From the NCBI RefSeq assembly GCF_009707485.1, contig NZ_CP046121.1:1240001-1304000 (forward strand): a stretch of DNA of 64,000 nucleotides. Direction: 5' to 3'. The DNA is from Nostocoides sp. HKS02. Lineage in GTDB: Bacteria > Actinomycetota > Actinomycetes > Actinomycetales > Dermatophilaceae. The notes below the pieces were generated by a model, which worked only from the letters and a program-made list of their open reading frames with translations, ran no database searches and was not told the DNA's origin. Made by a program: the position numbers and the translations under genes. Positions 1 through 64,000 of this stretch are shown in pieces. Each line of letters begins with the position of its first letter. Within the stretch, counting starts at the first letter, position 1.

Positions 1-728
1 GCCTCGGTGAGCAGCATCAGGGCCAGCAGCCCGGTCACCTCACCATCGTCCGGCAGGAGGCTACGGATCAGGCGAGTCAGCCGGATCGCCTCGGAGGTCA
101 GGTCCTGGCGCACGGGGTCGCTGTCCGGGCCGGTCGCAAGATAGCCCTCGTTGAAGACGAGGAAGAGGACCGCCAGCACGCCGGAGACGCGCGCCGGCAG
201 GTCCTCGGCGGACGGCACCCGGTACGGGATGTGCGCCGCCTTGATCTTGGCCTTCGCGCGTGTGATGCGCTGCCCCATGGTCGCCTCCTGCACGAGGAAC
301 GCGTGGGCGATCTCGGGCACGGTCAGACCGCCCACCATGCGCAGCGTCAGGGCCACGCGGGACTCCAGGGCGAGTGCGGGGTGGCAGCAGGTGAAGATCA
401 GTCGGAGCCGTTCGTCGTCGATGGCGCCGAGAGGCTCGGGCGGCTCGTTGTCGTACCCCATCTGGGCCTGCTTCTGCTTGTCGTCACGCTTGTTCTCACG
501 CCGGATCCGGTCGATGGCCTTGCGCTTCGCGGTGGTGGTCAGCCACGCGCCAGGGTTCGGCGGTATGCCGTCGACCGGCCAGCGCTCGACAGCGGTGGCG
601 AACGCCTCGGCCGACGCCTCCTCGGCGATGTCGAGGTCGCCGAACCGTCTGGCCAGGGCGGCGACCACGCACGCCCACTCCTCGTGGTGCGCACGGGTGA
701 TCGCGTCCTGGATGTCGCCGATGCTCAC
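1..728 (-). CDS. ECF42-like RNA polymerase sigma factor (3' end beyond window)
   Basis: A group IV (ECF) sigma factor with the extended C-terminal region (DUF6596) typical of ECF42 proteins. The GTG start at 728 gives VSIGDIQDAITRAHHEEW, followed by region 2 with an AEEASAEAFATAVERWP stretch, then a linker and sigma-4 with LTVPEIAHAF and a QRITRAKAKI recognition segment. After that comes LPARVSGVLAVLFLVFNEGY, the start of the extra domain. The frame is open to base 1, so about 242 codons are visible and the C-terminus is missing. No clear ribosome binding site is seen. ECF42 genes usually sit beside a DGPF/YCII-domain protein. None lies upstream here, where the neighbour is a DUF1353 gene ending 45 bases before this start, so the partner may lie beyond the window edge. 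Family assignment is good; the exact group is inferred. Confidence 0.85.
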   Translation of the reverse strand, partial: MSIGDIQDAITRAHHEEWACVVAALARRFGDLDIAEEASAEAFATAVERWPVDGIPPNPGAWLTTTAKRKAIDRIRRENKRDDKQKQAQMGYDNEPPEPLGAIDDERLRLIFTCCHPALALESRVALTLRMVGGLTVPEIAHAFLVQEATMGQRITRAKAKIKAAHIPYRVPSAEDLPARVSGVLAVLFLVFNEGYLATGPDSDPVRQDLTSEAIRLTRLIRSLLPDDGEVTGLLALMLLTE

Positions 729-772
729 ACCAGTTCTACGAACAACGGTGCTCCGATCCGACGCCGCCGGGC

Positions 773-1768
773 TCACGGCGTGGGGAAGAAGCCGGGGAAG
801 GGGGGTACGGCGGCGGGGAGCATCGCGCCTTCGGGGACGGTGACGTTGCTGGGTGTGGCCCCGTCGATGAGCCGAAGCACCTTGGTCCAGGCCAGGTCCA
901 GCCAGTGCATGACGAAGTCCAGCAACCACAGGACGAACCGCGTCACCATGGTCACCACGACCAGGGGCAGCACCGGGGGCGCGGTGAGAACACCCACCAC
1001 GCCGGCGCCGACCAGGCTCAGCAGCGCCGGCAGCGAGAACCTCACCGGCCCGCCAGCGGCTGGGCGTTCGAAGCTGCGGTAGACGAGCGCCACGAGCGAG
1101 ATCGTCGCCACGGCGATCATGATGCCGGTGTAGGGCTGGTTCGGACGAAGAGCGGTCGCCAGCTGCGCCAACCCCCACGCGATTCCTTGGGGGACCCAGT
1201 CGAGCCAGGACAGCCACGGCCAGATGGTGACCTTGTTGAGCAGGTCCGACACCGACACGAAGACATTGCTGGACTGGTGCAGCATGCTCACGATGATCCC
1301 GGCGAGGACGGCGACGCCGAGAGGCCGGAAACCGAACAGCCGCACCGCGCACCACATGATGTACCGCGTCACGACGCCCTGGTCGGCGTGCGCCTTGAGG
1401 GTGTGCCGGAACTGGTGGTCGGCATGCCGTCGCAGGTATGCCGTGCGCGCCCGTCCGCCGTTCCCGGCGGCCGCCTTGGACGCATCGCAGCGGACGTCGT
1501 GGAGGATCGCGGGCATGGTGTGCCGCCCGTAGCTGGCGATCAACCCCCAGAGGAACGGGGGGATGGATGCGAGGTCGGTGGAGGTGTCGAGGGCGACGCG
1601 TGAGTCCAGGTCGGGGACGCCCGGGGTGCGGTTCGCCCAGCCGAAGGCGTCCCCACAGGTGAAGGACGTCTTGGTCGAGGCGGACCCCAGCTGGGTGAGC
1701 CGCACGTCCTGCTTGGGGCTGGTGTCGTAGTCGTCCGGTTCCGGCCCGACGTGGTCGAAGAACGGCAT
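773..1768 (-). CDS. DUF1353 domain membrane protein
   Basis: A 331-residue protein of unknown function. The N-terminal third carries the DUF1353 signature: DLASIPPFLWGLIASYGRH followed by PAILHDVRCD, with His and Asp residues conserved in this phage-associated family. From about residue 135 the protein has several hydrophobic segments (for example PLGVAVLAGIIVSML, GIMIAVATISLVALVY and LLSLVGAGVVGVLTA), so it is probably an integral membrane protein. The ATG at 1768 was chosen because GAGGAGG stands five bases upstream; a longer frame reaching 1852 has no such signal. DUF1353 is best known from phage and small cytosolic proteins, so its fusion to a multi-span membrane part is unusual. It lies in the same direction as the sigma factor that follows. 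Confidence 0.7.
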   Translation of the reverse strand: MPFFDHVGPEPDDYDTSPKQDVRLTQLGSASTKTSFTCGDAFGWANRTPGVPDLDSRVALDTSTDLASIPPFLWGLIASYGRHTMPAILHDVRCDASKAAAGNGGRARTAYLRRHADHQFRHTLKAHADQGVVTRYIMWCAVRLFGFRPLGVAVLAGIIVSMLHQSSNVFVSVSDLLNKVTIWPWLSWLDWVPQGIAWGLAQLATALRPNQPYTGIMIAVATISLVALVYRSFERPAAGGPVRFSLPALLSLVGAGVVGVLTAPPVLPLVVVTMVTRFVLWLLDFVMHWLDLAWTKVLRLIDGATPSNVTVPEGAMLPAAVPPFPGFFPTP

Positions 1769-1911
1769 GGTGTCCTCCTCGTGGCACCGCACGGTCCACA
1801 CGCTCGAGCAATCATGGTCCCGCGATGGTCCCCGGACGAGCAACGGTGACAAAAGCCGTCAGACCGACTCCTGCGGAAGGTGCGCCGGCGGCTATGCCGG
1901 CACGACTCGGA

Positions 1912-2148
1912 TCACCAGTGTTCGTCGGCCTTGTGCTTGGCAAGCACGGCGTCAGCTCCGACGGCTGGGCTGAACTCGCACGACCCGTCATGGCCGTGTC
2001 GCAGCGTGCACATCGCGCCCGTGGGCAGGTACACCTGCGCGCACGCACCCTGGGCCGCCGCGGTTTCGTCGATGGACGGGTTGTGGACCTCGGATGCGTT
2101 GTCGGCGGTGGGGCCAAGGTCTCTCGTGGACGGTGAGTGAGGGTCCAT
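1912..2148 (-). CDS. small Cys/His-containing hypothetical protein
   Basis: A 78-residue hypothetical protein starting MDPHSPSTRDLGPTADNAS. The second half contains CAQVYLPTGAMCTLRHGHDGSC, a compact set of three cysteines and two histidines that could bind a metal. I recall similar short motifs of the form PTGxxCxxRHxHxGSC in uncharacterised actinobacterial proteins but cannot name a family. The frame is open much further upstream through the alcohol dehydrogenase region in another frame, so the ATG at 2148 is the natural start although no strong ribosome binding site precedes it. The gene is flanked on the start side by about 130 bases of non-coding DNA. Confidence 0.5.
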   Translation of the reverse strand: MDPHSPSTRDLGPTADNASEVHNPSIDETAAAQGACAQVYLPTGAMCTLRHGHDGSCEFSPAVGADAVLAKHKADEHW

Positions 2149-2276
2149 CGAAGGAAGCCAGCTAACTCCCCTCGCGGGCGAGAGGGCATGCGCCCCGAAC
2201 TGAGGCTGCTCCAACAGTAGCGTGCTTGCACGCAGCTTCCTCAGGTACGGCGCTGCGGGGATGCCGGCTCGGACCC

Positions 2277-3407
2277 TCAGCCGGACATCACCAGCACCTG
2301 GCGCGCGACGGCGCCAGCCGCGAGAGCGTCCATGGCCTCGTTCACCGCGGCCAGCTCGAAAGTGCCCCCTGCGAGCAGGTCGACGGGCAGCCTGCCCTGC
2401 TGGAACAGCCGCACGTAGCGCGGAATGTCGCGCCTGGGCACCGACGACCCCATGTACGAACCGACGAGCCGGCGTTCCTCCGTGACCAGGCTCAGCGCCG
2501 GCAACGCGTAGCGCTGGTCCGGGTGTGGCAGGCCGATGCCCACCGTCGTCCCACCACGCCTGGTCGCGGCATACGCAAATGCCAACGCATCCGGGTGGCC
2601 TGCCGCCTCGAACGCGTAGTCGGCACCACCACGGGTGAGCTCGTGGACGGCTCCGGCTGCCTCCTCCCCCACCAGGACGGCGTCGGAGGCACCCAGCGCT
2701 CGGGCGAGCTCGAACTTGGCTGGGTCGAGGTCCACGGCGACGATGGTCTCGCACCCCGCGAGCCGGGCACCCATCACCGCCGCGAGGCCCACCCCGCCAA
2801 GACCGACCACCAGCGCCGACGACCCCGGTTCGACCTTCGCGGTGTTGAGCACCGCACCCACGCCGGTCAACAGGGCGCACCCGAAGAGGGCGGCCTGCTC
2901 GAACGGGAGCTCTGCGGGAACCGGCACCACGGACGCCGCCGCCGCCACTGTCCGCTCGGCGAACGCCGACACCCCGAGGTGCTGGTTGACCGGCGAGCCG
3001 TCGGGGCGCGCGAACGGCCGCCGCCCGGACAACAGGGTGCCTGCCGTGTTCGCCGCGGCGCCGCGCTCGCACAGGGCGGGCCGACCGGACAGGCACGGCA
3101 CGCAGTCGCCACAGGACGGCACGAACGCGAACACGACATGGTCACCCGGGCGCACGTGGTGGACCCCCGGGCCGACCTCTTCCACGATCCCGGCCGCCTC
3201 GTGCCCCAGCACCATGGGCACGGGCCTGGGCCGGACTCCGTCCACGACGGACAGGTCGGAGTGACACACCCCCGCCGCCCCAACCCGGACCAAGACCTCG
3301 CCGGGGCCCGGCCGTTCGAGGGTCAGCTCCTCCAGCTCCAAGGGTCGCGAGGAGGCGAAGGGGGCCTTGGCGCTCGTCCGGCCGAGCACAGCCGCAGTCA
3401 CGCGCAT
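2277..3407 (-). CDS. zinc-dependent alcohol dehydrogenase
   Basis: A 376-residue medium-chain dehydrogenase that would oxidise an alcohol, or reduce an aldehyde, with a nicotinamide cofactor. The catalytic-zinc region shows GVCHSDLSVVDG and the GHEAAGIVEEVGPGV motif (His-Glu). The structural-zinc cysteines lie in CGDCVPCLSGRPALC. A Rossmann motif VVGLGGVGLAA lies near residue 190, followed by VAVDLDP. The length and the early Cys-His motif resemble class III and related alcohol dehydrogenases, including NDMA-dependent or mycobacterial AdhD types; the substrate cannot be read from sequence. The ATG at 3407 lies two bases after the stop of the upstream thioesterase, so the two are likely co-transcribed and may act on the same small-molecule pathway. 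Confidence 0.9.
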   Translation of the reverse strand: MRVTAAVLGRTSAKAPFASSRPLELEELTLERPGPGEVLVRVGAAGVCHSDLSVVDGVRPRPVPMVLGHEAAGIVEEVGPGVHHVRPGDHVVFAFVPSCGDCVPCLSGRPALCERGAAANTAGTLLSGRRPFARPDGSPVNQHLGVSAFAERTVAAAASVVPVPAELPFEQAALFGCALLTGVGAVLNTAKVEPGSSALVVGLGGVGLAAVMGARLAGCETIVAVDLDPAKFELARALGASDAVLVGEEAAGAVHELTRGGADYAFEAAGHPDALAFAYAATRRGGTTVGIGLPHPDQRYALPALSLVTEERRLVGSYMGSSVPRRDIPRYVRLFQQGRLPVDLLAGGTFELAAVNEAMDALAAGAVARQVLVMSG

Positions 3408-3409
3408 GG

Positions 3410-3916
3410 TCAGCTCGTCCCGACCACGAGCTCAGCCATGGCCGCACGCATCGCGTCGTCGATGGGCCGCGGGCGGCGGCTCACCCGATCGACGAACACG
3501 TGCACGAACCGCCCCTCGGCCACGGGGAGGTCGTCGCGGTCGCGAACCAGGCCGGCTTCCCAGGTCACGCTCGACGTCCCGAGCTTGGCGATCCGCAGTC
3601 CCACGGCCAACGCGTCCGGGTACTCCACCGCCGCCAGGTACCGGCACCCTGACTCGACACACAGGCCGATCGAGTCGCCGCCGTGGATGTCCAGAACGCC
3701 GCGCTCGATCATCCAGCCGTTGATGACCGTGTCCATCGCCGCGTAGTGCACGGTGTTGTTCACGTGGCCGTACACGTCGTTGTCGTTCCACCGGGTTGCG
3801 ACCCTCGCCCAGTGCGCATACTCGTCTCGCACATCCACCTCCAGCCGAAGCACGTCGATCGCATGTTCCCGGGCGACGCCCGTGACCGGGTCAGTCAAGC
3901 AGGCTCGTGTGGCCAC
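3410..3916 (-). CDS. acyl-CoA thioesterase-like protein (4HBT, hotdog fold)
   Basis: A 168-residue hotdog-fold protein. The 4-hydroxybenzoyl-CoA thioesterase signature is visible as ATRWNDNDVYGHVNNTVHYAAM, with the Asp, the GHVNN loop and the following helix, and a later AVGLRIAKLGTSSVTWE strand. Such enzymes hydrolyse acyl-CoA or aryl-CoA esters; the substrate here is unknown. The GTG at 3916 is the furthest plausible start, but no strong ribosome binding site is visible and the conserved fold begins only about 25 residues in, so a later GTG is possible. It is the first gene of a two-gene unit with the alcohol dehydrogenase. The divergent neighbour is the ABC exporter at 4028. Confidence 0.85.
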   Translation of the reverse strand: MATRACLTDPVTGVAREHAIDVLRLEVDVRDEYAHWARVATRWNDNDVYGHVNNTVHYAAMDTVINGWMIERGVLDIHGGDSIGLCVESGCRYLAAVEYPDALAVGLRIAKLGTSSVTWEAGLVRDRDDLPVAEGRFVHVFVDRVSRRPRPIDDAMRAAMAELVVGTS

Positions 3917-3989
3917 GGCACGAGCTGGCCGGTGTGGCCTCCGTCTCCGCAGGCCCAGGAGTGAGCTGATCCGGGTCTGGTTCGCGGGC

Positions 3990-4026
3990 TTGACCTTGAC
4001 GCTGCGTCAACCCTTCACGCTGTAGT
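3990..4026 (+). promoter_or_regulatory. MerR-type promoter and operator for the ABC exporter
   Basis: The perfect inverted repeat TTGACGC-T-GCGTCAA spans 3996-4010. Its first half is a -35 element TTGACG (3996-4001). A -10-like TGTAGT lies at 4021-4026, leaving a 19-base spacer, the over-long spacing that MerR-family activators correct by distorting DNA. The -10 nearly touches the annotated ATG at 4028, so the transcript may be leaderless or the true start may lie slightly further in. The regulator is probably the MerR protein encoded downstream of the transporter. Palindrome and spacing are seen directly; the assignment is inferred. Confidence 0.75.
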
Positions 4027-4027
4027 C

Positions 4028-4852
4028 ATGTCCATTACCGACCAGCTGACAACCGACCAGCTCGGTGTGGCCGCGATCCAGGTGCGCGGCCTGATGAAGT
4101 CCTACGACGAGCTGCACGTGCTGCGTGGTGTCGACTTCGACGTCGCGCCGGGCAGCATCTTCGCCCTGCTCGGCTCCAACGGCGCAGGAAAGACCACGGT
4201 CGTGAGGATCCTGTCCACGCTGTTGAAGTCGGATGCCGGGACGGCCACGGTCGCCGGCTTCGACGTCGCGACGCAGGCGCCCAACGTCCGACAGTCCATC
4301 AGCCTCACAGGGCAGTTCGCCGCCGTGGACGAGATCCTCAGCGGGCGCGAGAACCTGGTCCTGATCGCCCGGCTACGCCGCGTGCACGATGCCGGGCGCG
4401 TCGCGGACGACCTCCTGGGCCGCTTCGGGCTCACCGACGCGGCCCACAGGAGGGTGGCGACCTACTCCGGAGGGATGCGCCGCCGCCTCGACCTCGCCAT
4501 GAGCCTGATCGGGAACCCTCCGGTCATCGTCCTGGACGAACCGACCACCGGGCTCGACCCCCAGGCGCGCCTCGAGGTGTGGAACAGCGTCAAGGAGCTC
4601 GCCGCGCATGGCACGACCGTCCTCCTCACGACGCAGTACCTCGACGAAGCCGAACAGCTCGCCGACCGGATCGCGATCCTCCACCACGGTCGAATCATCG
4701 TGAACGGCACGCTCGCCGAGCTCAAGGCGCTCCTGCCACCCGCACGCGTCGAGTACGTCGAGAAGCAGCCGACCCTCGAGGATGTCTTCCTGGCGATCGT
4801 CGGCGACCAACCGATGGTCGGCGACCAACCGATCGTGGGTGACCAACGATGA
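4028..4852 (+). CDS. ABC transporter ATP-binding protein, DrrA-like
   Basis: A 274-residue ATPase of the daunorubicin-resistance (DrrA) type that would power export through the membrane protein encoded next. Walker A is GSNGAGKTT near residue 50, the signature is YSGGMRRRLDLAMS, and Walker B is VIVLDEPTTGLD, followed by the switch histidine region TTVLLTTQYLDEA. The C-terminus is shorter than usual for DrrA and ends in three copies of VGDQ(P/R), encoded by an 18-base tandem repeat. The last bases overlap the next gene as ATGA. The start is uncertain because the promoter -10 lies immediately before it; the ABC domain itself begins at about residue 15. Substrate unknown; lipid or drug-like molecules are common for this family. 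Confidence 0.92.
   Translation: MSITDQLTTDQLGVAAIQVRGLMKSYDELHVLRGVDFDVAPGSIFALLGSNGAGKTTVVRILSTLLKSDAGTATVAGFDVATQAPNVRQSISLTGQFAAVDEILSGRENLVLIARLRRVHDAGRVADDLLGRFGLTDAAHRRVATYSGGMRRRLDLAMSLIGNPPVIVLDEPTTGLDPQARLEVWNSVKELAAHGTTVLLTTQYLDEAEQLADRIAILHHGRIIVNGTLAELKALLPPARVEYVEKQPTLEDVFLAIVGDQPMVGDQPIVGDQR
4799..4852 (+). repeat. three 18-bp tandem repeats at the drrA-like 3' end
   Basis: Three consecutive 18-base units (4799-4816, 4817-4834, 4835-4852) encode the repeated VGDQ ending of the ATPase. The first two differ at one base; the third is diverged and contains the ATGA overlap with the permease gene. Slippage-type expansion is the simplest explanation. Confidence 0.85.
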
Positions 4853-5610
4853 CCACGCACTTCGTTGGTGATACTGCCGTGCTGCTGGGCCGGTCCCTGC
4901 GGCACATCACGCGCAGCCTGGACACCATCATCACCACCACGATCATGCCGATCGCCTTCATGCTGCTGTTCGTCTACGTCTTCGGCGGCGCGATCAAGTC
5001 AGGGTCGGACTCGTACGTGAGCTACCTGCTGCCCGGCATACTCCTGATCACGATTGCGTCAGGCATCGCCTACACCGCCTTCCGGCTCTTCCTGGACATG
5101 ACCACCGGCATCGTCGAGCGCTTCCAGTCCCTGCCCATCGCTCGATCGTCCGTGCTCTGGGCGCATGTGTTGACCTCGCTGGTCGCCAACCTGGTTTCGC
5201 TCGTCGTCGTCGTCCTCGTCGCCCTCATCATGGGTTTCCGGTCTGGGGCGGGCATGCTGGCCTGGCTCGCAGTCACCGGCATCCTGGTCCTGTTCACCCT
5301 GGCGCTGACCTGGCTGGCCGTCATCCCCGGTTTGTCAGCGAAGTCTGCCGACGGCGCGAGCGCGTTCTCCTACCCGCTGATCTTCCTGCCCTTCGTGAGC
5401 TCGGCCTTCGTACCCACCGCCACCATGCCGGGTCCGGTACGCGCGTTCGCCGAACACCAACCGGTGACGTCCATCGTCAACGCCATCCGCGACCTGTTCA
5501 CGCAGCAGCCGGTGGGCAGTGACATCTGGATGGCCCTTGCCTGGTGCGTCGCCATCCTGGTCGTCGCGTACACCTGTGCGATGGCCATCTACCGGCGCAA
5601 GAGCACCTGA
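4849..5610 (+). CDS. ABC-2 type permease, DrrB-like
   Basis: A 253-residue integral membrane protein of the ABC-2 export family, partner of the ATPase upstream. About six hydrophobic segments are visible, among them IMPIAFMLLFVYVFGGAI, YLLPGILLITIASGIAYTA, LVSLVVVVLVALIMGF, ILVLFTLALTWLAVIP and the final WMALAWCVAILVVAYTCAMAIY. The ABC-2 motif region PLIFLPFVSSAFVPTATMPGPVRAFAEHQP is characteristic of DrrB-type exporters. It starts at the ATG overlapping the ATPase stop codon (ATGA), so the two are translationally coupled. The MerR regulator gene follows within about 30 bases, forming a transporter-regulator unit. Confidence 0.93.
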   Translation: MTTHFVGDTAVLLGRSLRHITRSLDTIITTTIMPIAFMLLFVYVFGGAIKSGSDSYVSYLLPGILLITIASGIAYTAFRLFLDMTTGIVERFQSLPIARSSVLWAHVLTSLVANLVSLVVVVLVALIMGFRSGAGMLAWLAVTGILVLFTLALTWLAVIPGLSAKSADGASAFSYPLIFLPFVSSAFVPTATMPGPVRAFAEHQPVTSIVNAIRDLFTQQPVGSDIWMALAWCVAILVVAYTCAMAIYRRKST

Positions 5611-5677
5611 CGCGGTGTCTGCATCAGGCAGCATGAGGGCATGCTGACGATCGGACCCCCTGGCGTCCTACGCCGGA

Positions 5678-6442
5678 GTGACCATCCGCGCCGTGCGGCA
5701 CTACCACCAGATCGGCCTGCTGCCCGAGCCGGACCGCGACGCCTCCGGCTACCGCACATACGACGCTGACGCGGTGGTGCGACTGATCCGGATCCGGACT
5801 CTGGCCGAAGCCGGCGTCCCGCTGGCGCGGGTCCGCGAGCTGCTCGACGCTGACCCGGAGACCTTCGTCACGGCGACCGCCGAGATCGACCGACAGCTAC
5901 GCCAGCAGATCCGCGCGTTGCAGGAGCACCGCAGACGAATCGCGCAGCTGGGCTCGGGCGATTCGTTGGCGCTCCCACAGGAGGTGGTCGACTACCTGGA
6001 CCGCCTGCGCGCCACCGGAGTCCCGGAGGCGATCATCGCGCCCGAGCGGGATGCCTGGATCCTGATGGCGGCCCGACTCCCGGAGGCGCTCCCGGCGCTC
6101 ATGGCCGAGAAGGTCGCGCAGCTGGCCAACCCGAAGGTCATCCGCCTCTACCAGCTCATCGGCCGGATCGCGCAAGACTGGCAGGACGAGAAGTTGCTCC
6201 ATGAGACCGCCGACCTGATGAGCGAGCTCCTCGAGCAGGCGGCAGCCAGCGGGGAGCTGGACCGCCAGGACGAGTACACACAAGACGCGGCATTCATCCG
6301 CCTGATGGACTCGTTCGCCGATGGTTCCCACCCCGCCGTCGGCCGGCTGCGGGAGCTGATCGAAGAGCGTGGCTGGACCGGATGGACTCGGATCGAGAAG
6401 CGAAAACCGTCCGACGTCGACCGCGAACCACCACGCCACTGA
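5678..6442 (+). CDS. MerR-family regulator (N-terminal frameshift)
   Basis: A MerR-type activator probably controlling the ABC genes upstream. The frame starting at GTG 5678 begins MTIRAVRHYHQIGLLPEPDRD, that is, inside the winged helix-turn-helix domain without helix 1. The missing part is present just upstream in another frame: ATG 5641 reads MLTIG and then, if one C is removed from the five-C run at 5656-5660, continues PLASYAGVTIRAVRHYHQ, an ideal MerR N-terminus. The corrected protein would be 266 residues. The C-terminal half (about 120-254) is helical and lacks clear metal-binding cysteines, so it probably senses an organic ligand. The frame break may be a sequencing error or a real mutation. 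Confidence 0.85.
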   Translation: MTIRAVRHYHQIGLLPEPDRDASGYRTYDADAVVRLIRIRTLAEAGVPLARVRELLDADPETFVTATAEIDRQLRQQIRALQEHRRRIAQLGSGDSLALPQEVVDYLDRLRATGVPEAIIAPERDAWILMAARLPEALPALMAEKVAQLANPKVIRLYQLIGRIAQDWQDEKLLHETADLMSELLEQAAASGELDRQDEYTQDAAFIRLMDSFADGSHPAVGRLRELIEERGWTGWTRIEKRKPSDVDREPPRH

Positions 6443-6473
6443 CGAGGTCGCCCACTGTGAGCGGCTAGTCGGA

Positions 6474-7352
6474 TCAATGGGTGAGCTCTGCTGCCTCGTC
6501 CAGCCGGGTCAGCTTGGTGGGGTTCCGCATCGCGTAGACGCGGGTGATCAGGCCGTTCTCGACGACCACACTCACCACGGTGGTCCCGAACTTCGGGGTG
6601 TCGATGCGGACTGCCAGCGCGCCGTTGAGCCAGATGGTGCCTATCTGTGCCTCGGTGACGACGCGGGGGAAGACCGACAGGAAAGCCGTCACGCGGCCAG
6701 CACCCTCGACCGGATGCCGGACGGCCTGCGCCACCCCACCGCCGTCCGCGACGAGCACCACGTCGGGGGCAAGCACGTCCATCAGGCCCTGCACATCGCC
6801 GGTCGTCACCGCGGTCATGAACCGCTCGAACACCTGATCCTGCTCCACCCGGCCGACCTGCATGCGAGGGCGCCGAGCCGCCACGTGCTCACGCGCGCGG
6901 TGAGCCACCTGGCGAACGTTCGCCGTCCCCTTGCCCACAGCCTGGGCGATCTCCTCGTACGGCACGTCGAAGACCTCGCGCAGCACGAACACCGCCCGCT
7001 CGGTCGGGGTCAGGGTCTCGAGCACGGTCAGCATGGCGATTGAGACGCTCTCGGCGAACTCCACGTCCTCGGCGACATCCGGGCTGGTGAGCAGCGGCTC
7101 GGGCAGCCACTCACCGACGTAGTCCTCCCGACGGCGAGCCAGGGTGCGCAACCGGTTGAGCGCCTGCCGGGTGACCATGCGCACCAGGTACGCACGCGGG
7201 TTGCGCACCTCCGCCTGCCCGTCATCGGCGAGGTTCGCCCATCGCAGCCACGTCTCCTGCACGACGTCCTCGGCGTCCGCGGCGGAGCCGAGCATCTCGT
7301 AGGCGACGGTGAACAGCAGGCTGCGATGAGTGAGAAACGGGTCCCGGCTCAT
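6474..7352 (-). CDS. ECF41-family sigma factor (SigJ-like) with SnoaL-like C-terminus
   Basis: A 292-residue extracytoplasmic-function sigma factor. Region 2 contains AYEMLGSAADAEDVVQETWLRW, and region 4 contains TLTPTERAVFVLREVFDVPYEEIAQAVGKG with a recognition helix NVRQVAHRAR. After residue 170 comes a SnoaL-like domain (FERFMTAVTTGDVQGLMDVLAPDVVLVADGGG), the fused regulatory part that defines ECF41 and replaces an anti-sigma factor. ATG 7352 was chosen over an upstream in-frame start because it overlaps the stop of the carboxymuconolactone decarboxylase-like gene as ATGA, the usual arrangement of ECF41 with its AhpD-like partner. An ECF41-like promoter stands before that partner gene. Confidence 0.92.
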   Translation of the reverse strand: MSRDPFLTHRSLLFTVAYEMLGSAADAEDVVQETWLRWANLADDGQAEVRNPRAYLVRMVTRQALNRLRTLARRREDYVGEWLPEPLLTSPDVAEDVEFAESVSIAMLTVLETLTPTERAVFVLREVFDVPYEEIAQAVGKGTANVRQVAHRAREHVAARRPRMQVGRVEQDQVFERFMTAVTTGDVQGLMDVLAPDVVLVADGGGVAQAVRHPVEGAGRVTAFLSVFPRVVTEAQIGTIWLNGALAVRIDTPKFGTTVVSVVVENGLITRVYAMRNPTKLTRLDEAAELTH

Positions 7353-7933
7353 GCCGTCGAGGGTACGGCCGCGCGCTCGGCCATCGGCTTCAGCCCACAC
7401 GCGGCGGCAAAGCCCTCCGACTCGATGCCCAACGCGACGTTGGAGCGGGTGGTCAGGTTGGCGAAGCCGATCACGCTCGTCAGCTCAAGGAGCCCAGCCT
7501 CACCGAGCTGCGAGAGCAAGCTCGCGACCAGCTCCTCGGTGACCGTGGGTGGGGTCTGGCTCATCGCCTCGGCATACTCGAGCACCTCCCGCTCCAGCGG
7601 CGTGAACAGGTGCGACGCGCGCCATCGCGGGATGTCGCGCGCCTTGTCCAGGTCGAGCCCTTGGTTCCTGGCCATGAAGTAGGTGAAGTCCAGGCACCAC
7701 GAGCAGCCGATGAGCGACGCCACCGCCAGGTGGGCGAACGACTTGAGTCCCTCGTCGCACCGGTCCCACTTCTGCAGCCTCTGGCCAAAGCGCATGCTCG
7801 CCTTCAGGGCGGGGAGGTGGTGCCACATCACCCCGAGCGACTCGGGCACCTGCCCGAACATCCTGACGCTGAGCGTTTTCACCATCGCGCCGTACAGACC
7901 GGTGATCTCCTTCGGCGGGATCCTTGTGGCCAT
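7349..7933 (-). CDS. carboxymuconolactone decarboxylase / AhpD-like protein
   Basis: A 194-residue protein of the AhpD/CMD fold and the typical genomic partner of ECF41 sigma factors. The CxxC active-site motif appears as LIGCSWCLDFTYFMARNQG, followed by a histidine-free helix; AhpD-type proteins with this motif act in thiol-based peroxide or redox handling, though the function of the ECF41-linked branch is not established. ATG 7933 is supported by AGGAGGAG immediately upstream; a longer frame from 7969 lacks this. It overlaps the sigma gene by four bases (ATGA), implying coupled translation and control by the promoter at 7973-7999. Confidence 0.9.
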   Translation of the reverse strand: MATRIPPKEITGLYGAMVKTLSVRMFGQVPESLGVMWHHLPALKASMRFGQRLQKWDRCDEGLKSFAHLAVASLIGCSWCLDFTYFMARNQGLDLDKARDIPRWRASHLFTPLEREVLEYAEAMSQTPPTVTEELVASLLSQLGEAGLLELTSVIGFANLTTRSNVALGIESEGFAAACGLKPMAERAAVPSTA

Positions 7934-7972
7934 CTCTCCTCCTCGGGGAGTTCGGGGTTGTGTCGACATGAA

Positions 7973-7999
7973 GACACCGTCCGTGTCTTCGGTGTGACA
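7973..7999 (-). promoter_or_regulatory. ECF41-type promoter with inverted repeat
   Basis: On the minus strand TGTCACA (7999-7993) is followed by 16 bases and then TGTC (7976-7973). This matches the published ECF41 promoter pattern, recalled as TGTCACA followed by CGTC, with one difference in the -10 part. The spacer carries an inverted repeat, GAAGACAC/GTGTCTTC (7970-7977 with 7983-7990). It lies 40 bases upstream of the AhpD-like gene, so the sigma factor probably activates its own operon. Confidence 0.65.
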
Positions 8000-8045
8000 C
8001 CACCGCGCAAGACGGTCGTATGGGATCCGGGAGGCCCGGGGGTGG

Positions 8046-9392
8046 TCAGGCTCCCGCCGTGGCTTGCGAGCCTGCGATCTCGGACCGCAGCGTCTTCAGC
8101 GCCGTGAGGTAGATCTCCGAGAACGAGGGGAACGGCTGGATCGTGTCGATGAGGATCTCGAGTGGCACCCGGGCTCGGATCGCAAGAGTGGCCTGTTGGA
8201 GCCACTCACCCGCCTCCGGCCCCAAGGCGTAGGCGCCCGTGAGCCGGTCGCCGTCGGAGACCAGCGTCAGGAAGCCGTTCGACTCGGCATACGCCCGGGT
8301 GTAGGTCGCAGTCCGGGCCACGTCGGAGACTGCTGCCGTCGCGCTAAATGGCCCGTCGCTCGCGCCGACGGCGGCGGCCGGCGGATCGGTGTAGACGACC
8401 CGCGGCATGGCGTCATAGTTGGCTTCGCGTGGCTCGCCGAGGAGGTTGGCTGCGACTACGCGGGCCTGGTACTTCCCGGCATGGGTGAACAGGAACTGGC
8501 CGGTGACGTCGCCGATGGCCCACAGCCGCTCGCCTGCCCGCATCGAGGCGTCGACCGGTATGCCGCGCGGATCAGACACGATACCAACGGTTTCCAGGCC
8601 GATGCCCTCGGTACGGGGCCGACGGCCCGTCGCGACGAGCAGGCGGTCCCCGCGCAGCTCTCGCCCGCCCTCCAAGGTCAGAACGAACTCCGAACCGTCA
8701 CGTCGTGCCGCGGTGGCCGTGGTGTCGAGGACCACGTCGATGCCGTCGCGCCGCAGCACCTCGGCGACCGCGTCCCCCAAGGGTGCTGGCTCGCGGCTCA
8801 AGATGCGATCGCTGACCAGGACGACCTCGCCGCCCAACCGGCGCACGGCCTGGGCCATCTCGGAACCGACGGCGCCTCCACCCAGGACCAGGAGGCGCTC
8901 CGGCACTGAGGTCATGGCGGTCACCTCGCGGTTGGTCCATATGCCGTCGAGCTCGCGCAGACCGGGGATGGGCGGTATCGAGGGCTCGGAGCCGGTGGCG
9001 ATGACGACGTCCTGGGCTGCGTGAGGTCGACCGTCGACCTCGACGACCCCGGTGCCCGCAAGCCTTCCGGTGCCGCGCAGCAGGTCGATGCCGTGATCGG
9101 CCAACCAGGCCTCCTGCCCGGCATCACTGTGGTCGGAGACCATGAAGTCCCGCCACGCCAGGGCGGCGGACACGTCGACCTCGGCCGTGCCAGCAGCATC
9201 GCGGGCGGCATGCACAGCCTCACCGGGACGAAGCAAGGTCTTGGAGGGGATGCACGCCCAATATGAGCACTCGCCGCCCACGAGCTCCCGCTCGACCACA
9301 GCCACTTTCAGACCGCCCTCGGCCAACGCCCCGGCACAGTGCTCGCCCGGAGATCCCCCGCCCACGACGATCACGTCGTACTGCTCGTTCAT
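8046..9392 (-). CDS. FAD-dependent pyridine nucleotide-disulfide oxidoreductase
   Basis: A 448-residue flavoprotein of the dihydrolipoamide dehydrogenase/mercuric reductase superfamily. The FAD-binding motif [17 protein letters not shown] is at the N-terminus, followed by the redox pair region [14 protein letters not shown], where the second cysteine replaces the usual CxxxxC spacing partner. A second Rossmann motif [16 protein letters not shown] binds NAD(P)H, and a GDVTG segment near residue 290 precedes the dimerisation domain. The reaction is electron transfer between NAD(P)H and a disulfide or quinone-like acceptor; the substrate is unknown. The ATG at 9392 has GAGGAG about nine bases upstream. 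It is divergent from the MarR regulator, with 328 bases between them. Confidence 0.9.
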
Positions 9393-9530
9393 GTCGGCAG
9401 CTCCTCGCGGCGTCGCCCCTGTCGATCACTCATCTCTGCCTCCCACCGATGGTCTTCCCATAGAGGTTGACCCGCAAAGGATCGTTCCCATACACCGCCA
9501 ACCGTCCTCCGTCCTGGCCCACCCGGTCTA

Positions 9531-9550
9531 GCCTCCATCCGAATGGAGGC
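9531..9550. repeat. short perfect hairpin between divergent genes
   Basis: GCCTCCAT and ATGGAGGC form an 8-base stem with a four-base loop within the 328-base gap between the flavoprotein and the MarR gene. No T-run follows, so it is more likely an operator or chance palindrome than a terminator. Confidence 0.5.
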
Positions 9551-9628
9551 GCCTTCCTCCCTCAGAGCGGTGCCCAACAGCCGGCGACAGCGTCCATCGG
9601 TGCGTAGGCGAGGCAACCCGACGCCCCC

Positions 9629-9697
9629 TTGACGAATGCCGAGCGCGAGGAGTATCCATCTAAGTGTTACTTAGATCTCTAACTATCAGTGATCTAA
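9629..9697 (+). promoter_or_regulatory. MarR promoter overlaid by palindromic operators
   Basis: A -35 TTGACG (9629-9634), an 18-base spacer and a -10 TATCCA (9653-9658) precede the MarR gene. The perfect palindrome ATCTAAGT-GTT-ACTTAGAT (9658-9676) begins at the -10 and covers the expected transcription start. A second inverted repeat, TTAGATC/GATCTAA (9671-9677 with 9691-9697), overlaps it. The AT-rich operator in GC-rich DNA and its position indicate repression by the MarR protein encoded immediately downstream. Confidence 0.8.
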
Positions 9698-9720
9698 GGA
9701 GTTTCCCTCGGGAGGCATCA

Positions 9721-10344
9721 GTGACCGCGCGACACACCGTCCGGGTGGACGATCGCACTGCGCCAGCCGTGGACGACGGGCGCGACGCAGCCGCACGCCG
9801 GGTGGACCATCTCGCCTTTGCCCGCGAGTTTCCGTCCGGCGACCCGTCGGCCACCGAGTGCGCCCAGAACTTGATCCTCGCCTCGAGCAGGTTCACCGAA
9901 GCCGACAGCCGCGGTCTGCGCCGGCACGGCCTGTCGATCGCCGCGCGCATCACGCTGGCCACGCTCGAAGGTGCCGGTGAGCCACTTCCTGCGACGGTGC
10001 TCGCCGAACGACTGCTCGTCACAGGCGCGAGCATCACCTCGTTGGTCGACACCCTGGAGCGCCGCGGCCTGGTCCGGCGGGTGCGGTCCGTCAGCGACCG
10101 CCGCGTGGTCCTGATCGAGCTGACCGACGCCGCCAGACCCGTGATCGATGCCTACCTCGCCGAGGTGACCGCTCTGCACGCGGCCGAGTTCGCGATCTTC
10201 AGCTCCGAGGAGAGGGAGCAGCTGAGCACTCTGCTCGCCCGGCTTGCCGCGCACATCACCACACTCGACGTGGACGCGATCACCGCCGCAGCCAAGCCAC
10301 GCAAGGCGCCCCGCAAGGCCACGCGGGGGGCACGCACGTCTTGA
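9721..10344 (+). CDS. MarR-family transcriptional regulator
   Basis: A 207-residue winged-helix repressor. The core is LSIAARITLATLEGAGEPLPATVLAERLLVTGASITSLVDTLERRGLVRRV, then the wing SVSDRRVVLIELTDAARPV, the classic MarR sequence with the DRR wing tip. It has a leader of about 45 residues and a lysine/arginine-rich tail (KPRKAPRKATRGARTS) that may add DNA contacts. GTG 9721 was chosen because GGGAGG stands five bases upstream and the palindromic operators lie before it; the frame itself is open to 9664 within the operator. The Tat-exported metallo-hydrolase gene follows after 36 bases and is probably in the same transcript. Confidence 0.92.
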   Translation: MTARHTVRVDDRTAPAVDDGRDAAARRVDHLAFAREFPSGDPSATECAQNLILASSRFTEADSRGLRRHGLSIAARITLATLEGAGEPLPATVLAERLLVTGASITSLVDTLERRGLVRRVRSVSDRRVVLIELTDAARPVIDAYLAEVTALHAAEFAIFSSEEREQLSTLLARLAAHITTLDVDAITAAAKPRKAPRKATRGARTS

Positions 10345-10380
10345 CGGTCAAGCCATCCGTCAACAGCAAAGGAGAGTTCC

Positions 10381-11475
10381 ATGACAGACATCCAGCAATG
10401 CGTGGGGTTTCCCAGCAGGCGTGGGTTCCTTGGGCGCGCCGCCCTGGTCGCGGCAGCAGCCCCCGCAGCAGCCATCCTCCCGACGCTGGTCCCGCAGGCC
10501 GCCGCGGCAGCGGACACGGGCGGAGGCCTGCCGACCTTCGCGCCGGTTCCGGCAAGCGCATTCGGCCCGGGACTGAATGCTGACGGCTACTTCGTCGGTC
10601 AGATCAACGACAACCTGTACTGGGTGACCGACGGGTTCTACCAGTCGATGTTCCTGGCCACGGCCGAGGGGGTCGTCGTGGTCGACGCCCCTCCGACCAT
10701 CGGTCACAACCTGCTCCGGGCGATCACAGCCGCCACCGCCAAAGCAGGCACGCCGTCCACGGTGACTCACCTGGTGTACTCGCACTTCCATGCCGACCAC
10801 ATCGGTGCGTCCTCGATCTTCGGCGACGACGTGATCCGCGTCGGACACGTCGAGACCCGCTCGCTCCTTCGTGCGGCCGGCGACCCGCACCGGCCACCGC
10901 CGACCGTGACGTTCACCAAGCGGCACGTGCTCGAGCTCGGCGCGGATCGGCTCGAGCTCGCATTCCACGGGCCGAACCACACGCCCGACAACATCTTCAT
11001 CTTCGCGCCGAGGCATCACACCCTGATGGTCGTCGACGTGCTCTTCCCCGGCTGGGTGCCGTTCAAGAACGTCGCCATCTCGCAGAACGTCCCCGGTTGG
11101 ATCGAGGCGCACGACATCGCCATGAGCTACCCGTGGACATCCTTGGTGGGCGGCCACCTCGGTCGCCTCGGCGTTCGCGCTGACGGCGAGCTGCAGCGCC
11201 AGTACCTGCGCGATCTGCAGACCAGCGTGCAGCAGACCATGGCCAGCCTCGACCCGACCCCGTTCTTCCAGAAGTACGGCCCGTCGGGCAACGCCTGGGC
11301 GATCTTCAAGACCTACCTCGACGCGGCAGCGGGACAAGCCGCCGCACCGGTGGTCGACAAGTACCTCGGCAAGCTGGGCGGGGCTGACGTCTTCACCATC
11401 GACAACGCCTTCGCGCTCTTCGAGTCGCTGCGCGTTGACACCGGCACACTCGGACCGTTCGGGATCAGGCCTTAG
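10381..11475 (+). CDS. Tat-exported MBL-fold metallo-hydrolase
   Basis: A 364-residue metallo-beta-lactamase-fold protein with a twin-arginine signal: SRRGFLGRAALVAAAAPAAA near residue 12, with a likely cleavage after the alanine run at about 40-45. The zinc site is YSHFHADHIGASSIFG, with later histidines at FHGPNHTPDN and VGGHLGRLG. The family includes lactonases, thioesterases and other hydrolases acting outside the cytoplasm; the SDSA or quorum-quenching type of substrate cannot be told apart from sequence. The ribosome binding site AAAGGAGAG lies just before the ATG. It is co-directional with the MarR gene and probably controlled by the same inducible promoter. Confidence 0.9.
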   Translation: MTDIQQCVGFPSRRGFLGRAALVAAAAPAAAILPTLVPQAAAAADTGGGLPTFAPVPASAFGPGLNADGYFVGQINDNLYWVTDGFYQSMFLATAEGVVVVDAPPTIGHNLLRAITAATAKAGTPSTVTHLVYSHFHADHIGASSIFGDDVIRVGHVETRSLLRAAGDPHRPPPTVTFTKRHVLELGADRLELAFHGPNHTPDNIFIFAPRHHTLMVVDVLFPGWVPFKNVAISQNVPGWIEAHDIAMSYPWTSLVGGHLGRLGVRADGELQRQYLRDLQTSVQQTMASLDPTPFFQKYGPSGNAWAIFKTYLDAAAGQAAAPVVDKYLGKLGGADVFTIDNAFALFESLRVDTGTLGPFGIRP

Positions 11476-11734
11476 ATCGAGGGGTCGCGCCGCGGGCCGA
11501 GGCCCCGGTCAGTGCCAGCGGTCGGGGTGGACGTCTCCTGGAATGTCCGCCTCGGGTCGTAGGCGTCCGGCGGAACCGGAAAGGCCCCCCGAATCCAGAT
11601 GGCTCGGACGCCGAGCCCTCGTCGCATCGAAGAACGTAAAGCTGAGCATCTGACCGGGTGTGTCCAAACGCACTCTCATGCCGGTGGGCGGATGTCGCGT
11701 GACGCGTTATGGGCGCATCAGATTGGATGGTGCC

Positions 11735-12496
11735 GTGGGCACTTGGAGCGGCGTCGCCGACGCATACCGGGAGTCGTTCGCCACGCTGTGCGCGGGCGCC
11801 ATAGAGCGGCTGCTCGCTGATACGTCAGGCGAGAGGCATCTCGATGTCGGGTCGGGCACGGGGGCTCTTGCTGCCCGCGCCGACGCCCTCGGCCGGAAGG
11901 TCATCGCGATCGATGCTGACCCGGAGATGGTCGCAGTGTCGACGGCCGTCGCTGGCGGACGCGTGGTTGAGGGCTCGCTGCCGGACCTACCGTTCGATGA
12001 CAACGCCTTCGATGCCGTGACGGCGAACTTCGTGATCAACCACGTTCCCGACCCGCGAGCAGGTATGCGCGAGCTCGCCCGGGTCGTTCGCCCCGGAGGG
12101 CGTGTTGCCGCGACGATCTGGCCCAGCCAGCCCGCCGAGTGGGCGGTGCTGGTCGCAGGGGCCTTCAGCGCCGCTGGCGTCATTCCGATCCCCGGCCAGC
12201 GTCTGAGCGCTGATCTGGACTTCGAACGCTCGGTGGCCGGGCTGCGTGGGCTTGCCGAGGCAGCCGGGCTGGAAGCAATCACGGCCACAGAACTGAAATG
12301 GGATTGGGACATCAGCGTCGACGCACTTTGGGGTGGAATCGCCGGAGGAGTAGCGACGGTCGGTCAAACGTTTCTCGCGCAGATGCCCGAGGTGCAAGCG
12401 TCAGCCGAGCGCGAGTTTCGTGAGGCGGCCACGGCCCTAGCCCCTGAGGGGATATTGAGACTCTCCACCACGGCCGTCTACGTCGTCGCCACCTGA
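11735..12496 (+). CDS. class I SAM-dependent methyltransferase
   Basis: A 253-residue methyltransferase with a seven-strand Rossmann fold. Motif I is HLDVGSGTGALAARA, then VIAIDADPEMV, motif IV FDAVTANFVINHVPDP, and the post-motif ELARVVRPGGRVAATIWP, which is close to the UbiE/COQ5 type. GTG 11735 (VGTWSGVADAYRES) fits the family N-terminus; an in-frame ATG at 11660 would add 25 residues of unrelated sequence. The C-terminal half begins SAAGVIPIPGQRLSADLDFERS and probably binds the unknown acceptor. It follows 259 non-coding bases after the metallo-hydrolase and has no obvious operon partner. Confidence 0.85.
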   Translation: MGTWSGVADAYRESFATLCAGAIERLLADTSGERHLDVGSGTGALAARADALGRKVIAIDADPEMVAVSTAVAGGRVVEGSLPDLPFDDNAFDAVTANFVINHVPDPRAGMRELARVVRPGGRVAATIWPSQPAEWAVLVAGAFSAAGVIPIPGQRLSADLDFERSVAGLRGLAEAAGLEAITATELKWDWDISVDALWGGIAGGVATVGQTFLAQMPEVQASAEREFREAATALAPEGILRLSTTAVYVVAT

Positions 12497-12597
12497 CCGA
12501 TATCCGCACATGCCGCGTTCCGCGCTCGATCCTGCCGATGAGCGCTCACCCTGACGAACCGCCAGCGTCACGGCGGCTCGGCTGACACACTGCACGC

Positions 12598-13185
12598 GTG
12601 GTTGCCGCCGTTCACTACTTCGCCACCGAGTCCGACCAATGGGCGCTGCGGGACTATCTCGGCGAGCCGACGGAGGTCACGCTCCAACCCTGGCCCGTGG
12701 TCACATCCCCGCCCTTGCGCCTGGCGCGGACCAGAGCGATCACCCTTGGAACGGTCATGTTGGTCCATCGCAAGCTCGGCGACCCCGTGCTCATTGACCC
12801 TGACAGCGAAGCGATGGCGACCTCGACGAAGTCTGGACTCTTCAACCGCCTGAACTGGGAGCGCCTGCGCCCAGCATCAACTGAACGCCTGGTCGACTCC
12901 AACGCATCGCCGGTCCTTTTCTGGCGACCGGGTCTGTCGACGGCGGAGGAGATCCAGTCGAGCGAGATCGGTTCGCAGGCCGACTCCATTGCCGCCATCT
13001 CGCAGGAGTACGAGCGTTGGGCGAATCGGGCCATGAGCTGGGTCCGGCGCAGGGGCACGAAGGTCTGGGGTCTCGAGAAGACCAGTATCAGGCCAGACCT
13101 CGATATCCGGCTGAGCACCGTCAGTACCGTCTACGCGCTGCCTGATGCTCTCGCGGCGTTGAAATCAGGCGCACACGCCTCCTAG
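12598..13185 (+). CDS. hypothetical protein
   Basis: A 195-residue protein that I do not recognise. It begins VVAAVHYFATESDQWALRDYLGEP and contains a tryptophan-rich middle (RWANRAMSWVRRRGTKVWG), with no signal peptide or membrane segment. Third-position GC is good, and the composition (balanced charge, no low-complexity runs) suggests a real coding region rather than a shadow frame. The GTG at 12598 lacks a visible ribosome binding site and may be leaderless. It is isolated between a methyltransferase and the tRNA region, a place where horizontally acquired genes are common. Confidence 0.55.
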   Translation: MVAAVHYFATESDQWALRDYLGEPTEVTLQPWPVVTSPPLRLARTRAITLGTVMLVHRKLGDPVLIDPDSEAMATSTKSGLFNRLNWERLRPASTERLVDSNASPVLFWRPGLSTAEEIQSSEIGSQADSIAAISQEYERWANRAMSWVRRRGTKVWGLEKTSIRPDLDIRLSTVSTVYALPDALAALKSGAHAS

Positions 13186-13595
13186 CCAAGTGCGCCCACA
13201 TGCCGCTTTAGGTGCGGCCGATGACCCATCATGACGAGGTGTAGATCCCCAGACGGCTGCGGCCGTGGCCCGGCAGGACCGTTGCCTCGCGGACACCAGC
13301 AGTCGGCTGCCGCGAACCTACCCAGGTTCGCCGGTCCAGGGCGGCACGCGAAGCCTCGGTCACGGCGAGGTCGAGTCGGCGTGCGCCATGACTTCGCGAA
13401 CCCTCGACTGGCGGGGCAAGGGGTCCAAAGTCAAGGACATCTGCTCCCTCACCTGACTGCTTCCCTGCATGAGAAGTGACACCGGGTAGCGGGGACGCCT
13501 GCGCACAACCACGGACGCCAGCGGACCGCGCCTCCGGCCAAACGCGCAGCCGTAGTCACTCACTAGGTCACTCACGGGCCATGCTCGAACCCCAA
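13186..13595. other. 410-bp gap with a possible integrase scrap
   Basis: No intact gene is seen. At 13391-13455 the plus strand reads SRTLDWRGKGSKVKDICSLT and then stops, which resembles the GKGxKxRxVPL strand of tyrosine recombinases next to a tRNA cluster. Only this fragment is recognisable, so it could be chance. The rest shows no promoter, repeat or RNA that I can support. Confidence 0.3.
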
Positions 13596-13641
13596 CGAAA
13601 CGGCCCCTTACTTGCGTCTCCGCAGTTCAGGGGCCGTTTCG
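13596..13641 (-). terminator. terminator after the tRNA cluster
   Basis: Thirteen perfectly complementary bases (CGAAACGGCCCCT with AGGGGCCGTTTCG) flank a 20-base loop, starting three bases after the end of tRNA-Val on the minus strand. The T-tract is weak, as is usual in high-GC genomes. Confidence 0.75.
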
Positions 13642-13644
13642 TAC

Positions 13645-13719
13645 TGGTGGGCGATACTGGGTTTGAACCAGTGACCTCTTCCGTGTCAAGGAAGCGCGCT
13701 ACCACTGCGCCAATCGCCC
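13645..13719 (-). tRNA. tRNA-Val (anticodon GAC)
   Basis: The minus strand folds as a cloverleaf: acceptor GGGCGAT pairs with ATCGCCC, the anticodon loop reads TTGACAC with GAC, and the T arm is CTGGTTCAAACCCAG. The 3' ACCA is encoded, unlike in the two neighbouring tRNAs. Confidence 0.95.
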
Positions 13720-13774
13720 TGGGTGGTGCTGGGTTTGACTCAGAAATTCGAGTCTCACGGTGGGTCCCGTGTCG

Positions 13775-13845
13775 AGGTGGAGACGGGATTTGAACCCGTG
13801 TACGCGGCTTTGCAGGCCGCTGCCTCGCCTCTCGGCCACTCCACC
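13775..13845 (-). tRNA. tRNA-Cys (anticodon GCA)
   Basis: Acceptor GGTGGAG pairs with CTCCACC, the anticodon loop is CTGCAAA with GCA, the T arm is CGGGTTCAAATCCCG, and the discriminator is T, as expected for cysteine. CCA is not encoded. It lies between the Gly and Val tRNAs, on the same strand. Confidence 0.95.
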
Positions 13846-13867
13846 GTGAAGGCGGTCAAACCCTCCG

Positions 13868-13940
13868 AGCGGATGACCGGGCTCGAACCGGCGACCTCAA
13901 CCTTGGCAAGGTTGCGCTCTACCAACTGAGCTACATCCGC
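13868..13940 (-). tRNA. tRNA-Gly (anticodon GCC)
   Basis: Acceptor GCGGATG pairs with CATCCGC, the D arm is AGCTCAGTTGGTAGAGC, and the anticodon loop is TTGCCAA with GCC. CCA is not encoded. It is the first tRNA of the minus-strand Gly-Cys-Val cluster. Confidence 0.95.
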
Positions 13941-13972
13941 ATTACCCGCGCTATTGGTGTCGAACGGGATTT

Positions 13973-15154
13973 TCACCCGCTGCGCGTGCGGACAGACAGT
14001 ATCCGATCTTGCGCGTCGTCTTCAAATTGGCTCCCCAGACCGGTCCGGTCAGCCCCGTCCGGCATGGGCGTCAGGGGCTTGCGAGCCTCGTCACGGAGCT
14101 CGCTCACCGATGCCGCGAGGTCGCCCTCCAGCGCCTCCAGACCGCGATCGGGCGTCGGCTCGGACCCCCGCTCGCCACGACCACGGGCCCGCCGGGCAGC
14201 CCACCGTCCCTTGAGCCAGGTGACCGACTGCGCGCGCAGGGAGGGCCGTTCCTCGACCGGCCACAGCGTCCGGATCGCGGCGTTCAGGGCCGCGCCGATG
14301 AGCACGGCGATGGCCAGCGCATACAGCCAGATGAGCAGCACGATCGGGGTCGACAGCGGTCCGTAGATCGAGGTGCCGTCCCGCACGGAGGCGGTGATGG
14401 TGCTCCGCAACACAAAGGACGCCAGCACCCAGATGACCAGCGTGAGGACACCCCCGGGCACATCGCGCAGCCAGGGAGTGCGCCGCGGCGTCGAGATGTG
14501 GAACAGCGTCGCCACGCTCGCCACCGCCAGGACCGTGACCACGGGCCAGTAGAGGTACGTGAGGACGTGCAGCTCACGCGGCAGCAGCTGGCCGAGCCAC
14601 TCAGGGCCGATGACGACGAGCGGGATCACGACGATCCCCACGAGGAGCGACAGGAAGTACAGCGTCAGCGACAGCGCCCGGGTCCGGACGATCCCGCGCA
14701 CGCCGGACTGCCCGTACATGATCGAGATGGTGTCGACGAAGACGTTGAGCGCACGCGACCCCGACCAGATCGAGAGCAGGAACCCCACCGAGATGAGGTC
14801 GAACCGGCCGTCCTTCAGCACCGCTGTGACGGTCGGGACGATCGTCTCGGTGACCACCCCCTCGAGGACGTAGCGCTCGGAGAACGTCCTGATGCCGTCG
14901 ACCAGCTGCTGCACGATGTCCTGCCCGAGCAGCTTGCCGAGGTAACCCACACCACCGAACAGCCCGAGCACCAGGGGAGGAAGCGACAGCAGCATGAAGA
15001 AGCCCGCCTCGGACGCCAGGCCGGTCACGCGGTAGCGCAGGCACACCCGGATCGTCTCGAGCGTGAGCCGGGCCACCGGCAGAGCGCCGGGGACGCGAAC
15101 CAGCTCGCGACGCACTCGACCCCTGACACTCACACCGCCACGGTATCCCGGCAT
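13973..15154 (-). CDS. YihY/BrkB-family integral membrane protein
   Basis: A 393-residue membrane protein of the YihY/virulence factor BrkB family (once misnamed RNase BN). After a basic N-terminus come six or so hydrophobic segments: GLASEAGFFMLLSLPPLVLG, SVGFLLSIWSGSRALNVFVD, LSLTLYFLSLLVGIVVIPLV, VVTVLAVASVATLFHIS, GGVLTLVIWVLASFVL and IVLLIWLYALAIAVLIGAAL. The family motif GSRALNVFVDTIS and the C-terminal LIWLY are typical. A charged cytoplasmic tail of about 90 residues follows. ATG 15154 is a choice among weak starts; GTG 15133 is possible. It is divergent from the AidB-like gene only ten bases away, so their promoters overlap. Function unknown; a transporter is suspected. Confidence 0.88.
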   Translation of the reverse strand: MPGYRGGVSVRGRVRRELVRVPGALPVARLTLETIRVCLRYRVTGLASEAGFFMLLSLPPLVLGLFGGVGYLGKLLGQDIVQQLVDGIRTFSERYVLEGVVTETIVPTVTAVLKDGRFDLISVGFLLSIWSGSRALNVFVDTISIMYGQSGVRGIVRTRALSLTLYFLSLLVGIVVIPLVVIGPEWLGQLLPRELHVLTYLYWPVVTVLAVASVATLFHISTPRRTPWLRDVPGGVLTLVIWVLASFVLRSTITASVRDGTSIYGPLSTPIVLLIWLYALAIAVLIGAALNAAIRTLWPVEERPSLRAQSVTWLKGRWAARRARGRGERGSEPTPDRGLEALEGDLAASVSELRDEARKPLTPMPDGADRTGLGSQFEDDAQDRILSVRTRSG

Positions 15155-15164
15155 AGTGGGGGCC

Positions 15165-16811
15165 GTGCCCACCCACGCCGTGACCAACCAGGTGCCCCCG
15201 CTCCCCGACTACAACACGCTCGAGAGCCAACCCGCGCTCCACGAGGGTCTGCGCCGCTGGGCCGACCCCGCGGCATACGCGGAGATCAGCGCGCTCGGCG
15301 CACGGGCCGGCTCGGTCGAGGCGCGCACCTGGGCGGTCCAGGCGAACGAGAACGAGCCCGTCCTACGCACCCACTCCCCCACCGGCGAACGCCTCGACGA
15401 GGTCGAGTTCCACCCCGCCTGGCACTCCCTGATGCAGGTCGCCGTCGGCGCCGGTCTCACGGCCGAGCCGTGGACCCAGCCTGCCGCGAGCGCGGCGCAC
15501 GTCCGCCGCGCGGCCGGGTTCATCGCGTGGTCCGAGAACGAGCAGGGACACCTCTGCCCCATCTCGATGACGTATGCCGCGGCGCCGGCCCTCGCCGCCA
15601 ACCCGGCCCTCGCGCAGCGCTGGGTGCCGGCGCTTGCGTCGCGGTCCTACGACTTCGGCGTCCGCGCGCTCGCCGACAAGCGCGGCGCGATCGCAGGCAT
15701 GGGCATGACCGAGAAGCAGGGCGGCTCCGACGTCCGCGCCAACTCGACCGTCGCCGTCGCGACCCCGGGTGGTCCGCTGGAGGGCGGCGAGACCTACCGG
15801 CTCACGGGGCACAAGTGGTTCTGCTCGGCGCCGATGAGCGACGCCTTCCTCGTGCTCGCGCAGACCGACGCCGGGGTGGGCTGCTTCCTCGTGCCTCGCG
15901 CCCTCGACGACGGCACCCGCAACGCCTTCGCGCTGCAGCGACTCAAGGACAAGCTCGGCAACCGCTCCAATGCGTCCTCCGAGGTGGAGTTCGACGGCAC
16001 GTGGGGGGTCCGGGTCGGCGACGAGGGGCGCGGCATCCGCACCATCCTCGACATGGTGGCCGCTACCCGTCTCGACTGCATCCTCGGCTCCGCCTCGACC
16101 ATGCGCGCCGCTCTGGTTCGCGCGGTCCACCACGCCCGGCACCGCTCCGCCTTCGGTGCCCTCCTGGTCGACCAGCCCCTCATGCAGAACGTCCTCGCCG
16201 ACCTGGCGCTCGAGGTCGAGGCCGCCACGACCCTCGCGCTCCGTCTCGCGCACGCCGTGGACGAGGGCGACACCGCCCTGTCGCGCCTCGGCGTCGCGGT
16301 GGGCAAGTACTGGGTCTGCAAGCGCACCTCCCCCATGGTCGCCGAGGCGCTGGAGTGCCTGGGGGGTAACGGGTACGTCGAGGAGAACGGTCTCGCCCGC
16401 CTCTACCGCGAGGCCCCGCTGAACTCCATCTGGGAGGGCTCGGGGAACGTCAACGCCCTCGACGTGCTGCGCGCCGTGACCCGCGAGCCGGCCTCCGTCG
16501 AGGCCTTCCTCGCCGAGGTGGGCAAGGGTCGTGGGCAGCACCCCGCCCTCGACCAGGCGATCGCCGGGCTCCCCGAGGTGATCGCGTATGCCGCCCAGCC
16601 GGGCGCCCAGTCCGGGGCCCGCCGCGTCGTCGAGCAGCTGGCAGTCACGCTGCAGGCCTCACTGCTCGCGCAGTACGCCCCGACCGAGGTGGCTGACGCC
16701 TTCAGCGCCAGCCGATTGGGAGGCGCCCACGGCACGACCTTCGGCACTCTCGACGCGCCGCTGGCCGTCGCGACCGCACGAGGCATCGTGGACCGCGCCT
16801 TCGCGGGCTGA
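15165..16811 (+). CDS. AidB-like acyl-CoA dehydrogenase
   Basis: A 548-residue flavoenzyme-fold protein. The N-terminus THAVTNQVPPLPDYN matches the AidB branch (E. coli AidB has HTVFNQ), and the length fits AidB (about 540) rather than ordinary acyl-CoA dehydrogenases (about 380). Visible motifs are GMGMTEKQGGSDVRANST, LTGHKWFCSAPMSDAF for flavin and substrate binding, and CLGGNGYVEENGLARLYREAPLNSIWEGSGNVNALD, where the family has its Arg-Glu active region. AidB is a DNA-binding protein of the alkylation response in E. coli; the role here is inferred from architecture only. The GTG at 15165 starts ten bases from the divergent BrkB-like gene. Confidence 0.88.
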   Translation: MPTHAVTNQVPPLPDYNTLESQPALHEGLRRWADPAAYAEISALGARAGSVEARTWAVQANENEPVLRTHSPTGERLDEVEFHPAWHSLMQVAVGAGLTAEPWTQPAASAAHVRRAAGFIAWSENEQGHLCPISMTYAAAPALAANPALAQRWVPALASRSYDFGVRALADKRGAIAGMGMTEKQGGSDVRANSTVAVATPGGPLEGGETYRLTGHKWFCSAPMSDAFLVLAQTDAGVGCFLVPRALDDGTRNAFALQRLKDKLGNRSNASSEVEFDGTWGVRVGDEGRGIRTILDMVAATRLDCILGSASTMRAALVRAVHHARHRSAFGALLVDQPLMQNVLADLALEVEAATTLALRLAHAVDEGDTALSRLGVAVGKYWVCKRTSPMVAEALECLGGNGYVEENGLARLYREAPLNSIWEGSGNVNALDVLRAVTREPASVEAFLAEVGKGRGQHPALDQAIAGLPEVIAYAAQPGAQSGARRVVEQLAVTLQASLLAQYAPTEVADAFSASRLGGAHGTTFGTLDAPLAVATARGIVDRAFAG

Positions 16812-16821
16812 CCCTGAGGGG

Positions 16822-17733
16822 TCAGGTGGCGGCGAGGCGGGCCTTCTCGGCCTCGACGTCGTAGTCGACCTTCGGCCACTGCGGGTCCATCGCCTCGAGG
16901 CACTCGAGGACCAGGCTCTGCACCGCGAGCCGGGCGTACCACTTCCGGTTCGCCGGCACGACGTACCACGGGGCTGCATCCGTCGACGTCCGGTCCAGGA
17001 CAGCCTGGTACGCCTCCTGGTACATCGGCCACAGCAGTCGTTCGTCGACGTCTCCGGGGTTGTACTTCCACTGCTTGTCGATCCGCTCGAGGCGCCGGGT
17101 CAGCCGCGACTTCTGCTCGTCGGACGAGATGTGGAGCATGACCTTGACGACGGTCGTCCCGGCCTCGACCGCCTTGGCCTCGAAGTCGTTGATCTGGGCG
17201 TAGCGACGCGACCAGGTGGCCTTGGGCACGAGGTCGTGCACCCGGACGACGAGGACGTCCTCGTAGTGCGAGCGGTCGAACACCCCGATCTGCCCGGGGT
17301 GCGGCAGCGCGTTGCGGATCCGCCACAGGAACGGATGGGCGCGTTCCTCCGCGCTGGGCGCCTTGAACGCCGTGTACTTCACGCCCTGGGGGTCCATCTG
17401 CCCCACGACGTGGCGCATGATGCCGCCCTTGCCCGAGGTGTCCATGCCCTGCACCACGAGCAGGAGCGAGCGCTGGCCGTCGACCTTGGACTCGCCGTAC
17501 AACCGCTCCTGGAACTCACCGATCTCGCCCGCGCGGGCTTCGAGGGCCTTCGCGCCGGCCGCCTTGTCGCCCGCAAAGGCGGGCGTCGAGCGCGGGTCAC
17601 ACTCCGACAGCAGGAAACCCTCGTTCACCCGCAACGCGTCGGTGAAGCTGATCGGTGCCAGCGTCGTGGCCTTGGCACTGGTCGACTTCGAGTTCTTCGT
17701 CGCCTTCTTGGCCTTGTTCGGCTTCTTCCCCAT
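16822..17733 (-). CDS. ppk2: PPK2-family polyphosphate kinase
   Basis: A 303-residue PPK2-type nucleotide:polyphosphate phosphotransferase that would transfer phosphate between polyphosphate and nucleotides in the cytosol. Walker A is VVQGMDTSGKGGIMRHV, the lid region follows as KYTAFKAPSAEERAHPFLWRIRNALP, and Walker B is GQIGVFDRSHYEDVLVVRVH. The N-terminal 25 residues are lysine-rich. Polyphosphate turnover is prominent in several Intrasporangiaceae, which fits the suspected lineage. It starts 12 bases after the stop of zapE, so the two form an operon on the minus strand. Confidence 0.93.
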   Translation of the reverse strand: MGKKPNKAKKATKNSKSTSAKATTLAPISFTDALRVNEGFLLSECDPRSTPAFAGDKAAGAKALEARAGEIGEFQERLYGESKVDGQRSLLLVVQGMDTSGKGGIMRHVVGQMDPQGVKYTAFKAPSAEERAHPFLWRIRNALPHPGQIGVFDRSHYEDVLVVRVHDLVPKATWSRRYAQINDFEAKAVEAGTTVVKVMLHISSDEQKSRLTRRLERIDKQWKYNPGDVDERLLWPMYQEAYQAVLDRTSTDAAPWYVVPANRKWYARLAVQSLVLECLEAMDPQWPKVDYDVEAEKARLAAT

Positions 17734-17745
17734 CTGCGCATCCTG

Positions 17746-18747
17746 TCATCGCAGGTCAGCGCGCGCGAGCGCAGTGAGCCGCGAGATGGCGCGGTAGTAC
17801 TTCTTGCGGTAGCCGCCGGTGAGCATCTCCGGTGCGAACACCTCGCCCAGCGGTTGGCCGTTCGCGTAGACCGGGATGTCGGCGTCGTACAGCCGGTCCG
17901 CGAGCACGACGAGCCGGAGCGCGACGGCCTGGTCGGTCACCGGCCGCACGTGGGTCCACCCGACCGCCGTCACGCCGTCGAGCATGGCGCGGTACCGGCT
18001 CGGGTGCACCGTCGCGAGGTGGCGCGTGACGTCGACGAAGTGGTCGAGCAGACCGCCGTCCCGGTCGACCTGCGACGCGACCTCGGCCTCGCTGAGCGGT
18101 TCCGGGCTGTCGACCATCTCGCGGTGGCGGTAGTCGGGCCCACCCACGGTGACGACGTCGAACCGGGCCGACAGCGCCTGGATCTCCCGCAGGAAGTCCT
18201 CCGCCGCGAACCGGCCCTCGCCGAGGGCGTCGGGCAGGGTGTTCGAGGTGGCCGCCAGGCTCACCCCGGCCTCGGCGAGGCGCGCCAGCAGGGTCGCCAT
18301 GAGGACGGTGTCGCCGGGGTCGTCGAGCTCGAACTCGTCGATGCAGACCAGCCGGTGCCCGCGGAGCGCCTCCACGGTCGGCTGGAACCCGAGCGCCCCG
18401 ACCAGGTTGGTGTACTCGACGAACGTGCCGAACGCCTTCTCGCCCGTGGCCTCGTGCCACAGCGACGCGAGCAGGTGCGTCTTGCCGACGCCGAACCCGC
18501 CGTCGAGGTAGATCCCGCGGCCCGCATCCACCTTCTTCCGCCGGCCGAACCACCCTCGGCCCGCGCTCTCGGCGAGCCCCGCGGCATACGCCTCCAGCCG
18601 TTCGACGGCCGCCGCCTGGCTCGGTTCGTCCGGGTCTGGGCGGTAGGTCGAGAAGCGCTCGGCATCGAACCGGGCAGGCGGCACCAGCTCGCGCACGAGG
18701 CGCCCCCGGTCGAGCTGTGGGGAACGGTCGAGCAGGGAGCCGGGCAC
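17746..18747 (-). CDS. zapE: cell division protein ZapE (AFG1-like ATPase)
   Basis: A 333-residue AAA-type ATPase of the AFG1/ZapE family. Walker A is LDGGFGVGKTHLLASLWHE near residue 105, Walker B is RLVCIDEFELDDPGD, and the sensor region is LAATSNTLPDALGEGRFAAEDF. In E. coli ZapE acts on the Z-ring under stress; a role in membrane-linked protein quality control is also proposed for the family. The GTG start at 18747 gives MPGSLLDRSP. It lies upstream of ppk2 in the same direction and is divergent from the RibD-like gene at 18780. Confidence 0.92.
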   Translation of the reverse strand: MPGSLLDRSPQLDRGRLVRELVPPARFDAERFSTYRPDPDEPSQAAAVERLEAYAAGLAESAGRGWFGRRKKVDAGRGIYLDGGFGVGKTHLLASLWHEATGEKAFGTFVEYTNLVGALGFQPTVEALRGHRLVCIDEFELDDPGDTVLMATLLARLAEAGVSLAATSNTLPDALGEGRFAAEDFLREIQALSARFDVVTVGGPDYRHREMVDSPEPLSEAEVASQVDRDGGLLDHFVDVTRHLATVHPSRYRAMLDGVTAVGWTHVRPVTDQAVALRLVVLADRLYDADIPVYANGQPLGEVFAPEMLTGGYRKKYYRAISRLTALARADLR

Positions 18748-18779
18748 GCAGGCAGCCTAGTGAGTGGCAGACTCCCGTC

Positions 18780-19496
18780 ATGCGCCTGCTGCTCGACCCC
18801 TCCGGCTCCCGCACCCCCGGCGGCACGGTGACCGCGGAGGACCTTCCCGGCCTGTATGCCGCGCCCGCTCGCCGCTGGTTGCGGGTGAACTTCGTGTCCA
18901 CCCTCGACGGCGCCGCCGCTGGCGCAGACCAGCGATCCGGCAGCATCAACACGCCGCCCGACCACGCCGTGTTCGACGTGTTGCGCCGGGTGAGCGATGT
19001 CGTCCTCGTCGGCGCGGGAACCGTTCGCGCCGAGGGCTACTCCTCGCTGCAGTCCGAGGATCCGAGCGCCCCGCGGCTGGTCGTCGTGAGCAACTCGGGA
19101 CGCCTCCCCGCCAGCGTCGGAGGCGGCCCGGTCGGGTCGGTGCTGCTCGTGAGCCGGGAGAAGGCCGATCCGCGAGCCCTCGACGAGGCCCGCGACCTCA
19201 TCGGAGAGGAGTTCGTCCTCACCTCGGGGACCGACACCGTCGATCTCCTCACGATGCGGCACATGCTGGAGGACAAGGGATTTCGCCAGATCCTCTGCGA
19301 AGGGGGGCCGAGCCTGTTCGCCAGCCTGCTGGCCGCTGGCGTTGTCGACGAGCTCGACCTCACCTGGTCCCCGCTGCTCGTGGGCGGGGAGCACCCGAGC
19401 ATCCTCAGCGGGTCGCCGCGCGAGGCGCACCTCGCGCCCATGCTCCTGCTCGAGGAGGGCGGCACCCTGCTCGGCCGGTGGCGCATCACCCGCTGA
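18780..19496 (+). CDS. RibD C-terminal-like pyrimidine reductase
   Basis: A 238-residue protein with only the reductase half of RibD (dihydrofolate-reductase fold). Motifs are VNFVSTLDGAAAG, the nucleotide-binding DVVLVGAGTVRAEGY, and LCEGGPSLFASLLAAGVVDELDLTWSPLLVGG. Full RibD carries an N-terminal deaminase; here it is absent, as in many actinobacterial paralogues. It would reduce a pyrimidine or flavin-pathway intermediate with NADPH, but a stand-alone paralogue of different specificity is equally possible. The ATG at 18780 was chosen because the frame upstream runs into the zapE promoter. The last ten bases overlap the convergent hydrolase gene. Confidence 0.88.
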   Translation: MRLLLDPSGSRTPGGTVTAEDLPGLYAAPARRWLRVNFVSTLDGAAAGADQRSGSINTPPDHAVFDVLRRVSDVVLVGAGTVRAEGYSSLQSEDPSAPRLVVVSNSGRLPASVGGGPVGSVLLVSREKADPRALDEARDLIGEEFVLTSGTDTVDLLTMRHMLEDKGFRQILCEGGPSLFASLLAAGVVDELDLTWSPLLVGGEHPSILSGSPREAHLAPMLLLEEGGTLLGRWRITR

Positions 19497-20655
19497 CGAA
19501 CTCCGCGACGCACCGTTCCCAGCGATCGGGGTCGACGTTCCACTCCTTGGTGTGCCGGGCGGTGTCCCACGGCTCCATGGTCACGAGGTCCGGCCGCACT
19601 GCGGCCAGCTCGAGCGAGGGTCCGACCGGCACGAACTCGTCGTCGACCGAGTGGATCACCAGCATCGGGTGACGCAGCTCGGCCGCTCGCTGCACCCAGT
19701 TGGTCTTCGCGACGTCGACGGGGCTGTGCACGCCGACGAGCCGGCGCGCCGACCGGCGCCCCATGAGGGCGCGGCTGAGGCCGCCGATCGGGGCCGGCAC
19801 CTTGTGGGCCCGCGCGTGGTGCGCCAGCACGTCGCCCCAGTCGATCACCGGACCGTCGAGCACGACTCTGGACACGTGGTCGGCGAGCCACGACCGGCTC
19901 AGCGTCTGCAGGACGATGGCGCCGCCCATCGACCACCCCACGAGGATCAGCTCGCGCGCGCCCCGCTGCACCGCGGCAAGCCCGGCGTCCTCGATGTCAC
20001 GCCATTCCGACAGGCCGAGGTTGTAACGCCCGTCGGGTCCGCTCCGGGCGCCGAGGTCGTTGCGGTAGCTCGGGATGATGACGTTGATCCCGTTGTCACG
20101 CAGCGGCTTCACGGCTCGCAGCCCCTCGTCACGTCGAGCGCCGCGCCCGTGCACGAGGACCGCCCAACGGTTCGACTCACGCTCCGCCCGGATCACCCAG
20201 GCAGGCATGGTGCCCAGCTCGGTGGGCACGTCGACGTACTCGGTGGGAACCCCGAGGGCGCGGTCGGGAGGGCCGACGAAGAAGTACTGGTTCCACCGGG
20301 CGAACCCCGGAGCGAGGAGCCCGTAGTCCACGCCGAGGACCTGGCGGCGGACGGTCCCGCGCTCATGGTCGAGCGCGACGACGTCGCCGAGCCGCACGTG
20401 CCCTCGTGAGGAGTCTAGCCAGAGCCCGTACCGTCCCGGCATGACGGTCTCGGGGGTGATGTCCAGGGTCACCGTGGTGTCGCCGACCGCGAGGATCTGG
20501 GTGTCGTCGGGCCGCTGGCGGTCGGGCGTGAGCGCTTTTCGCGCGAAGTAGGCCGCGGCTCCCACCGAGGTCAGGGCGCCCGCCGCAGCCACCGAACCAC
20601 CCGCCACGGCGGCCCCCAGCGCCGCCTTGCGTGCCACCGCACCGCGATCCGCCAC
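19486..20655 (-). CDS. alpha/beta-hydrolase family protein
   Basis: A 389-residue alpha/beta-hydrolase. A hydrophobic N-terminus (AALGAAVAGGSVAAAGALTS) suggests membrane anchoring or export. The oxyanion region is WAVLVHGRGARRDEGL, the nucleophile elbow is LILVGWSMGGAIVLQ (Ser), and the acid and histidine are probably in IHSVDDEFVPVGPS and DTARHTKEW. The substrate is unknown; esterase or peptidase activity is possible. It begins two bases after the ligD-like stop, so it is translationally linked to the DNA ligase gene although no functional connection is evident. Confidence 0.88.
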   Translation of the reverse strand: MADRGAVARKAALGAAVAGGSVAAAGALTSVGAAAYFARKALTPDRQRPDDTQILAVGDTTVTLDITPETVMPGRYGLWLDSSRGHVRLGDVVALDHERGTVRRQVLGVDYGLLAPGFARWNQYFFVGPPDRALGVPTEYVDVPTELGTMPAWVIRAERESNRWAVLVHGRGARRDEGLRAVKPLRDNGINVIIPSYRNDLGARSGPDGRYNLGLSEWRDIEDAGLAAVQRGARELILVGWSMGGAIVLQTLSRSWLADHVSRVVLDGPVIDWGDVLAHHARAHKVPAPIGGLSRALMGRRSARRLVGVHSPVDVAKTNWVQRAAELRHPMLVIHSVDDEFVPVGPSLELAAVRPDLVTMEPWDTARHTKEWNVDPDRWERCVAEFVSG

Positions 20656-20657
20656 GC

Positions 20658-22799
20658 CTACCGCTCCCCCAGCACGTCGGCGAGGTCGAAGCTCACGGGC
20701 TCCTCGAGCTGCTCATACGTGCACGAATGCGGCTCACGGTCCGGGCGCCACCTGGCGAACTGCGCCGTGTGCCGGAACCGCAGGCCCTCCATGTGGTCGT
20801 ACCGCACTTCGACGACGCGCTCAGGACGCAGCGGGGTGAACGAGAGGTCCTTGCTGGCGTTCCACCGGCTCGTGGCTCCACTGGTCGGGGTCCGCGTACC
20901 CATCTCCTCCTTGGCCCAGGCCCAGGGGTGGTCGTCGAAGGTCGTGACGAGCGGCTGCAGCTCGTCGAAGAGCTCCTTGCGCCTGGCCATGGGGAAGGCC
21001 CCGATGACCCCGACACTCATGAGCGAGCCCTCGTCCGTGTAGAGCCCCAGCAGCAGGGACCCGACCAGGTCGTCACCGCTCTTGTGGGTGCGGTAGCCCG
21101 CAACCACGCAGTCCGCGGTGCGCTCGTGCTTGATCTTGATCATCACCCGCTTGTCCGGCTGGTAGGTGCCGTCGAGGGGCTTGGCGATCACTCCGTCGAG
21201 TCCGGCGCCCTCGAACTGGTGGAACCACTCCTGGGCGACGTCCGGGTCACGGGTGGCCCGAGTCAGGTGCACCGGCGGCTGGGCGCTGGCCAGGGCCTTC
21301 TCCAGCAGCGCGCGTCGCTCCTCGAGGGGCCGCTGGGTGAGGTCGTCGTCGCCGAGTGCGAGCAGGTCGAACGCCACGAAGCTCGCCGGCGTCAGGGTCG
21401 ACAGCTTCGTGACCCGACTGGCCGCTGGGTGGATCCGTTGTTGGAGGGCGTCGAAGTCGAGCCGGTCACCGGACTCGGCGATGAGCACGATCTCGCCGTC
21501 GACGACACACTTCTCGGGCAGGTTGGCGAGCGCCGCCTCGACGATCTCGGGGAAGTAGCGCGTCATCGGCTTCTCGTTGCGGCTGCCGATCTCGACCCGG
21601 TCCCCGGATCGGAAGATCACCGAGCGGAAGCCGTCCCACTTGGGCTCGTAGAGGTAGTCGCCCCGGGGAATCCCCTTCACCGGCTTGGCCAGCATCGGCG
21701 CCACCGGTGGGATCACGGCCAGGCCCCACGCTGCGTCGCGGTCGGCCTTGGGCCCCAGGTACTCCTCGTCGGCCCGGTCCTTGCGGCGCTTGCTCGGCTG
21801 GACCCTCGGGGGCTCCCCGGGCATCTTGGGGTAGTCCGGCGGGAAGTTCAGCTCACCCAGGCCACGCTCGTGGACATCCTTGTCCCACAGGGCGATCGCG
21901 GCCGAGACGTCGCCGACGGCATCGTCCATGCCCAGCCACGCGTCACCGTCGGCCGCCAGGATCCCCGGAACGGTCCGCACCGTGAAGTCACCGGGGACGA
22001 CGCCCCGCAGCGCACCCCAGCCGACCGGCATACTCACCGGCGCCCCGGGCAGGGGACGGGGGCTGTAGGCCGACGCGATGGTCCGGTCGCGGCAGGCCTG
22101 GTTGAAGTCGACGAAGACGCGCTCGCCCCGCTCCTCCTTCCACCAGGAGGTCGTCACGAGGTCGGGCAGCCGACGCTCGAGCTCACGGGCGATGCCGATG
22201 ACCCCGTGCCGCACGTCGAGGAACTCGTGGGTGGGCGCGACGCGGACGAAGACGTGCACGCCGCGGTTGCCCGAGGTCTTGGCCCACCCGGTGAGTCCGA
22301 GCTCGGCCAACACCTCCCGCAGGACGAGGGCAGCCTCGACGGCATCTGCGTAGGTGCGCCCCGGCTGCGGGTCGAGGTCGATCCGCAGCTCGTCGGGGTT
22401 GTCGACGTTGGTCGTCCGGACCGGCCACGGGTGGAAGGTCACCGTGTTCATCTGGACCGCCCAGACGACCGCAGCAGGTTCGTCGACGACGACCTGGAGG
22501 TGCTTGCGTCCGGAGGGGTAGGTGCACATCACGGGGGTGATGAAGTCGGGGATCCCCTTGGGCGGGTTCTTGGTCCAGAACTCCTCGCCCGTGATGCCGT
22601 CCGGGAAGCGCTGGAGGGTCACCGGCCGGTTGCCCAGGGCACGCAGATAGCCGTCGGAAACCGCCACCGCGTACTCGGCGAGCTCGAGCTTGGTGATGCC
22701 CTCGTCCGGCCAGATCAGCCGCTCAGGGCTGGAGATCCGTACCAACCGGGCCCCCTGCGGGCCACCCGGAACTTCCAGCTCAGTCGCCTTCGCCGCCAT
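20658..22799 (-). CDS. ligD: LigD-type ATP-dependent DNA ligase (polymerase plus ligase)
   Basis: A 713-residue protein joining an N-terminal primase-polymerase domain (about 20-310, with GRKHLQVVVDEPAAVVWAVQ, ELRIDLDPQPG and KTSGNRGVHVFVRV) to an ATP-dependent ligase. The ligase nucleophile is Lys387 in EPKWDGFRSV, with VDGEIVLI and VIAKPLDG further on and an OB-fold C-terminus. It would repair double-strand breaks by end processing and ligation, normally with Ku. The phosphoesterase module found in many LigD proteins is missing, and no Ku gene lies in the window. ATG 22799 was chosen because the frame upstream reads into the msrB promoter. Confidence 0.93.
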   Translation of the reverse strand: MAAKATELEVPGGPQGARLVRISSPERLIWPDEGITKLELAEYAVAVSDGYLRALGNRPVTLQRFPDGITGEEFWTKNPPKGIPDFITPVMCTYPSGRKHLQVVVDEPAAVVWAVQMNTVTFHPWPVRTTNVDNPDELRIDLDPQPGRTYADAVEAALVLREVLAELGLTGWAKTSGNRGVHVFVRVAPTHEFLDVRHGVIGIARELERRLPDLVTTSWWKEERGERVFVDFNQACRDRTIASAYSPRPLPGAPVSMPVGWGALRGVVPGDFTVRTVPGILAADGDAWLGMDDAVGDVSAAIALWDKDVHERGLGELNFPPDYPKMPGEPPRVQPSKRRKDRADEEYLGPKADRDAAWGLAVIPPVAPMLAKPVKGIPRGDYLYEPKWDGFRSVIFRSGDRVEIGSRNEKPMTRYFPEIVEAALANLPEKCVVDGEIVLIAESGDRLDFDALQQRIHPAASRVTKLSTLTPASFVAFDLLALGDDDLTQRPLEERRALLEKALASAQPPVHLTRATRDPDVAQEWFHQFEGAGLDGVIAKPLDGTYQPDKRVMIKIKHERTADCVVAGYRTHKSGDDLVGSLLLGLYTDEGSLMSVGVIGAFPMARRKELFDELQPLVTTFDDHPWAWAKEEMGTRTPTSGATSRWNASKDLSFTPLRPERVVEVRYDHMEGLRFRHTAQFARWRPDREPHSCTYEQLEEPVSFDLADVLGER

Positions 22800-22851
22800 G
22801 CCCGGCAGCCTAGCCGGGAACCAATGCTCGGCCTGTGGTGTTGTGCTGGAC

Positions 22852-23274
22852 ATGGAGAGCACAGACAAGTCGTATGCCGTGAGCAAGACCGAGGAGGAGT
22901 GGCGCGCCGAGCTCGGCCCGGCCGCCTACCAGGTGCTCCGGCAAGCGGGCACCGAGCGGCCCTACGTCGGGGAGTACACCGACACCAAGACCGAGGGCGT
23001 CTACGCCTGTCGGGCCTGCGGGGCCGAGCTGTTCACGTCGCAGACCAAGTTCGACAGCCACTGCGGCTGGCCGTCGTTCTACGCACCCCTGGCGGGCGAC
23101 CGCGTGGAGTACATCGAGGACACGGCGATGGGGATGAAGCGGGTCGAGGTGCGGTGCGCCACCTGTGGGAGCCACCTCGGGCACGTCTTCGAGGGCGAGG
23201 GCTACGGCACGCCGACGGACCAGCGGTACTGCATCAACTCGATCTCGATGACCCTGCGCCCCGCTCAGGCCTGA
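22852..23274 (+). CDS. msrB: peptide-methionine (R)-S-oxide reductase MsrB
   Basis: A 140-residue cytosolic repair enzyme that reduces the R form of methionine sulfoxide. The structural zinc is bound by CRAC and CATC pairs, the substrate region is TKFDSHCGWPSFYAPL, and the catalytic cysteine lies in DQRYCINSISM near the C-terminus. The length matches single-domain MsrB. ATG 22852 was chosen; a GTG nine bases earlier is possible. It is divergent from ligD across about 50 bases that contain a CCCGGC/GCCGGG hairpin at 22801-22818. Confidence 0.95.
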   Translation: MESTDKSYAVSKTEEEWRAELGPAAYQVLRQAGTERPYVGEYTDTKTEGVYACRACGAELFTSQTKFDSHCGWPSFYAPLAGDRVEYIEDTAMGMKRVEVRCATCGSHLGHVFEGEGYGTPTDQRYCINSISMTLRPAQA

Positions 23275-23327
23275 GTCGGTCCGATCGCGCTCGGCCCGAC
23301 GCCTGGACCGCCAGCGCGTACCCATGG

Positions 23328-24320
23328 TCAGGGTGCACGGCGGGTGAAGCGCGGGTCGGTCTCCCACCAGGGCCGGTCACGCAGCCCCTCGGCTGAGCCG
23401 GGTGGGACCTCGACCGTGGTGTCCGGCCGGTCCTGACCGGCCCCCGGCGCCAGCCGGGCTTGCGCCGCCAGCCGCTGCGCCTCCTCACGGTCGAGCCGGG
23501 CGTCGACGAGAGCGGCCTCGCGCGCATCGGAGCGCACCCACACGAGGATCGTCGCGGCGAGCAGCGGCAGCCCGACCACCTCGGCCACGCCGAACATCGC
23601 ACCGCCGCCCAGCCGCTGCTCCCACAGCGGGTCCCGCGCGGCGAGATAGGCGGCGACGGGTGTGCCGAGCAGCGCCGGCGACGCCATCACGACGACTCCC
23701 GGCACGGCATCGAGCAGGCCGTCGCCGAAGGCGATGAGCACCCGCACGCCGGCGGTGCACCACGCTGGCACGAGCTCGTCGGCGAGCAGCGGCAAAACGA
23801 ACAGCAGGCCGCTGCCGAGCAGCACGGCATACGTCAGCTCGCGGACCCACGGATGCGCGACCGAGGCGGCGAGCCACGGGGTGACGAACAGGGCGAGATG
23901 CAGGCCGGTGGCCACCACGGAGGCGAGCAGCGGGAACATCACGATGCGGGCGGTGCGGCCGGTGACGACCCGGTCCAGGACCGTCGCGCGGCGTTCGCCG
24001 AGCGCCCGACGCGCCAGCGCCAGCGGGTCGCCCAGCGCGATCCCGACGGGGGTGATCGCGGCGAGCACCGCCGACTGGGCCGCAGCCGCGACGAACGACG
24101 TGTCGCGGAACGCCGCCAGGCCGCCGTCCGTGGCCAGCACCAGCGAACCGATGCCCACGAGGTAGAAGGTGATCGGCCGGAGCACCGGCACCGCGTCACC
24201 GCGGCGGTGCAGGCCGACCAGGATCGCCGCGTAGGCCACCGAGGCGACCACCGCGAGCACGGTGCCGAACGGGGACACCACCCACTGCGTGACCAGGCCG
24301 CTGGGGGTGAAGGCGGTCAC
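23328..24320 (-). CDS. CtaG-like cytochrome c oxidase assembly protein
   Basis: A 330-residue protein of the caa3-type CtaG family, involved in copper delivery or assembly of cytochrome oxidases. About seven membrane segments are visible, such as TVLAVVASVAYAAILVGL, ITFYLVGIGSLVLAT, IVMFPLLASVVATGLHLALF, ELTYAVLLGSGLLFVLPLL, LIAFGDGLLDAVPGVVVM and GVAEVVGLPLLAATILVWV. The histidines of the family lie around HLALF and the loops. The C-terminal tail of about 70 residues is charged and proline-rich (PGSAEGLRDRPWWETDP). GTG start at 24320. Its stop lies ten bases before hemQ, continuing the heme cluster. Confidence 0.85.
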   Translation of the reverse strand: MTAFTPSGLVTQWVVSPFGTVLAVVASVAYAAILVGLHRRGDAVPVLRPITFYLVGIGSLVLATDGGLAAFRDTSFVAAAAQSAVLAAITPVGIALGDPLALARRALGERRATVLDRVVTGRTARIVMFPLLASVVATGLHLALFVTPWLAASVAHPWVRELTYAVLLGSGLLFVLPLLADELVPAWCTAGVRVLIAFGDGLLDAVPGVVVMASPALLGTPVAAYLAARDPLWEQRLGGGAMFGVAEVVGLPLLAATILVWVRSDAREAALVDARLDREEAQRLAAQARLAPGAGQDRPDTTVEVPPGSAEGLRDRPWWETDPRFTRRAP

Positions 24321-24330
24321 GGCGGCGACC

Positions 24331-25032
24331 TCAGCGCAACGAGGCGAGCAGGTCGGCGACCTCGACGCGGCGGCCGGTGTGGAACGGGACCTCTTCGCGC
24401 ACGTGCATGCGAGCGCGCGAGGCCCGCAGCTCGCGCATGAGGTCGACGATGCGGTGCAGCTCGTCGGCCTCGAACGCCAGCACCCACTCGTAGTCGTTCA
24501 ACGCGAAGGACGCGATGGTGTTGGCCCGGACGTCGGGGTACTCGCGGGCCTGCTGACCGTGCTCGCGCAGCATGTCGCGGCGCTCCTTGTCGTCGAGCAG
24601 GTACCACTCGTAGGACCGCACGAACGGGTACACGCAGATGAAGTCCTTGGGGTGCTCGTCTGCGAGGAACGCGGGGATGTGGCTCTTGTTGAACTCGGCC
24701 GGGCGGTGCAGGGCGGCCGCAGACCAGGTCGGCTCGAGGAGCTGTCCGAGCTCGGTCCGCAACAGCGCACGGTAGGCCCCCTGGACGTCCTCGATCCGCT
24801 CGGCGTGCCACCAGACCATGAAGTCGGCGTCGGCGCGCAGCCCGCCGATGTCGTAGACCCCTCGCGTGACGACGCCCTCTGACTCGAGCCGGGCGAAGAG
24901 GTCCTCGACCTCCTTGGCCATGACCTCGCGGTTGTCGCCCAGTGGTGCCGTCACGGCGAACACCGACCACATCGCGTAACGGATGGAGTCGTTGATCTCG
25001 CGGATCCGGGAGGGTGAAGGCTTGCCAGTCAT
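24331..25032 (-). CDS. hemQ: coproheme decarboxylase HemQ (ChdC)
   Basis: A 233-residue chlorite-dismutase-fold enzyme that converts iron-coproporphyrin III to heme b by two peroxide-driven decarboxylations. Typical stretches are [33 protein letters not shown], the catalytic-tyrosine region [19 protein letters not shown], and [20 protein letters not shown]. HemQ marks the coproporphyrin-dependent pathway of Gram-positive bacteria. ATG 25032 lies four bases after the hemY stop, so the longer frame to 25059 would overlap hemY and is less likely. It is the last step of the pathway whose earlier genes sit upstream. Confidence 0.96.
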
Positions 25033-25036
25033 GGCC

Positions 25037-26509
25037 CTAGTGTCCCGCGCCACCGCCATCGGAGCGCAGGTGGGTCACCACCGACTGCGCGGCCGCTCGT
25101 CCGCTGGCGATGCACGCGGGCACCCCCACCCCGTCGTATGCCGCGCCGGCCAGCGCCAGCCCGGCGAGGGAGCGGGTCGCCGCCCGGATGCGGGACACCC
25201 GGTCCAGGTGTCCCACCGCGTACTGCGGGAGGGCACCGCCCCACCGCTGCACCTGGGTGTCGACGACCGGCGGCAGCTGGTGGCCCAGGGCCTCACTCAC
25301 CTCGGCGACCGCGATGGCCACAAGCTCCGTATCGGGCCGCTGCAGGTCGGTGGTCTCGCCATGTCGACCGACCGAGGCGCGCAGGAACGACAGGTCCTGC
25401 GCTGCGCCGGCCGCCCACGCCCACTTCGAGGAGGTGAAGGTGCTGGCCTTGATGGTGCGCCCCTCGACCGCGGGCACGAGGAAGCCGGAGCCGGTCAACG
25501 GCGGGTGCGCCGCCCCGCGCCGCCGGGTGGAGTCCACCGCGAGCGTCACGATGGCCATCGATGCGTACTCGATCGCCGCCAGCTCGCGGGCGGCCACGGG
25601 TGCGTGCGGCGCCAGCAGGCGGGAGGTGGGGGTCGACGGCACGGCAAGGACCACCGCGTCCGCGGGGATGCGCTCGGGCTGGGCACGAGACCCGACCACG
25701 ACCGACCATCCCCCGTCACCGGTCACGGGCTCGCGGTGCAGCTCGCGGACGATCGTTCCGCTGCGGATCGTCACGCCGCGCACACGGAGCTGTTCGACGA
25801 GCACCTCGGCCAGGCGGCCGACCCCGCCGTCGAGTCCGGCGAAGACCGGAGCGGCGGCCCCCGTCGGTGCCACCGCCGACACCGCCTGCGCCTCCGGGGC
25901 GGCTGAGGCAGCGCGTGCCGCGTCCGTGAGGGACTCCCCCCGACTGACCGCTGCGAAGACCCCGGGCAGGCAGGCGCGCAGCGACAGGGAACGCGCCTGA
26001 CCGGCATACACCCCACCGAGCAGAGGCTCGACGAGCCGGTCCACCACCGCCTCACCCAGCCGCGCCGCGACGTAGTCGCCGACCGACACGTCGTCGAACT
26101 CGCCACCCTCCCAAGGGCGTTCGTGCTCGGCTCGGGCCACCTCGTCGGCCGACAGGATGCCGCGCGCGGAGGACGCGGGCGACGGGATGCCCATGAGCGT
26201 GCCTCGCGGCAGGGGGTGCAGGTCGCCCCGGGACCAGACCGCGGCCGACGTGGTCGCAGGGTGGACGACCTCGGCAGCGAGGTCGAGCTCGGACATGAGG
26301 GCGAGCCCCTCGGGTCGGCGGGCCAGGATCGACTCCGCGCCCACGTCGACCGCCACGCCCGCCACGGGCTCGCGGCGCAGCTTGCCGCCCGGGCGGTCGG
26401 CGGCGTCGACCACGGTGACGACTGCGTCGGGCATGGCGCGCACGGCCTCCCACGCCGCGGCGAGGCCGGCGATGCCACCGCCGACGACGACGATGCGTGA
26501 CCCGGTCAT
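25037..26509 (-). CDS. hemY: coproporphyrinogen III oxidase (HemY/CgoX type)
   Basis: A 490-residue flavoprotein of the HemY family, which in actinobacteria oxidises coproporphyrinogen III to coproporphyrin III. The FAD motif is [17 protein letters not shown], followed by [12 protein letters not shown]. The substrate region includes [33 protein letters not shown], and the C-terminal flavin motif is [21 protein letters not shown]. It is immediately upstream of hemQ in the same direction. A DUF4349 lipoprotein gene on the other strand separates it from hemE. Confidence 0.95.
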
Positions 26510-26631
26510 GGGCCCACCCTTTCAAGATCGTGACGGTTTCGTCACCACCGGGGTGGAACGAGCAGGTCCGGAGCGCAGTCGAACTCGTGTTCCGGATCCA
26601 CCGCCTCGACACGACCGACCAGGGGGTCGCC

Positions 26632-27603
26632 ATGTTCCGTGATCGTCATCGCACCACTCTCCCGGCTATCGGCATCGGCGTCGTCGCCGCGTTCGCGCTC
26701 GCCGCGTGTAGCGCCGGCAGTAGCGGCTCCAGCTCGGCGAGCAGCGCCATCGCCCCTGCCGGCGGCGTGCAGGACTCCCGCGGCCAGTCCGTGGGCGGCA
26801 CCGCCATCGGCGCCCCCGCACCGAACGGCAAGTCCCCCAGCACGGGCACCGGTGTCGACCCCGCCGCCCTGCAGGCTGGCCAGGACGCGCTCGCCCGCCG
26901 CGCGACGATTGCCCTGCAGGTCAAGAACATCGGCCAGGCAGTCGCCCGGGTCCGCGCCACCTCGGCAGCAGCCGACGGCATCATCCTCGACGAGAACATC
27001 GGCACCGCCGACGGACCCGTCCCCCTCGCAGACTCCTCCAAGGTGAGCGCGACGACCTATGCCGAGATCACGATCTCCGTGCCGTCCGACCAGCTCGACG
27101 CAGTCATCGCCGATCTCGGGTCGGTCGGCACCGTCATCCGCTCCACGAGCTCCAGCGAGAACGTCGGGTCCCAGATCGTCGACACCCAGTCCCGGCTCGA
27201 CACGATGCGGGTCAGCGTCGAGCGGGTGCGCGGGTTCCTCAGGAGCGCCAAGGACCTCACCCAGATCGTGACCCTCGAGGCCGAGCTGACCCGGCGCGAG
27301 TCCGACCTCGAGGCGCTCGAGGCGCAGCTGGCCTCCCTCAAGGGCAGCGTGGCCCGCTCCCCGGTGCAGGTCAGCCTGACCACCGTGGCCGCGGTCATCG
27401 CCCCGCCCGCCACCGCCACCGGGTTCCTCGCGGGACTCAAGGGCGGCTGGAAGGCGTTCACGGCCTCGGTGAGCGTGGTGCTGACCGTGCTCGGCGCCGT
27501 GCTGCCGTTCGCCGTGGTGGCAGCACTGCTGGGCCTGCCGGTCTGGTGGTACGTCCGTCGGCGCCGGCTCGGTGCTGCGCCCCCCGTGGTCAGCGCTGGC
27601 TGA
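26632..27603 (+). CDS. DUF4349 lipoprotein
   Basis: A 323-residue secreted lipoprotein. The signal peptide [19 protein letters not shown] contains the lipobox LAAC, so Cys near residue 25 would be lipid-modified. The DUF4349 domain follows with [47 protein letters not shown] and a coiled-coil part [26 protein letters not shown]-terminal membrane span ([27 protein letters not shown]) and a basic end anchor it. GGGGG stands before the ATG at 26632. It lies opposite to the heme genes and its end overlaps hemE by 14 bases. Function unknown. Confidence 0.9.
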
Positions 27604-28636
27604 CCTCGTGCACCAGCTCCACGACTCGGGTCAGGACATCGGGGTCGGTGTCGGGGAGCACGCCGTGGCCCAGGTTGAAGATGTGCCCGGGAGCCGCCTT
27701 GCCCTCCTCGACGATGTCGCGCACCTTGGCCTCCAGCGCCTCCCACGGCGCGAAGAGGAGCGCAGGATCGAGGTTGCCCTGCACGGCATACGAACCGTCC
27801 AGGCGGGCGAGCGCATCGGTGAGCGATACGCGGTAGTCGACCCCGACGACGTCGGCGCCAGCGGCGCCCATGGCCGCAAGCAGCTCACCGGTGCCGACCC
27901 CGAAGTGGATCCTGGGTATGCCGCGCGCAGCCACCATCGCGAGCGCGGCGGCCGAGTGCGGTTGCACGAACCGCTCGTAGTCGGCCCGCGGCAGGGCACC
28001 CACCCAGGAGTCGAACAGCTGCACCGCTGAAGCCCCGGCGGCGGCCTGCACGTCGAGGAACGCACCGGAGATCTGGGCAAGTCGCGCGCAGAGGTCGTGC
28101 CACAGCTGGGGGTCGCCGTACATCAGGGCCTTGGTGTGCTCGTGGTTCTTGCTGGGGCCGCCCTCCACGAGGTAGCTCGCCAAGGTGAACGGCGCCCCCG
28201 CGAACCCGATGAGGGGCGTCGCGCCGAGCTCGGCGACCAGCAGCCGCACTGCCTCGGTGATGAACGGCACGTGCTCGGGAGTCAACGCCGGCAGCCGGTC
28301 GAGGTCGGCCCGGCTGCGGATCGGCTTGGCCACGACGGGCCCGACCCCGGCGACGATGTCGAGGTCCACGCCGACCGCGGCCAGAGGCACCACGATGTCG
28401 GAGAAGAAGATGGCGGCGTCGACCCCGTGCCGGCGCACCGGCTGCAGCGTGATCTCGGTGACGAGGTCGGGTCGGCGGCACGAGTCGAGCATGCCGATGC
28501 CCTCGCGCACGGCGCGGTACTCCGGCAGCGACCGCCCGGCCTGGCGCATGAACCACACCGGAGTGTGCGGGACGGGCTGCTGGGTGGCAGCCCGGACGAG
28601 CGCGGAGTCCTGCGGGGTGGCGCGTTCGGAGGTCAC
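27590..28636 (-). CDS. hemE: uroporphyrinogen decarboxylase
   Basis: A 348-residue enzyme converting uroporphyrinogen III to coproporphyrinogen III, the substrate of the HemY-type oxidase encoded nearby. The N-terminal signature [21 protein letters not shown] and the [21 protein letters not shown] region with the catalytic Asp are clear, as are [17 protein letters not shown] and [13 protein letters not shown] at the end. GTG start at 28636. The gene precedes hemY on the minus strand, but the DUF4349 gene intervenes in the opposite direction, so it needs its own terminator. Confidence 0.97.
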
Positions 28637-28671
28637 CGCAGGAGTCTAGGTGGCGTCTCCGCGCCCAGCCG

Positions 28672-29502
28672 TCAGGGCCGCGCGAGGGCGAGCACGACGA
28701 CCCCGGCGACGCTGATCCCCACGCCGACGCCCTGCACGGGACGCAGCCGCTCCTGGAGCAGGACGCGCGCGAGCAGCACGGTGACGACCGGGTACAGCGA
28801 ACCGAGCACGCTCGCGATGCTCACCACGCCGTGCGAGCTCGCATAGGCGAACAGGCCGTTCGCGACGAGGTCACCGGCGCCGATCAGGCCGAGTGCCGGC
28901 AGGTCTGCGGCGCGCACCCCACCTGCCCGGCGCAGGACGACCCCCGCGACCAGGAAGAGGCTGACCGAGGTGGCGCGCATCCCCCAGAGGGTGTGCAGGA
29001 GGGAGACCCGCGCGCCGCGGTCGAGGCAGAAGAGCGCCAGTCCGAACCCGACCGCCGCCACGCAGGCCAGGGCGAGCGGGCGGGGCGAGACCCCACCACT
29101 CAGCTCCGGTCCGGAGGCCAGGGCGACGCCGACGATCGCGACAACCATGCCGACCCACGCGAGGACTGGCGGCTGGTCGCCGGTGAGGATGCCGAGCAGG
29201 ACCGGCACCACCACGCCGAGCGAGGCAACCGGCGCGACCACGCCCATCGTCCCGGTCGACAGGGCGGCATAGAAGCAGACCAACGCGCCCGACCCCGCCA
29301 CGCCGGCCGCGACCGCCCACACCATCCATCCGGTCGGGCCGCCGAAGCCCGTCACGCTGAGCACGACCGTCAACAGGACCAGGGCCATGCCCTGCGACCA
29401 GGCGACGACTGCCGCGGCCGGCATGGTCCGTGCCCGCAAGCCGGCGAAGAAGTCCGAGGTGCCCCAACACGCGCTCGAGGCGAGGGCGAGCAGCGAGAGC
29501 AT
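28672..29502 (-). CDS. EamA/DMT-family transporter
   Basis: A 276-residue membrane protein of the drug/metabolite transporter superfamily with two EamA repeats and about ten short hydrophobic helices: it starts MLSLLALASSACWGTSDFFAGL and includes GMALVLLTVVLSVTGF, MVWAVAAGVAGSGALVCFYAALSTG and the second repeat ALACVAAVGFGLALFCLDRG. It ends with VLLARVLLQERLRPVQGVGVGISVAGVVVLALA. The substrate is unknown. It is divergent from the DUF3000 gene, with 90 bases between starts, and follows the hemE start by 35 bases on the same strand. Confidence 0.9.
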   Translation of the reverse strand: MLSLLALASSACWGTSDFFAGLRARTMPAAAVVAWSQGMALVLLTVVLSVTGFGGPTGWMVWAVAAGVAGSGALVCFYAALSTGTMGVVAPVASLGVVVPVLLGILTGDQPPVLAWVGMVVAIVGVALASGPELSGGVSPRPLALACVAAVGFGLALFCLDRGARVSLLHTLWGMRATSVSLFLVAGVVLRRAGGVRAADLPALGLIGAGDLVANGLFAYASSHGVVSIASVLGSLYPVVTVLLARVLLQERLRPVQGVGVGISVAGVVVLALARP

Positions 29503-29592
29503 GCCCGCACGCTACCTGTCGCGCCGCGACACTCCGACACCCCGCGAGGCGCGCATTGCCCGTGGGAGGTGCCCCTCGCGGCATACGCTCTG

Positions 29593-30180
29593 ATGGTGGG
29601 CAGCCGAACGGTCCCTGGAGACCACTCCCCCGAGTTCACGCAGGCGCTGAGCGACCTGCGCGCAGCGCGGTTGCGCCCGGAGATCCGTCTCACCGAGGTG
29701 CCTGCTCCGCAACGCATCGCGCCGTATGCCGTGGCGCTCACCGCCGAGGTCGTCGGCGCGCACGCCGACGAGGACGAGCTCGCGTCCGGCCGGTTCGTCC
29801 TCCTGCACGACCCGTCGGTGCCCGACCCGTGGGACGGAGCGTGGCGCGCGGTGACGTTCGCTCGCGCCGAGCTCGAGCCCGAGCTGGCCAACGACCCGAT
29901 GCTCGGTGCGGTGGGCTGGTCGTGGCTGACGGACGCCCTGGAGTCCCACCACCTCGGCTTCACCGCCGAGGCCGGCACCGTCACCCGGGTCGTCTCCGAG
30001 AGCTTCGCGGGCCTGGCCGACCGACCCGCCAGCGTCGAGATGGAGGTGCGCGCGTCGTGGACTCCCGTCAGCGGAAACGTCGGGGCCCACCTCATCGCCT
30101 GGTCCGAGCTGCTGTGCACCATCGCGGGGCTCCCCCCGCTGCCCGAAGGCGTCATCGCGCTGCCCGGCCCGCGCCGCTGA
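29593..30180 (+). CDS. DUF3000 protein
   Basis: A 195-residue cytosolic protein of unknown function restricted to actinobacteria. The family pattern is visible in SPEFTQALSDLRAARLRPEIRLTEVPAPQRIAPYAVAL, then SGRFVLLHDPSVPDPWDGAWR and GWSWLTDALESHHLGFTAEAGTVTRV. ATG 29593 follows the divergent DMT promoter region. In mycobacteria the homologue (recalled as Rv2680) sits next to the HRDC ribonuclease D gene, and here the RNase D gene follows after 26 bases, so the pair is conserved and possibly co-functional. Confidence 0.92.
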   Translation: MVGSRTVPGDHSPEFTQALSDLRAARLRPEIRLTEVPAPQRIAPYAVALTAEVVGAHADEDELASGRFVLLHDPSVPDPWDGAWRAVTFARAELEPELANDPMLGAVGWSWLTDALESHHLGFTAEAGTVTRVVSESFAGLADRPASVEMEVRASWTPVSGNVGAHLIAWSELLCTIAGLPPLPEGVIALPGPRR

Positions 30181-30206
30181 AACGGCTGGCCCGATAGGTT
30201 GGCTGG

Positions 30207-31476
30207 GTGACCGAGACCGACACCGCAGCCGCCGACGGGGATGGCGCCCAGACCGCGGCCGAGCTCTCCGTCGAGCCGGTCCTGCCCCTCACGCCGCTCG
30301 ACATGCCCGCCGAGGGTGTCCCACCGGTGGTCGACAGCGAACGCGGGCTCGACGCCGCCGCGCGCGCCATCGCCGCAGGTGAGGGCCCTGTCGCGCTCGA
30401 CGCAGAGCGTGCGAGTGGCTACCGCTACGGCCAGCGGGCGTACCTCGTGCAGGTGCGCCGCGAGGGCTCGGGCACGTGGCTCATCGACCCCATCGCCTGC
30501 CCGGACCTCACCCCGCTCAACGACGCGATCGGCAACGCCGAGTGGATCCTGCACGCGGCGACCCAGGACCTGCCGTGCCTGGCCGAGGTGGGCCTGACCC
30601 CGCGCCAGCTTGTTCGACACCGAGCTCGCCGGGCGGCTGCTCGGGCTGCCGCGAGTCGGTCTGGCGGCGGTCGTCGAGCACTACCTCCAGCTCACGCTGG
30701 CCAAGGAGCATTCGGCGGTCGACTGGTCCACCCGTCCGTTGCCGGAACCGTGGCTGCGGTACGCCGCTCTCGACGTCGAGGTGCTCATCGACCTGCGCAA
30801 CCTCATGGGCGTCGACCTGGCCATGCAGGACAAGGCCGAGTGGGCGCGTCAGGAGTTCGAGGCGCTCCTGACCTTCACCGGACCGCCGGTCAAGATCGAC
30901 CCCTGGCGACGCACCAGCGGCATGCACCGGGTGCGCCAGCGGCGTGCCGCGGCGGTCGTCCGCGAGCTGTGGGAGACCCGCGACCTCATCGCCCAGGACC
31001 GCGACACCTCACCCGGCCGGGTCCTGCCCGACGCGGTCCTGATCGAGATCGCGATGGCCGCACCCACCTCGGCCGCCCAGCTGCCCGACGGTCACCGGTC
31101 GGTCCGGCGCTACCAGCGGCAGTGGCTCGAGGCCGTGCGGCGGGCTCGCGAGCTGCCCGACTCCGAGCTGCCCCCGATGACCCTGCGATCCGACGGGCCC
31201 CCGCCGCAGCGAGCCTGGCCCGAGCGTGATCCGCTGGCCGCGGCCCGCCTCGCCGCGACTCGCACCGCCCTGACGGCCTTCGCCCACGAGCGAGCGGTCC
31301 CCGTCGAGAACGTCCTATCCCCCGATCCGCTGAGACGCGTCATCTGGTCACCGCCCCAGCCCCCGACCGCCGAGGCCTTCACCCAGGCCCTGGCCGAGCT
31401 CGGGGCGCGGCCTTGGCAGACGCAGATCGTCGCGCCGATGATCGAGGCGGCGTTCCGAGAACACCCCGACGCCTGA
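30207..31476 (+). CDS. ribonuclease D, HRDC-domain (frameshifted)
   Basis: A 3'-5' exoribonuclease-like protein broken by one base. The first frame (from GTG 30207) carries the start of the exonuclease domain: VALDAERASGYRYGQRAYLVQV with the Asp-Glu pair and WILHAATQDLPCL. At 30609-30615 the in-frame sequence is CTT-G-TTC; dropping one T gives CTG TTC and continues FDTELAGRLLGLPRVGLAAVVEHYLQ, then LRYAALDVEVLIDL, then an HRDC-type C-terminus with WRRTSGMHRVRQRR. The joined protein would be 422 residues, the family length. The second frame alone is open to 31476. The same break sequence occurs in fadB 3.3 kb away. Confidence 0.9.
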
Positions 31477-31602
31477 CGCCTGCGGCGTGACGGCTCTCAC
31501 GCGCGACCACGGGTGACCCGGTTGTTACCGAGAAGTAGCATCGGTCCGTACGCACCGGCATACCCGGTGTCACCCCAAGCACCACGTCAAGGGAGGCCCT
31601 CC

Positions 31603-32850
31603 GTGCCCCGCACTCTGCGTGAGGTCGTGTTCGTCGACGGTGTTCGCACGCCGTTCGGCAAGGCCGGGGAGAAGGGCATGTACGCCCAGACCCGCGCCGA
31701 CGACCTCGTCATCAAATGCATCCGTGAGCTGATGCGCCGTCACCCCGAGCTGCCCCCGGAGCGCGTCGAGGAGGTCGCCATCGCCGCGACCACCCAGATC
31801 GGCGACCAGGGCCTGACGCTCGGCCGCATGGCTGCCCTCCTGTCCGGCCTGCCGAAGACGACCCCCGGATACTCCATCGACCGCATGTGCGCGGGTGCGA
31901 TGACTGCCGTGACCACCACCGCCTCGTCGATCGCCTTCGGGTCCATCGACGTGGCGATTGCCGGGGGCGTCGAGCACATGGGCCGCCACCCCATGGGTGA
32001 GGGCGTCGACCCCAACCCGCGGATCGTCGCCGAGAAGCTCGTCGACCCCTCCGCCCTGGTCATGGGCTCGACCGCGGAGAACCTCCACGACCGCTACCCG
32101 ACGCTCACCAAGGCGCGCAGCGACGCGTATGCCGTGGGCTCGCAGGACAAGCTCGCGAAGGCCTATGCGAACAACCAGATCCAGCCCGACCTCGTGCCGG
32201 TGGCGACTCGCCACCAGGAGCAGGGGTTCGGCCTGGCCACCCAGGACGAGCCACCCCGCCCGGGCACGACCCTGGCGGACCTGGGCGCGCTGAAGACTCC
32301 CTTCCGCCCGCACGGCAACGTCAGCGCCGGCAACTCGGCAGGCCTCAACGACGGGGCGACCGCCTGCATCCTCGCCTCGGCGGAGGCCGCCGCCGAGCTC
32401 GGGCTGCCGGTGCGCATGCGCCTGGTCGACTTCGCGTTCGTCGGGGTCGAGCCAGAGGTCATGGGCATCGGCCCGGTGCCCGCGGCGGAGAAGGCGCTCG
32501 CCAAGGCCGGTCTGTCCATCGACGACATCGGCCTGTTCGAGCTCAACGAGGCGTTCGCGGTGCAGGTCCTCGCGTTCCTCGAGCACTTCGGCATCGCGGA
32601 CGACGATCCGCGCGTCAACCAGTACGGGGGCGCCATCGCCACCGGACACCCCCTCGCCTCCTCCGGCGTGCGCCTGATGACGCAGCTGGCCCGGCAGTTC
32701 GAGGAGCACCCCGAGGTCCGCTACGGCATGACCGCCATGTGCATCGGCATCGGCATGGGCGGCGCCGTCATCTGGGAGAACCCCCACCACCCTGACTTCG
32801 GGGCTGACAACGACTTCGGGGCTGACAACGGCACGGAGGTTTCGGCATGA
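31603..32850 (+). CDS. fadA: acetyl-CoA C-acyltransferase (thiolase, FadA type)
   Basis: A 415-residue thiolase completing fatty-acid beta-oxidation. The nucleophilic cysteine is in YSIDRMCAGAMTAVTT, the NEAFA motif appears as LFELNEAFAVQVL, and the C-terminal active site is GGAIATGHPLASSG with MCIGIGMGGAVIWE, whose cysteine is the acid/base. GTG 31603 has GGGAGG seven bases upstream. The last 20 residues are a tandem repeat DFGADN encoded by an 18-base duplication, absent from typical thiolases. It overlaps fadB by ATGA, forming the alpha-beta pair of a multienzyme complex. Confidence 0.95.
   Translation: MPRTLREVVFVDGVRTPFGKAGEKGMYAQTRADDLVIKCIRELMRRHPELPPERVEEVAIAATTQIGDQGLTLGRMAALLSGLPKTTPGYSIDRMCAGAMTAVTTTASSIAFGSIDVAIAGGVEHMGRHPMGEGVDPNPRIVAEKLVDPSALVMGSTAENLHDRYPTLTKARSDAYAVGSQDKLAKAYANNQIQPDLVPVATRHQEQGFGLATQDEPPRPGTTLADLGALKTPFRPHGNVSAGNSAGLNDGATACILASAEAAAELGLPVRMRLVDFAFVGVEPEVMGIGPVPAAEKALAKAGLSIDDIGLFELNEAFAVQVLAFLEHFGIADDDPRVNQYGGAIATGHPLASSGVRLMTQLARQFEEHPEVRYGMTAMCIGIGMGGAVIWENPHHPDFGADNDFGADNGTEVSA
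32794..32829 (+). repeat. 18-bp tandem duplication at the fadA 3' end
   Basis: Two identical 18-base units (32794-32811 and 32812-32829) encode the repeated DFGADN near the thiolase C-terminus, 18 bases before the ATGA overlap with fadB. Same unit length and position as the repeat in the ABC ATPase gene. Confidence 0.85.
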
Positions 32851-34959
32851 GCGAGCAGACCACCCCCACGTTCGAGGAGGTCGTGACCCATACGCCGGTG
32901 CGCGACGTCACGCTGCCTGGTGACGCTGGTGTCCTGGCGCTGATCACGCTCGACAACGGGTTTGACCACACCAAGCCGAACACCTTCGGGCCGCAGACCA
33001 TCGCGGGCCTCACCACCGTCGTCGAGGGCCTGCGGGCGCGTGCCGAGGCTGGCGAGATCCAGGCCGTGGGCATCACCGGCAAGCCGTTCATCTTCGCGGT
33101 GGGCGCTGACCTCAAGGCCGTGGCCCAGGCGAGCGACCGGGCCACGGCGCTCGAGGTCGCGCGCGCCGGCCACACGGCCTTCGGGGCGATCATGGACCTC
33201 CCGGTCCCGACCTTCGCGTTCGTCAACGGTGCGGCCATGGGCGGCGGGGTCGAGATCGCGCTCTCGACGGACTACCGCTCGATCTCGGCGGGTGTGCCAG
33301 CGCTGGCCCTGCCCGAGACCTTCCTCGGCCTCGTCCCCGGCTGGGGCGGCTGCTACCTGCTGCCCAACCTCATCGGACCCGCGAACGCGCTCAAGGTGAT
33401 CATCGACAACCCGATGAACATGAACCGGATGCTCAAGGGACCCCAGGCCTTCGAGCTCGGCATCGCCGACGTGATGTTCGAGCCGGCCGACTTCCTCGAG
33501 GAGTCGCTGCTGTGGGCGGCACGCGTCCTCACGGGCGAGGCCAGCGTCCAGCGGCCCGAGGTCTCACGCGAGGAGGCCGACTGGGAGGGCCCGCTGAAGG
33601 CTGCCAAGGCCCTCGTCGACCTGAAGACGGGCGGCAAGGCCCCCGGGCCGTACCGCGCGCTCGACCTGGTGCGCGGAGCTCGGACCGCCACCCGTGACGA
33701 GGCGTTCCGCGCCGAGGACGAGGCGCTGGCCGACCTCGTCATGGGCGACGAGCTCCGCGCCGGGCTGTACTCGTTCGACCTCGTCCAGCGCCGCGCCAAG
33801 CGGCCCGCCGGAGCCCCCGACAAGTCCCTGGCCCGCAAGGTCACCAAGGTCGGGATCGTGGGCGCCGGGCTCATGGCCAGCCAGCTCGCGCTGCTTGTTC
33901 GCCCAGCGCCTCGAGGTTCCCGTCGTCATGACCGACCTCGACGAGGACCGGGTCGCCAAGGGCGTGGGCTACGTCCACGGCGAGGTCGACAAGCTGCTCG
34001 CCAAGAAGCGGATCAGCCCGGACAAGGCCAACCGCCTCAAGGGCCTGCTGACCGGGGCGACGTCGAAGGACGGCTTCGCGGATGCGGACTTCGTCATCGA
34101 AGCCGTCTTCGAGGAGATGTCGGTCAAGAAGCAGGTGTGGGCGGAGGTCGAGGCCATCGTGTCGCCCGAGTGCGTGCTCGCGACCAACACCTCGTCGCTG
34201 TCGATCACGCAGATGGCGGCGGACCTGGCGCACCCCGAGCGGGTCGTCGGCTTCCACTTCTTCAACCCGGTCGCCGTGATGCCGCTGCTCGAGATCATCA
34301 AGGGCGAGCAGACCGACGACGCCACCCTCGCCACCGCGTTCGCCACGGGCAAGTCCCTGAAGAAGACCACGATCCTCGTCAAGGACAGCCCTTCGTTCAT
34401 CGTCAACCGCCTCCTGGGCCGCTTCATGGGCGAGGTCGCCCGGGTCGTCGACGAGGGAACCCCGATCGAGGTGGCTGACAAGGCATTCGCGGGCCTGGCG
34501 CCCATGCCGCCGTTCGTCCTGCTCGGCCTCGTGGGGCCCGCCATCGCGCTGCACAACAACGAGACCCTCGCCAAGGCGTTCCCCGACCGCTTCTACGTCT
34601 CGGAGAACCTCCGCAAGGTTGTCGAGGCCAAGAAGCCGGCCATCTACATCTGGCCCGAGGGCAAGCCCGTCGTCGACCCCGAGGTCGAGGCGCTGTTCGA
34701 CAAGCCGGCGGACCCCGTGGTGCTGACCACCGACGAGGTTCGCGAGCGCGTCCTCGGCGTGCTGGCCGACGAGTCGCGCCGGATGCTCGACGAAGGCGTG
34801 GTCCAGGCCCCGATGGACCTCGACCTCGCCATGATCACGGGCGCCGGGTTCCAGTTCTGGAACGGCGGTCTCACGCCGCTGCTCGACCGCGAAGGCGTGA
34901 GCGAGAGGGTGACCGGCCACCGCTTCCTGCCGCCTGGAGTCGCCAGCGTGCCCGCCTGA
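32847..34959 (+). CDS. fadB: 3-hydroxyacyl-CoA dehydrogenase / enoyl-CoA hydratase, FadB type (frameshifted)
   Basis: A two-domain beta-oxidation enzyme: an N-terminal enoyl-CoA hydratase (GKPFIFAVGADLKAVAQ, VNGAAMGGGVEIALSTDYR) and a dehydrogenase with an NAD motif VGIVGAGLMASQLALL. At 33894-33900 the frame reads CTT-G-TTC; removing one T restores LLFAQRLEVPVVMTDLDEDRV and then DFVIEAVFEEMSVKKQVW, CVLATNTSSLSI and HPERVVGFHFFNPVAVMPLLEI. The joined product would be 703 residues, the family length. The first frame alone ends at 34478 and the second is open to 34959. It starts at the ATGA overlap with fadA. Confidence 0.92.
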
Positions 34960-34980
34960 CGCCCCCCGCTCCCCCACCAC

Positions 34981-35063
34981 TCCCCCGACTTATTGCCCTC
35001 AATCCACCGTTTGCCGGCCCTGAACCGGCGAATCTGGTGGATTCAGGGCAATAAGTCGCGGGG
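34981..35063. terminator. long intergenic hairpin between fadB and dxs
   Basis: Arms of 23 bases around CGACTTATTGCCCTCAATCC (34986-35008, with its partner at 35038-35060) pair with one mismatch, and C-rich and G-rich flanks extend the stem with a small bulge. The loop contains its own GCCGG/CCGGC stem. It sits between two converging genes, so a bidirectional terminator is likely, but it is far longer than needed and unusually AT-rich inside. Confidence 0.75.
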
Positions 35064-35073
35064 GAGGTCGGGG

Positions 35074-36942
35074 TCAGTGCAGCCGGGTCGCCAGGGAGGT
35101 CGCCACGGCGTCGGCCGTGAGCCCCAGCTCGTCGAGTACCTGACCGCGCGAGGCGTGGTCGAGGAACCGCTTGGGTATGCCGTGCAGGTGCACCGGGATC
35201 TGCACGCTCGCCTCACGCAGGGCGAGGGTCACCGCCGCACCGACGCCACCGCTCACGAGGTTGTCCTCGACCACGGCAACAGCTCGTGCTGAACGGGCCA
35301 GGTCGACGAGGTCGTCACTGACTGGCAGCACCCAGCGCGGATCGACGGCACACACCGAATGCCCTTGTGCCTCGAGCTTTTCGGCGACTTCGACAGCCAT
35401 CGACGCAAACGCGCCGACGCCGACCAGCAGCAGATCGCAGGACTCGGCAGCAGCCTCGTGGAGCACGTCGACCGAGCCGTGTCGACGCACCGCCGGAACC
35501 GCCGGCCCGACGTCGCCCTTGGGGAAACGGACGACCGTGGGGGCGTCGGCCACGTCGAGCGCCTCACGCAGCTGCGCCTTGACCTGGTCACCGTCACGGG
35601 GCGCCGCGAGGCGCAGCCCGGGCACCACCGAGGCCAGCGTCATGTCCCACATGCCGTTGTGGGACGGCCCGTCGCTGCCGGTCACCCCGGCCCGGTCGAG
35701 GACGAAAGTCACGCCGGCCTTGTGGAGGGCGGCATCCATGAGCAGCTGGTCGAATGCGCGGTTGAGGAAAGTCGCATACACCGCGACGACCGGGTGCAGC
35801 CCTGCGAACGCGAGGCCACTGGCCATGGTGACGGCGTGCTGCTCGGCGATGCCCACGTCGAACACGCGCTCGGGGTAGGCCGCGGCGAAGCCGTCGAGCC
35901 CGACGGGGATGAGCATCGCCGCCGTCAACGCGACGACGTCCTCGCGCTCGGCGCCGATGGCGACCATCTCGTCGTTGAACTCGTCGGTCCAGATCCGGCC
36001 GCTGACCTCGAACGGCAGCCCGGTCTCCGGGTTGAACTTGCCGATGGCGTGCCACTGGTCGCCCTCGTCACGGCGGGCCGGATCGTAACCACGCCCCTTC
36101 TCCGTGATGACGTGGACGAGTACGGGACCACCAAAGGCCTTGGCACGGCGCAGCGCGGACTCCACCGCTGCCTCGTCGTGGCCGTCGACCGGGCCGAGGT
36201 ACTTCAGGCCGAGGTCCTCGAACATCCCCTGGGGCGCGACGATGTCCTTGAGCCCCTTCTTCATGCCGTGGAGCGTCTCGTACATCGCGCCGCCGACGAC
36301 GGGCGTCCGGGACAGGGTGTTCTTGCCCCAGTCGAGGAAGCGCTCGTAGCCACGCGTGGTGCGCAACGTGGCCAGGTGGTCGGCGAGACCGCCGATGGTC
36401 GGGGCGTAGGACCGCTCGTTGTCGTTGACGACGATGGTCAGCGCGAGGTCCTTGTCGGCAGCGATGTTGTTGATGGCCTCCCAGGCCATGCCGCCGGTGA
36501 GGGCCCCGTCGCCGATCACGGCCACGGTGTGGCGGCCGCGTTCACCGCGAAGCCGCCGGGCTTTGGCGATGCCATCGGCCCAGGACAACGAGGTCGAGGC
36601 GTGGGAGTTCTCGACGACGTCGTGCTCGGACTCGGCCCGGCTCGGATACCCCGAGAGGCCGCCCTGCTTCTTGAGCTTGCTGAAGTCATGGCGACCGGTG
36701 AGGAGCTTGTGCACGTACGACTGGTGGCCGGTGTCGAAGACGATGGTGTCGCGAGGGCTGTCGAAGACCCGGTGCAGCGCGATGGTCAGCTCGACCACGC
36801 CGAGGTTCGGCCCGAGGTGGCCGCCGGTCTTGCTCACCGACTCGACGAGGAAGTCGCGGATCTCCCGGGCCAGCGCCGGGATCTGGGCAGGCGTGAGCGC
36901 CTTGAGGTCGGCGGGGCCCTTGATCGTCTCGAGCACTCCCAC
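35074..36942 (-). CDS. dxs: 1-deoxy-D-xylulose-5-phosphate synthase
   Basis: A 622-residue thiamine-diphosphate enzyme that condenses pyruvate and glyceraldehyde 3-phosphate in the first step of the MEP isoprenoid pathway. The N-terminus [36 protein letters not shown] and the thiamine motif [18 protein letters not shown] are clear, with [15 protein letters not shown] in the transketolase half. GTG 36942 is preferred because AAAGGAC stands eight bases before it; the open frame to 36978 lacks this. The Asp in DPRWVLPV and the C-terminal domain complete the family. It converges on fadB across a long hairpin. Confidence 0.97.
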
Positions 36943-36988
36943 GCGGAGCCGTCCTTTCAGCTGGTGTCTGCCAGACAACCGCCTGAGT

Positions 36989-39117
36989 CTATGCGCTGTG
37001 GCTGACCTGGACCCCGTCCGGCACTCCCGAGAGGGTCACCTCACCAGCAGCGTCGACCTGCACCCTGACCTCGGCTCCGGCGACCCGCAGGCCGCTCACG
37101 CTCAGGGCACCGAACGGCGCGGGCCGGATCGGGCGCACCTCGAGGAGCCCGCGGGGCAGGTCGGCGCGCAACCCCAGGGCGACCGCCAACAACGCCCCCG
37201 CGGACGCCGCCGACCACGCCTGGGGCCGACACGCCGCGGGATAGGGCGCAGGCCGACCCATCATGGGCTGTCCCGAGTACAGCTCGGGCCAGCGGTAGTC
37301 GAAGGCGTCGCCCGCAGCGACCAGGGCGCGAAGGATCCGGGAGGCGGGGTCGGCGAGCCCCTCGCGGGCCAGCCCCAGCGCCGCGATCGCCGTGTCATGG
37401 GTCCACACCGACCCCGTGTGGTAGCCGATCGGGTTGAAGCCCCCGTTGCCGCTGCCGAACGTGCGGACGCCGAAGGCGTCGAGCAGCTCCGGCCCGGTCA
37501 GCTGCGCCGCGACGGACTCGGCCTGAGCGGCGTCGAGCACCCCCGTGCCGAGGACGTGACCCATGTTGGAGCCCAGTCCGTCGACGGGCGCGCCGTGACC
37601 GTCCAGCGCCATGGCGAGGTAGCGCCCTGCATCACCCTCGACCCAGTACGCGGCGTGGATCCGCTCGCGCAGCCCGCTGCCAGTCAGGCGTGCGGCCTCA
37701 CCCCCCGGCTCACCCAGGGCGTCGAGCAGGTCCGCCGCGCCGGTGAGCGCCTCCACGGCATACGCCTGCGCTTCGATGAGCGCGATGGGAGCCTCGGCCA
37801 CCCGGCCGTCCCGGAACCGCATGGAGTCGACCGAGTCCTTCCAGCCCTGGTTGGCCAGGCCGTGGCCGGTCGTGTCGAGGTACTTGAGCAGGCCGTCGGC
37901 GTCTGGCTGCCCGGGCCCGGTGATCCAGCCCAGGGCGGCGCGCAGGTGCGGCAGCAGCGAGCGCACCTGGTCCTGCGCCAACCCCCACCGCCAGGCATCC
38001 ACGAGCAGGCAGACCCACAGCGCCGTCGCGTCGACCGTGCCGTAGTAGAGCGGCGGGAGCTCGAGGTGCTCACCAGGGCTGCCGTATGCCGTGCGCCGCA
38101 CCTCGTGGGGAATCTTGCCGGGCTGCTCGGCCCGGTCGGGGTCGTCCCGGGTGCCCTGGCGGCGCGCGAGGGCACGAAGCGTGCCCGCGGCGAGCTCGGT
38201 GCCGAACGGCAGCATCATCCGGGCCGTCCAGATCGAGTCACGACCGAAGAGGGTGAGGTACCAAGGGGATCCCGCTGCGGCGAAGACGTCCGAAGGGTCG
38301 AGCGGATCGCGCAGCAACAGCTGGCGGAGGTCGTCGAGGGAGTGGGAGACCAGCGGCGCGAGCCGGGGTCATCGGCCGTGACGTCCACGGCTTGCCACGA
38401 GACGGCGTCGGCGCCGGGGTCGGCGTCGAAGCGCGAGACCTCACGGCGGGTGGCAGTGACCCTGAGGCGCCAGCTCACGCTCGCGCCGGGAGCCACGACG
38501 ACGCTACGGGTGGCGACCGCGTGGTCCGTGGAGGTCGTGATCGCGTCGGCGGGCGGCTCGAAGCCGACCTCGACGTCGTGTCGGAGGGTGACCAGGTGGA
38601 CCACGTCGCCGACGCGGGTTGGCGTGAGGACATCGCCGCGCACCCGCCCCGACTTCACCCAGGCGATCGGCGCACCGTCGGCACCGAGCTCGACCTCGAG
38701 GGTGGCCCGGACCTCGTCGGACGCCCGGGACGTCACGGTGATGTTCTCGACCATCGTCGCGTCGCCGAGCGTCCTGGTGCGGTGCACCTCGACGGTGGGA
38801 TCCGAGCCGGAGTTGCCCAGGCCTCGGGCCGCCCCGAAGAACTCGGCCCGCTCGCCCCGAGCAGATGACGCGACGGGGCTCGCCGGCTCGCCACCGACCC
38901 GGAGCACCAGACGGTCGAGCACCCTGGCATCGTCGAGGAAGACGCCCTGAGCGGTGCCGGGCTCGATGTCGCCTTGGGGCGAGGAGAGCTGGGTGGCATT
39001 GCCGTGGACGGTGATCGCCAGGTCGTGCAGCCACGGCTGACGCAACACGCCCTCCTGACGCTCGCTGGTGCGGGGTTCCTCGGCAGTCACGTCAGGGCCC
39101 TTCGTCGAGTTGGTCAC
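36989..39117 (-). CDS. glycogen-debranching-type amylo-alpha-1,6-glucosidase (frameshifted)
   Basis: A six-hairpin glycosidase related to bacterial glycogen debranching enzymes (GDE N-terminal domain plus MGH1-like catalytic half). The N-terminal part (from GTG 39117, with GGGAG before it) has [16 protein letters not shown] and [19 protein letters not shown]. At 38365-38368 a four-C run on the coding strand would need five Cs: this turns DDPGSRRW into [21 protein letters not shown] and joins the second frame, which contains [19 protein letters not shown], with the catalytic-site Arg-Asp, and [23 protein letters not shown]. The corrected product is 709 residues, the expected length. It would act on alpha-1,6 linkages of glycogen or related glucans. 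Confidence 0.88.
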
Positions 39118-39204
39118 CGGCGGCTCCCATCGTCTCGTGAGCGTGGTCGGCCCGCGTGCACACCAACAGCATTCCGGCCTCTGACGGCCGGCACGCGCCG
39201 AGGT

Positions 39205-39247
39205 CGGCGAGCACCTGAGCCAGTCTGCACTGGTCAGGTGCTCGCCG
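39205..39247. repeat. strong hairpin between two minus-strand genes
   Basis: CGGCGAGCACCTGAGCCAGT pairs with ACTGGTCAGGTGCTCGCCG around a CTGC loop, with one bulged G. It lies between the surface-protein gene and the glycosidase gene. It could end transcription of the surface-protein gene; no T-run follows. Confidence 0.6.
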
Positions 39248-39389
39248 AGGTCGTCCTAGGCCTGGCGGTGGCCAGTCCCACGAGGTCGGGACCGCCGTGG
39301 CGGGACGCCTACCGCTCACCCCATGACAGGCACCCGCCCAGCGGCGGCCGTGATCCGGATGCCGAGGAAGAGGCACAAGGCGGCCAGCA

Positions 39390-40523
39390 TCACCAGCATC
39401 CAGGGGTCTCCCCCGTCATGGCCAAGGCGCTCGCCTGGGCGGCACCCTGAGCAACAGCGCTTGCTGCGGCCAGGGCAGGCACCGCCGAGGCGGCCTGCCC
39501 AGTGGTCTGCCCGTCACCTGCGGTATCCGCCGCCGACGAGCTGGCGCTACCGACCGAAGCACCGTCAGTGCTCGACGAGCCAGTACCGGCAGGACCGGGA
39601 GGTGTGCTCGTGCTGTTTCCCGCCACGGCGATCGCGTTGCCACCTACGGTGACCGGCGCGCTCGCCGGCCCAGTGACCTGGTTGCCACCACCCGCCGAAC
39701 CCGAACCCGAAGTCGTCGACCCCGACGAGCTCGCCGGAGCAGCCGCCGCCGACGAGCCCGAAGAGCCCGCCGAGGAACCAGTGCTCGACGAGTCACCCAG
39801 CACAGCCACCGAGTTGCCCGTCACCGTGGACGGCGGTGCGGTGGGTGAGGTGACCTGGTTGCCACCACCCGCCGAACCCGAACCCGAAGTCGTCGACCCC
39901 GACGAGCTCGCCGGAGCAGCCGGCGAGGAGCCCGAAGGGGCCGATCCAGCCGAGGGACCGCTGCTCGACGAGTCACCCAGCACGGCCACCGAGTTGCCCG
40001 TCACCGTGGACGGCGGTGCGGTGGGTGAGGTGACCTGGTTGCCACCACCCGCCGAACCCGAACCCGAAGTCGTCGACCCGGGCGAGCTCGGCGGAGCAGT
40101 CGCCGCTGAAGAGCCCGAAGGGGCCGATCCAGTCGATGAACCAGTGCTCGACGAGTTGCCGAGCACAGCCACCGAGTTGCCCGTCACCGTGGACGGCGGT
40201 GCGGTGGGTGAGGTGACCTGGTTGCCACCACCCGCCGAACCCGAACCCGAAGTCGTCGACCCGGGCGAGCTCGCCGGAGCAGCCGCCGCCGACGAGCCCG
40301 AAGAGCCCGCCGAGGAACCACTGCTCGACGCGTTGCCGAGCACAGCCACCGAGTTACCGCCGGCGGTCACCGGCGCCGCTGGCGCGGTGGCGACCTGGTT
40401 GCCTCCGAGCGCGCTCTGCGTGCCCGTCGTACCTTCGTCAGCCGACGCGTGCCCTGCGAAGAACAGGATTCCGCCGCCGACCATGAGAGCCACTTCAAGG
40501 CCCCTACGCATGTATGCGTGCAT
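39390..40523 (-). CDS. chaplin-like repeat surface protein (C-terminal frameshift)
   Basis: A secreted repeat protein of 377 residues. The signal peptide is GLEVALMVGGGILFFAGHASA. Then come five related units of the form GGNQV..P.AP..V.GNSVAVLG, separated by Ser/Gly/Ala-rich linkers. The GNQ and GN(S/A)(V/I)AV pattern resembles chaplin domains without their cysteines. The C-terminus ends abruptly as LAMTGETPGCW, but one extra C in the four-C run at 39403-39406 would give LAMTGETPWMLVMLAALCLF, a membrane anchor, and end at 39316 (402 residues). AGGAAGGGAA precedes ATG 40523. A surface-coat role is inferred, not shown. Confidence 0.75.
   Translation of the reverse strand: MHAYMRRGLEVALMVGGGILFFAGHASADEGTTGTQSALGGNQVATAPAAPVTAGGNSVAVLGNASSSGSSAGSSGSSAAAAPASSPGSTTSGSGSAGGGNQVTSPTAPPSTVTGNSVAVLGNSSSTGSSTGSAPSGSSAATAPPSSPGSTTSGSGSAGGGNQVTSPTAPPSTVTGNSVAVLGDSSSSGPSAGSAPSGSSPAAPASSSGSTTSGSGSAGGGNQVTSPTAPPSTVTGNSVAVLGDSSSTGSSAGSSGSSAAAAPASSSGSTTSGSGSAGGGNQVTGPASAPVTVGGNAIAVAGNSTSTPPGPAGTGSSSTDGASVGSASSSAADTAGDGQTTGQAASAVPALAAASAVAQGAAQASALAMTGETPGCW
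39640..40390 (-). repeat. ~180-bp tandem repeats in the surface-protein gene
   Basis: The surface-protein gene contains four to five repeats of about 180 bases (spacings of 180, 183 and 177 by marker sequence). Three copies share long identical stretches, including the region encoding AGGGNQVTSPTAPPSTVTGN. Such homogeneity implies recent duplication or gene conversion and a chance of copy-number change or assembly error. Confidence 0.85.
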
Positions 40524-40605
40524 GGTTGTTCCCTTCCTGTGATGCGTGGTGTCCGCCTGCTGGCGGCTGTCGCTCATGGCGCAGAGTTCGGCGCCAGAGC
40601 TCGCA

Positions 40606-41445
40606 TCAGCCAGGTCGGTGGCCGGGCTCCTGGGCAATCGCGCTGCGTGCGCCCGGGGTGTGCTCGCCACACCGGGCGTATGCCGGGTGAGGCAGGATGT
40701 GGGCGCGGTCCGTCAGCGCCAAGTCCGTTGCCGCAGAGCCACTCCCGCCAGCAACCGGAGATGGGGTCGTCATCAGGCCCCACGGCACGCCAAAGCCATC
40801 TCCCCCGCCACGGGCCGGGACACCATCGGGCTCGGTCGTCGCCCGAGGCTGCGACGCGGTGGTGGCAGCGGAGGTCGCGCCACCTGCGTGTGGCAGCCCT
40901 GGAGCAGTCGTCACCCCGACGGCCTGCGTGGCGCCGGTCTCAGCCGCCTCGACCTGAGTCGCGGCAACCACACCGGGGGCGCCGCCCTCAAGCATGCCGC
41001 GAGCCTCGGCCGCGAGGGTTGGGACAGCCGGCAGCTCCACGCCCAGCGGCACGGTGGACAGGGCGGCCAGAGCCGGCAGTGTGGGGGCGGCAGGCAGAGC
41101 CGGCAGTGTGGGGACGGCCGGCAAAGCCGATCGTGCGGCGGTGGCGGGGCTGGCGGCCACCGAGGTCACGACGGCGCGAACGGCACCGGTGACCGGCCGC
41201 ACGGTCTGAACGACCGCAGCGGTGACCCGGTGCTGGGGCCGGCGACCGGCCGGCATACCCATCTTGGGCTGCACCGGGGTCAGACGCTCCCGAGCGGAGT
41301 GGGTCGCGGTCGCCCGAAGGGGGCCCTGGACCGGGGCTTCGTCAGCTCGGGCGTCAGCCGCACCGAACAGCACCCAGACAACACACAGGAATCCCGCGCA
41401 GAGCGCAAGCCGCAGAAGGCTCAACCGCGAGCCGATCCCTGGCAT
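40606..41445 (-). CDS. secreted Ala/Pro/Thr-rich protein
   Basis: A 279-residue protein with a clear export signal (SRLSLLRLALCAGFLCVVWVLFGAADARA, cleavage near ARADE). The mature part is low in complexity and rich in Ala, Pro, Thr and Val, with a repetitive core PALPAVPTLPALPAAPTLPALAAL near residue 120. No domain is recognised. GGGGATCC stands before ATG 41445. It lies 82 bases upstream of the chaplin-like gene in the same direction, so the two may form a cell-surface unit. I could not tell whether the abrupt end, EPGHRPG, is original. Confidence 0.7.
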   Translation of the reverse strand: MPGIGSRLSLLRLALCAGFLCVVWVLFGAADARADEAPVQGPLRATATHSARERLTPVQPKMGMPAGRRPQHRVTAAVVQTVRPVTGAVRAVVTSVAASPATAARSALPAVPTLPALPAAPTLPALAALSTVPLGVELPAVPTLAAEARGMLEGGAPGVVAATQVEAAETGATQAVGVTTAPGLPHAGGATSAATTASQPRATTEPDGVPARGGGDGFGVPWGLMTTPSPVAGGSGSAATDLALTDRAHILPHPAYARCGEHTPGARSAIAQEPGHRPG

Positions 41446-41524
41446 GTGGATCCCCGAACTCCCCAGCTCAAGGCGCACTTGCTTTCAACTGCTTCGAGTT
41501 GAACACGGACACGTGCACACCGCA

Positions 41525-41573
41525 ACCCAGAGCTCGGCAAAGTCGCAGGCCAGAGGCCTGCCGAGCTCTGGGT
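41525..41573 (-). terminator. terminator after aconitase
   Basis: A perfect 15-base stem (ACCCAGAGCTCGGCA with TGCCGAGCTCTGGGT) encloses a 19-base loop that can itself pair (AGGCC/GGCCT). It begins about 30 bases after the aconitase stop and points to intrinsic termination. Confidence 0.8.
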
Positions 41574-41605
41574 GGCGGTGGCACGGACCGCCCCGGAGGG
41601 CAGCG

Positions 41606-44413
<2,808 letters not shown>

Positions 44414-44462
44414 TGGCTGGCTCCTTCGATGCTCGGGGTCGACTGCGTCGTCGTGCTCGATT

Positions 44463-44480
44463 TATCTTGACATCAAGATA
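44463..44480 (-). promoter_or_regulatory. palindromic operator before aconitase
   Basis: TATCTTGA-CA-TCAAGATA is an inverted repeat with eight-base arms and a two-base centre, AT-rich in a GC-rich region. It lies about 50 bases before the aconitase GTG and contains the stop codon (44473-44475) of the upstream thioesterase gene. A dimeric regulator is implied; I do not name it. Confidence 0.75.
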
Positions 44481-44928
44481 CCACGGTGAGTGAGCCGTGG
44501 CTCTGATCCTGCTCCAACGCCGCGCGCAACGAAAGCGGGAGCTCACGTTTGGTGCGCTCCGTGAGCCCTGCCGCGACATACGTGATGGTCAGGACTGCGC
44601 ACAGCTCGCCGTCCCCCTCACGGTGGATCTCGTGCCGCAGGGTGAACGAGGTCGTACCCACCCGCACCGGCCGGACCAGGATCTCGGCGTGGTCGCCGGC
44701 AGCCAGGCTGGCGAGCCACTCGATGTCGGCGTGACGCACGAGGGGCATGGCGTCGGCCGCCTTCGCGTCCTCGATCCCGAACCCTCGCGAGGCGCAGTAC
44801 GCGAGACGGGCGTCGTCGCACCATGCGAGGTACCACGCGTTGAACACCACCCCCACCTGGTCCACCTCGTAGAAATGGACCTCGACCCGGTGGGTGAATG
44901 GCGTGGGCTCTGGGGCGCGTTCGGTCAC
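44473..44928 (-). CDS. acyl-CoA thioesterase-like protein (4HBT)
   Basis: A 151-residue hotdog-fold thioesterase related to YbgC. The active region is VEVHFYEVDQVGVVFNAWYLAWCDDAR, where the usual Tyr/Asp-Gly motif appears as EVDQVGVVFNA, followed by PLVRHADIEWLASLAAGDHAEI. It would hydrolyse short acyl-CoA esters. GTG 44928 starts nine bases after the methyltransferase stop, so the two are co-transcribed. Its stop codon lies within the palindrome that precedes aconitase, so regulator binding could affect both readthrough and acnA initiation. Confidence 0.87.
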   Translation of the reverse strand: MTERAPEPTPFTHRVEVHFYEVDQVGVVFNAWYLAWCDDARLAYCASRGFGIEDAKAADAMPLVRHADIEWLASLAAGDHAEILVRPVRVGTTSFTLRHEIHREGDGELCAVLTITYVAAGLTERTKRELPLSLRAALEQDQSHGSLTVVS

Positions 44929-44937
44929 CCACCGAGC

Positions 44938-46239
44938 CTAGGTCACCGGTGCGCTCGCCCGAGCTTCCCCCGGCGCGAACAGGGCGATGCACTCGAGGTG
45001 GTGCGTCATGGGGAAGGCGTCGAAGGCGCGCAGCTCGCGCAGGTGGTAGCCGTGGTCGCGAAGGTATGCCGTGTCCCGGGCGAGCGCGGCCGGGTCGCAG
45101 GCGACGTAGGCGATCGCCCGGGGTGCCAGCTGCGCGAGCTGGTCGACCACTGCTCGACCGGCACCGGTCCGCGGGGGGTCGAGGACGACCACGTCGGCGG
45201 TCAGGGGCAGCAACGGGTGACGGCGCAGCTTGCGCGGCCGCTGGGTGCGGCGGGGCGCGGGCCCCGACCGGCTCGCCCGAGGCACGCCGAAGGCGTCGTC
45301 CACGCGGCCGCGCACCGCCACGACCGAGGGGTATGCCGCGAGGTTGGCTGCCGCGGACGCGACCGCCTCGGGGTCGGACTCCACGGCAACGACCCGACCA
45401 CCGTCGCCCACCGCGGTGGCGAGCGCGGTCGCGAAGAGGCCGACACCGGCATACAGGTCGAGGGCGGTCTCACCCGGGTGCGGTGCGAGGAGCTCGAGGA
45501 CGACGTCGACGAACGTCGCTGCCGCCCCCGGGTGCACCTGCCAGAAGCCCCGCGCGGACACCTCGAAGTCCGCGGAGAACCGTTTCCCGGCAACGCGTTC
45601 CACCACGACGGGGATGTCGTCGCCCTGCGCTGGGAGGCCCACCGTGACCGGAGCTCCGATCGAGGGCACGACGACGTCGACCCCCTCGTGCCCCTGCCAG
45701 TCGGCACGCAGGACCCCCGTGTCGAGGACCCTCGGGTCGGCGATGAGGCAGGTGTCGATGGGCACGACGGCGTGCGACCGGTGCTCACGCAGGCCCGCTC
45801 GGCCCGAGGGGTCCACGGCGAACTCGACCCGGGTGCGCCAGCCCAGGCCGTCGACGTCACCGGGAACGGGTTCGACGACCACGTCGACCTCCATCCCGGC
45901 CAGCCGGCTGAACTGCTCACGGACGACCGCGGCCTTGAGGTCGCGCTGGTAGGTCAGGTCCGCGTGCTGCCAGTCGCAGCCGCCACACAGGCCGGGACCG
46001 GCATACGGACACGGTGCCGGCACGCGGCGGGGACTCGCGGTGAGGACCTCGACGCAGTCGGCCCGGACGAACCGCTGGCCTCCACGGGCCTCGGTCACCT
46101 GGGCGCGGACCTGCTCACCGGGCAGGGCGTGCCGGACGAAGACGACCCGGCCCTCGTGTCGTGCGACGCAGAAGCCGCCGTGGGCCACGGGGCCGACCTC
46201 GACCTCGACGAGGTCTCCGACGGCCAGGTCGGCCGTCAC
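44938..46239 (-). CDS. TrmA/RlmD-family RNA (uracil-5-)methyltransferase
   Basis: A 433-residue RNA methyltransferase. An N-terminal TRAM domain (VGDLVEVEVGPVAHGGFCVARH) is followed by an Fe-S type cysteine cluster CPYAGPGLCGGCDWQH. Motif I is ALDLYAGVGLFATALA, the NPP-like motif is DVVVLDPPRTGAGRAVVDQL, and the catalytic cysteine is in YVACDPAALARD. Whether it modifies tRNA or rRNA cannot be read. GTG 46239 is preferred because it gives a family-like N-terminus; a TTG at 46257 overlapping the permease stop is the alternative. In Mycobacterium the homologue (recalled as Rv2689c) also precedes the APC permease gene. Confidence 0.92.
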   Translation of the reverse strand: MTADLAVGDLVEVEVGPVAHGGFCVARHEGRVVFVRHALPGEQVRAQVTEARGGQRFVRADCVEVLTASPRRVPAPCPYAGPGLCGGCDWQHADLTYQRDLKAAVVREQFSRLAGMEVDVVVEPVPGDVDGLGWRTRVEFAVDPSGRAGLREHRSHAVVPIDTCLIADPRVLDTGVLRADWQGHEGVDVVVPSIGAPVTVGLPAQGDDIPVVVERVAGKRFSADFEVSARGFWQVHPGAAATFVDVVLELLAPHPGETALDLYAGVGLFATALATAVGDGGRVVAVESDPEAVASAAANLAAYPSVVAVRGRVDDAFGVPRASRSGPAPRRTQRPRKLRRHPLLPLTADVVVLDPPRTGAGRAVVDQLAQLAPRAIAYVACDPAALARDTAYLRDHGYHLRELRAFDAFPMTHHLECIALFAPGEARASAPVT

Positions 46240-46246
46240 CGGGTCG

Positions 46247-48262
46247 TCACTGGCCAAGGCGGACCGAACCGGCCGTGGGGCCGTCGAAACGCTCCTCCTG
46301 GCCCTCGGAGGAGGCCAGCTGCCATGGCACGCTCGCCACCATCACACCCGGGGTGAACAGCAGCCGGCCCTTGAGCCGCAAGGCACTCTGGTTGTGCAGC
46401 ACCTGCTCGTACCACTTGCCCAGCACGTACTCGGGGATGTAGACGACGACCACGTCACGGGGGTGCCCAGAGCGCAAGGACTTGACGTACTCGACGACGG
46501 GGCGGGTGATCTCGCGGTACGGGGAGTCGAGCGCCTTGAGCGGCACGGGGATGTCGCGCCGGTCCCACTCGTCCTGGAGCGCCTTGGTCTCGTCGGGTTC
46601 GACGTTGACCGTGATCGCCTCGAGCTTCGACGGCCGGGTGGCGCGGGCGTACGCGAGCGCCCGCAGCGTCGGCTTGTGGATCTTGGAGACCAGCACGATC
46701 GCGTGGACCCGACTCGGCAGCATCTGGGCGTCGACATCGTCCTCGCTCACCCGCAGCTCGTCACGGACGCGCTCGTAGTGCTTGTGGATGCGCAGCATGA
46801 TGAAGAACAGCACCACCATCGCGGCGATGGCGTAGCCGGCTCCGTGGACGAACTTGGTCAGCAGCACGACCACGAGCACGAGCCCCGACATGGTGGCGCC
46901 GATGGCGTTGATCACCCGGCTGCGCATCATCCGGGCACGGACCGCGGCGTCACGCTCGAGACGCAGGTGCCGGTTCCAGTGCCGGATCATGCCGGTCTGG
47001 CTGAGCGTGAACGACACGAACACGCCGACGATGTAGAGCTGGATCAGCTTGGTGACCTCAGCGTTGTAGAGCACGATGAGGAACCCGGCGGCCCCCGCGA
47101 GGATGAGGATGCCGTTGGAGAATGCCAGCCGGTCGCCGCGGGTGTGCAGCTGGCGCGGCAGGTAGCCGTCCTTGGCCAGGATCGAGCCCAGCACCGGGAA
47201 GCCGTTGAAGGCCGTGTTGGCCGCCAGGATGAGGATCAGGCCGGCGACGATGGACACGAGGATCACGCCGGGCTGGAACCCATGGAAGACGGCCTTGGCC
47301 ACCTGGCCCATGATCGTGTCCTGGACGTAGCCGGAGCCGACGGGCTTGCCGTTGCGCAGCAGCTGGGTCGCGGGGTTCTCGGCGTACTTGATGCCGGTCC
47401 ACTTGGCCAGGGTCAGCATCGACATGAGCATTACGACGGCGATCACGCCCATGAGGAGCAGCGTCGTGGCGGCGTTCTGGCTCTTCGGCTTCTTGAAGGC
47501 CGGCACGCCGTTGGAGATGGCCTCCACCCCGGTGAGTGCGGCACAGCCCGAGGAGAAGGCGCGCAGGAGCAGGAAGAGCATCGCGAACTGCCCGAGCGAG
47601 CTGAACCCCTTCTCCGGGGCCAGCGTCAGGGAGGCGCTCTCGGCGTGCGGCAGGGTGCCCGAGAGCTCGCGCACCAGCCCGACCAGACCCATACCGATGA
47701 CGCTGGCCATGAAGAGGTAGACAGGGAACGCGAAGGCCATGCCGGACTCGCGGACCCCACGCAGGTTCATCGCCGTGAGCACGACCACCAAGGCAACGGC
47801 CACGACGACCTCGTGGCCACGAAGCACGGGCAGCGCCGCCGCGGCGTTCTGGACGCCCGAGGAGATCGAGACGGCAACGGTGAGGACGTAGTCCACCAGC
47901 AGGGCGGCTGCCACCGTGAGGCCCGCCTTGGGGCCCAGGTTGGTATTGGCCACCTCGTAGTCGCCGCCACCGGAGGGGTACGCGTGCACGTTCTGGCGGT
48001 AGGACGCGACCACCACGAGCATGACGAACACGACGCACAGCCCGATCTGCCACGAGTGGGTCAGGGCCAGCAGTCCGCCAGCCAGCCCGAGCGTCAGGAA
48101 GATCTCGTCAGGGGCGTAGGCCACGGACGACAGGGCGTCGCTGGCAAAGATGGGCAGGGCGAGCTTCTTGGGCAAGAGCGTCTCGCCGAGGCGGTCGCTG
48201 CGCATGGCGCGGCCGAGAAGTACGCGCTTGAGGACGCGTCCAGAGGATGGCACGGCCAACAC
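46247..48262 (-). CDS. APC-superfamily permease, KimA-like
   Basis: A 671-residue membrane protein with twelve or so hydrophobic spans and a C-terminal cytoplasmic region of about 170 residues (LPSRVHAIVLVSKIHKPTLRALAYA and HPRDVVVVYIPEYVLGKWY). The motif FASDALSSVAYAPDEIFLTLGLAG and YPSGGGDYEVANTNLGPKAGL place it near KimA/YdaO-type potassium importers rather than ordinary amino-acid permeases. Its divergent neighbours are two TrkA-type proteins, which strengthens a potassium role. The 71-base gap before ceoB is too short for a c-di-AMP riboswitch. Direct evidence for K+ transport is lacking. Confidence 0.88.
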   Translation of the reverse strand: MLAVPSSGRVLKRVLLGRAMRSDRLGETLLPKKLALPIFASDALSSVAYAPDEIFLTLGLAGGLLALTHSWQIGLCVVFVMLVVVASYRQNVHAYPSGGGDYEVANTNLGPKAGLTVAAALLVDYVLTVAVSISSGVQNAAAALPVLRGHEVVVAVALVVVLTAMNLRGVRESGMAFAFPVYLFMASVIGMGLVGLVRELSGTLPHAESASLTLAPEKGFSSLGQFAMLFLLLRAFSSGCAALTGVEAISNGVPAFKKPKSQNAATTLLLMGVIAVVMLMSMLTLAKWTGIKYAENPATQLLRNGKPVGSGYVQDTIMGQVAKAVFHGFQPGVILVSIVAGLILILAANTAFNGFPVLGSILAKDGYLPRQLHTRGDRLAFSNGILILAGAAGFLIVLYNAEVTKLIQLYIVGVFVSFTLSQTGMIRHWNRHLRLERDAAVRARMMRSRVINAIGATMSGLVLVVVLLTKFVHGAGYAIAAMVVLFFIMLRIHKHYERVRDELRVSEDDVDAQMLPSRVHAIVLVSKIHKPTLRALAYARATRPSKLEAITVNVEPDETKALQDEWDRRDIPVPLKALDSPYREITRPVVEYVKSLRSGHPRDVVVVYIPEYVLGKWYEQVLHNQSALRLKGRLLFTPGVMVASVPWQLASSEGQEERFDGPTAGSVRLGQ

Positions 48263-48333
48263 TCTAGGCGGCTGGCGAAGGCACTGCGCGACACCCCGCG
48301 CTGGCGTGGGGCCGCCGGTGTACCGTCGGCGTC

Positions 48334-49002
48334 GTGCATTTCGTCATCATGGGCTGCGGCCGAGTCGGCTCGTCCCTGGCCGTGAGCCTCGAGAGCGGGG
48401 GCCACGACGTCGCGGTCATCGACCAGGAGGAGTCGGCCTTCCGCCGACTGGGGTCGGCCTTCGAGGGTCGGCGCGTCACCGGGGTCGGTTTCGACCGGGA
48501 CACCCTCATCGAGGCTGGCATCGACAAGGCCTACGCGTTCGCCGCGGTCTCGAGCGGCGACAACTCCAACATCCTGGCCGCCCGAGTGGCGCGCGAGACC
48601 TTCGGGGTCGAGCACGTCGTGGCGCGCATCTACGACCCCGGCCGGGCCGAGGTCTACCAGCGCCTCGGCATACCCACCGTCGCCACGGTGAAGTGGACCG
48701 CCGACCAGATGCTCCGCCGGCTGCTGCCCCAGGGCCACGTCCCCGAGCTCGTCGACCCGTCCGGCAACGTCGTGGTGGCCGAGGTCACCGTGCACCCCGG
48801 CTGGGTCGGGCACCGGCTCACCGCCCTGGAGGCCGCCACCGGCGCGCGCACGGCCTACCTGACCCGCCTCGGGTCGGGCATCCTGCCGGGCCCGGACGCC
48901 GTCTTCCAGGAGGGCGACCTGCTGCACCTCACCACGCTGGCCACCGAGCTGGCCGGGGTCGAGCGCATCCTCGACGCCCCACCCAGCACGACCGACTCCT
49001 GA
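48334..49002 (+). CDS. ceoB: TrkA-family potassium uptake protein (CeoB-like)
   Basis: A 222-residue cytosolic regulatory subunit with an N-terminal Rossmann fold (MHFVIMGCGRVGSSLAVSL, ending VVARIYDPGRAEVYQRLG) and a C-terminal RCK-C type part (VAEVTVHPGWVGHRLTALEA, GDLLHLTTL). It binds nucleotides and gates a K+ channel or transporter. GTG 48334. In M. tuberculosis ceoB (recalled as Rv2691) sits divergent from an APC permease as here. CeoC follows after 18 bases. No membrane-pore Trk subunit lies in the window. Confidence 0.93.
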   Translation: MHFVIMGCGRVGSSLAVSLESGGHDVAVIDQEESAFRRLGSAFEGRRVTGVGFDRDTLIEAGIDKAYAFAAVSSGDNSNILAARVARETFGVEHVVARIYDPGRAEVYQRLGIPTVATVKWTADQMLRRLLPQGHVPELVDPSGNVVVAEVTVHPGWVGHRLTALEAATGARTAYLTRLGSGILPGPDAVFQEGDLLHLTTLATELAGVERILDAPPSTTDS

Positions 49003-49020
49003 GGACGAAGGACACACACA

Positions 49021-49703
49021 TGCGCGTCGTCATCGCCGGTGCTGGCAGCGTTGGGCGCTCCATCGCCCGCGAGCTGCTGCACAACGGCCACCAGGTGCTG
49101 CTCATGGACAAGGAGCGCAAGGACCTCCAGACCAGCAAGATCCCCGAGGCCAGCTGGTTGCTCGCAGACGCCTGCGAGATCACCGCGCTCCACGAGGCCG
49201 GGCTGGCCGACTGCGACGTCGTCGTCGCCGCCACCGGTGACGACAAGGTCAACCTCGTCGTGTCACTGCTCGCCAAGACCGAGTTCGGCGTGCCGCGCAC
49301 CGTCGCCCGCGTCAACAACCCGAAGAACGAGTGGATGTTCGACGAGGCCTGGGGGGTCGACGTCGCCGTGTCCACGCCCCGCCTGATGACGGCCCTCGTC
49401 GAGGAGGCCGTCAGCGTCGGCGACCTCGTCCGGATCTTCCAGTTCCAGCAGGGCAAGGCCACCATGGTCGAGCTCACCTTGCCGGCCGACAGCCCCTATG
49501 CCGGCAAGCGGGTCGGCGACGTCGACTTCCCCGGCGAGACCGTGCTGGTCGGCATCATCCGCGAGGACCACCCGATCGCGCCCAGCCGCGACGACTCGCT
49601 CGAGCCCCACGACGAGCTGCTGTTCATCTCGACGCCCGAGTTCGAGGACGAGCTCGAGTCGATGCTCAGCCCAGGTCAGCGGGTGCCGCGCGGCGAGGAG
49701 TGA
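49021..49703 (+). CDS. ceoC: TrkA-family potassium uptake protein (CeoC-like)
   Basis: A 227-residue paralogue of the CeoB-like protein with the dinucleotide motif MRVVIAGAGSVGRSIARELLHNGHQVLLMDKE and a C-terminal RCK region (VELTLPADSPYAGKRVGDVDF and HDELLFISTPEFEDELE). The ribosome binding site GAAGGA stands before ATG 49021. The two subunits may form a heteromer that senses nucleotides or c-di-AMP. The end overlaps the convergent DUF3159 gene by about 28 bases. Confidence 0.93.
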
Positions 49704-50398
49704 CCGGGCTCCCCCTGCGTCACTGCGCCCTGCCCCGGTGTCGCCGTCTCCAGCGGCGTGCTGCCCCGCACGAGGATCGACCCCATGACGCCCACCGCCG
49801 CCAGCCACAGCGGCCAGCCCAGGACCACGCTGGCGACCCCGAGCCAGGCCACCTTGCTGGCGAGGTAGAGCGGGAGCATCACGGCAAGCCGGACGGCATA
49901 CAAGCCCACGAGGACCATGGTGAGTCGCTGGCACACCCGCACCATGCCCGAGTCGCGGCGCCAGCCGAACGGGTCCTCGGCCATGTGCGGGTCGCCGGCC
50001 GAGACCATGAACCCCATCACTGGCCAGCGCAGGACCACCGAGAGCAGCGCGCCCGCCCCGAACGCCGTGCTCTTGAGCAGGCTGGGGAGGAAGGCGTCCT
50101 CAGCGCGTCCGCTGCGCAGGACGAAGAACGCGGCAACCCCGGTGGCCAGGGCAGCGGACAGCACGAACTGCAGGCTCTGGCGCTGCGCGACCCGCACGAC
50201 GGCCAGGACGACGGTGATGGCCCCCGCGGCGAGCAGGGCCGGGACGGCCTGGTGACGCCAGGTCCAGACGACCACGAAGGCGAGCGTGGGCAGCGCCGCC
50301 TCGAGCGAGCCGCGCCAGCCGCCCAGCGCGGCCGAGAGCCGGTGCCGGATCACCGCCTCGACGGTGGGCCCGGCGCCCGACGCGGGGTCAGTGGGCAC
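49676..50398 (-). CDS. DUF3159 membrane protein
   Basis: A 240-residue multi-span membrane protein of the actinobacterial DUF3159 family. Hydrophobic segments include LEAALPTLAFVVVWTW, AVPALLAAGAITVVLAVV, FVLSAALATGVAAFFVL, STAFGAGALLSVVLRWPVMGF and VASVVLGWPLWLAAVGVMGSIL. The motif RWPVMGFMVSAGDPHMAEDPFGWRRD is typical. The GTG at 50398 overlaps the OB-fold gene by 11 bases, so it is the last gene of a five-gene operon. Function unknown. Confidence 0.9.
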   Translation of the reverse strand: MPTDPASGAGPTVEAVIRHRLSAALGGWRGSLEAALPTLAFVVVWTWRHQAVPALLAAGAITVVLAVVRVAQRQSLQFVLSAALATGVAAFFVLRSGRAEDAFLPSLLKSTAFGAGALLSVVLRWPVMGFMVSAGDPHMAEDPFGWRRDSGMVRVCQRLTMVLVGLYAVRLAVMLPLYLASKVAWLGVASVVLGWPLWLAAVGVMGSILVRGSTPLETATPGQGAVTQGEPGHSSPRGTR

Positions 50399-50789
50399 GG
50401 ATCGGGACGATCTCGTATGCCGGGTTGAAGATGGTGGGGATGCCGCGGGTGTAGGTGACCCGACCGGTCGCGCGCAGGTAGGTGCCCGGCTCGACCCCGC
50501 CTATGGTGCGCCGCCCCAGCCAGACCAGGTTGATGGTGCGGCTGCCGTCGTAGAGGTCGACGACGAGCGCGGGCACGTTGACCCGGGGTCGGAGGGTGAC
50601 GGCGCGGACGGTGCCGGAGACGGTGGCCTCCTGGCGGTCCTCGAGGTCGCACATGCGGGTACACCCCATGCGGACCGAGTCCTCCTGGAGCTCGTCGGCC
50701 TCGAGCTGGGTGACGGACTTCGTCAGCCGCTCGCCCAGCCGGGCCAAGGGGTTGCGGTGCTTGGTGTCGCTCGAGGCGTGAACAGCCAT
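50388..50789 (-). CDS. OB-fold nucleic-acid-binding-type protein
   Basis: A 133-residue soluble protein with an OB-fold: ATVSGTVRAVTLRPRVNVPALVVDLYDGSRTINLVWLGRRTIGG, then GTYLRATGRVTYTRGIPTIFNPAYEI. The N-terminus is basic. Homologues in mycobacteria occupy the same operon place (recalled as Rv2694c). ATG 50789 is five bases after the DUF3710 stop (TAA). It probably binds single-stranded nucleic acid, but no partner is known. Confidence 0.87.
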   Translation of the reverse strand: MAVHASSDTKHRNPLARLGERLTKSVTQLEADELQEDSVRMGCTRMCDLEDRQEATVSGTVRAVTLRPRVNVPALVVDLYDGSRTINLVWLGRRTIGGVEPGTYLRATGRVTYTRGIPTIFNPAYEIVPIRAH

Positions 50790-50794
50790 GGTGG

Positions 50795-51577
50795 TTACCT
50801 GACTTCGGTGATCTCGGGACCGCGCTCGAACGGCTTGAGGTCGTCGGCTCGGCGCGGCTGGCCGTCGACATCCTCGGTGCCCGCGAGCTCGCCGGGGGCG
50901 ACAGTCTCCTCGGGCAGGCGCAGCGGGAGCATCTCGCGCGGCGCCATCGCTGCGTCGCCGCGCACCACGACGGTGTCGCGGACGACCTCCATGAGCGGCG
51001 CGGCGGCCTCGTCCTCGATCGCGGCGCGGCCGGAGAAGACCGCCCGCAGGAACCACCGGGGCCCGTCGACGCCGACGAAGCGCGCGGGGGCGTAGACGGT
51101 GCGGCCATCGGGCCCGGCAGAGGGCATGCGCGTGCGCAGCTCGCGACCCAGCTCGCCGCGGACGTCGTCGGCGGTGCCGCCCTGGCTGACGATCGACTGG
51201 GCGATCTCCTCGCGGATCTCGTCCCAGACACCTGCGGTCCGCGGCGCGGCGAAGGCCTGCAGCTGCACGGCCGAGTCACCGATCACGGCGGTGGCGCCCA
51301 CGACCTGCTGCCCCTCCTCGTCGACCTCGAGCCGCAGCTCCATGCCGGCCACGCCACGGATGCGCAAGGCACCGAGGTCGAGCCGGCCGTCGTCGCTGGA
51401 CTCGACCTCGGCGGCATCGAACGGCCCCGAGCCAGTCGGCTCCACCGCGGCCGGGGCGGTGCCTGCGACCTGCGGGGTCTCCAGCTCGGCTGCCGAGCCG
51501 TCGGCGGCGCTCGTGACGCCCGTGGTGGGGTCCTCGATCGCGTCGGTGGTGCCCTTGCGTCGTCGGAAGATGCTCAC
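50795..51577 (-). CDS. DUF3710 protein
   Basis: A 260-residue soluble protein. The N-terminal 60 residues are acidic and low in complexity (MSIFRRRKGTTDAIEDPTTG), followed by the DUF3710 domain: LDLGALRIRGVAGMELRLEVDEEGQQVVGATAVIGDSAVQLQAFAAPRTAGVWDEIREEI, then PRWFLRAVFSGRAAIEDEAAAPLMEVVRDTVVVRG. GTG 51577 lies seven bases after the dut stop. Function unknown; the operon position next to dut is conserved. Confidence 0.9.
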   Translation of the reverse strand: MSIFRRRKGTTDAIEDPTTGVTSAADGSAAELETPQVAGTAPAAVEPTGSGPFDAAEVESSDDGRLDLGALRIRGVAGMELRLEVDEEGQQVVGATAVIGDSAVQLQAFAAPRTAGVWDEIREEIAQSIVSQGGTADDVRGELGRELRTRMPSAGPDGRTVYAPARFVGVDGPRWFLRAVFSGRAAIEDEAAAPLMEVVRDTVVVRGDAAMAPREMLPLRLPEETVAPGELAGTEDVDGQPRRADDLKPFERGPEITEVR

Positions 51578-51584
51578 TGCTGGG

Positions 51585-52064
51585 TCAGTCCTTCACTGTC
51601 TGGATGCGCTCGCCGAAACCGCCACTCGCGCCGTGACCAGTGTCCCCCCGCGAGGTGTCGTCGAGCGAATCGACCTCGACGAAGTCGACCGTCGCCACCT
51701 GCTGGACGACGAGCTGGGCGATCCGGTCCCCGCGGCGGACGGTGAACGCCTCGCGCGGGTCGAGGTTGACGAGGTTGACGAGGATCTCGCCGCGGTAGCC
51801 GGCGTCGATGGTGCCGGGGGCGTTGACGATGGTGATGCCGTGCCGGGCAGCGAGCCCCGAGCGGGGGTGCACCAGCCCGGCATACCCGATGGGCAGGGCC
51901 ACGGCCACACCGGTCGGTACGAGCGCCCGCTCCCCCGGCGCCAAGGTGACCTCGGCTGCCGCACACAGGTCCGCGCCGGCGTCGCCGGGGTGGGCGTATG
52001 CCGGGGCGGGCAGGTCGGGGTCGAGCCGGCGCAGCGGCACGGGAACGCGAACAGGGCCAGTCAC
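51585..52064 (-). CDS. dut: dUTP diphosphatase
   Basis: A 159-residue enzyme hydrolysing dUTP to dUMP to keep uracil out of DNA and supply thymidylate synthesis. The five Dut motifs are present: [58 protein letters not shown], and the C-terminal [16 protein letters not shown] 52064 gives [15 protein letters not shown], a normal length; a longer frame to 52139 runs into the DUF4193 gene. It is followed after seven bases by the DUF3710 gene, continuing the operon. Confidence 0.96.
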
Positions 52065-52117
52065 GTGGACTGACCCTATCTCGCGTGACTCCGGCTCGAG
52101 AACGGTGCTCACAGCCG

Positions 52118-52417
52118 TCAGGCTGCGCACTCCCGGCACACCATCTGCCCGTTGACCTCCTTGGCCAGCTGGCTGCGGTGGTGGACGAGGAAGCAGCGCG
52201 AGCAGGTGAACTCGTCGGCCTGGCGGGGCAGCACCCGCACGGAGAGCTCCTCACCGGACAGGTCGGCACCTGGCAGCTCGAAGCCCTCGGCCTGCTCGGT
52301 CTCGTCGACGTCCACGCTGGAGGCGCTCTTGTCGACGCGACGGGACTTCAACTCCTCGATCGAGTCCTCGGACAGCTCGTCATCGGTCTTGCGCGGCGCG
52401 TCGTAGTCAGTCGCCAT
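52118..52417 (-). CDS. DUF4193 protein with a four-cysteine zinc site
   Basis: A 99-residue protein. The N-terminal half is acidic with a basic patch ([27 protein letters not shown]), and the C-terminal half holds [26 protein letters not shown], two CxxC pairs that should bind zinc. DUF4193 is conserved in actinobacteria near dut and resembles RNA polymerase-binding small proteins in outline, but no function is established. ATG 52417 has GGGAGAG about eleven bases before it. It is the first gene of the dut operon, so its promoter lies in the gap upstream. Confidence 0.92.
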
Positions 52418-52736
52418 GGTTGCTGTCGCTCTCCCTGTTTCTCTCTCACAAAGTCCGTCCATCCCCGATGCGGGATGAACAGTCGCCCGTGTAACGCAGA
52501 TCGCCGTGGTTTTGTGCCCACCGCAGGCGGGGATTGTGCCCTATCGAGAGGCTGGAGTCATCATCCGGTCCAGAAACGGCGTGAGCAGGGCCTTGGAAGC
52601 GTCTGGGTTCACCCAAGATTCACCAAAATCGGTCGCCCCAATTCCCTCCGGAGACGCCCGCACCCGTAGAGTCCTACCTCCGGCCCGACCCAACCCGACA
52701 CGTGTCGCCACCGCGGCGGCACACCGAGAGGGGTGC
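52418..52736. other. 319-bp divergent intergenic region
   Basis: This gap must contain promoters for the dut operon and for the small gene at 52737. A direct repeat TTGTGCCC occurs at 52512-52519 and 52534-52541, and a CATCCC/GGGATG hairpin lies near 52462-52481. I see no gene or RNA here. Confidence 0.4.
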
Positions 52737-52925
52737 ATGATGACCGAGTTCCACGCTGAGATCAGCCAGCGCGCCGCACGCGCTGTCCAGTCCCTGCGCA
52801 GCGCGCAGGAGGCGGGCGACGACTACCTCGTCTCCGTCCGCGAAGCCGAGCTGGAGGGCTTGGCTCGTCTGGCGACCGAGCACGGTCTCCGGGTCCCCGA
52901 CCTCGCGCGCTACAGCGCGGCCTGA
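52737..52925 (+). CDS. small hypothetical protein (DUF-type, 62 aa)
   Basis: A 62-residue protein MMTEFHAEISQRAARAVQSL that is strongly helical and charged, ending GLRVPDLARYSAA. AGAGGGG stands just before two ATGs at 52737 and 52740, either of which may start translation. The composition and the ribosome binding site support a real gene. It is convergent with the inositol phosphatase gene, overlapping its end by about 15 bases. Function unknown. Confidence 0.75.
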   Translation: MMTEFHAEISQRAARAVQSLRSAQEAGDDYLVSVREAELEGLARLATEHGLRVPDLARYSAA

Positions 52926-53809
52926 CCCACCCCGTCCTGCTCGTCGCCGGCCGCCTCTGCGGCCGCCCGGACCACGGCCTCCAGCGCCACGTGCAGGGTC
53001 GGTGCGGCGCCCACCACCATGGCGGTGTCCGGCGGCCCGCCGGCCAGACCGGTGAAGCGTCCTCCCGCCTCGGTCAGGACCAGCCAGGCCGCGGCGAGGT
53101 CCCACGGGTTGAGCCCCCGTTCGAAGTAGCAGTCGAGCGTGCCCGCGGCCACGGCGCAGATGTCGAGGGCCGCGCTGCCGATCCGGCGCACGTCCCGGAC
53201 CTGGGTGATCACCCCGGCGAGCACCCGGGTCTGCCAGGCCCGACGCCGGGCATCGTAACCGAACCCGGTTCCGGCGAGCGCCTGGCTCAGCTGCGGCGGG
53301 TCTGCGAGGGCGAGCTGTGTGTCGGGGCCGTCCCCCACGCGCAGCCACGCGCCACCGCCGAGCCGCGCGTGGAAGGCCTGCGCCGTCACCGGGTTGACGA
53401 CGGCTCCGGCCACCGGGCGCCAGGCGCCCGGCTGGGACGGGTCGCCCACGACGGCGGCGACGGACACGGCATACGACGGGATTCCATAGAGGTAGTTGAC
53501 GGTGCCGTCGATGGGGTCGACCACCCAGGTGATCTCGGACCGCGTGGACGTGCCGCCCTCCTCCTCGCCGAGGAACCCGTCATGGGGTCGCGCCGCCTGG
53601 AGCCGGGTGCGCAGGAGGTCCTGGGCGCGCTGGTCCATCACCGTGACGACGTCGGTGGCCGTGGACTTGGTGTGGGAGACGCCCAGGTCTGCTGGACGCT
53701 CGTCGACGATGAGCCGACCCGCCTCGAGGGCCAGCTCGAGCGCGAGCTGCTCGAGCCCCACGAGATCGTCGGGCGCCGGAAGCGGCAGGTCGGCAGAGAG
53801 GGCGTCCAC
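52910..53809 (-). CDS. suhB: inositol monophosphatase-family protein (SuhB)
   Basis: A 299-residue Mg-dependent phosphatase. The metal-binding motifs are GFLGEEEGG, WVVDPIDGTVNYLYGIPSYAVSVA and LNPWDLAAAWLVLTEAGG, the three signatures of the family. It would dephosphorylate inositol 1-phosphate or related sugar phosphates. GTG 53809 lies one base after the ferrochelatase stop, so translation is coupled. In mycobacteria suhB follows the same gene block (recalled as Rv2701c). Confidence 0.93.
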   Translation of the reverse strand: MDALSADLPLPAPDDLVGLEQLALELALEAGRLIVDERPADLGVSHTKSTATDVVTVMDQRAQDLLRTRLQAARPHDGFLGEEEGGTSTRSEITWVVDPIDGTVNYLYGIPSYAVSVAAVVGDPSQPGAWRPVAGAVVNPVTAQAFHARLGGGAWLRVGDGPDTQLALADPPQLSQALAGTGFGYDARRRAWQTRVLAGVITQVRDVRRIGSAALDICAVAAGTLDCYFERGLNPWDLAAAWLVLTEAGGRFTGLAGGPPDTAMVVGAAPTLHVALEAVVRAAAEAAGDEQDGVGQAAL

Positions 53810-53810
53810 G

Positions 53811-54932
53811 TCAGTCCCGTCCGCAGAGGGCGGGCCGCGCCTGGCGCAGGTTCGGACAGCACCCCGGGGCGCAGACGGACGGCATCGCCGCCCTGCCGGG
53901 CCAGGCCGGCCGCGCTGGGTCCTCACCCCGGGCCTCGGCGGCGCGCTCCTCGATGAGGTCGACCAGCCCCGAGACGAACTCGGGGTCGGTGCCCACGGTG
54001 GGCACCCGGACCAGCCGCAGCCCGAGTCGCTGCGCCGTCGCCGCTGCCTCGGTGTCGAGGTCGTAGACGACCTCCATGTGGTCGGAGACGAAGCCGATGG
54101 GTGCGACGACCACGGTGCTCGCACCCTCGGCGGCGAGCTCGGCGAGGCGGTCGTTGACGTCGGGCTCGAGCCATGGCTGGCTCGGCGGCCCGGATCGCGA
54201 GCAGAACGCCAGCCCACCCTCGAGGTCGGTGTCGAGGGTCGCGTTGACCTCGTCGGTGATGGCAGCCCCGAGGGTCAGGTGCTGGCGCCCGTAGGCGTTG
54301 CCGTCCTCGTCGCCAGGCCCGGAGGTGTCGTCCATGGCGGTCGGGATCGAGTGGGTGACGAACAGCAGGCGTATGCCGGTCGGGTCGACCCCATCGCGCA
54401 GCAGCCCACGGACCGCTTCGGTGACCAGGCGGGAGTTGGCTCGCGAGAAGCCGGGGTGGTTGGCGTACGGGCGCACCTTGTCGACGGCGATCTCGTGCCC
54501 CGCCTCGGCCGCCTCCTGCTGGGCGCGCGCGAGGTCCTCGCGGTACTGGCGGCACGAGGAGTACGACGAGTAGGCGCTGGTGACCACCGTGACCAGCCGG
54601 GACATACCCCGCTCGGCGGCGTCGGTCAGCGCTTCGACGGTGAAGGGGGTGAAGTTGCGGTTTCCCCAGACCAGCGGGGTGGCGATGCCGCGCCGGTCGA
54701 GCTCGGCGCGCAGGGCAGCCAGGAGCGCCCGGTTCTGGTCGTTGATCGGGCTGCGGCCGCCGAACCCGTAGTAGTGCTGCCCGACCTCCTCGAGGCGCTC
54801 GTCCGGGATGCCCTTGCCCGCCGTCACGGTGCGCAGGAACGGCAGGACGTCCTCGGGCTTCTCGGGTCCCCCGAAGGACAACAGCAGGATGCCGTCGTAG
54901 GGCTCGAGTGGGTGGTTGTCGGCGTCGCTCAC
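53811..54932 (-). CDS. hemH: ferrochelatase (coproporphyrin ferrochelatase, CpfC)
   Basis: A 373-residue enzyme inserting ferrous iron into coproporphyrin III in the actinobacterial heme route. Visible motifs are DGILLLSFGGPEKPEDVLPFLR, GHYYG-type HYYGFGGRSPINDQNR, TSAYSSYSSCRQYREDL, LLFVTHSIPTAMDDTSG with the catalytic His, and PIGFVSDHMEVVYDLDTEA with the Glu. A C-terminal cysteine set CAPGCCPNLR fits the [2Fe-2S] cluster known in this lineage. GTG 54932 was chosen; the open frame upstream belongs to the TRIC gene region. It sits between TRIC and suhB, away from the hemE-hemY-hemQ cluster. Confidence 0.95.
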   Translation of the reverse strand: MSDADNHPLEPYDGILLLSFGGPEKPEDVLPFLRTVTAGKGIPDERLEEVGQHYYGFGGRSPINDQNRALLAALRAELDRRGIATPLVWGNRNFTPFTVEALTDAAERGMSRLVTVVTSAYSSYSSCRQYREDLARAQQEAAEAGHEIAVDKVRPYANHPGFSRANSRLVTEAVRGLLRDGVDPTGIRLLFVTHSIPTAMDDTSGPGDEDGNAYGRQHLTLGAAITDEVNATLDTDLEGGLAFCSRSGPPSQPWLEPDVNDRLAELAAEGASTVVVAPIGFVSDHMEVVYDLDTEAAATAQRLGLRLVRVPTVGTDPEFVSGLVDLIEERAAEARGEDPARPAWPGRAAMPSVCAPGCCPNLRQARPALCGRD

Positions 54933-54945
54933 GTGCGGGCTGCTT

Positions 54946-55581
54946 TCATGACACTTCTCCGGTTCGGAGGGGCTTGGGAGCGTGGACGTCGAGCACGACG
55001 GCCACCATGCGCAGGGCGAAGACCAGGGCCACGCAGCCCCACAGGACCGGCGGGGTGTCGTGGTCGAAGCGGTGGGCGAGGACGATGAGAGTGGCGCCGA
55101 GCAGGGCCGGCAAGGCGTACATCTCACGGCGCAGCACCTCGGGGACCTGGCCCGCGAGCACGTCGCGGACGATCCCACCGCCGACGGCGGTGACTCCCCC
55201 GATGATGACCGAGGCGAGCGGGCCCATGCCGGCGCCCAGGGCCTTGAGGGAGCCACCGATCGCGAAGACCGCGAGGCCGGCAGCGTCGAGCACCCGCACG
55301 ACCCGAGAGATCCGCGCCACCGCCGGGTGGTACACGAAGGTGACCAAGCCGGCGACCAGGGCCGAGCACACCAGCCGCCAGTCGGAGATGCCGACCGGCG
55401 GGAAGTGGCCGATGAGCAGGTCGCGCATCACGCCTCCGCCGAGCGCGGCCGCGCCGGACAGAACCAGGACGCCGAAGAGGTCGAGTCGCTTCTTCACCGC
55501 GACGAGCCCACCGGACAGGGCAAACGCGAAGACACCGACCAGGTCGAGGGCCAGCTGGAGGTTCGCGTCGTAGGTGATCAT
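54946..55581 (-). CDS. TRIC-family trimeric intracellular cation channel-like protein
   Basis: A 211-residue membrane protein of the UPF0126/TRIC family. The paired GGG motifs SGAAALGGGVMRDLLIG and GGVTAVGGGIVRDVLAGQVP are the hallmark of the two-repeat architecture. About seven membrane segments are visible, including LDLVGVFAFALSGGLVAV and VFALRMVAVVLDVHAPKP. Bacterial TRIC proteins conduct monovalent cations. ATG 55581 fits the family start MITYDANLQ. It is the first gene before hemH on the minus strand, 13 bases from it. Confidence 0.92.
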   Translation of the reverse strand: MITYDANLQLALDLVGVFAFALSGGLVAVKKRLDLFGVLVLSGAAALGGGVMRDLLIGHFPPVGISDWRLVCSALVAGLVTFVYHPAVARISRVVRVLDAAGLAVFAIGGSLKALGAGMGPLASVIIGGVTAVGGGIVRDVLAGQVPEVLRREMYALPALLGATLIVLAHRFDHDTPPVLWGCVALVFALRMVAVVLDVHAPKPLRTGEVS

Positions 55582-55674
55582 CGCGAGGTCAAAACTACCG
55601 TCGCGGCGTGGTCGCTTTCGCGGCGAGGTCCGAGATGGCAGAGTCAAGGCGACGTGGCGATACGGGAGAAGGCA

Positions 55675-56595
55675 ATGCGCGATCTGCGACTGATCGGTGT
55701 TCATGAGGACGGCCAGCACTTGCTGCTGTCCGATTCCGAGGGCGAGCGCTTCCGGATCCTTCTCGACGAGCCACTGCGAGCGGCGGCCCGGCGCGACCGG
55801 CCCCGCCTCGGCCAGCTCCAGATCGAGATCGACGGTGGAATGCGCCCGCGCGAGGTCCAGGCCCTCATCCGGGCCGGCCTGTCGGCCGACGAGGTGGCCG
55901 AACGCGCCGGCTGGACGGTGGAGAAGGTCCGACGGTACGAAGGGCCCATCCTCGCCGAACGCGAGCACGTCGCGGGCCTGGCCCGTGGTGTGCGCCTGCG
56001 GGCGCGCAGCGGTGCGGGTGCGAGTGCGCCGACGCTGTCCGCCCGCGTCAGCCAGCGGCTCTCCGGTCGGGGCGTGGACCCCGCGCTCGCCGAGTGGGAC
56101 TCGGCTCGAGGCGAAGCCGGCGACTGGACCGTCATCGTCACCTTCCCCGCGGGCGGTCGCGAGCGCCAGGCACGCTGGAGCTTCGACGTGCCGAGCCGAA
56201 CTGTCGCCGCAGCCGACGACGAGGCGCGCTGGCTCAGCGAGGAGGACTCGGCGGCGGCCGGTTCCCCACTGCCGGCCCCGCACCTGGTCTCCTCGCCCGT
56301 GCGCTCGACCACCGTCTTCGACGTCGAGGCTGAGGGCGGGGTCGCGGGAACGACCCGCCGCACTCCCCCGGCCCTGCGCACCGAGGAGCCGCTCGACCTC
56401 ATGATGGCGATGCGCGAGCGCGCCTCGCACCGGGGACGCCCACGCCGTCGCAAGGGCTCTGCGTCGCAGACGCCGCTCGACGAGGCGCCCCGCGAGGACG
56501 CCCTGCCCCTGGAGGACCTCGCCTACGACCCGGAGTCGATGCCGCCACCGCCCGCTGCCCGCGGCATACATCCCCCTGGATGGCGAGTCGGGTGA
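55675..56595 (+). CDS. sepH: septation protein SepH (C-terminal frameshift)
   Basis: A cell-division regulator that binds FtsZ in actinobacteria. The N-terminal DUF3071 domain is intact: MRDLRLIGVHEDGQHLLLSD, FRILLDEPLRAAARRDRPRLGQLQIEI and MRPREVQALIRAGLSADEVAERAGWTVEKVRRYEGPILAERE, a helix-turn-helix. The frame ends at 56595 with WRVG, but the next frame continues to TGA at 56848 and ends RKGVPSWDDVMFGAKPQS, typical of SepH. Removing one C near 56549-56551 joins the two frames (PPPPLPAAYIPLDGE) and gives 390 residues. Without the correction the conserved FtsZ-linked C-terminal motif would be lost. Confidence 0.92.
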   Translation: MRDLRLIGVHEDGQHLLLSDSEGERFRILLDEPLRAAARRDRPRLGQLQIEIDGGMRPREVQALIRAGLSADEVAERAGWTVEKVRRYEGPILAEREHVAGLARGVRLRARSGAGASAPTLSARVSQRLSGRGVDPALAEWDSARGEAGDWTVIVTFPAGGRERQARWSFDVPSRTVAAADDEARWLSEEDSAAAGSPLPAPHLVSSPVRSTTVFDVEAEGGVAGTTRRTPPALRTEEPLDLMMAMRERASHRGRPRRRKGSASQTPLDEAPREDALPLEDLAYDPESMPPPPAARGIHPPGWRVG

Positions 56596-56854
56596 CGCTG
56601 ACACGCTCGACGACACGCTCCACGACGCGGCCGACCGTCCCACCGAGAGCGCCCCGCCGACGCCCGAACCACCCTTCTCGGCGCCGGCATCCTCGGTCGG
56701 CGACGACGTCCTGCCCGCGCGGGACTCCACTGCCGACGACGAGCCGGAGCGGAGGACGGTGCCCGAGAAGCGCGCGGTGAAGAAGGCCGCCCGCAAGGGC
56801 GTGCCCAGCTGGGACGACGTGATGTTCGGGGCCAAGCCGCAGAGCTGAGCGGCG

Positions 56855-57529
56855 CTACTGCTGCGGGACCGGACAGACGTCCAGGTCGAACGGCAGGACA
56901 TCGGGTGACGCGGCGGCCGTGCGGGCGGCGGCGGAGTTCATCCGCCGCATGAAGTGGCGTCGGCACAGCACCTCGTACTCCACGAGCGTCGCCGAGCCGG
57001 CCACCGTGTCGCCGACGACGACCTGCTCGCCCTCGACGACCATTGCGCCGTCGACCACCCGCGCGTTGTGGGTGGCGCGCCGGCCACACCAGCACAGCGC
57101 CTCGACCTGGAGGACCTGCACCCGGTCGGCGAGCTCGATCATGCGCCGCGACCCGGGGAACAGCTGGGTACGGAAGTCGGCCGTGATCCCGAAGGAGAAG
57201 ACGTCGACCCCCATCTCGTCGACGAGCTTGGCGAGCTGCTCCACCTGAGCGGGTGTGTAGAACTGCACCTCGTCGCAGATGAGGTAGTCGATCCGGTGGC
57301 CGGTCGTCGCGTGCTCGACGACGGCATCCCAGAAGTCCAGGTCGTCGGTGACCTCGCGCGCCGGTGTCGCCAGGCCCAGACGCGAGGACAGGACGTCGCT
57401 GCCGGCGCGGTCCATCTTGGTGTAGATCAGCCCCGCCCGACCCCGGGCCCGGTGGTTGTGGTCCATCTGGAGCGCCAGCGTTGACTTGCCAGAGTCCATG
57501 GTGCCGGAGAAGAAAACGAGCTCAGCCAC
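56855..57529 (-). CDS. tdk: thymidine kinase
   Basis: A 224-residue salvage enzyme phosphorylating thymidine. Walker A is FFSGTMDSGKSTLALQMDHN, Walker B/lasso region LICDEVQFYTPAQVEQLAKLVDEMG, and the zinc-binding cysteines lie in EALCWCGRRATHNAR and YEVLCRRHF. GTG 57529 is the start; the ribosome binding site is weak. It is convergent with sepH and co-directional with the phosphodiesterase gene 39 bases upstream, and complements dut in thymidylate supply. Confidence 0.95.
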   Translation of the reverse strand: MAELVFFSGTMDSGKSTLALQMDHNHRARGRAGLIYTKMDRAGSDVLSSRLGLATPAREVTDDLDFWDAVVEHATTGHRIDYLICDEVQFYTPAQVEQLAKLVDEMGVDVFSFGITADFRTQLFPGSRRMIELADRVQVLQVEALCWCGRRATHNARVVDGAMVVEGEQVVVGDTVAGSATLVEYEVLCRRHFMRRMNSAAARTAAASPDVLPFDLDVCPVPQQ

Positions 57530-57568
57530 GAGAGGACACCCTAGGCGGTGGCCGGTGCGCGCCGGTGC

Positions 57569-58717
57569 TCACGCGCTGTCCCGTGCGGCCACCTGGAACA
57601 GGGGCACGGCCGACTCGTCGGCGGTGAGCGACCCGTGCAACCCGACCAGGGCCAGCAGCTGGGGTCGGGCGCGCCGCGAGTCGACGATGGCGAAGTTGTC
57701 ACGCATGGCGACGACCAGGTCGCCGATGCGCGGCAGGTTCACGGGTGTCACCGGACCGAACCAGCCCTCGGCGACCGCTTCGTCGCGCGTCCGCAGCCAG
57801 GCCCGCTCACCGACCCGGGCCCGCCACGTCTGGCCGACGTCCTCGGCAGCGCCCGGCTCGCAGTAGAGCTGGGGCGCGCGGGCCTCGCCCCCGACGTGGC
57901 GGATGCCAGCAGCCAGCTCGGGGTCGTGCGCGAGGTCGATCCGCAGGGCGTGCGGCGCATCGATCATCCCGTGGTCGGCGGTGATGTAGACGGCGGTGTC
58001 AGAGGGCACCGACCGCACGAGGCGGGCGAGCTCGGCATCGATCGCTTCGAGCTGGTCGCCCCACTCCCACGACTGGCACCCGTGGACGTGCCCGACCTTG
58101 TCGAGGTCGCCCCAGTACAGGTAGACCAGGGCCCGCCGGTCGGCACGAACAGCGGCCAGCGAGGCGTCCACGCGCGCCGCGAGGGTGTCAGCCGCCCGAA
58201 ACCGTCCGCCGCGTAGCGCTGCCTGGGTGAGCCCCGACCCGTCGAAGAACGCCGGCCCGACCCGCGTCACGGCCACGCCGTCGGCATCGGCCGCCTCGAA
58301 CACGGTCGGCCGAGGCTGCCACGTGAGCGGGTCCGGCCCGTCCTCCCACGAGAGCTCGTTGACGAGCCGGTCCTCGCCCGGCACGAGCACCTCGTAGCCC
58401 AACAGCCCGTGGGCCCCCGGCGGGAGCCCGGTGCCGAAGGTGCCCATCGACGTGGCCGTGGTCGACGGGAACCCGGCCGCCAGCCGGTATGCCGCGGGCA
58501 GCAGCGAACGCAGGAAGGGTGCGTGGCCGCCGCGCCGGCGGATCAGCTCATAGCCCAGGCCGTCGACGAGGACCACGACTGCCCGTCGGGCCGGCGCCAC
58601 GGTCAGCCCGTCATCGGCGGCATATCGGTCCACCCCGAGGCTGCCCGCGATGGCCGGCAGGACGGCTGCCAGCCCTGCTGCGTCGTAGCGCGGTGGCATC
58701 AAGCCGTCGTACGGCAT
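57569..58717 (-). CDS. alkaline phosphatase-superfamily phosphodiesterase (NPP-like)
   Basis: A 382-residue hydrolase of the alkaline phosphatase/nucleotide pyrophosphatase fold. The first metal Asp lies in VVLVDGLGYELIRRRGG, the catalytic Thr in AGFPSTTATSMGTFGTGLPPGAHG, and further metal ligands in YLYWGDLDKVGHVHG and VYITADHGMID. It lacks a signal peptide, so it acts in the cytosol. ATG 58717 has an alternative 18 bases later. It is followed by tdk on the same strand. The substrate, a nucleotide or sugar diester, is unknown. Confidence 0.9.
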   Translation of the reverse strand: MPYDGLMPPRYDAAGLAAVLPAIAGSLGVDRYAADDGLTVAPARRAVVVLVDGLGYELIRRRGGHAPFLRSLLPAAYRLAAGFPSTTATSMGTFGTGLPPGAHGLLGYEVLVPGEDRLVNELSWEDGPDPLTWQPRPTVFEAADADGVAVTRVGPAFFDGSGLTQAALRGGRFRAADTLAARVDASLAAVRADRRALVYLYWGDLDKVGHVHGCQSWEWGDQLEAIDAELARLVRSVPSDTAVYITADHGMIDAPHALRIDLAHDPELAAGIRHVGGEARAPQLYCEPGAAEDVGQTWRARVGERAWLRTRDEAVAEGWFGPVTPVNLPRIGDLVVAMRDNFAIVDSRRARPQLLALVGLHGSLTADESAVPLFQVAARDSA

Positions 58718-58732
58718 GGGTGGGCGTGGCTC

Positions 58733-59338
58733 CTAGCGGCCGATGCTGGCCGACAGCTCGCGAGCGAAGCTGAGCGCCTGCTGGAGGGCGTCGGCACCCT
58801 CGGCATCGGCACTGATGCGCAACGAGATGTCGTCGGAGGCGATGCTGCCCTCGTAGCCGTGGTCGGCATCGCAGTCGGGATCGGCACACGAAGCCGGGAC
58901 GAGGTCGACCCGGCTGACCGCACCCCACCCGAGCGTCAGGGTGATCTCGCGCCCGAGCGAGCCGGGGCGGTAGTCCTGGGGGTTGGTGACGACGTGCGTG
59001 AGCATGACCCCCCGCACGGCACTGAGCGGCACGCTCTCGGTGGTGGCGGTGGCCAGGTCCTCGTGCTCGGGCCGCTCGTCGGTGTGGTCGTCGGCGTGGG
59101 CGATGACCAGCCTCGAGCTCGTCAGGGCCAGCACGGTGATGTGGCGACGCACCGCGTCGTGGTCGAACGTCGTCTCCTGGTGGACCAGGTGCGAGACGAC
59201 CGGCTCGCCCGCCAGCGCGGCCTGCACGACGTCGCCCACGAGCGCCGGGTAGTAGCCCGCGCTCTCGATGGCGCGGGTGAGGTCGTCAGGCAGTGGTGCC
59301 AGCGGCGTGGCTGCGCTGGCGGAGGAGGCGGAACCCAT
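58733..59338 (-). CDS. DUF5998 protein
   Basis: A 201-residue cytosolic protein of an uncharacterised actinobacterial family. The core is LPDDLTRAIESAGYYPALVGDVVQAALAGEPVVSHLVHQETTFD, then RRHITVLALTSSRLVIAHADDH, GVMLTHVVTNPQDYRPG and a CADPDCDADHGY loop with two cysteines. The C-terminal half is likely beta-rich. ATG 59338 gives MGSASSASAATPLAP. It lies 15 bases from the phosphodiesterase gene, in the same direction. Confidence 0.85.
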   Translation of the reverse strand: MGSASSASAATPLAPLPDDLTRAIESAGYYPALVGDVVQAALAGEPVVSHLVHQETTFDHDAVRRHITVLALTSSRLVIAHADDHTDERPEHEDLATATTESVPLSAVRGVMLTHVVTNPQDYRPGSLGREITLTLGWGAVSRVDLVPASCADPDCDADHGYEGSIASDDISLRISADAEGADALQQALSFARELSASIGR

Positions 59339-59389
59339 GGGTCCATCTTGCCCTAGGTGGTCCAGGACCGCCGGGCCAGCACCCTGGCG

Positions 59390-62053
59390 CTAGGTGAGCG
59401 AGCGCCTGCCCGGGTCCTTGCGACGGGGTGTCGGAGCCACGACGGCCTCGGCGCCGAGCACATCCACGCCACCGGGGTGGGCGTTCACCGGGTTGAGCAC
59501 GAGGCTGGCCACTTCCGGCAGGTTGTCGGCGAGCACGGAGACCCGGGCGATGAGGTCGGCCAGGGCTGCCCGGTGCACCGGAGCGGCGCCCCGGTGACCG
59601 TGCAGCATCGGCGCGGCCCGGACCGAGGAGATCAGGTCGGAGACGTCCACATCGGTCAACGGCGGGATGCGGTGGCCGATGTCGCCGAGCAGGTCCGTCG
59701 GTGGACCGGCGATGCTGAACGAGACGACCGGCCCGAACAGGGGATCCTCGTCGGAGCGCACGACGCAGGAGACGCCCGGATTCGCCATCCGCTGCACGAC
59801 GAAGGTGTTGGCCGAGAGCGGGGCGAGCCGGTCGTTGAGCGCGGAGTACGCCTCGCGCAGTCGCGCCTCGGAGCCGAGGTCGACGCGGATGCCGCTCAGG
59901 CCGGGCTGGTGACGCATCAGGGGGGCCACCGACTTGAGCACGACCGGGTAGCCGACGAGCTCGGCCGCGGCCACCGCCTCCTCGGCGGTGCGGACCGGCA
60001 CGCTGCCCCAGACATGGATGCCGTACGCGTCGAGCAGCTCGGCGACCTCCGGCTGCTCGAGCCGCCGGCCCTCCGGCGACTGCGCCAGCACCCGCTCGAC
60101 GAGGCGCTCGGCGGCGTCGCGGTCGATGCCGAGCGGGACCACCGGTATGCCGCGGTCGCGAGCCCGCCACTCGGCATACCGCGTCGCGGCGGCGAGCGCG
60201 CGCACCGCGTCCTCGGGCATGGAGTAGGCCGGCACGACGAGCTTCTGGCCGTCCTCGCCCGTCTCGGACAAGCGCTCGACGACCCCCCGCATGCCGAGGA
60301 AGGTTGCGAGACAGGGCTTTTGGCCCGCCACGGCGGCATCTCTCACCGCAGTCGCGACGTCCTCGTCGAGGGTGACGAGCGGCGGGATGAAACAGGTGAG
60401 GACACTGTCGACCTCGGGGTCGGCGAAGGCAGCCGACAGCGCCTCGGTGAACTGCTCGCCGCGCGCGTCGCTGTGCAGCGAGACGGGCCCGTGGGCGACC
60501 TGGAGCCCCCAGCTGACGCAGGCCTCTGCCGTGAGGGCGCCGAGTGCGTCGGAGTTGCCGACGATGGCGACGCGGTTGCCGGTCGGCAGGTTCTGGTAGG
60601 CCAGCAGCTGCGCCACGTCGAACATCTGGTGGACGTTCTCGACGCGGATCACGCCCGCCTGGCGCAGCATCGCGTCGAACGCCTCGGGCCGCACGCGCGT
60701 CGGGCGGGCCCGGTGCCCTGGCGGCACACCGTAGGACGACACCCCCGACTTCACCACGATCACGGGCTTGGTCGAGGCGAGGCGGCGGGCGATCCGGGAG
60801 AACTTGCGGGGGTTGCCCATCGACTCCAGGTACAGCCCCACGACATCGGTGTCGCCGTCGTCGATCCAGTACTGCATGAAGTCGTTGCCGGAGACGTCGA
60901 CGCGGTTGCCGGCCGAGGCGAAGACGGAGATCCCGAGGCCCCGACGGGCGGCCGAGGCGAGCACGGCGATGCCGAGGGCACCACTCTGGGCGAACAACCC
61001 CAACCGCCCCGGTGGCGGCAGCTCCGGGGCCAGCGAGGCGTTGAGCCGGACCGAGGGATGGTTGTTGATCACGCCGAACGAGTTGGGCCCGAGGACCCGC
61101 ATGCCCGCCTCGCGCGCCGCGGTGAGGAGCCCGTGCTGCCGCTCCTCTCCCTCGGGGCCGGACTCGGCGAACCCGGCGCTCACCACCAGCAGGGTCTTGA
61201 CCCCGGCCTCGGCACAGTCCGCGACGACCTCGAGGACCTCCTCGGCGGGCACCGCGACCACGGCGAGGTCGACCTCGTCGGGGATCTCGCTCACCCGCGC
61301 GTAGGAGTGCAGGCCCAGGACCTCCATCGCCTCGCGGTTCACCGCGTGCACCGCGCCGTGGAACCCGGAGGCCTGGATGTTGGCCAGGATGTGGTGGCCG
61401 ATGGAGCCCTGGTGCCGACTCGCGCCCACCACGGCGATGGAGTCCGGGAACAGCACGGAGTGCATGCTCACGGACTCGGCCCGGTGCTCGCGGGAGAGCC
61501 GCACGGCTTCGGAGCGTTCCGTCGGCTGGATCCGGAACCGCAGCGAGACCACGCCGTCGGCGAAGTGCCGGTCGACCTCGTAACCCGCGTCGGAGAACAC
61601 CGAGATCATCTTCCGGTTCTGGGGCAGGACCTCGGCCGTGAACTCGGTGACGCCGGCCTCCCAGGCGATGACTGCCAGGTGCTCCAGCAGGACCGAGCCA
61701 ATCCCCTTGCCCTGGTAGGCGTCTGAGATGTTGAAGGCCACCTCGGCGCTGGTCGGAGTGATCCGGTCGTAGCGGCCGATGCCGATGATGTCGCCCCGGA
61801 CCGTGGCGACCAGGGCGACCCGGTCGTGGTAGTCGACGTGGGTGAACCGGGTGACGTCCCGCTCGCTCAGCTGCCGGAGCGGAGCGAAGAAGCGCATGTA
61901 GATGGACTCTTCGGACTGGCCGGCGTGGAAGCGGTGCACCGCCTCGGCGTCGGCCGGCGTGATGGGTCGCAGGTGCGCGACCGAGCCGTCGCGGAGGACG
62001 ACGTCCGCCTCCCAGTGGGCCGGGTAGCCAGGAGGACGGACGGCCTCGGTCAT
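59390..62053 (-). CDS. Pat-like GNAT/acyl-CoA ligase fusion (protein acetyltransferase)
   Basis: An 887-residue multidomain protein. An N-terminal GNAT domain (about 1-180; FNISDAYQGKGIGSVLLEHLAV is the acetyl-CoA loop) is joined to a CoA-binding domain (AVVGASRHQGSIGHHIL), a succinyl-CoA ligase flavodoxin-like region (GLFAQSGALGIAVLASAARRGLGISVFASAGNRVDVSGNDF) and an ATP-grasp C-terminus (VLKSVAPLMRHQPGLSGIRVDL). Such Pat/PatZ proteins acetylate lysines, for instance of acetyl-CoA synthetase. The GNAT domain is N-terminal here, the reverse of the E. coli order. ATG 62053 starts 74 bases from the divergent nitroreductase gene. Confidence 0.93.
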   Translation of the reverse strand: MTEAVRPPGYPAHWEADVVLRDGSVAHLRPITPADAEAVHRFHAGQSEESIYMRFFAPLRQLSERDVTRFTHVDYHDRVALVATVRGDIIGIGRYDRITPTSAEVAFNISDAYQGKGIGSVLLEHLAVIAWEAGVTEFTAEVLPQNRKMISVFSDAGYEVDRHFADGVVSLRFRIQPTERSEAVRLSREHRAESVSMHSVLFPDSIAVVGASRHQGSIGHHILANIQASGFHGAVHAVNREAMEVLGLHSYARVSEIPDEVDLAVVAVPAEEVLEVVADCAEAGVKTLLVVSAGFAESGPEGEERQHGLLTAAREAGMRVLGPNSFGVINNHPSVRLNASLAPELPPPGRLGLFAQSGALGIAVLASAARRGLGISVFASAGNRVDVSGNDFMQYWIDDGDTDVVGLYLESMGNPRKFSRIARRLASTKPVIVVKSGVSSYGVPPGHRARPTRVRPEAFDAMLRQAGVIRVENVHQMFDVAQLLAYQNLPTGNRVAIVGNSDALGALTAEACVSWGLQVAHGPVSLHSDARGEQFTEALSAAFADPEVDSVLTCFIPPLVTLDEDVATAVRDAAVAGQKPCLATFLGMRGVVERLSETGEDGQKLVVPAYSMPEDAVRALAAATRYAEWRARDRGIPVVPLGIDRDAAERLVERVLAQSPEGRRLEQPEVAELLDAYGIHVWGSVPVRTAEEAVAAAELVGYPVVLKSVAPLMRHQPGLSGIRVDLGSEARLREAYSALNDRLAPLSANTFVVQRMANPGVSCVVRSDEDPLFGPVVSFSIAGPPTDLLGDIGHRIPPLTDVDVSDLISSVRAAPMLHGHRGAAPVHRAALADLIARVSVLADNLPEVASLVLNPVNAHPGGVDVLGAEAVVAPTPRRKDPGRRSLT

Positions 62054-62127
62054 GGCCCAAGAATGTCATGCCCGCGGTCGGCGACGCGCCGGTGTCCGGT
62101 GTCGGGAAGATGGCCGAGGATGGGCCC

Positions 62128-62796
62128 ATGGAGTTTCGTGAGGTGGTGCGGCGGCGGCGCATGGTGCGCCGGTTCGACCCCGACCGACCGGTGCCTCGCG
62201 GCACCCTCGAGCAGGTCCTGTATGCCGCCCAGCGGGCCCCCAGCGCGGGTTTCAGCCAGGGTTGGGACTTCGTCGTGCTCGCGGACGAGCCGTCGCGCAG
62301 CCGGTTCTGGGCGGCCAGCGCAGATCCCGGACGACCCGAGGACGCCTGGCTGCGTGGCGTCTCGGCAGCACCCGTGCTCGTGCTGTGCCTGTCGGACCCC
62401 GAGACGTACCTCGACCGCTATGCCGAGCCGGACAAGGGCTGGACCGACCGCGACCCGCGGCGCTGGCCGGTGCCGTACTGGGACGTGGATACCGGGATGG
62501 CGGCCCTGCTCATGCTCCTGAGCGCTGTGGACGAAGGCCTCGGCGCCCTGTTCTTCGGCGTGCCCCCGACCCGGCACGAGGCGGTCCGGCAGGCCCACGG
62601 CATCCCGGCCAACCGGCGCCTGGTCGGGGTCGTGGCGCTCGGCTTCGAACGGGAACGCACTGTCTCCCCCAGCCTGCGGCGGGGGCGGCGGAACCACGCC
62701 GACGTCGTGCACTGGGGCGCCTACGGCGAGTCGGGCGAGACCGCCCCAGAGCCGTGGGAGAGGATGGGGCGTTCCCACGGCCCCGACCAGGAGTGA
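62128..62796 (+). CDS. nitroreductase-family protein
   Basis: A 222-residue FMN-dependent oxidoreductase. The family start MEFREVVRRRRMVRRFDPDRPVPRGTLEQVLYAAQRAPSAG binds FMN, and YWDVDTGMAALLMLLSAVDEGLGALFFGVP forms the dimer interface. It may reduce nitro compounds, quinones or flavins with NAD(P)H; in some lineages relatives make F420-linked reactions, which cannot be decided here. ATG 62128 is favoured over a longer open frame because it begins the conserved domain. The topoisomerase gene follows after nine bases. Confidence 0.92.
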   Translation: MEFREVVRRRRMVRRFDPDRPVPRGTLEQVLYAAQRAPSAGFSQGWDFVVLADEPSRSRFWAASADPGRPEDAWLRGVSAAPVLVLCLSDPETYLDRYAEPDKGWTDRDPRRWPVPYWDVDTGMAALLMLLSAVDEGLGALFFGVPPTRHEAVRQAHGIPANRRLVGVVALGFERERTVSPSLRRGRRNHADVVHWGAYGESGETAPEPWERMGRSHGPDQE

Positions 62797-62805
62797 CCCC
62801 CACGC

Positions 62806-64000
62806 ATGGCCCGCAAGACGCTCACCCCACCGGCTGACGACAGCGACTTCGTCGAGCGCATCGTCGACATCGACGTCGAGGACGAGATGCAGGGGGCGTA
62901 CCTCGAGTACGCCGTGTCCGTCATCCACTCCCGGGCGCTGCCCGACGCCCGGGACGGCCTCAAGCCCGTGCAGCGGCGAATTCTCTACTCGATGAGCGAG
63001 ATGGGTCTGCGACCCGACCGCGGCCACGTGAAGTCCTCGCGCGTCGTGGGCGACGTGATGGGCAAGTACCACCCCCACGGCGACAGCGCGATCTACGACG
63101 CCCTGGTCCGGATGGCCCAGCCATTCACGATGCGGCTTCCCCTCGTCGACGGCCACGGCAACTTCGGCTCGCTCGACGACGGGCCGGCCGCGTCGCGGTA
63201 CACCGAGGCCCGGCCCGGCGCCGCCGCCCTGCTCATGACCGCGGGCCTCGACGAGGACACCGTCGACTTCGTCCCCAACTACGACGACCAGCTCACCCAG
63301 CCCGGAGTCATGCCTGCGGCGTTCCCGAACCTGCTCGTCAACGGGGTCAGTGGAATCGCCGTCGGCTTCGCGACGAACATGCCGCCCCACAACCTCGTCG
63401 AGGTCATCGGCGCCGCGCGCCACCTCATGGCCAACCCGACCTGCTCCCTCGACGACCTCATGAAGTTCGTCCCCGGCCCGGACCTGCCCCAGGGCGGGCG
63501 GGTCGTGGGGCTCGAGGGCATCCGCGACGCCTACCTCACCGGCAAGGGCAGCTTCCGCACCCGCGCGACCTCGCGGATCGAGAAGGTCACGGCGCGCCGA
63601 CAGGGCATCGTCGTCACCGAGCTGCCCTACCTCGTCGGCCCCGAGAAGGTCATCGAGAAGATCAAGGACGCGGTCCAGTCCAAGAAGCTCCAGGGCATCT
63701 CGGACGTCAAAGACCTCACCGACCGCAAGCACGGCCTGCGGCTGGTCATCGAGGTCAAGAACGGCTTCAACCCTGACGCGGTCCTCGAGCAGCTCTACAA
63801 GCTGACCCCGATGGAGGACGCGTTCCACATCAACAACGTCGCGCTCGTCGACGGCCAGCCGCGCACCCTGGGGCTCAAGGACCTCCTCAAGGTCTACATC
63901 GACTTCCGGATCGAGGTCGTGCGCCGCCGCACCGAGTACCGCCTGGGCAAGCGCAAGGACCGCCTCCACCTCGTCGAGGGGCTGCTCATCGCCATCGTCG
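62806..64000 (+). CDS. parC: DNA topoisomerase IV / gyrase subunit A (3' end beyond window)
   Basis: The N-terminal 398 residues of a type IIA topoisomerase A subunit, which cuts and rejoins DNA. Seen are [30 protein letters not shown], the quinolone-determining region [20 protein letters not shown] with a wild-type Ser, and the catalytic tyrosine in [13 protein letters not shown]. The rest of the breakage-reunion domain follows, ending in a coiled-coil part [17 protein letters not shown] at the window edge. Position near sepH and away from gyrB, as in Streptomyces, suggests ParC rather than GyrA; this is inference. ATG 62806. Confidence 0.9.

Follow-up and report, generated by a model that had tools for sequence, protein, structure and literature searches.

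In bacteria that recognise their own DNA during transformation, the known type of reader for the DNA uptake sequence (DUS) is ComP, a type IVa minor pilin, and close inverted pairs of DUS commonly serve as terminators. The USS of Pasteurellaceae has a non-palindromic core (AAGTGCGGT, with flanking A/T tracts), lies on both strands, is mostly genic in cheap reading frames, and is spaced at about 1.2 kb. To our knowledge, self-recognising transformation has so far been found in two lineages. Other genome words include KOPS and SRS, which are strongly strand-biased, and cyanobacterial HIP1, a hugely over-represented octamer of unsettled function. As described in the parts of Frye et al. 2013 (PMC3630211) drawn on here, DUS 10-mers number about 1,900 in the genomes of N. 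meningitidis and N. gonorrhoeae, and eight DUS dialects exist, some one base apart, with one genome carrying two dialects and five family genomes having no obvious DUS.

The sequence considered here is a 64-kb stretch (the window) from a soil actinobacterium. By exact matching, the window contains TATGCCG 52 times, with 27 copies on the + and 25 on the - strand, whereas dinucleotide shuffles of the window (n = 100) gave a mean of 2.3 (sd 1.5, largest 6). The first-pass annotation had reported about 52 copies of TATGCCG or its complement CGGCATA against roughly six expected, in about equal numbers on the two strands and with every TATGCC followed by G. Its observation was right and understated: the expectation is lower than it supposed, all 52 TATGCC in the window are TATGCCG, and the balance of strands extends to the whole genome, which holds 1366 + and 1341 - copies (2,707 in 3.48 Mb, or one per 1.3 kb) compared to 118 and 90 for a control word, TATGCCG read backwards. 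Furthermore, the base before TATGCCG is G in 44 of the 52 window copies, indicating that the true unit is the octamer GTATGCCG; beyond it the flank holds a weak G at +9 (weakly GTATGCCGNG).

Reading frames and intergenic status in the window were taken from our own gene calls, with copies located by exact match. Twenty-six copies fall in a Tyr-Ala frame. Those that are full octamers lie on the + strand at 15572..15579, 16586..16593, 18854..18861, 22872..22879, 29724..29731, 32127..32134 and 62220..62227, and on the - strand at 2567..2574, 7570..7577, 8285..8292, 18582..18589, 23825..23832, 26002..26009, 27784..27791, 37756..37763, 45447..45454, 45999..46006, 49894..49901, 51878..51885, 53467..53474 and 60172..60179; the heptamers are preceded by C at 27058..27064, 49497..49503 and 62419..62425 (+) and 29265..29271 (-), and by A at 58618..58624 (-). 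Ten octamers occupy an Ala-Tyr frame, at 1436..1443 (antisense), 25136..25143, 38084..38091, 45064..45071, 45331..45338, 50415..50422, 51996..52003 and 58487..58494 on the + strand and at 15271..15278 and 29579..29586 on the - strand. Together these account for 36 of the 52 copies, in line with the earlier description of the word as mostly Tyr-Ala or Ala-Tyr within genes. Eight copies lie antisense in a Gly-Ile frame (+ strand, 8558..8565, 27916..27923, 35175..35182, 54371..54378, 60145..60152 and, as a heptamer preceded by A, 8940..8946; - strand, 5034..5041 and 48666..48673), and one is in another sense frame (22026..22033, -). The seven intergenic copies are the octamers at 563..570 and 40678..40685 (+) and 31556..31563, 41251..41258 and 56562..56569 (-), and two heptamers preceded by C, at 1893..1899 (+) and 15149..15155 (-). 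The copies at 60145..60152 and 60172..60179 form an inverted pair.

The excess is independent of codon use in a 464-kb sample of the same genome, consisting of 20 stretches round the genome plus the window. Genic GTATGCCG numbered 282 in this sample, compared to 21.8 (sd 4.0, max 31, 40 shuffles) under a codon-preserving shuffle and 48.4 (sd 5.5, max 60) when codon-boundary dinucleotides were also kept; the excess thus persists under the codon-matched null that the first-pass annotation had proposed genome-wide. Tyrosine before GCC and after xxG was encoded by TAT in 135 of 157 cases if G followed, but in only 4 of 33 otherwise, which demonstrates dependence on the whole octamer. The motif holds 26 of the 49 ATA codons and 135 of the 308 TAT codons of the sample. 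Density is 0.74/kb in genes and 0.61/kb between them, and 151 copies are in sense orientation, 132 antisense and 52 intergenic, making action at the RNA level unlikely. As with DUS and USS, the motif is found in and between genes and is poor in foreign DNA: nine two-kb tiles below 66% GC contained no copies, and such tiles were poorer, although not empty, in two relatives (5 copies in 8 tiles in G002 and 8 in 8 in G026). The one phage searched, TJE1, carries 2 copies in 49 kb compared to 0.94 expected.

The strand-resolved arrangement of the copies was then considered. Among the 20 stretches round the genome none was lopsided, the extremes being 8:4 and 1:3; with strands near equal in every stretch sampled, a KOPS/FtsK-type signal is ruled out, as the earlier annotation had already concluded. 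Copies of GTATGCCG on the same strand repel one another within about 1-1.5 kb, whereas copies on opposite strands are indifferent to one another, and consequently neighbouring copies alternate strands: neighbours were on opposite strands in 216 of 314 cases in the host sample and in 273 of 386 in a second GTATGCCG species. Same-strand pairs within 1 kb occurred at 0.33-fold, compared to 1.10 for 23 control octamers of the host genome. The + strand of the host is covered evenly, at a spacing of ~2.2 kb, in most gene contexts, and the first 100 + strand TATGCCG sites had a spacing CV of 0.60 (null 0.98, 0.1 percentile 0.76). The even spread noted previously therefore holds in a stronger sense, on each strand separately, and such strand-by-strand evenness was seen in two GTATGCCG genomes. 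Close inverted pairs (≤60 bp) numbered 9 in 464 kb and were not clearly enriched, with + then - at 1.57-fold and - then + at 0.78-fold. In the one-base dialects of relatives, repulsion was weak for GGATGCCG (z 3.6, with 204 of 344 neighbours on opposite strands; spacing on the + strand fell inside the null range), and alternation was not significant for GTACGCCG (127/225, z 1.8).

Occurrence of the motif is patchy and family-limited. At least 600 copies of GTATGCCG were present in 23 of the 36 family genomes searched and the word was scarce in 13; no genome reached at least 600 copies among 22 others of the order or among 292 from other families in a sample of the phylum. Some relatives with few or no GTATGCCG carry the dialects GGATGCCG (1966+1850 genome-wide in G026) or GTACGCCG (1081+1135 in G033 and 687+672 in G034), and others use two spellings, GTATGMCG. 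G013 has GTATGACG (754+803) beside GTATGCCG (1130+1158), and G009 and G010, of the same genus, both show an excess of GTACGCCG in addition to GTATGCCG. The excess was likewise independent of codon use in samples of relatives, with 318 GTATGCCG in G002 compared to 25.8 and 69.0 under the two codon nulls, 270 GGATGCCG in G026 compared to 59.4 and 82.2, and 207 GTACGCCG in G033 compared to 59.2 and 74.2.

Excess beyond codon use, about one copy per kb, equal strands and one-base dialects are all traits of DUS and USS, and we consider the chance about even that GTATGCCG is a self-recognition word of this kind in Actinobacteria, read with polarity. Of the four candidates offered by the first-pass annotation (methylation, repair bias, uptake and nucleoid binding), uptake is best supported, by the dialects and the distribution, and a single-base repair bias finds no support. 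From these patterns we infer uptake, a reader, polarity of entry and drive, as follows. In Intrasporangiaceae (Pedococcus and relatives), GTATGCCG would be a genome-wide self-tag working like DUS or USS: a component of the transformation apparatus (Tad pilus, ComEA and ComEC), at the surface or membrane, would bind the octamer on one strand, and from there one strand would enter with fixed polarity. As tagged DNA recombined into the chromosome, molecular drive together with selection would make the tag spread. Each copy would serve one strand only, over roughly 1-1.5 kb, such that a nearby copy on the same strand would add nothing while one on the opposite strand would, giving the observed alternation; another version of the reader in relatives would favour another spelling.

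The host genome encodes ComEA, ComEC, a TadA-type ATPase, TadE proteins of the Rv3655c/Rv3654c type and a Tad locus; its comEC is in two frames, perhaps owing to an assembly indel. ComEC was found in 57 of the 58 genomes searched (the host included) and T2SSE-type ATPase matches in all 58, with 57 above the cut-off, in genomes with and without the motif alike, so the apparatus is not diagnostic, and no reader protein tracking the motif was found among these 58 genomes searched for ComEC and T2SSE ATPases. A search for N_methyl pilins (PF07963) revealed no ComP-like type IVa minor pilin in the host; such pilins occurred in 12 of 58 genomes, only two of them (G015 and G035) among the 23 rich in GTATGCCG. 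More tentatively, and with somewhat less confidence than the uptake reading itself, we suggest that Actinobacteria may possess an uptake system of their own, which would have evolved separately from the Neisseriaceae and Pasteurellaceae systems, depend on a Tad rather than a type IVa pilus, be read on one strand, and keep two independent, evenly spaced sets of tags, one for each strand, with one-base dialects between genera.

The main rival, which we regard as unlikely, is a Chi-like site: AdnAB or another helicase-nuclease would read GTATGCCG one way while resecting a break and then switch to recombination. On this reading each side of a break would use one orientation, requiring an evenly spaced set on each strand. 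The octamer is asymmetric, polarity is inherent to Chi, and the strand-resolved even spacing fits. PDDEXK_1 nuclease matches occurred in 57 of 58 genomes, and the host has two such frames of 1163 and 1312 aa whose size and adjacency suggest AdnAB; however, these nucleases are near-universal while the motif is patchy, and the host lacks RecC, as do 20 of the 23 family genomes rich in GTATGCCG. AdnAB is not known to be under Chi control, and the mycobacterial enzyme is not known to respond to Chi; if GTATGCCG acted as its Chi site, this would give the first indication of such control. Chi in E. coli K-12 is skewed (79:32 in 500 kb), unlike GTATGCCG, and its copies on one strand do not repel each other (2.1-fold within 1 kb), although it should be noted that it behaves no differently from 43 E. 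coli control octamers (average 1.8-fold) and that a single Chi genome is a thin yardstick. Chi words do vary between species, according to the same portion of Frye et al. 2013 (PMC3630211).

Slightly less probable still is some other strand-reading process, such as a nick, priming or single-strand binding site, for example a mismatch-repair strand-discrimination nick or the binding of ssDNA by a packing protein. The even + strand coverage and the improbability of RNA-level action agree with it, but a housekeeping role would predict neither one-base dialects nor a word that is scarce in 13 of the 36 family genomes, and a priming site should show a replication-strand bias that was not seen in the 20 stretches. 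Strand-specific spacing is not what a non-polar signal for nucleoid binding would lead one to expect. Mutational or repair bias or restriction-modification, e.g., C>T changes in GTACGCCG that depend on context, or methylation of the site, is very improbable. GTACGCCG stands at 0.57 of the codon null, and relatives often differed from the motif by a single change, C replacing T at position 4 (18 of 300 site-by-relative comparisons); however, 66 of these 300 comparisons were identical and 177 differed at two to six bases, the count of the putative precursor GTACGCCG agrees with the Markov model (42 observed, 36 expected), and other neighbours were depleted as much or more, in small counts (GTATGCGG 0.17-0.33, GTATCCCG 0.12-0.30, GTATGCCC 0.22-0.28). 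Such a bias would not space sites evenly per strand, and a single C>T hotspot or one-base mutation or repair bias is not supported.

If GTATGCCG is an uptake word, self-recognising transformation would extend to a third lineage, in a Gram-positive phylum, the dialects would be a natural experiment on spelling change, and a comparison of close relatives could reveal the reader. Measuring spacing strand by strand is also an easy, widely applicable test by which polar genome words could be told from non-polar ones. Compared to the words already described, GTATGCCG resembles HIP1 (GCGATCGC) in being a hugely over-represented octamer, but HIP1 is a palindrome and GTATGCCG is not. KOPS and SRS, read by FtsK and SpoIIIE, are likewise asymmetric octamers distributed genome-wide, whereas the strands of GTATGCCG are near equal in each stretch sampled. 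E. coli Chi (GCTGGTGG) is also an over-represented asymmetric octamer whose orientation matters; unlike Chi, which is skewed and not self-repelling in the 500 kb tested, GTATGCCG is unskewed and same-strand repelling, in genomes mostly without RecC. With the USS it shares non-palindromy, presence on both strands, mostly genic placement in cheap frames and a similar spacing, but GTATGCCG is eight bases long and is followed by a weak G at +9. Dissimilar from the DUS of Neisseriaceae, GTATGCCG is a different word in a host of another phylum with 71% GC, its uptake role is putative, most of its genomes lack a ComP-like type IVa minor pilin, and its strand-resolved repulsion is a feature not mentioned for DUS in the parts of Frye et al. 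2013 (PMC3630211) used here. Set against that same partial account, DUS and GTATGCCG are nevertheless alike as short non-palindromic words with thousands of copies, one-base dialects, and both two-dialect and dialect-less genomes.

TATGCCG was counted 52 times in the window (27 forward, 25 reverse) against 2.3 in dinucleotide shuffles, in agreement with the roughly 52 copies of the first-pass annotation, which had also seen correctly that every TATGCC in the window is followed by G. A G precedes 44 of the 52 copies, and in a 464-kb sample of the HKS02 genome (20 stretches plus the window) no other octamer comes near the resulting one, GTATGCCG, in over-representation (335 copies versus 9.7 expected under a trinucleotide model); the listed octamers that do not overlap it reach only 2.7- to 6.7-fold excess. 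Over the whole genome, a single contig of 3,482,451 bases, TATGCCG occurs 1366 + 1341 times on the two strands and the word read in reverse 118 + 90 times. Statistically, the excess of the word is firm. A preference for G two bases further downstream (GTATGCCGNG) shows in Tyr-Ala, Ala-Tyr, Gly-Ile and intergenic copies of the HKS02 sample and also in G002, a second GTATGCCG species, and this preference is absent in the sample of G026, a relative that uses the one-base spelling GGATGCCG. HKS02 itself lies near Pedococcus in the Intrasporangiaceae, its best named protein match being to Pedococcus bigeumensis (94%, a protein read as aconitase by eye).

The excess also outlasts the codon-matched comparison proposed in the first-pass annotation, since 282 genic copies of GTATGCCG were found in the HKS02 sample against 21.8 after synonymous-codon shuffling and 48.4 when codon-boundary dinucleotides were kept. 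With 20 shuffles each, the same tests gave 318 copies of GTATGCCG in G002 against 25.8 and 69.0 (boundary dinucleotides kept), 270 of GGATGCCG in G026 against 59.4 and 82.2, and 207 of GTACGCCG, another one-base spelling, in G033 against 59.2 and 74.2. In the HKS02 sample, where a codon ending in G is followed by Tyr-GCC, tyrosine is written TAT 135 times out of 157 if a G comes next and 4 times out of 33 before any other base, and 26 of the 49 ATA codons (the rarest for Ile) in called genes lie inside the motif. An explanation by codon or dipeptide use is rejected on the shuffles in four samples and on this TAT and ATA usage. Furthermore, the motif occupies all six frames, in counts that are approximate because the gene caller is crude (codon log-likelihood; coding fraction 0.82) and misses some genes, and its density is 0.61/kb in intergenic versus 0.74/kb in genic DNA. 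A signal acting in the transcript is disfavoured, the copies being 151 sense, 132 antisense and 52 intergenic. GTATGCCG is a DNA-level signal.

Strand counts are nearly equal in every stretch sampled from the HKS02 genome, which bears out the earlier statement that the word is unlike an FtsK-orienting sequence and leads us to reject an FtsK/KOPS role. Neighbouring copies lie on opposite strands in 216 of 314 cases in the HKS02 sample (strand permutation 163.9, sd 8.5; z 6.1), in 273 of 386 in 400 kb of G002 (z 8.2) and in 204 of 344 for GGATGCCG in G026 (z 3.6); for GTACGCCG in G033 the 127 of 225 are not significant (z 1.8). No such effect was seen among 23 control octamers of comparable frequency from the HKS02 sample, the opposite-strand fraction averaging 0.47 and reaching at most 0.54, versus 0.69 for GTATGCCG. 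In successive 0.5-kb bins to 2 kb, same-strand pairs stand at 0.23, 0.41, 0.64 and 0.92 of expectation in HKS02, at 0.46, 0.46, 0.82 and 1.04 in G002, at merely 0.77, 0.83, 0.85 and 0.93 in G026, and at 1.13, 0.82, 1.26 and 1.07 in G033, while opposite-strand pairs in HKS02 and G002 stay at 0.96 to 1.23. The same-strand repulsion is seen inside genes and between genes, and also where one partner is intergenic; HKS02 pairs in oppositely directed genes are the exception, their number being too small (5 opposite, 4 same). Single-strand gaps are correspondingly regular, with a CV of 0.60 for the first 100 forward-strand TATGCCG sites of HKS02 (null 0.98, 0.1 percentile 0.76), and 0.70 and 0.63 in G002; in G026 one of the two values stays inside the null (0.93) and the other is 0.71. 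From this strand-resolved spacing, each GTATGCCG copy appears to serve one strand over a reach of about 1-1.5 kb.

With GTATGCCG-rich set at 600 or more copies, 23 of 36 Intrasporangiaceae genomes qualified (lowest 625) among the 58 genomes counted, HKS02 included; counts went no higher than 293 in the other 13 and 167 in the 22 genomes from other families of the order. When 296 genomes were sampled across the phylum, 3 of the 4 from the family reached the cut-off and none of the 292 others did, the highest of these having 386 copies in 7.5 Mb. One-base variants of GTATGCCG are found in several genomes that lack it. GGATGCCG occurs 1966 + 1850 times in G026 and 674 + 662 times in G011, the remaining 34 family genomes having 149-486 forward copies; GTACGCCG occurs 1081 + 1135 times in G033, 687 + 672 in G034 and, less clearly, 356 + 396 in G029; and GTATGACG accompanies GTATGCCG in G013, G014 and G021. 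Of the 11 genomes searched from the genus of the window, G009 and G010 rank lowest in GTATGCCG, and GTACGCCG is raised in both (501 + 510 and 418 + 447; the remaining nine have 92-250 per strand). No clear sign of any of the four words was seen in G012, G016, G018, G019, G020, G023, G024 and G030. De novo word counting in named loci, none longer than 23 kb, recovered GTATGCCG in Knoellia, Terracoccus, Ornithinimicrobium cerasi, an uncultured Serinicoccus and Nostocoides jenkinsii, GGATGCCG in Humibacillus sp. DSM 29435, GTATGMCG in Flexivirga and CGTATGCG in one MAG; three Janibacter loci of that size held no GTATGCCG.

Other repeated words were also noted. GGATGCCG stands at 774 + 774 in the 3.8 Mb of G055, from another family of the order, over the usual few hundred per strand, and a locus of Kribbella catacumbae, outside the family, holds 23 GTACGCCG and 22 GTACGGCG versus 4.1 each. 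The palindrome GCGTACGC, perhaps another highly iterated word, occurs 18 times versus 0.5 expected in a Propionibacterium MAG locus and 12 times versus 2.0 in one of Pedococcus sp. 5OH_020. Words such as CAGTTCGA and ACGGTCAC, at 26-29 copies in 20 kb of G033 (C1:1-20000), probably reflect a repetitive gene.

Within HKS02, 4 motif copies fall in the first 8.6 kb of the stretch at 2.958 Mb, and the 11.4 kb that follow are free of them, with GC at 0.60-0.64 from the 10th kb of the stretch onward. This motif-free part, 11 kb at about 2966600-2978000 and mostly 60-64% GC, follows genes that by eye resemble a conjugative element. The longest gap in G002 is 7 kb (GC 0.59), a length within chance, and tiles below 66% GC hold 0 copies in 9 tiles of the HKS02 sample, 5 in 8 of G002 and 8 in 8 of G026. 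Phage TJE1 of Tetrasphaera jenkinsii, which we take to be Nostocoides jenkinsii, carries 2 copies in its 49 kb versus 0.94 expected, and the host locus 20 in 22.7 kb versus 0.8.

A single-base mutation hotspot creating the word is disfavoured, since its presumed precursor GTACGCCG is found 42 times in the HKS02 sample versus 36 by a Markov model. GTACGCCG is at 0.57 of the codon null, and so is short by that measure though not by the Markov model; GTATGCGG, GTATCCCG and GTATGCCC, with small counts, are depleted as much or more, and CTATGCCG and GGATGCCG show no depletion against the codon null. In 300 comparisons of HKS02 sites with aligned relatives, counting each site once per relative, 66 were identical, 57 differed by one base (22 by T>G at position 2, 18 by T>C at position 4) and 177 by two to six. 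An uptake word is the likely reading, with about an even chance of being right, and a Chi-like site for AdnAB comes next, as a rather improbable one. A RecBCD Chi is disfavoured, because RecC, present in 18 of 58 genomes, is absent from HKS02 and found in 3 of the 23 family genomes rich in GTATGCCG, a smaller share than the 7 of 13 among the other family genomes, and because Chi is spaced differently in a 500-kb stretch of E. coli K-12, the sole Chi yardstick used, where it is skewed 79:32 and 2.1-fold enriched on the same strand within 1 kb with no self-repulsion, the same clustering as 43 control octamers there (1.8-fold on average).

ComEC was found in 57 of 58 genomes, PDDEXK_1 nucleases likewise in 57, and comEA in all 20 loci examined, from motif-bearing and motif-free genomes alike; in G002 the domain models TIGR00426 (ComEA) and TIGR00360 (ComEC) score above cut-offs and the full-length models below. 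The HKS02 comEC is split over two frames at C1:1517076-1517881 (PF03772 1-145 and 141-267 in adjacent frames), through either a genuine break or an indel in the assembly. Long overlapping frames at 30207-31476 and 32847-34959 of the window, by eye a ribonuclease D-like gene and one for fatty-acid oxidation, resemble frameshift-broken single genes, which suggests indel errors in the single-contig assembly. A Tad locus of HKS02 adjoins a DECH helicase and encodes a TadA-type ATPase (TIGR03819) and two TadE-type proteins (NF041390, TIGR03816), which lie at L164:5722-6060 and 6117-6458. A type IVa pilin signature is present in 12 of 58 genomes and absent from HKS02, so a type IVa receptor was not found there as reader. 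In the loci compared, no gene beside comEA/comEC or Tad is confined to motif genomes; the best correlate beside comEA, a PlsY-type acyltransferase by eye (cluster 12), did not turn up in the loci of the motif genomes G013, G014, G021 and G031. As none of ComEC, comEA, Tad, pilin, RecC or PDDEXK_1 separates motif genomes from the rest, no reader is assigned.

For the DUS of Neisseriaceae, the part of Frye et al. 2013 (PMC3630211) drawn on here describes eight dialects, two of them in one genome, and none obvious in five family genomes. As no ComP-type receptor was found in HKS02, and uptake itself is inferred, GTATGCCG should not be filed in the Neisseria DUS family. Nevertheless, the word would work like a member of it, and its dialects, two-word genomes and family genomes without a clear word resemble the DUS pattern in the part of that study cited.
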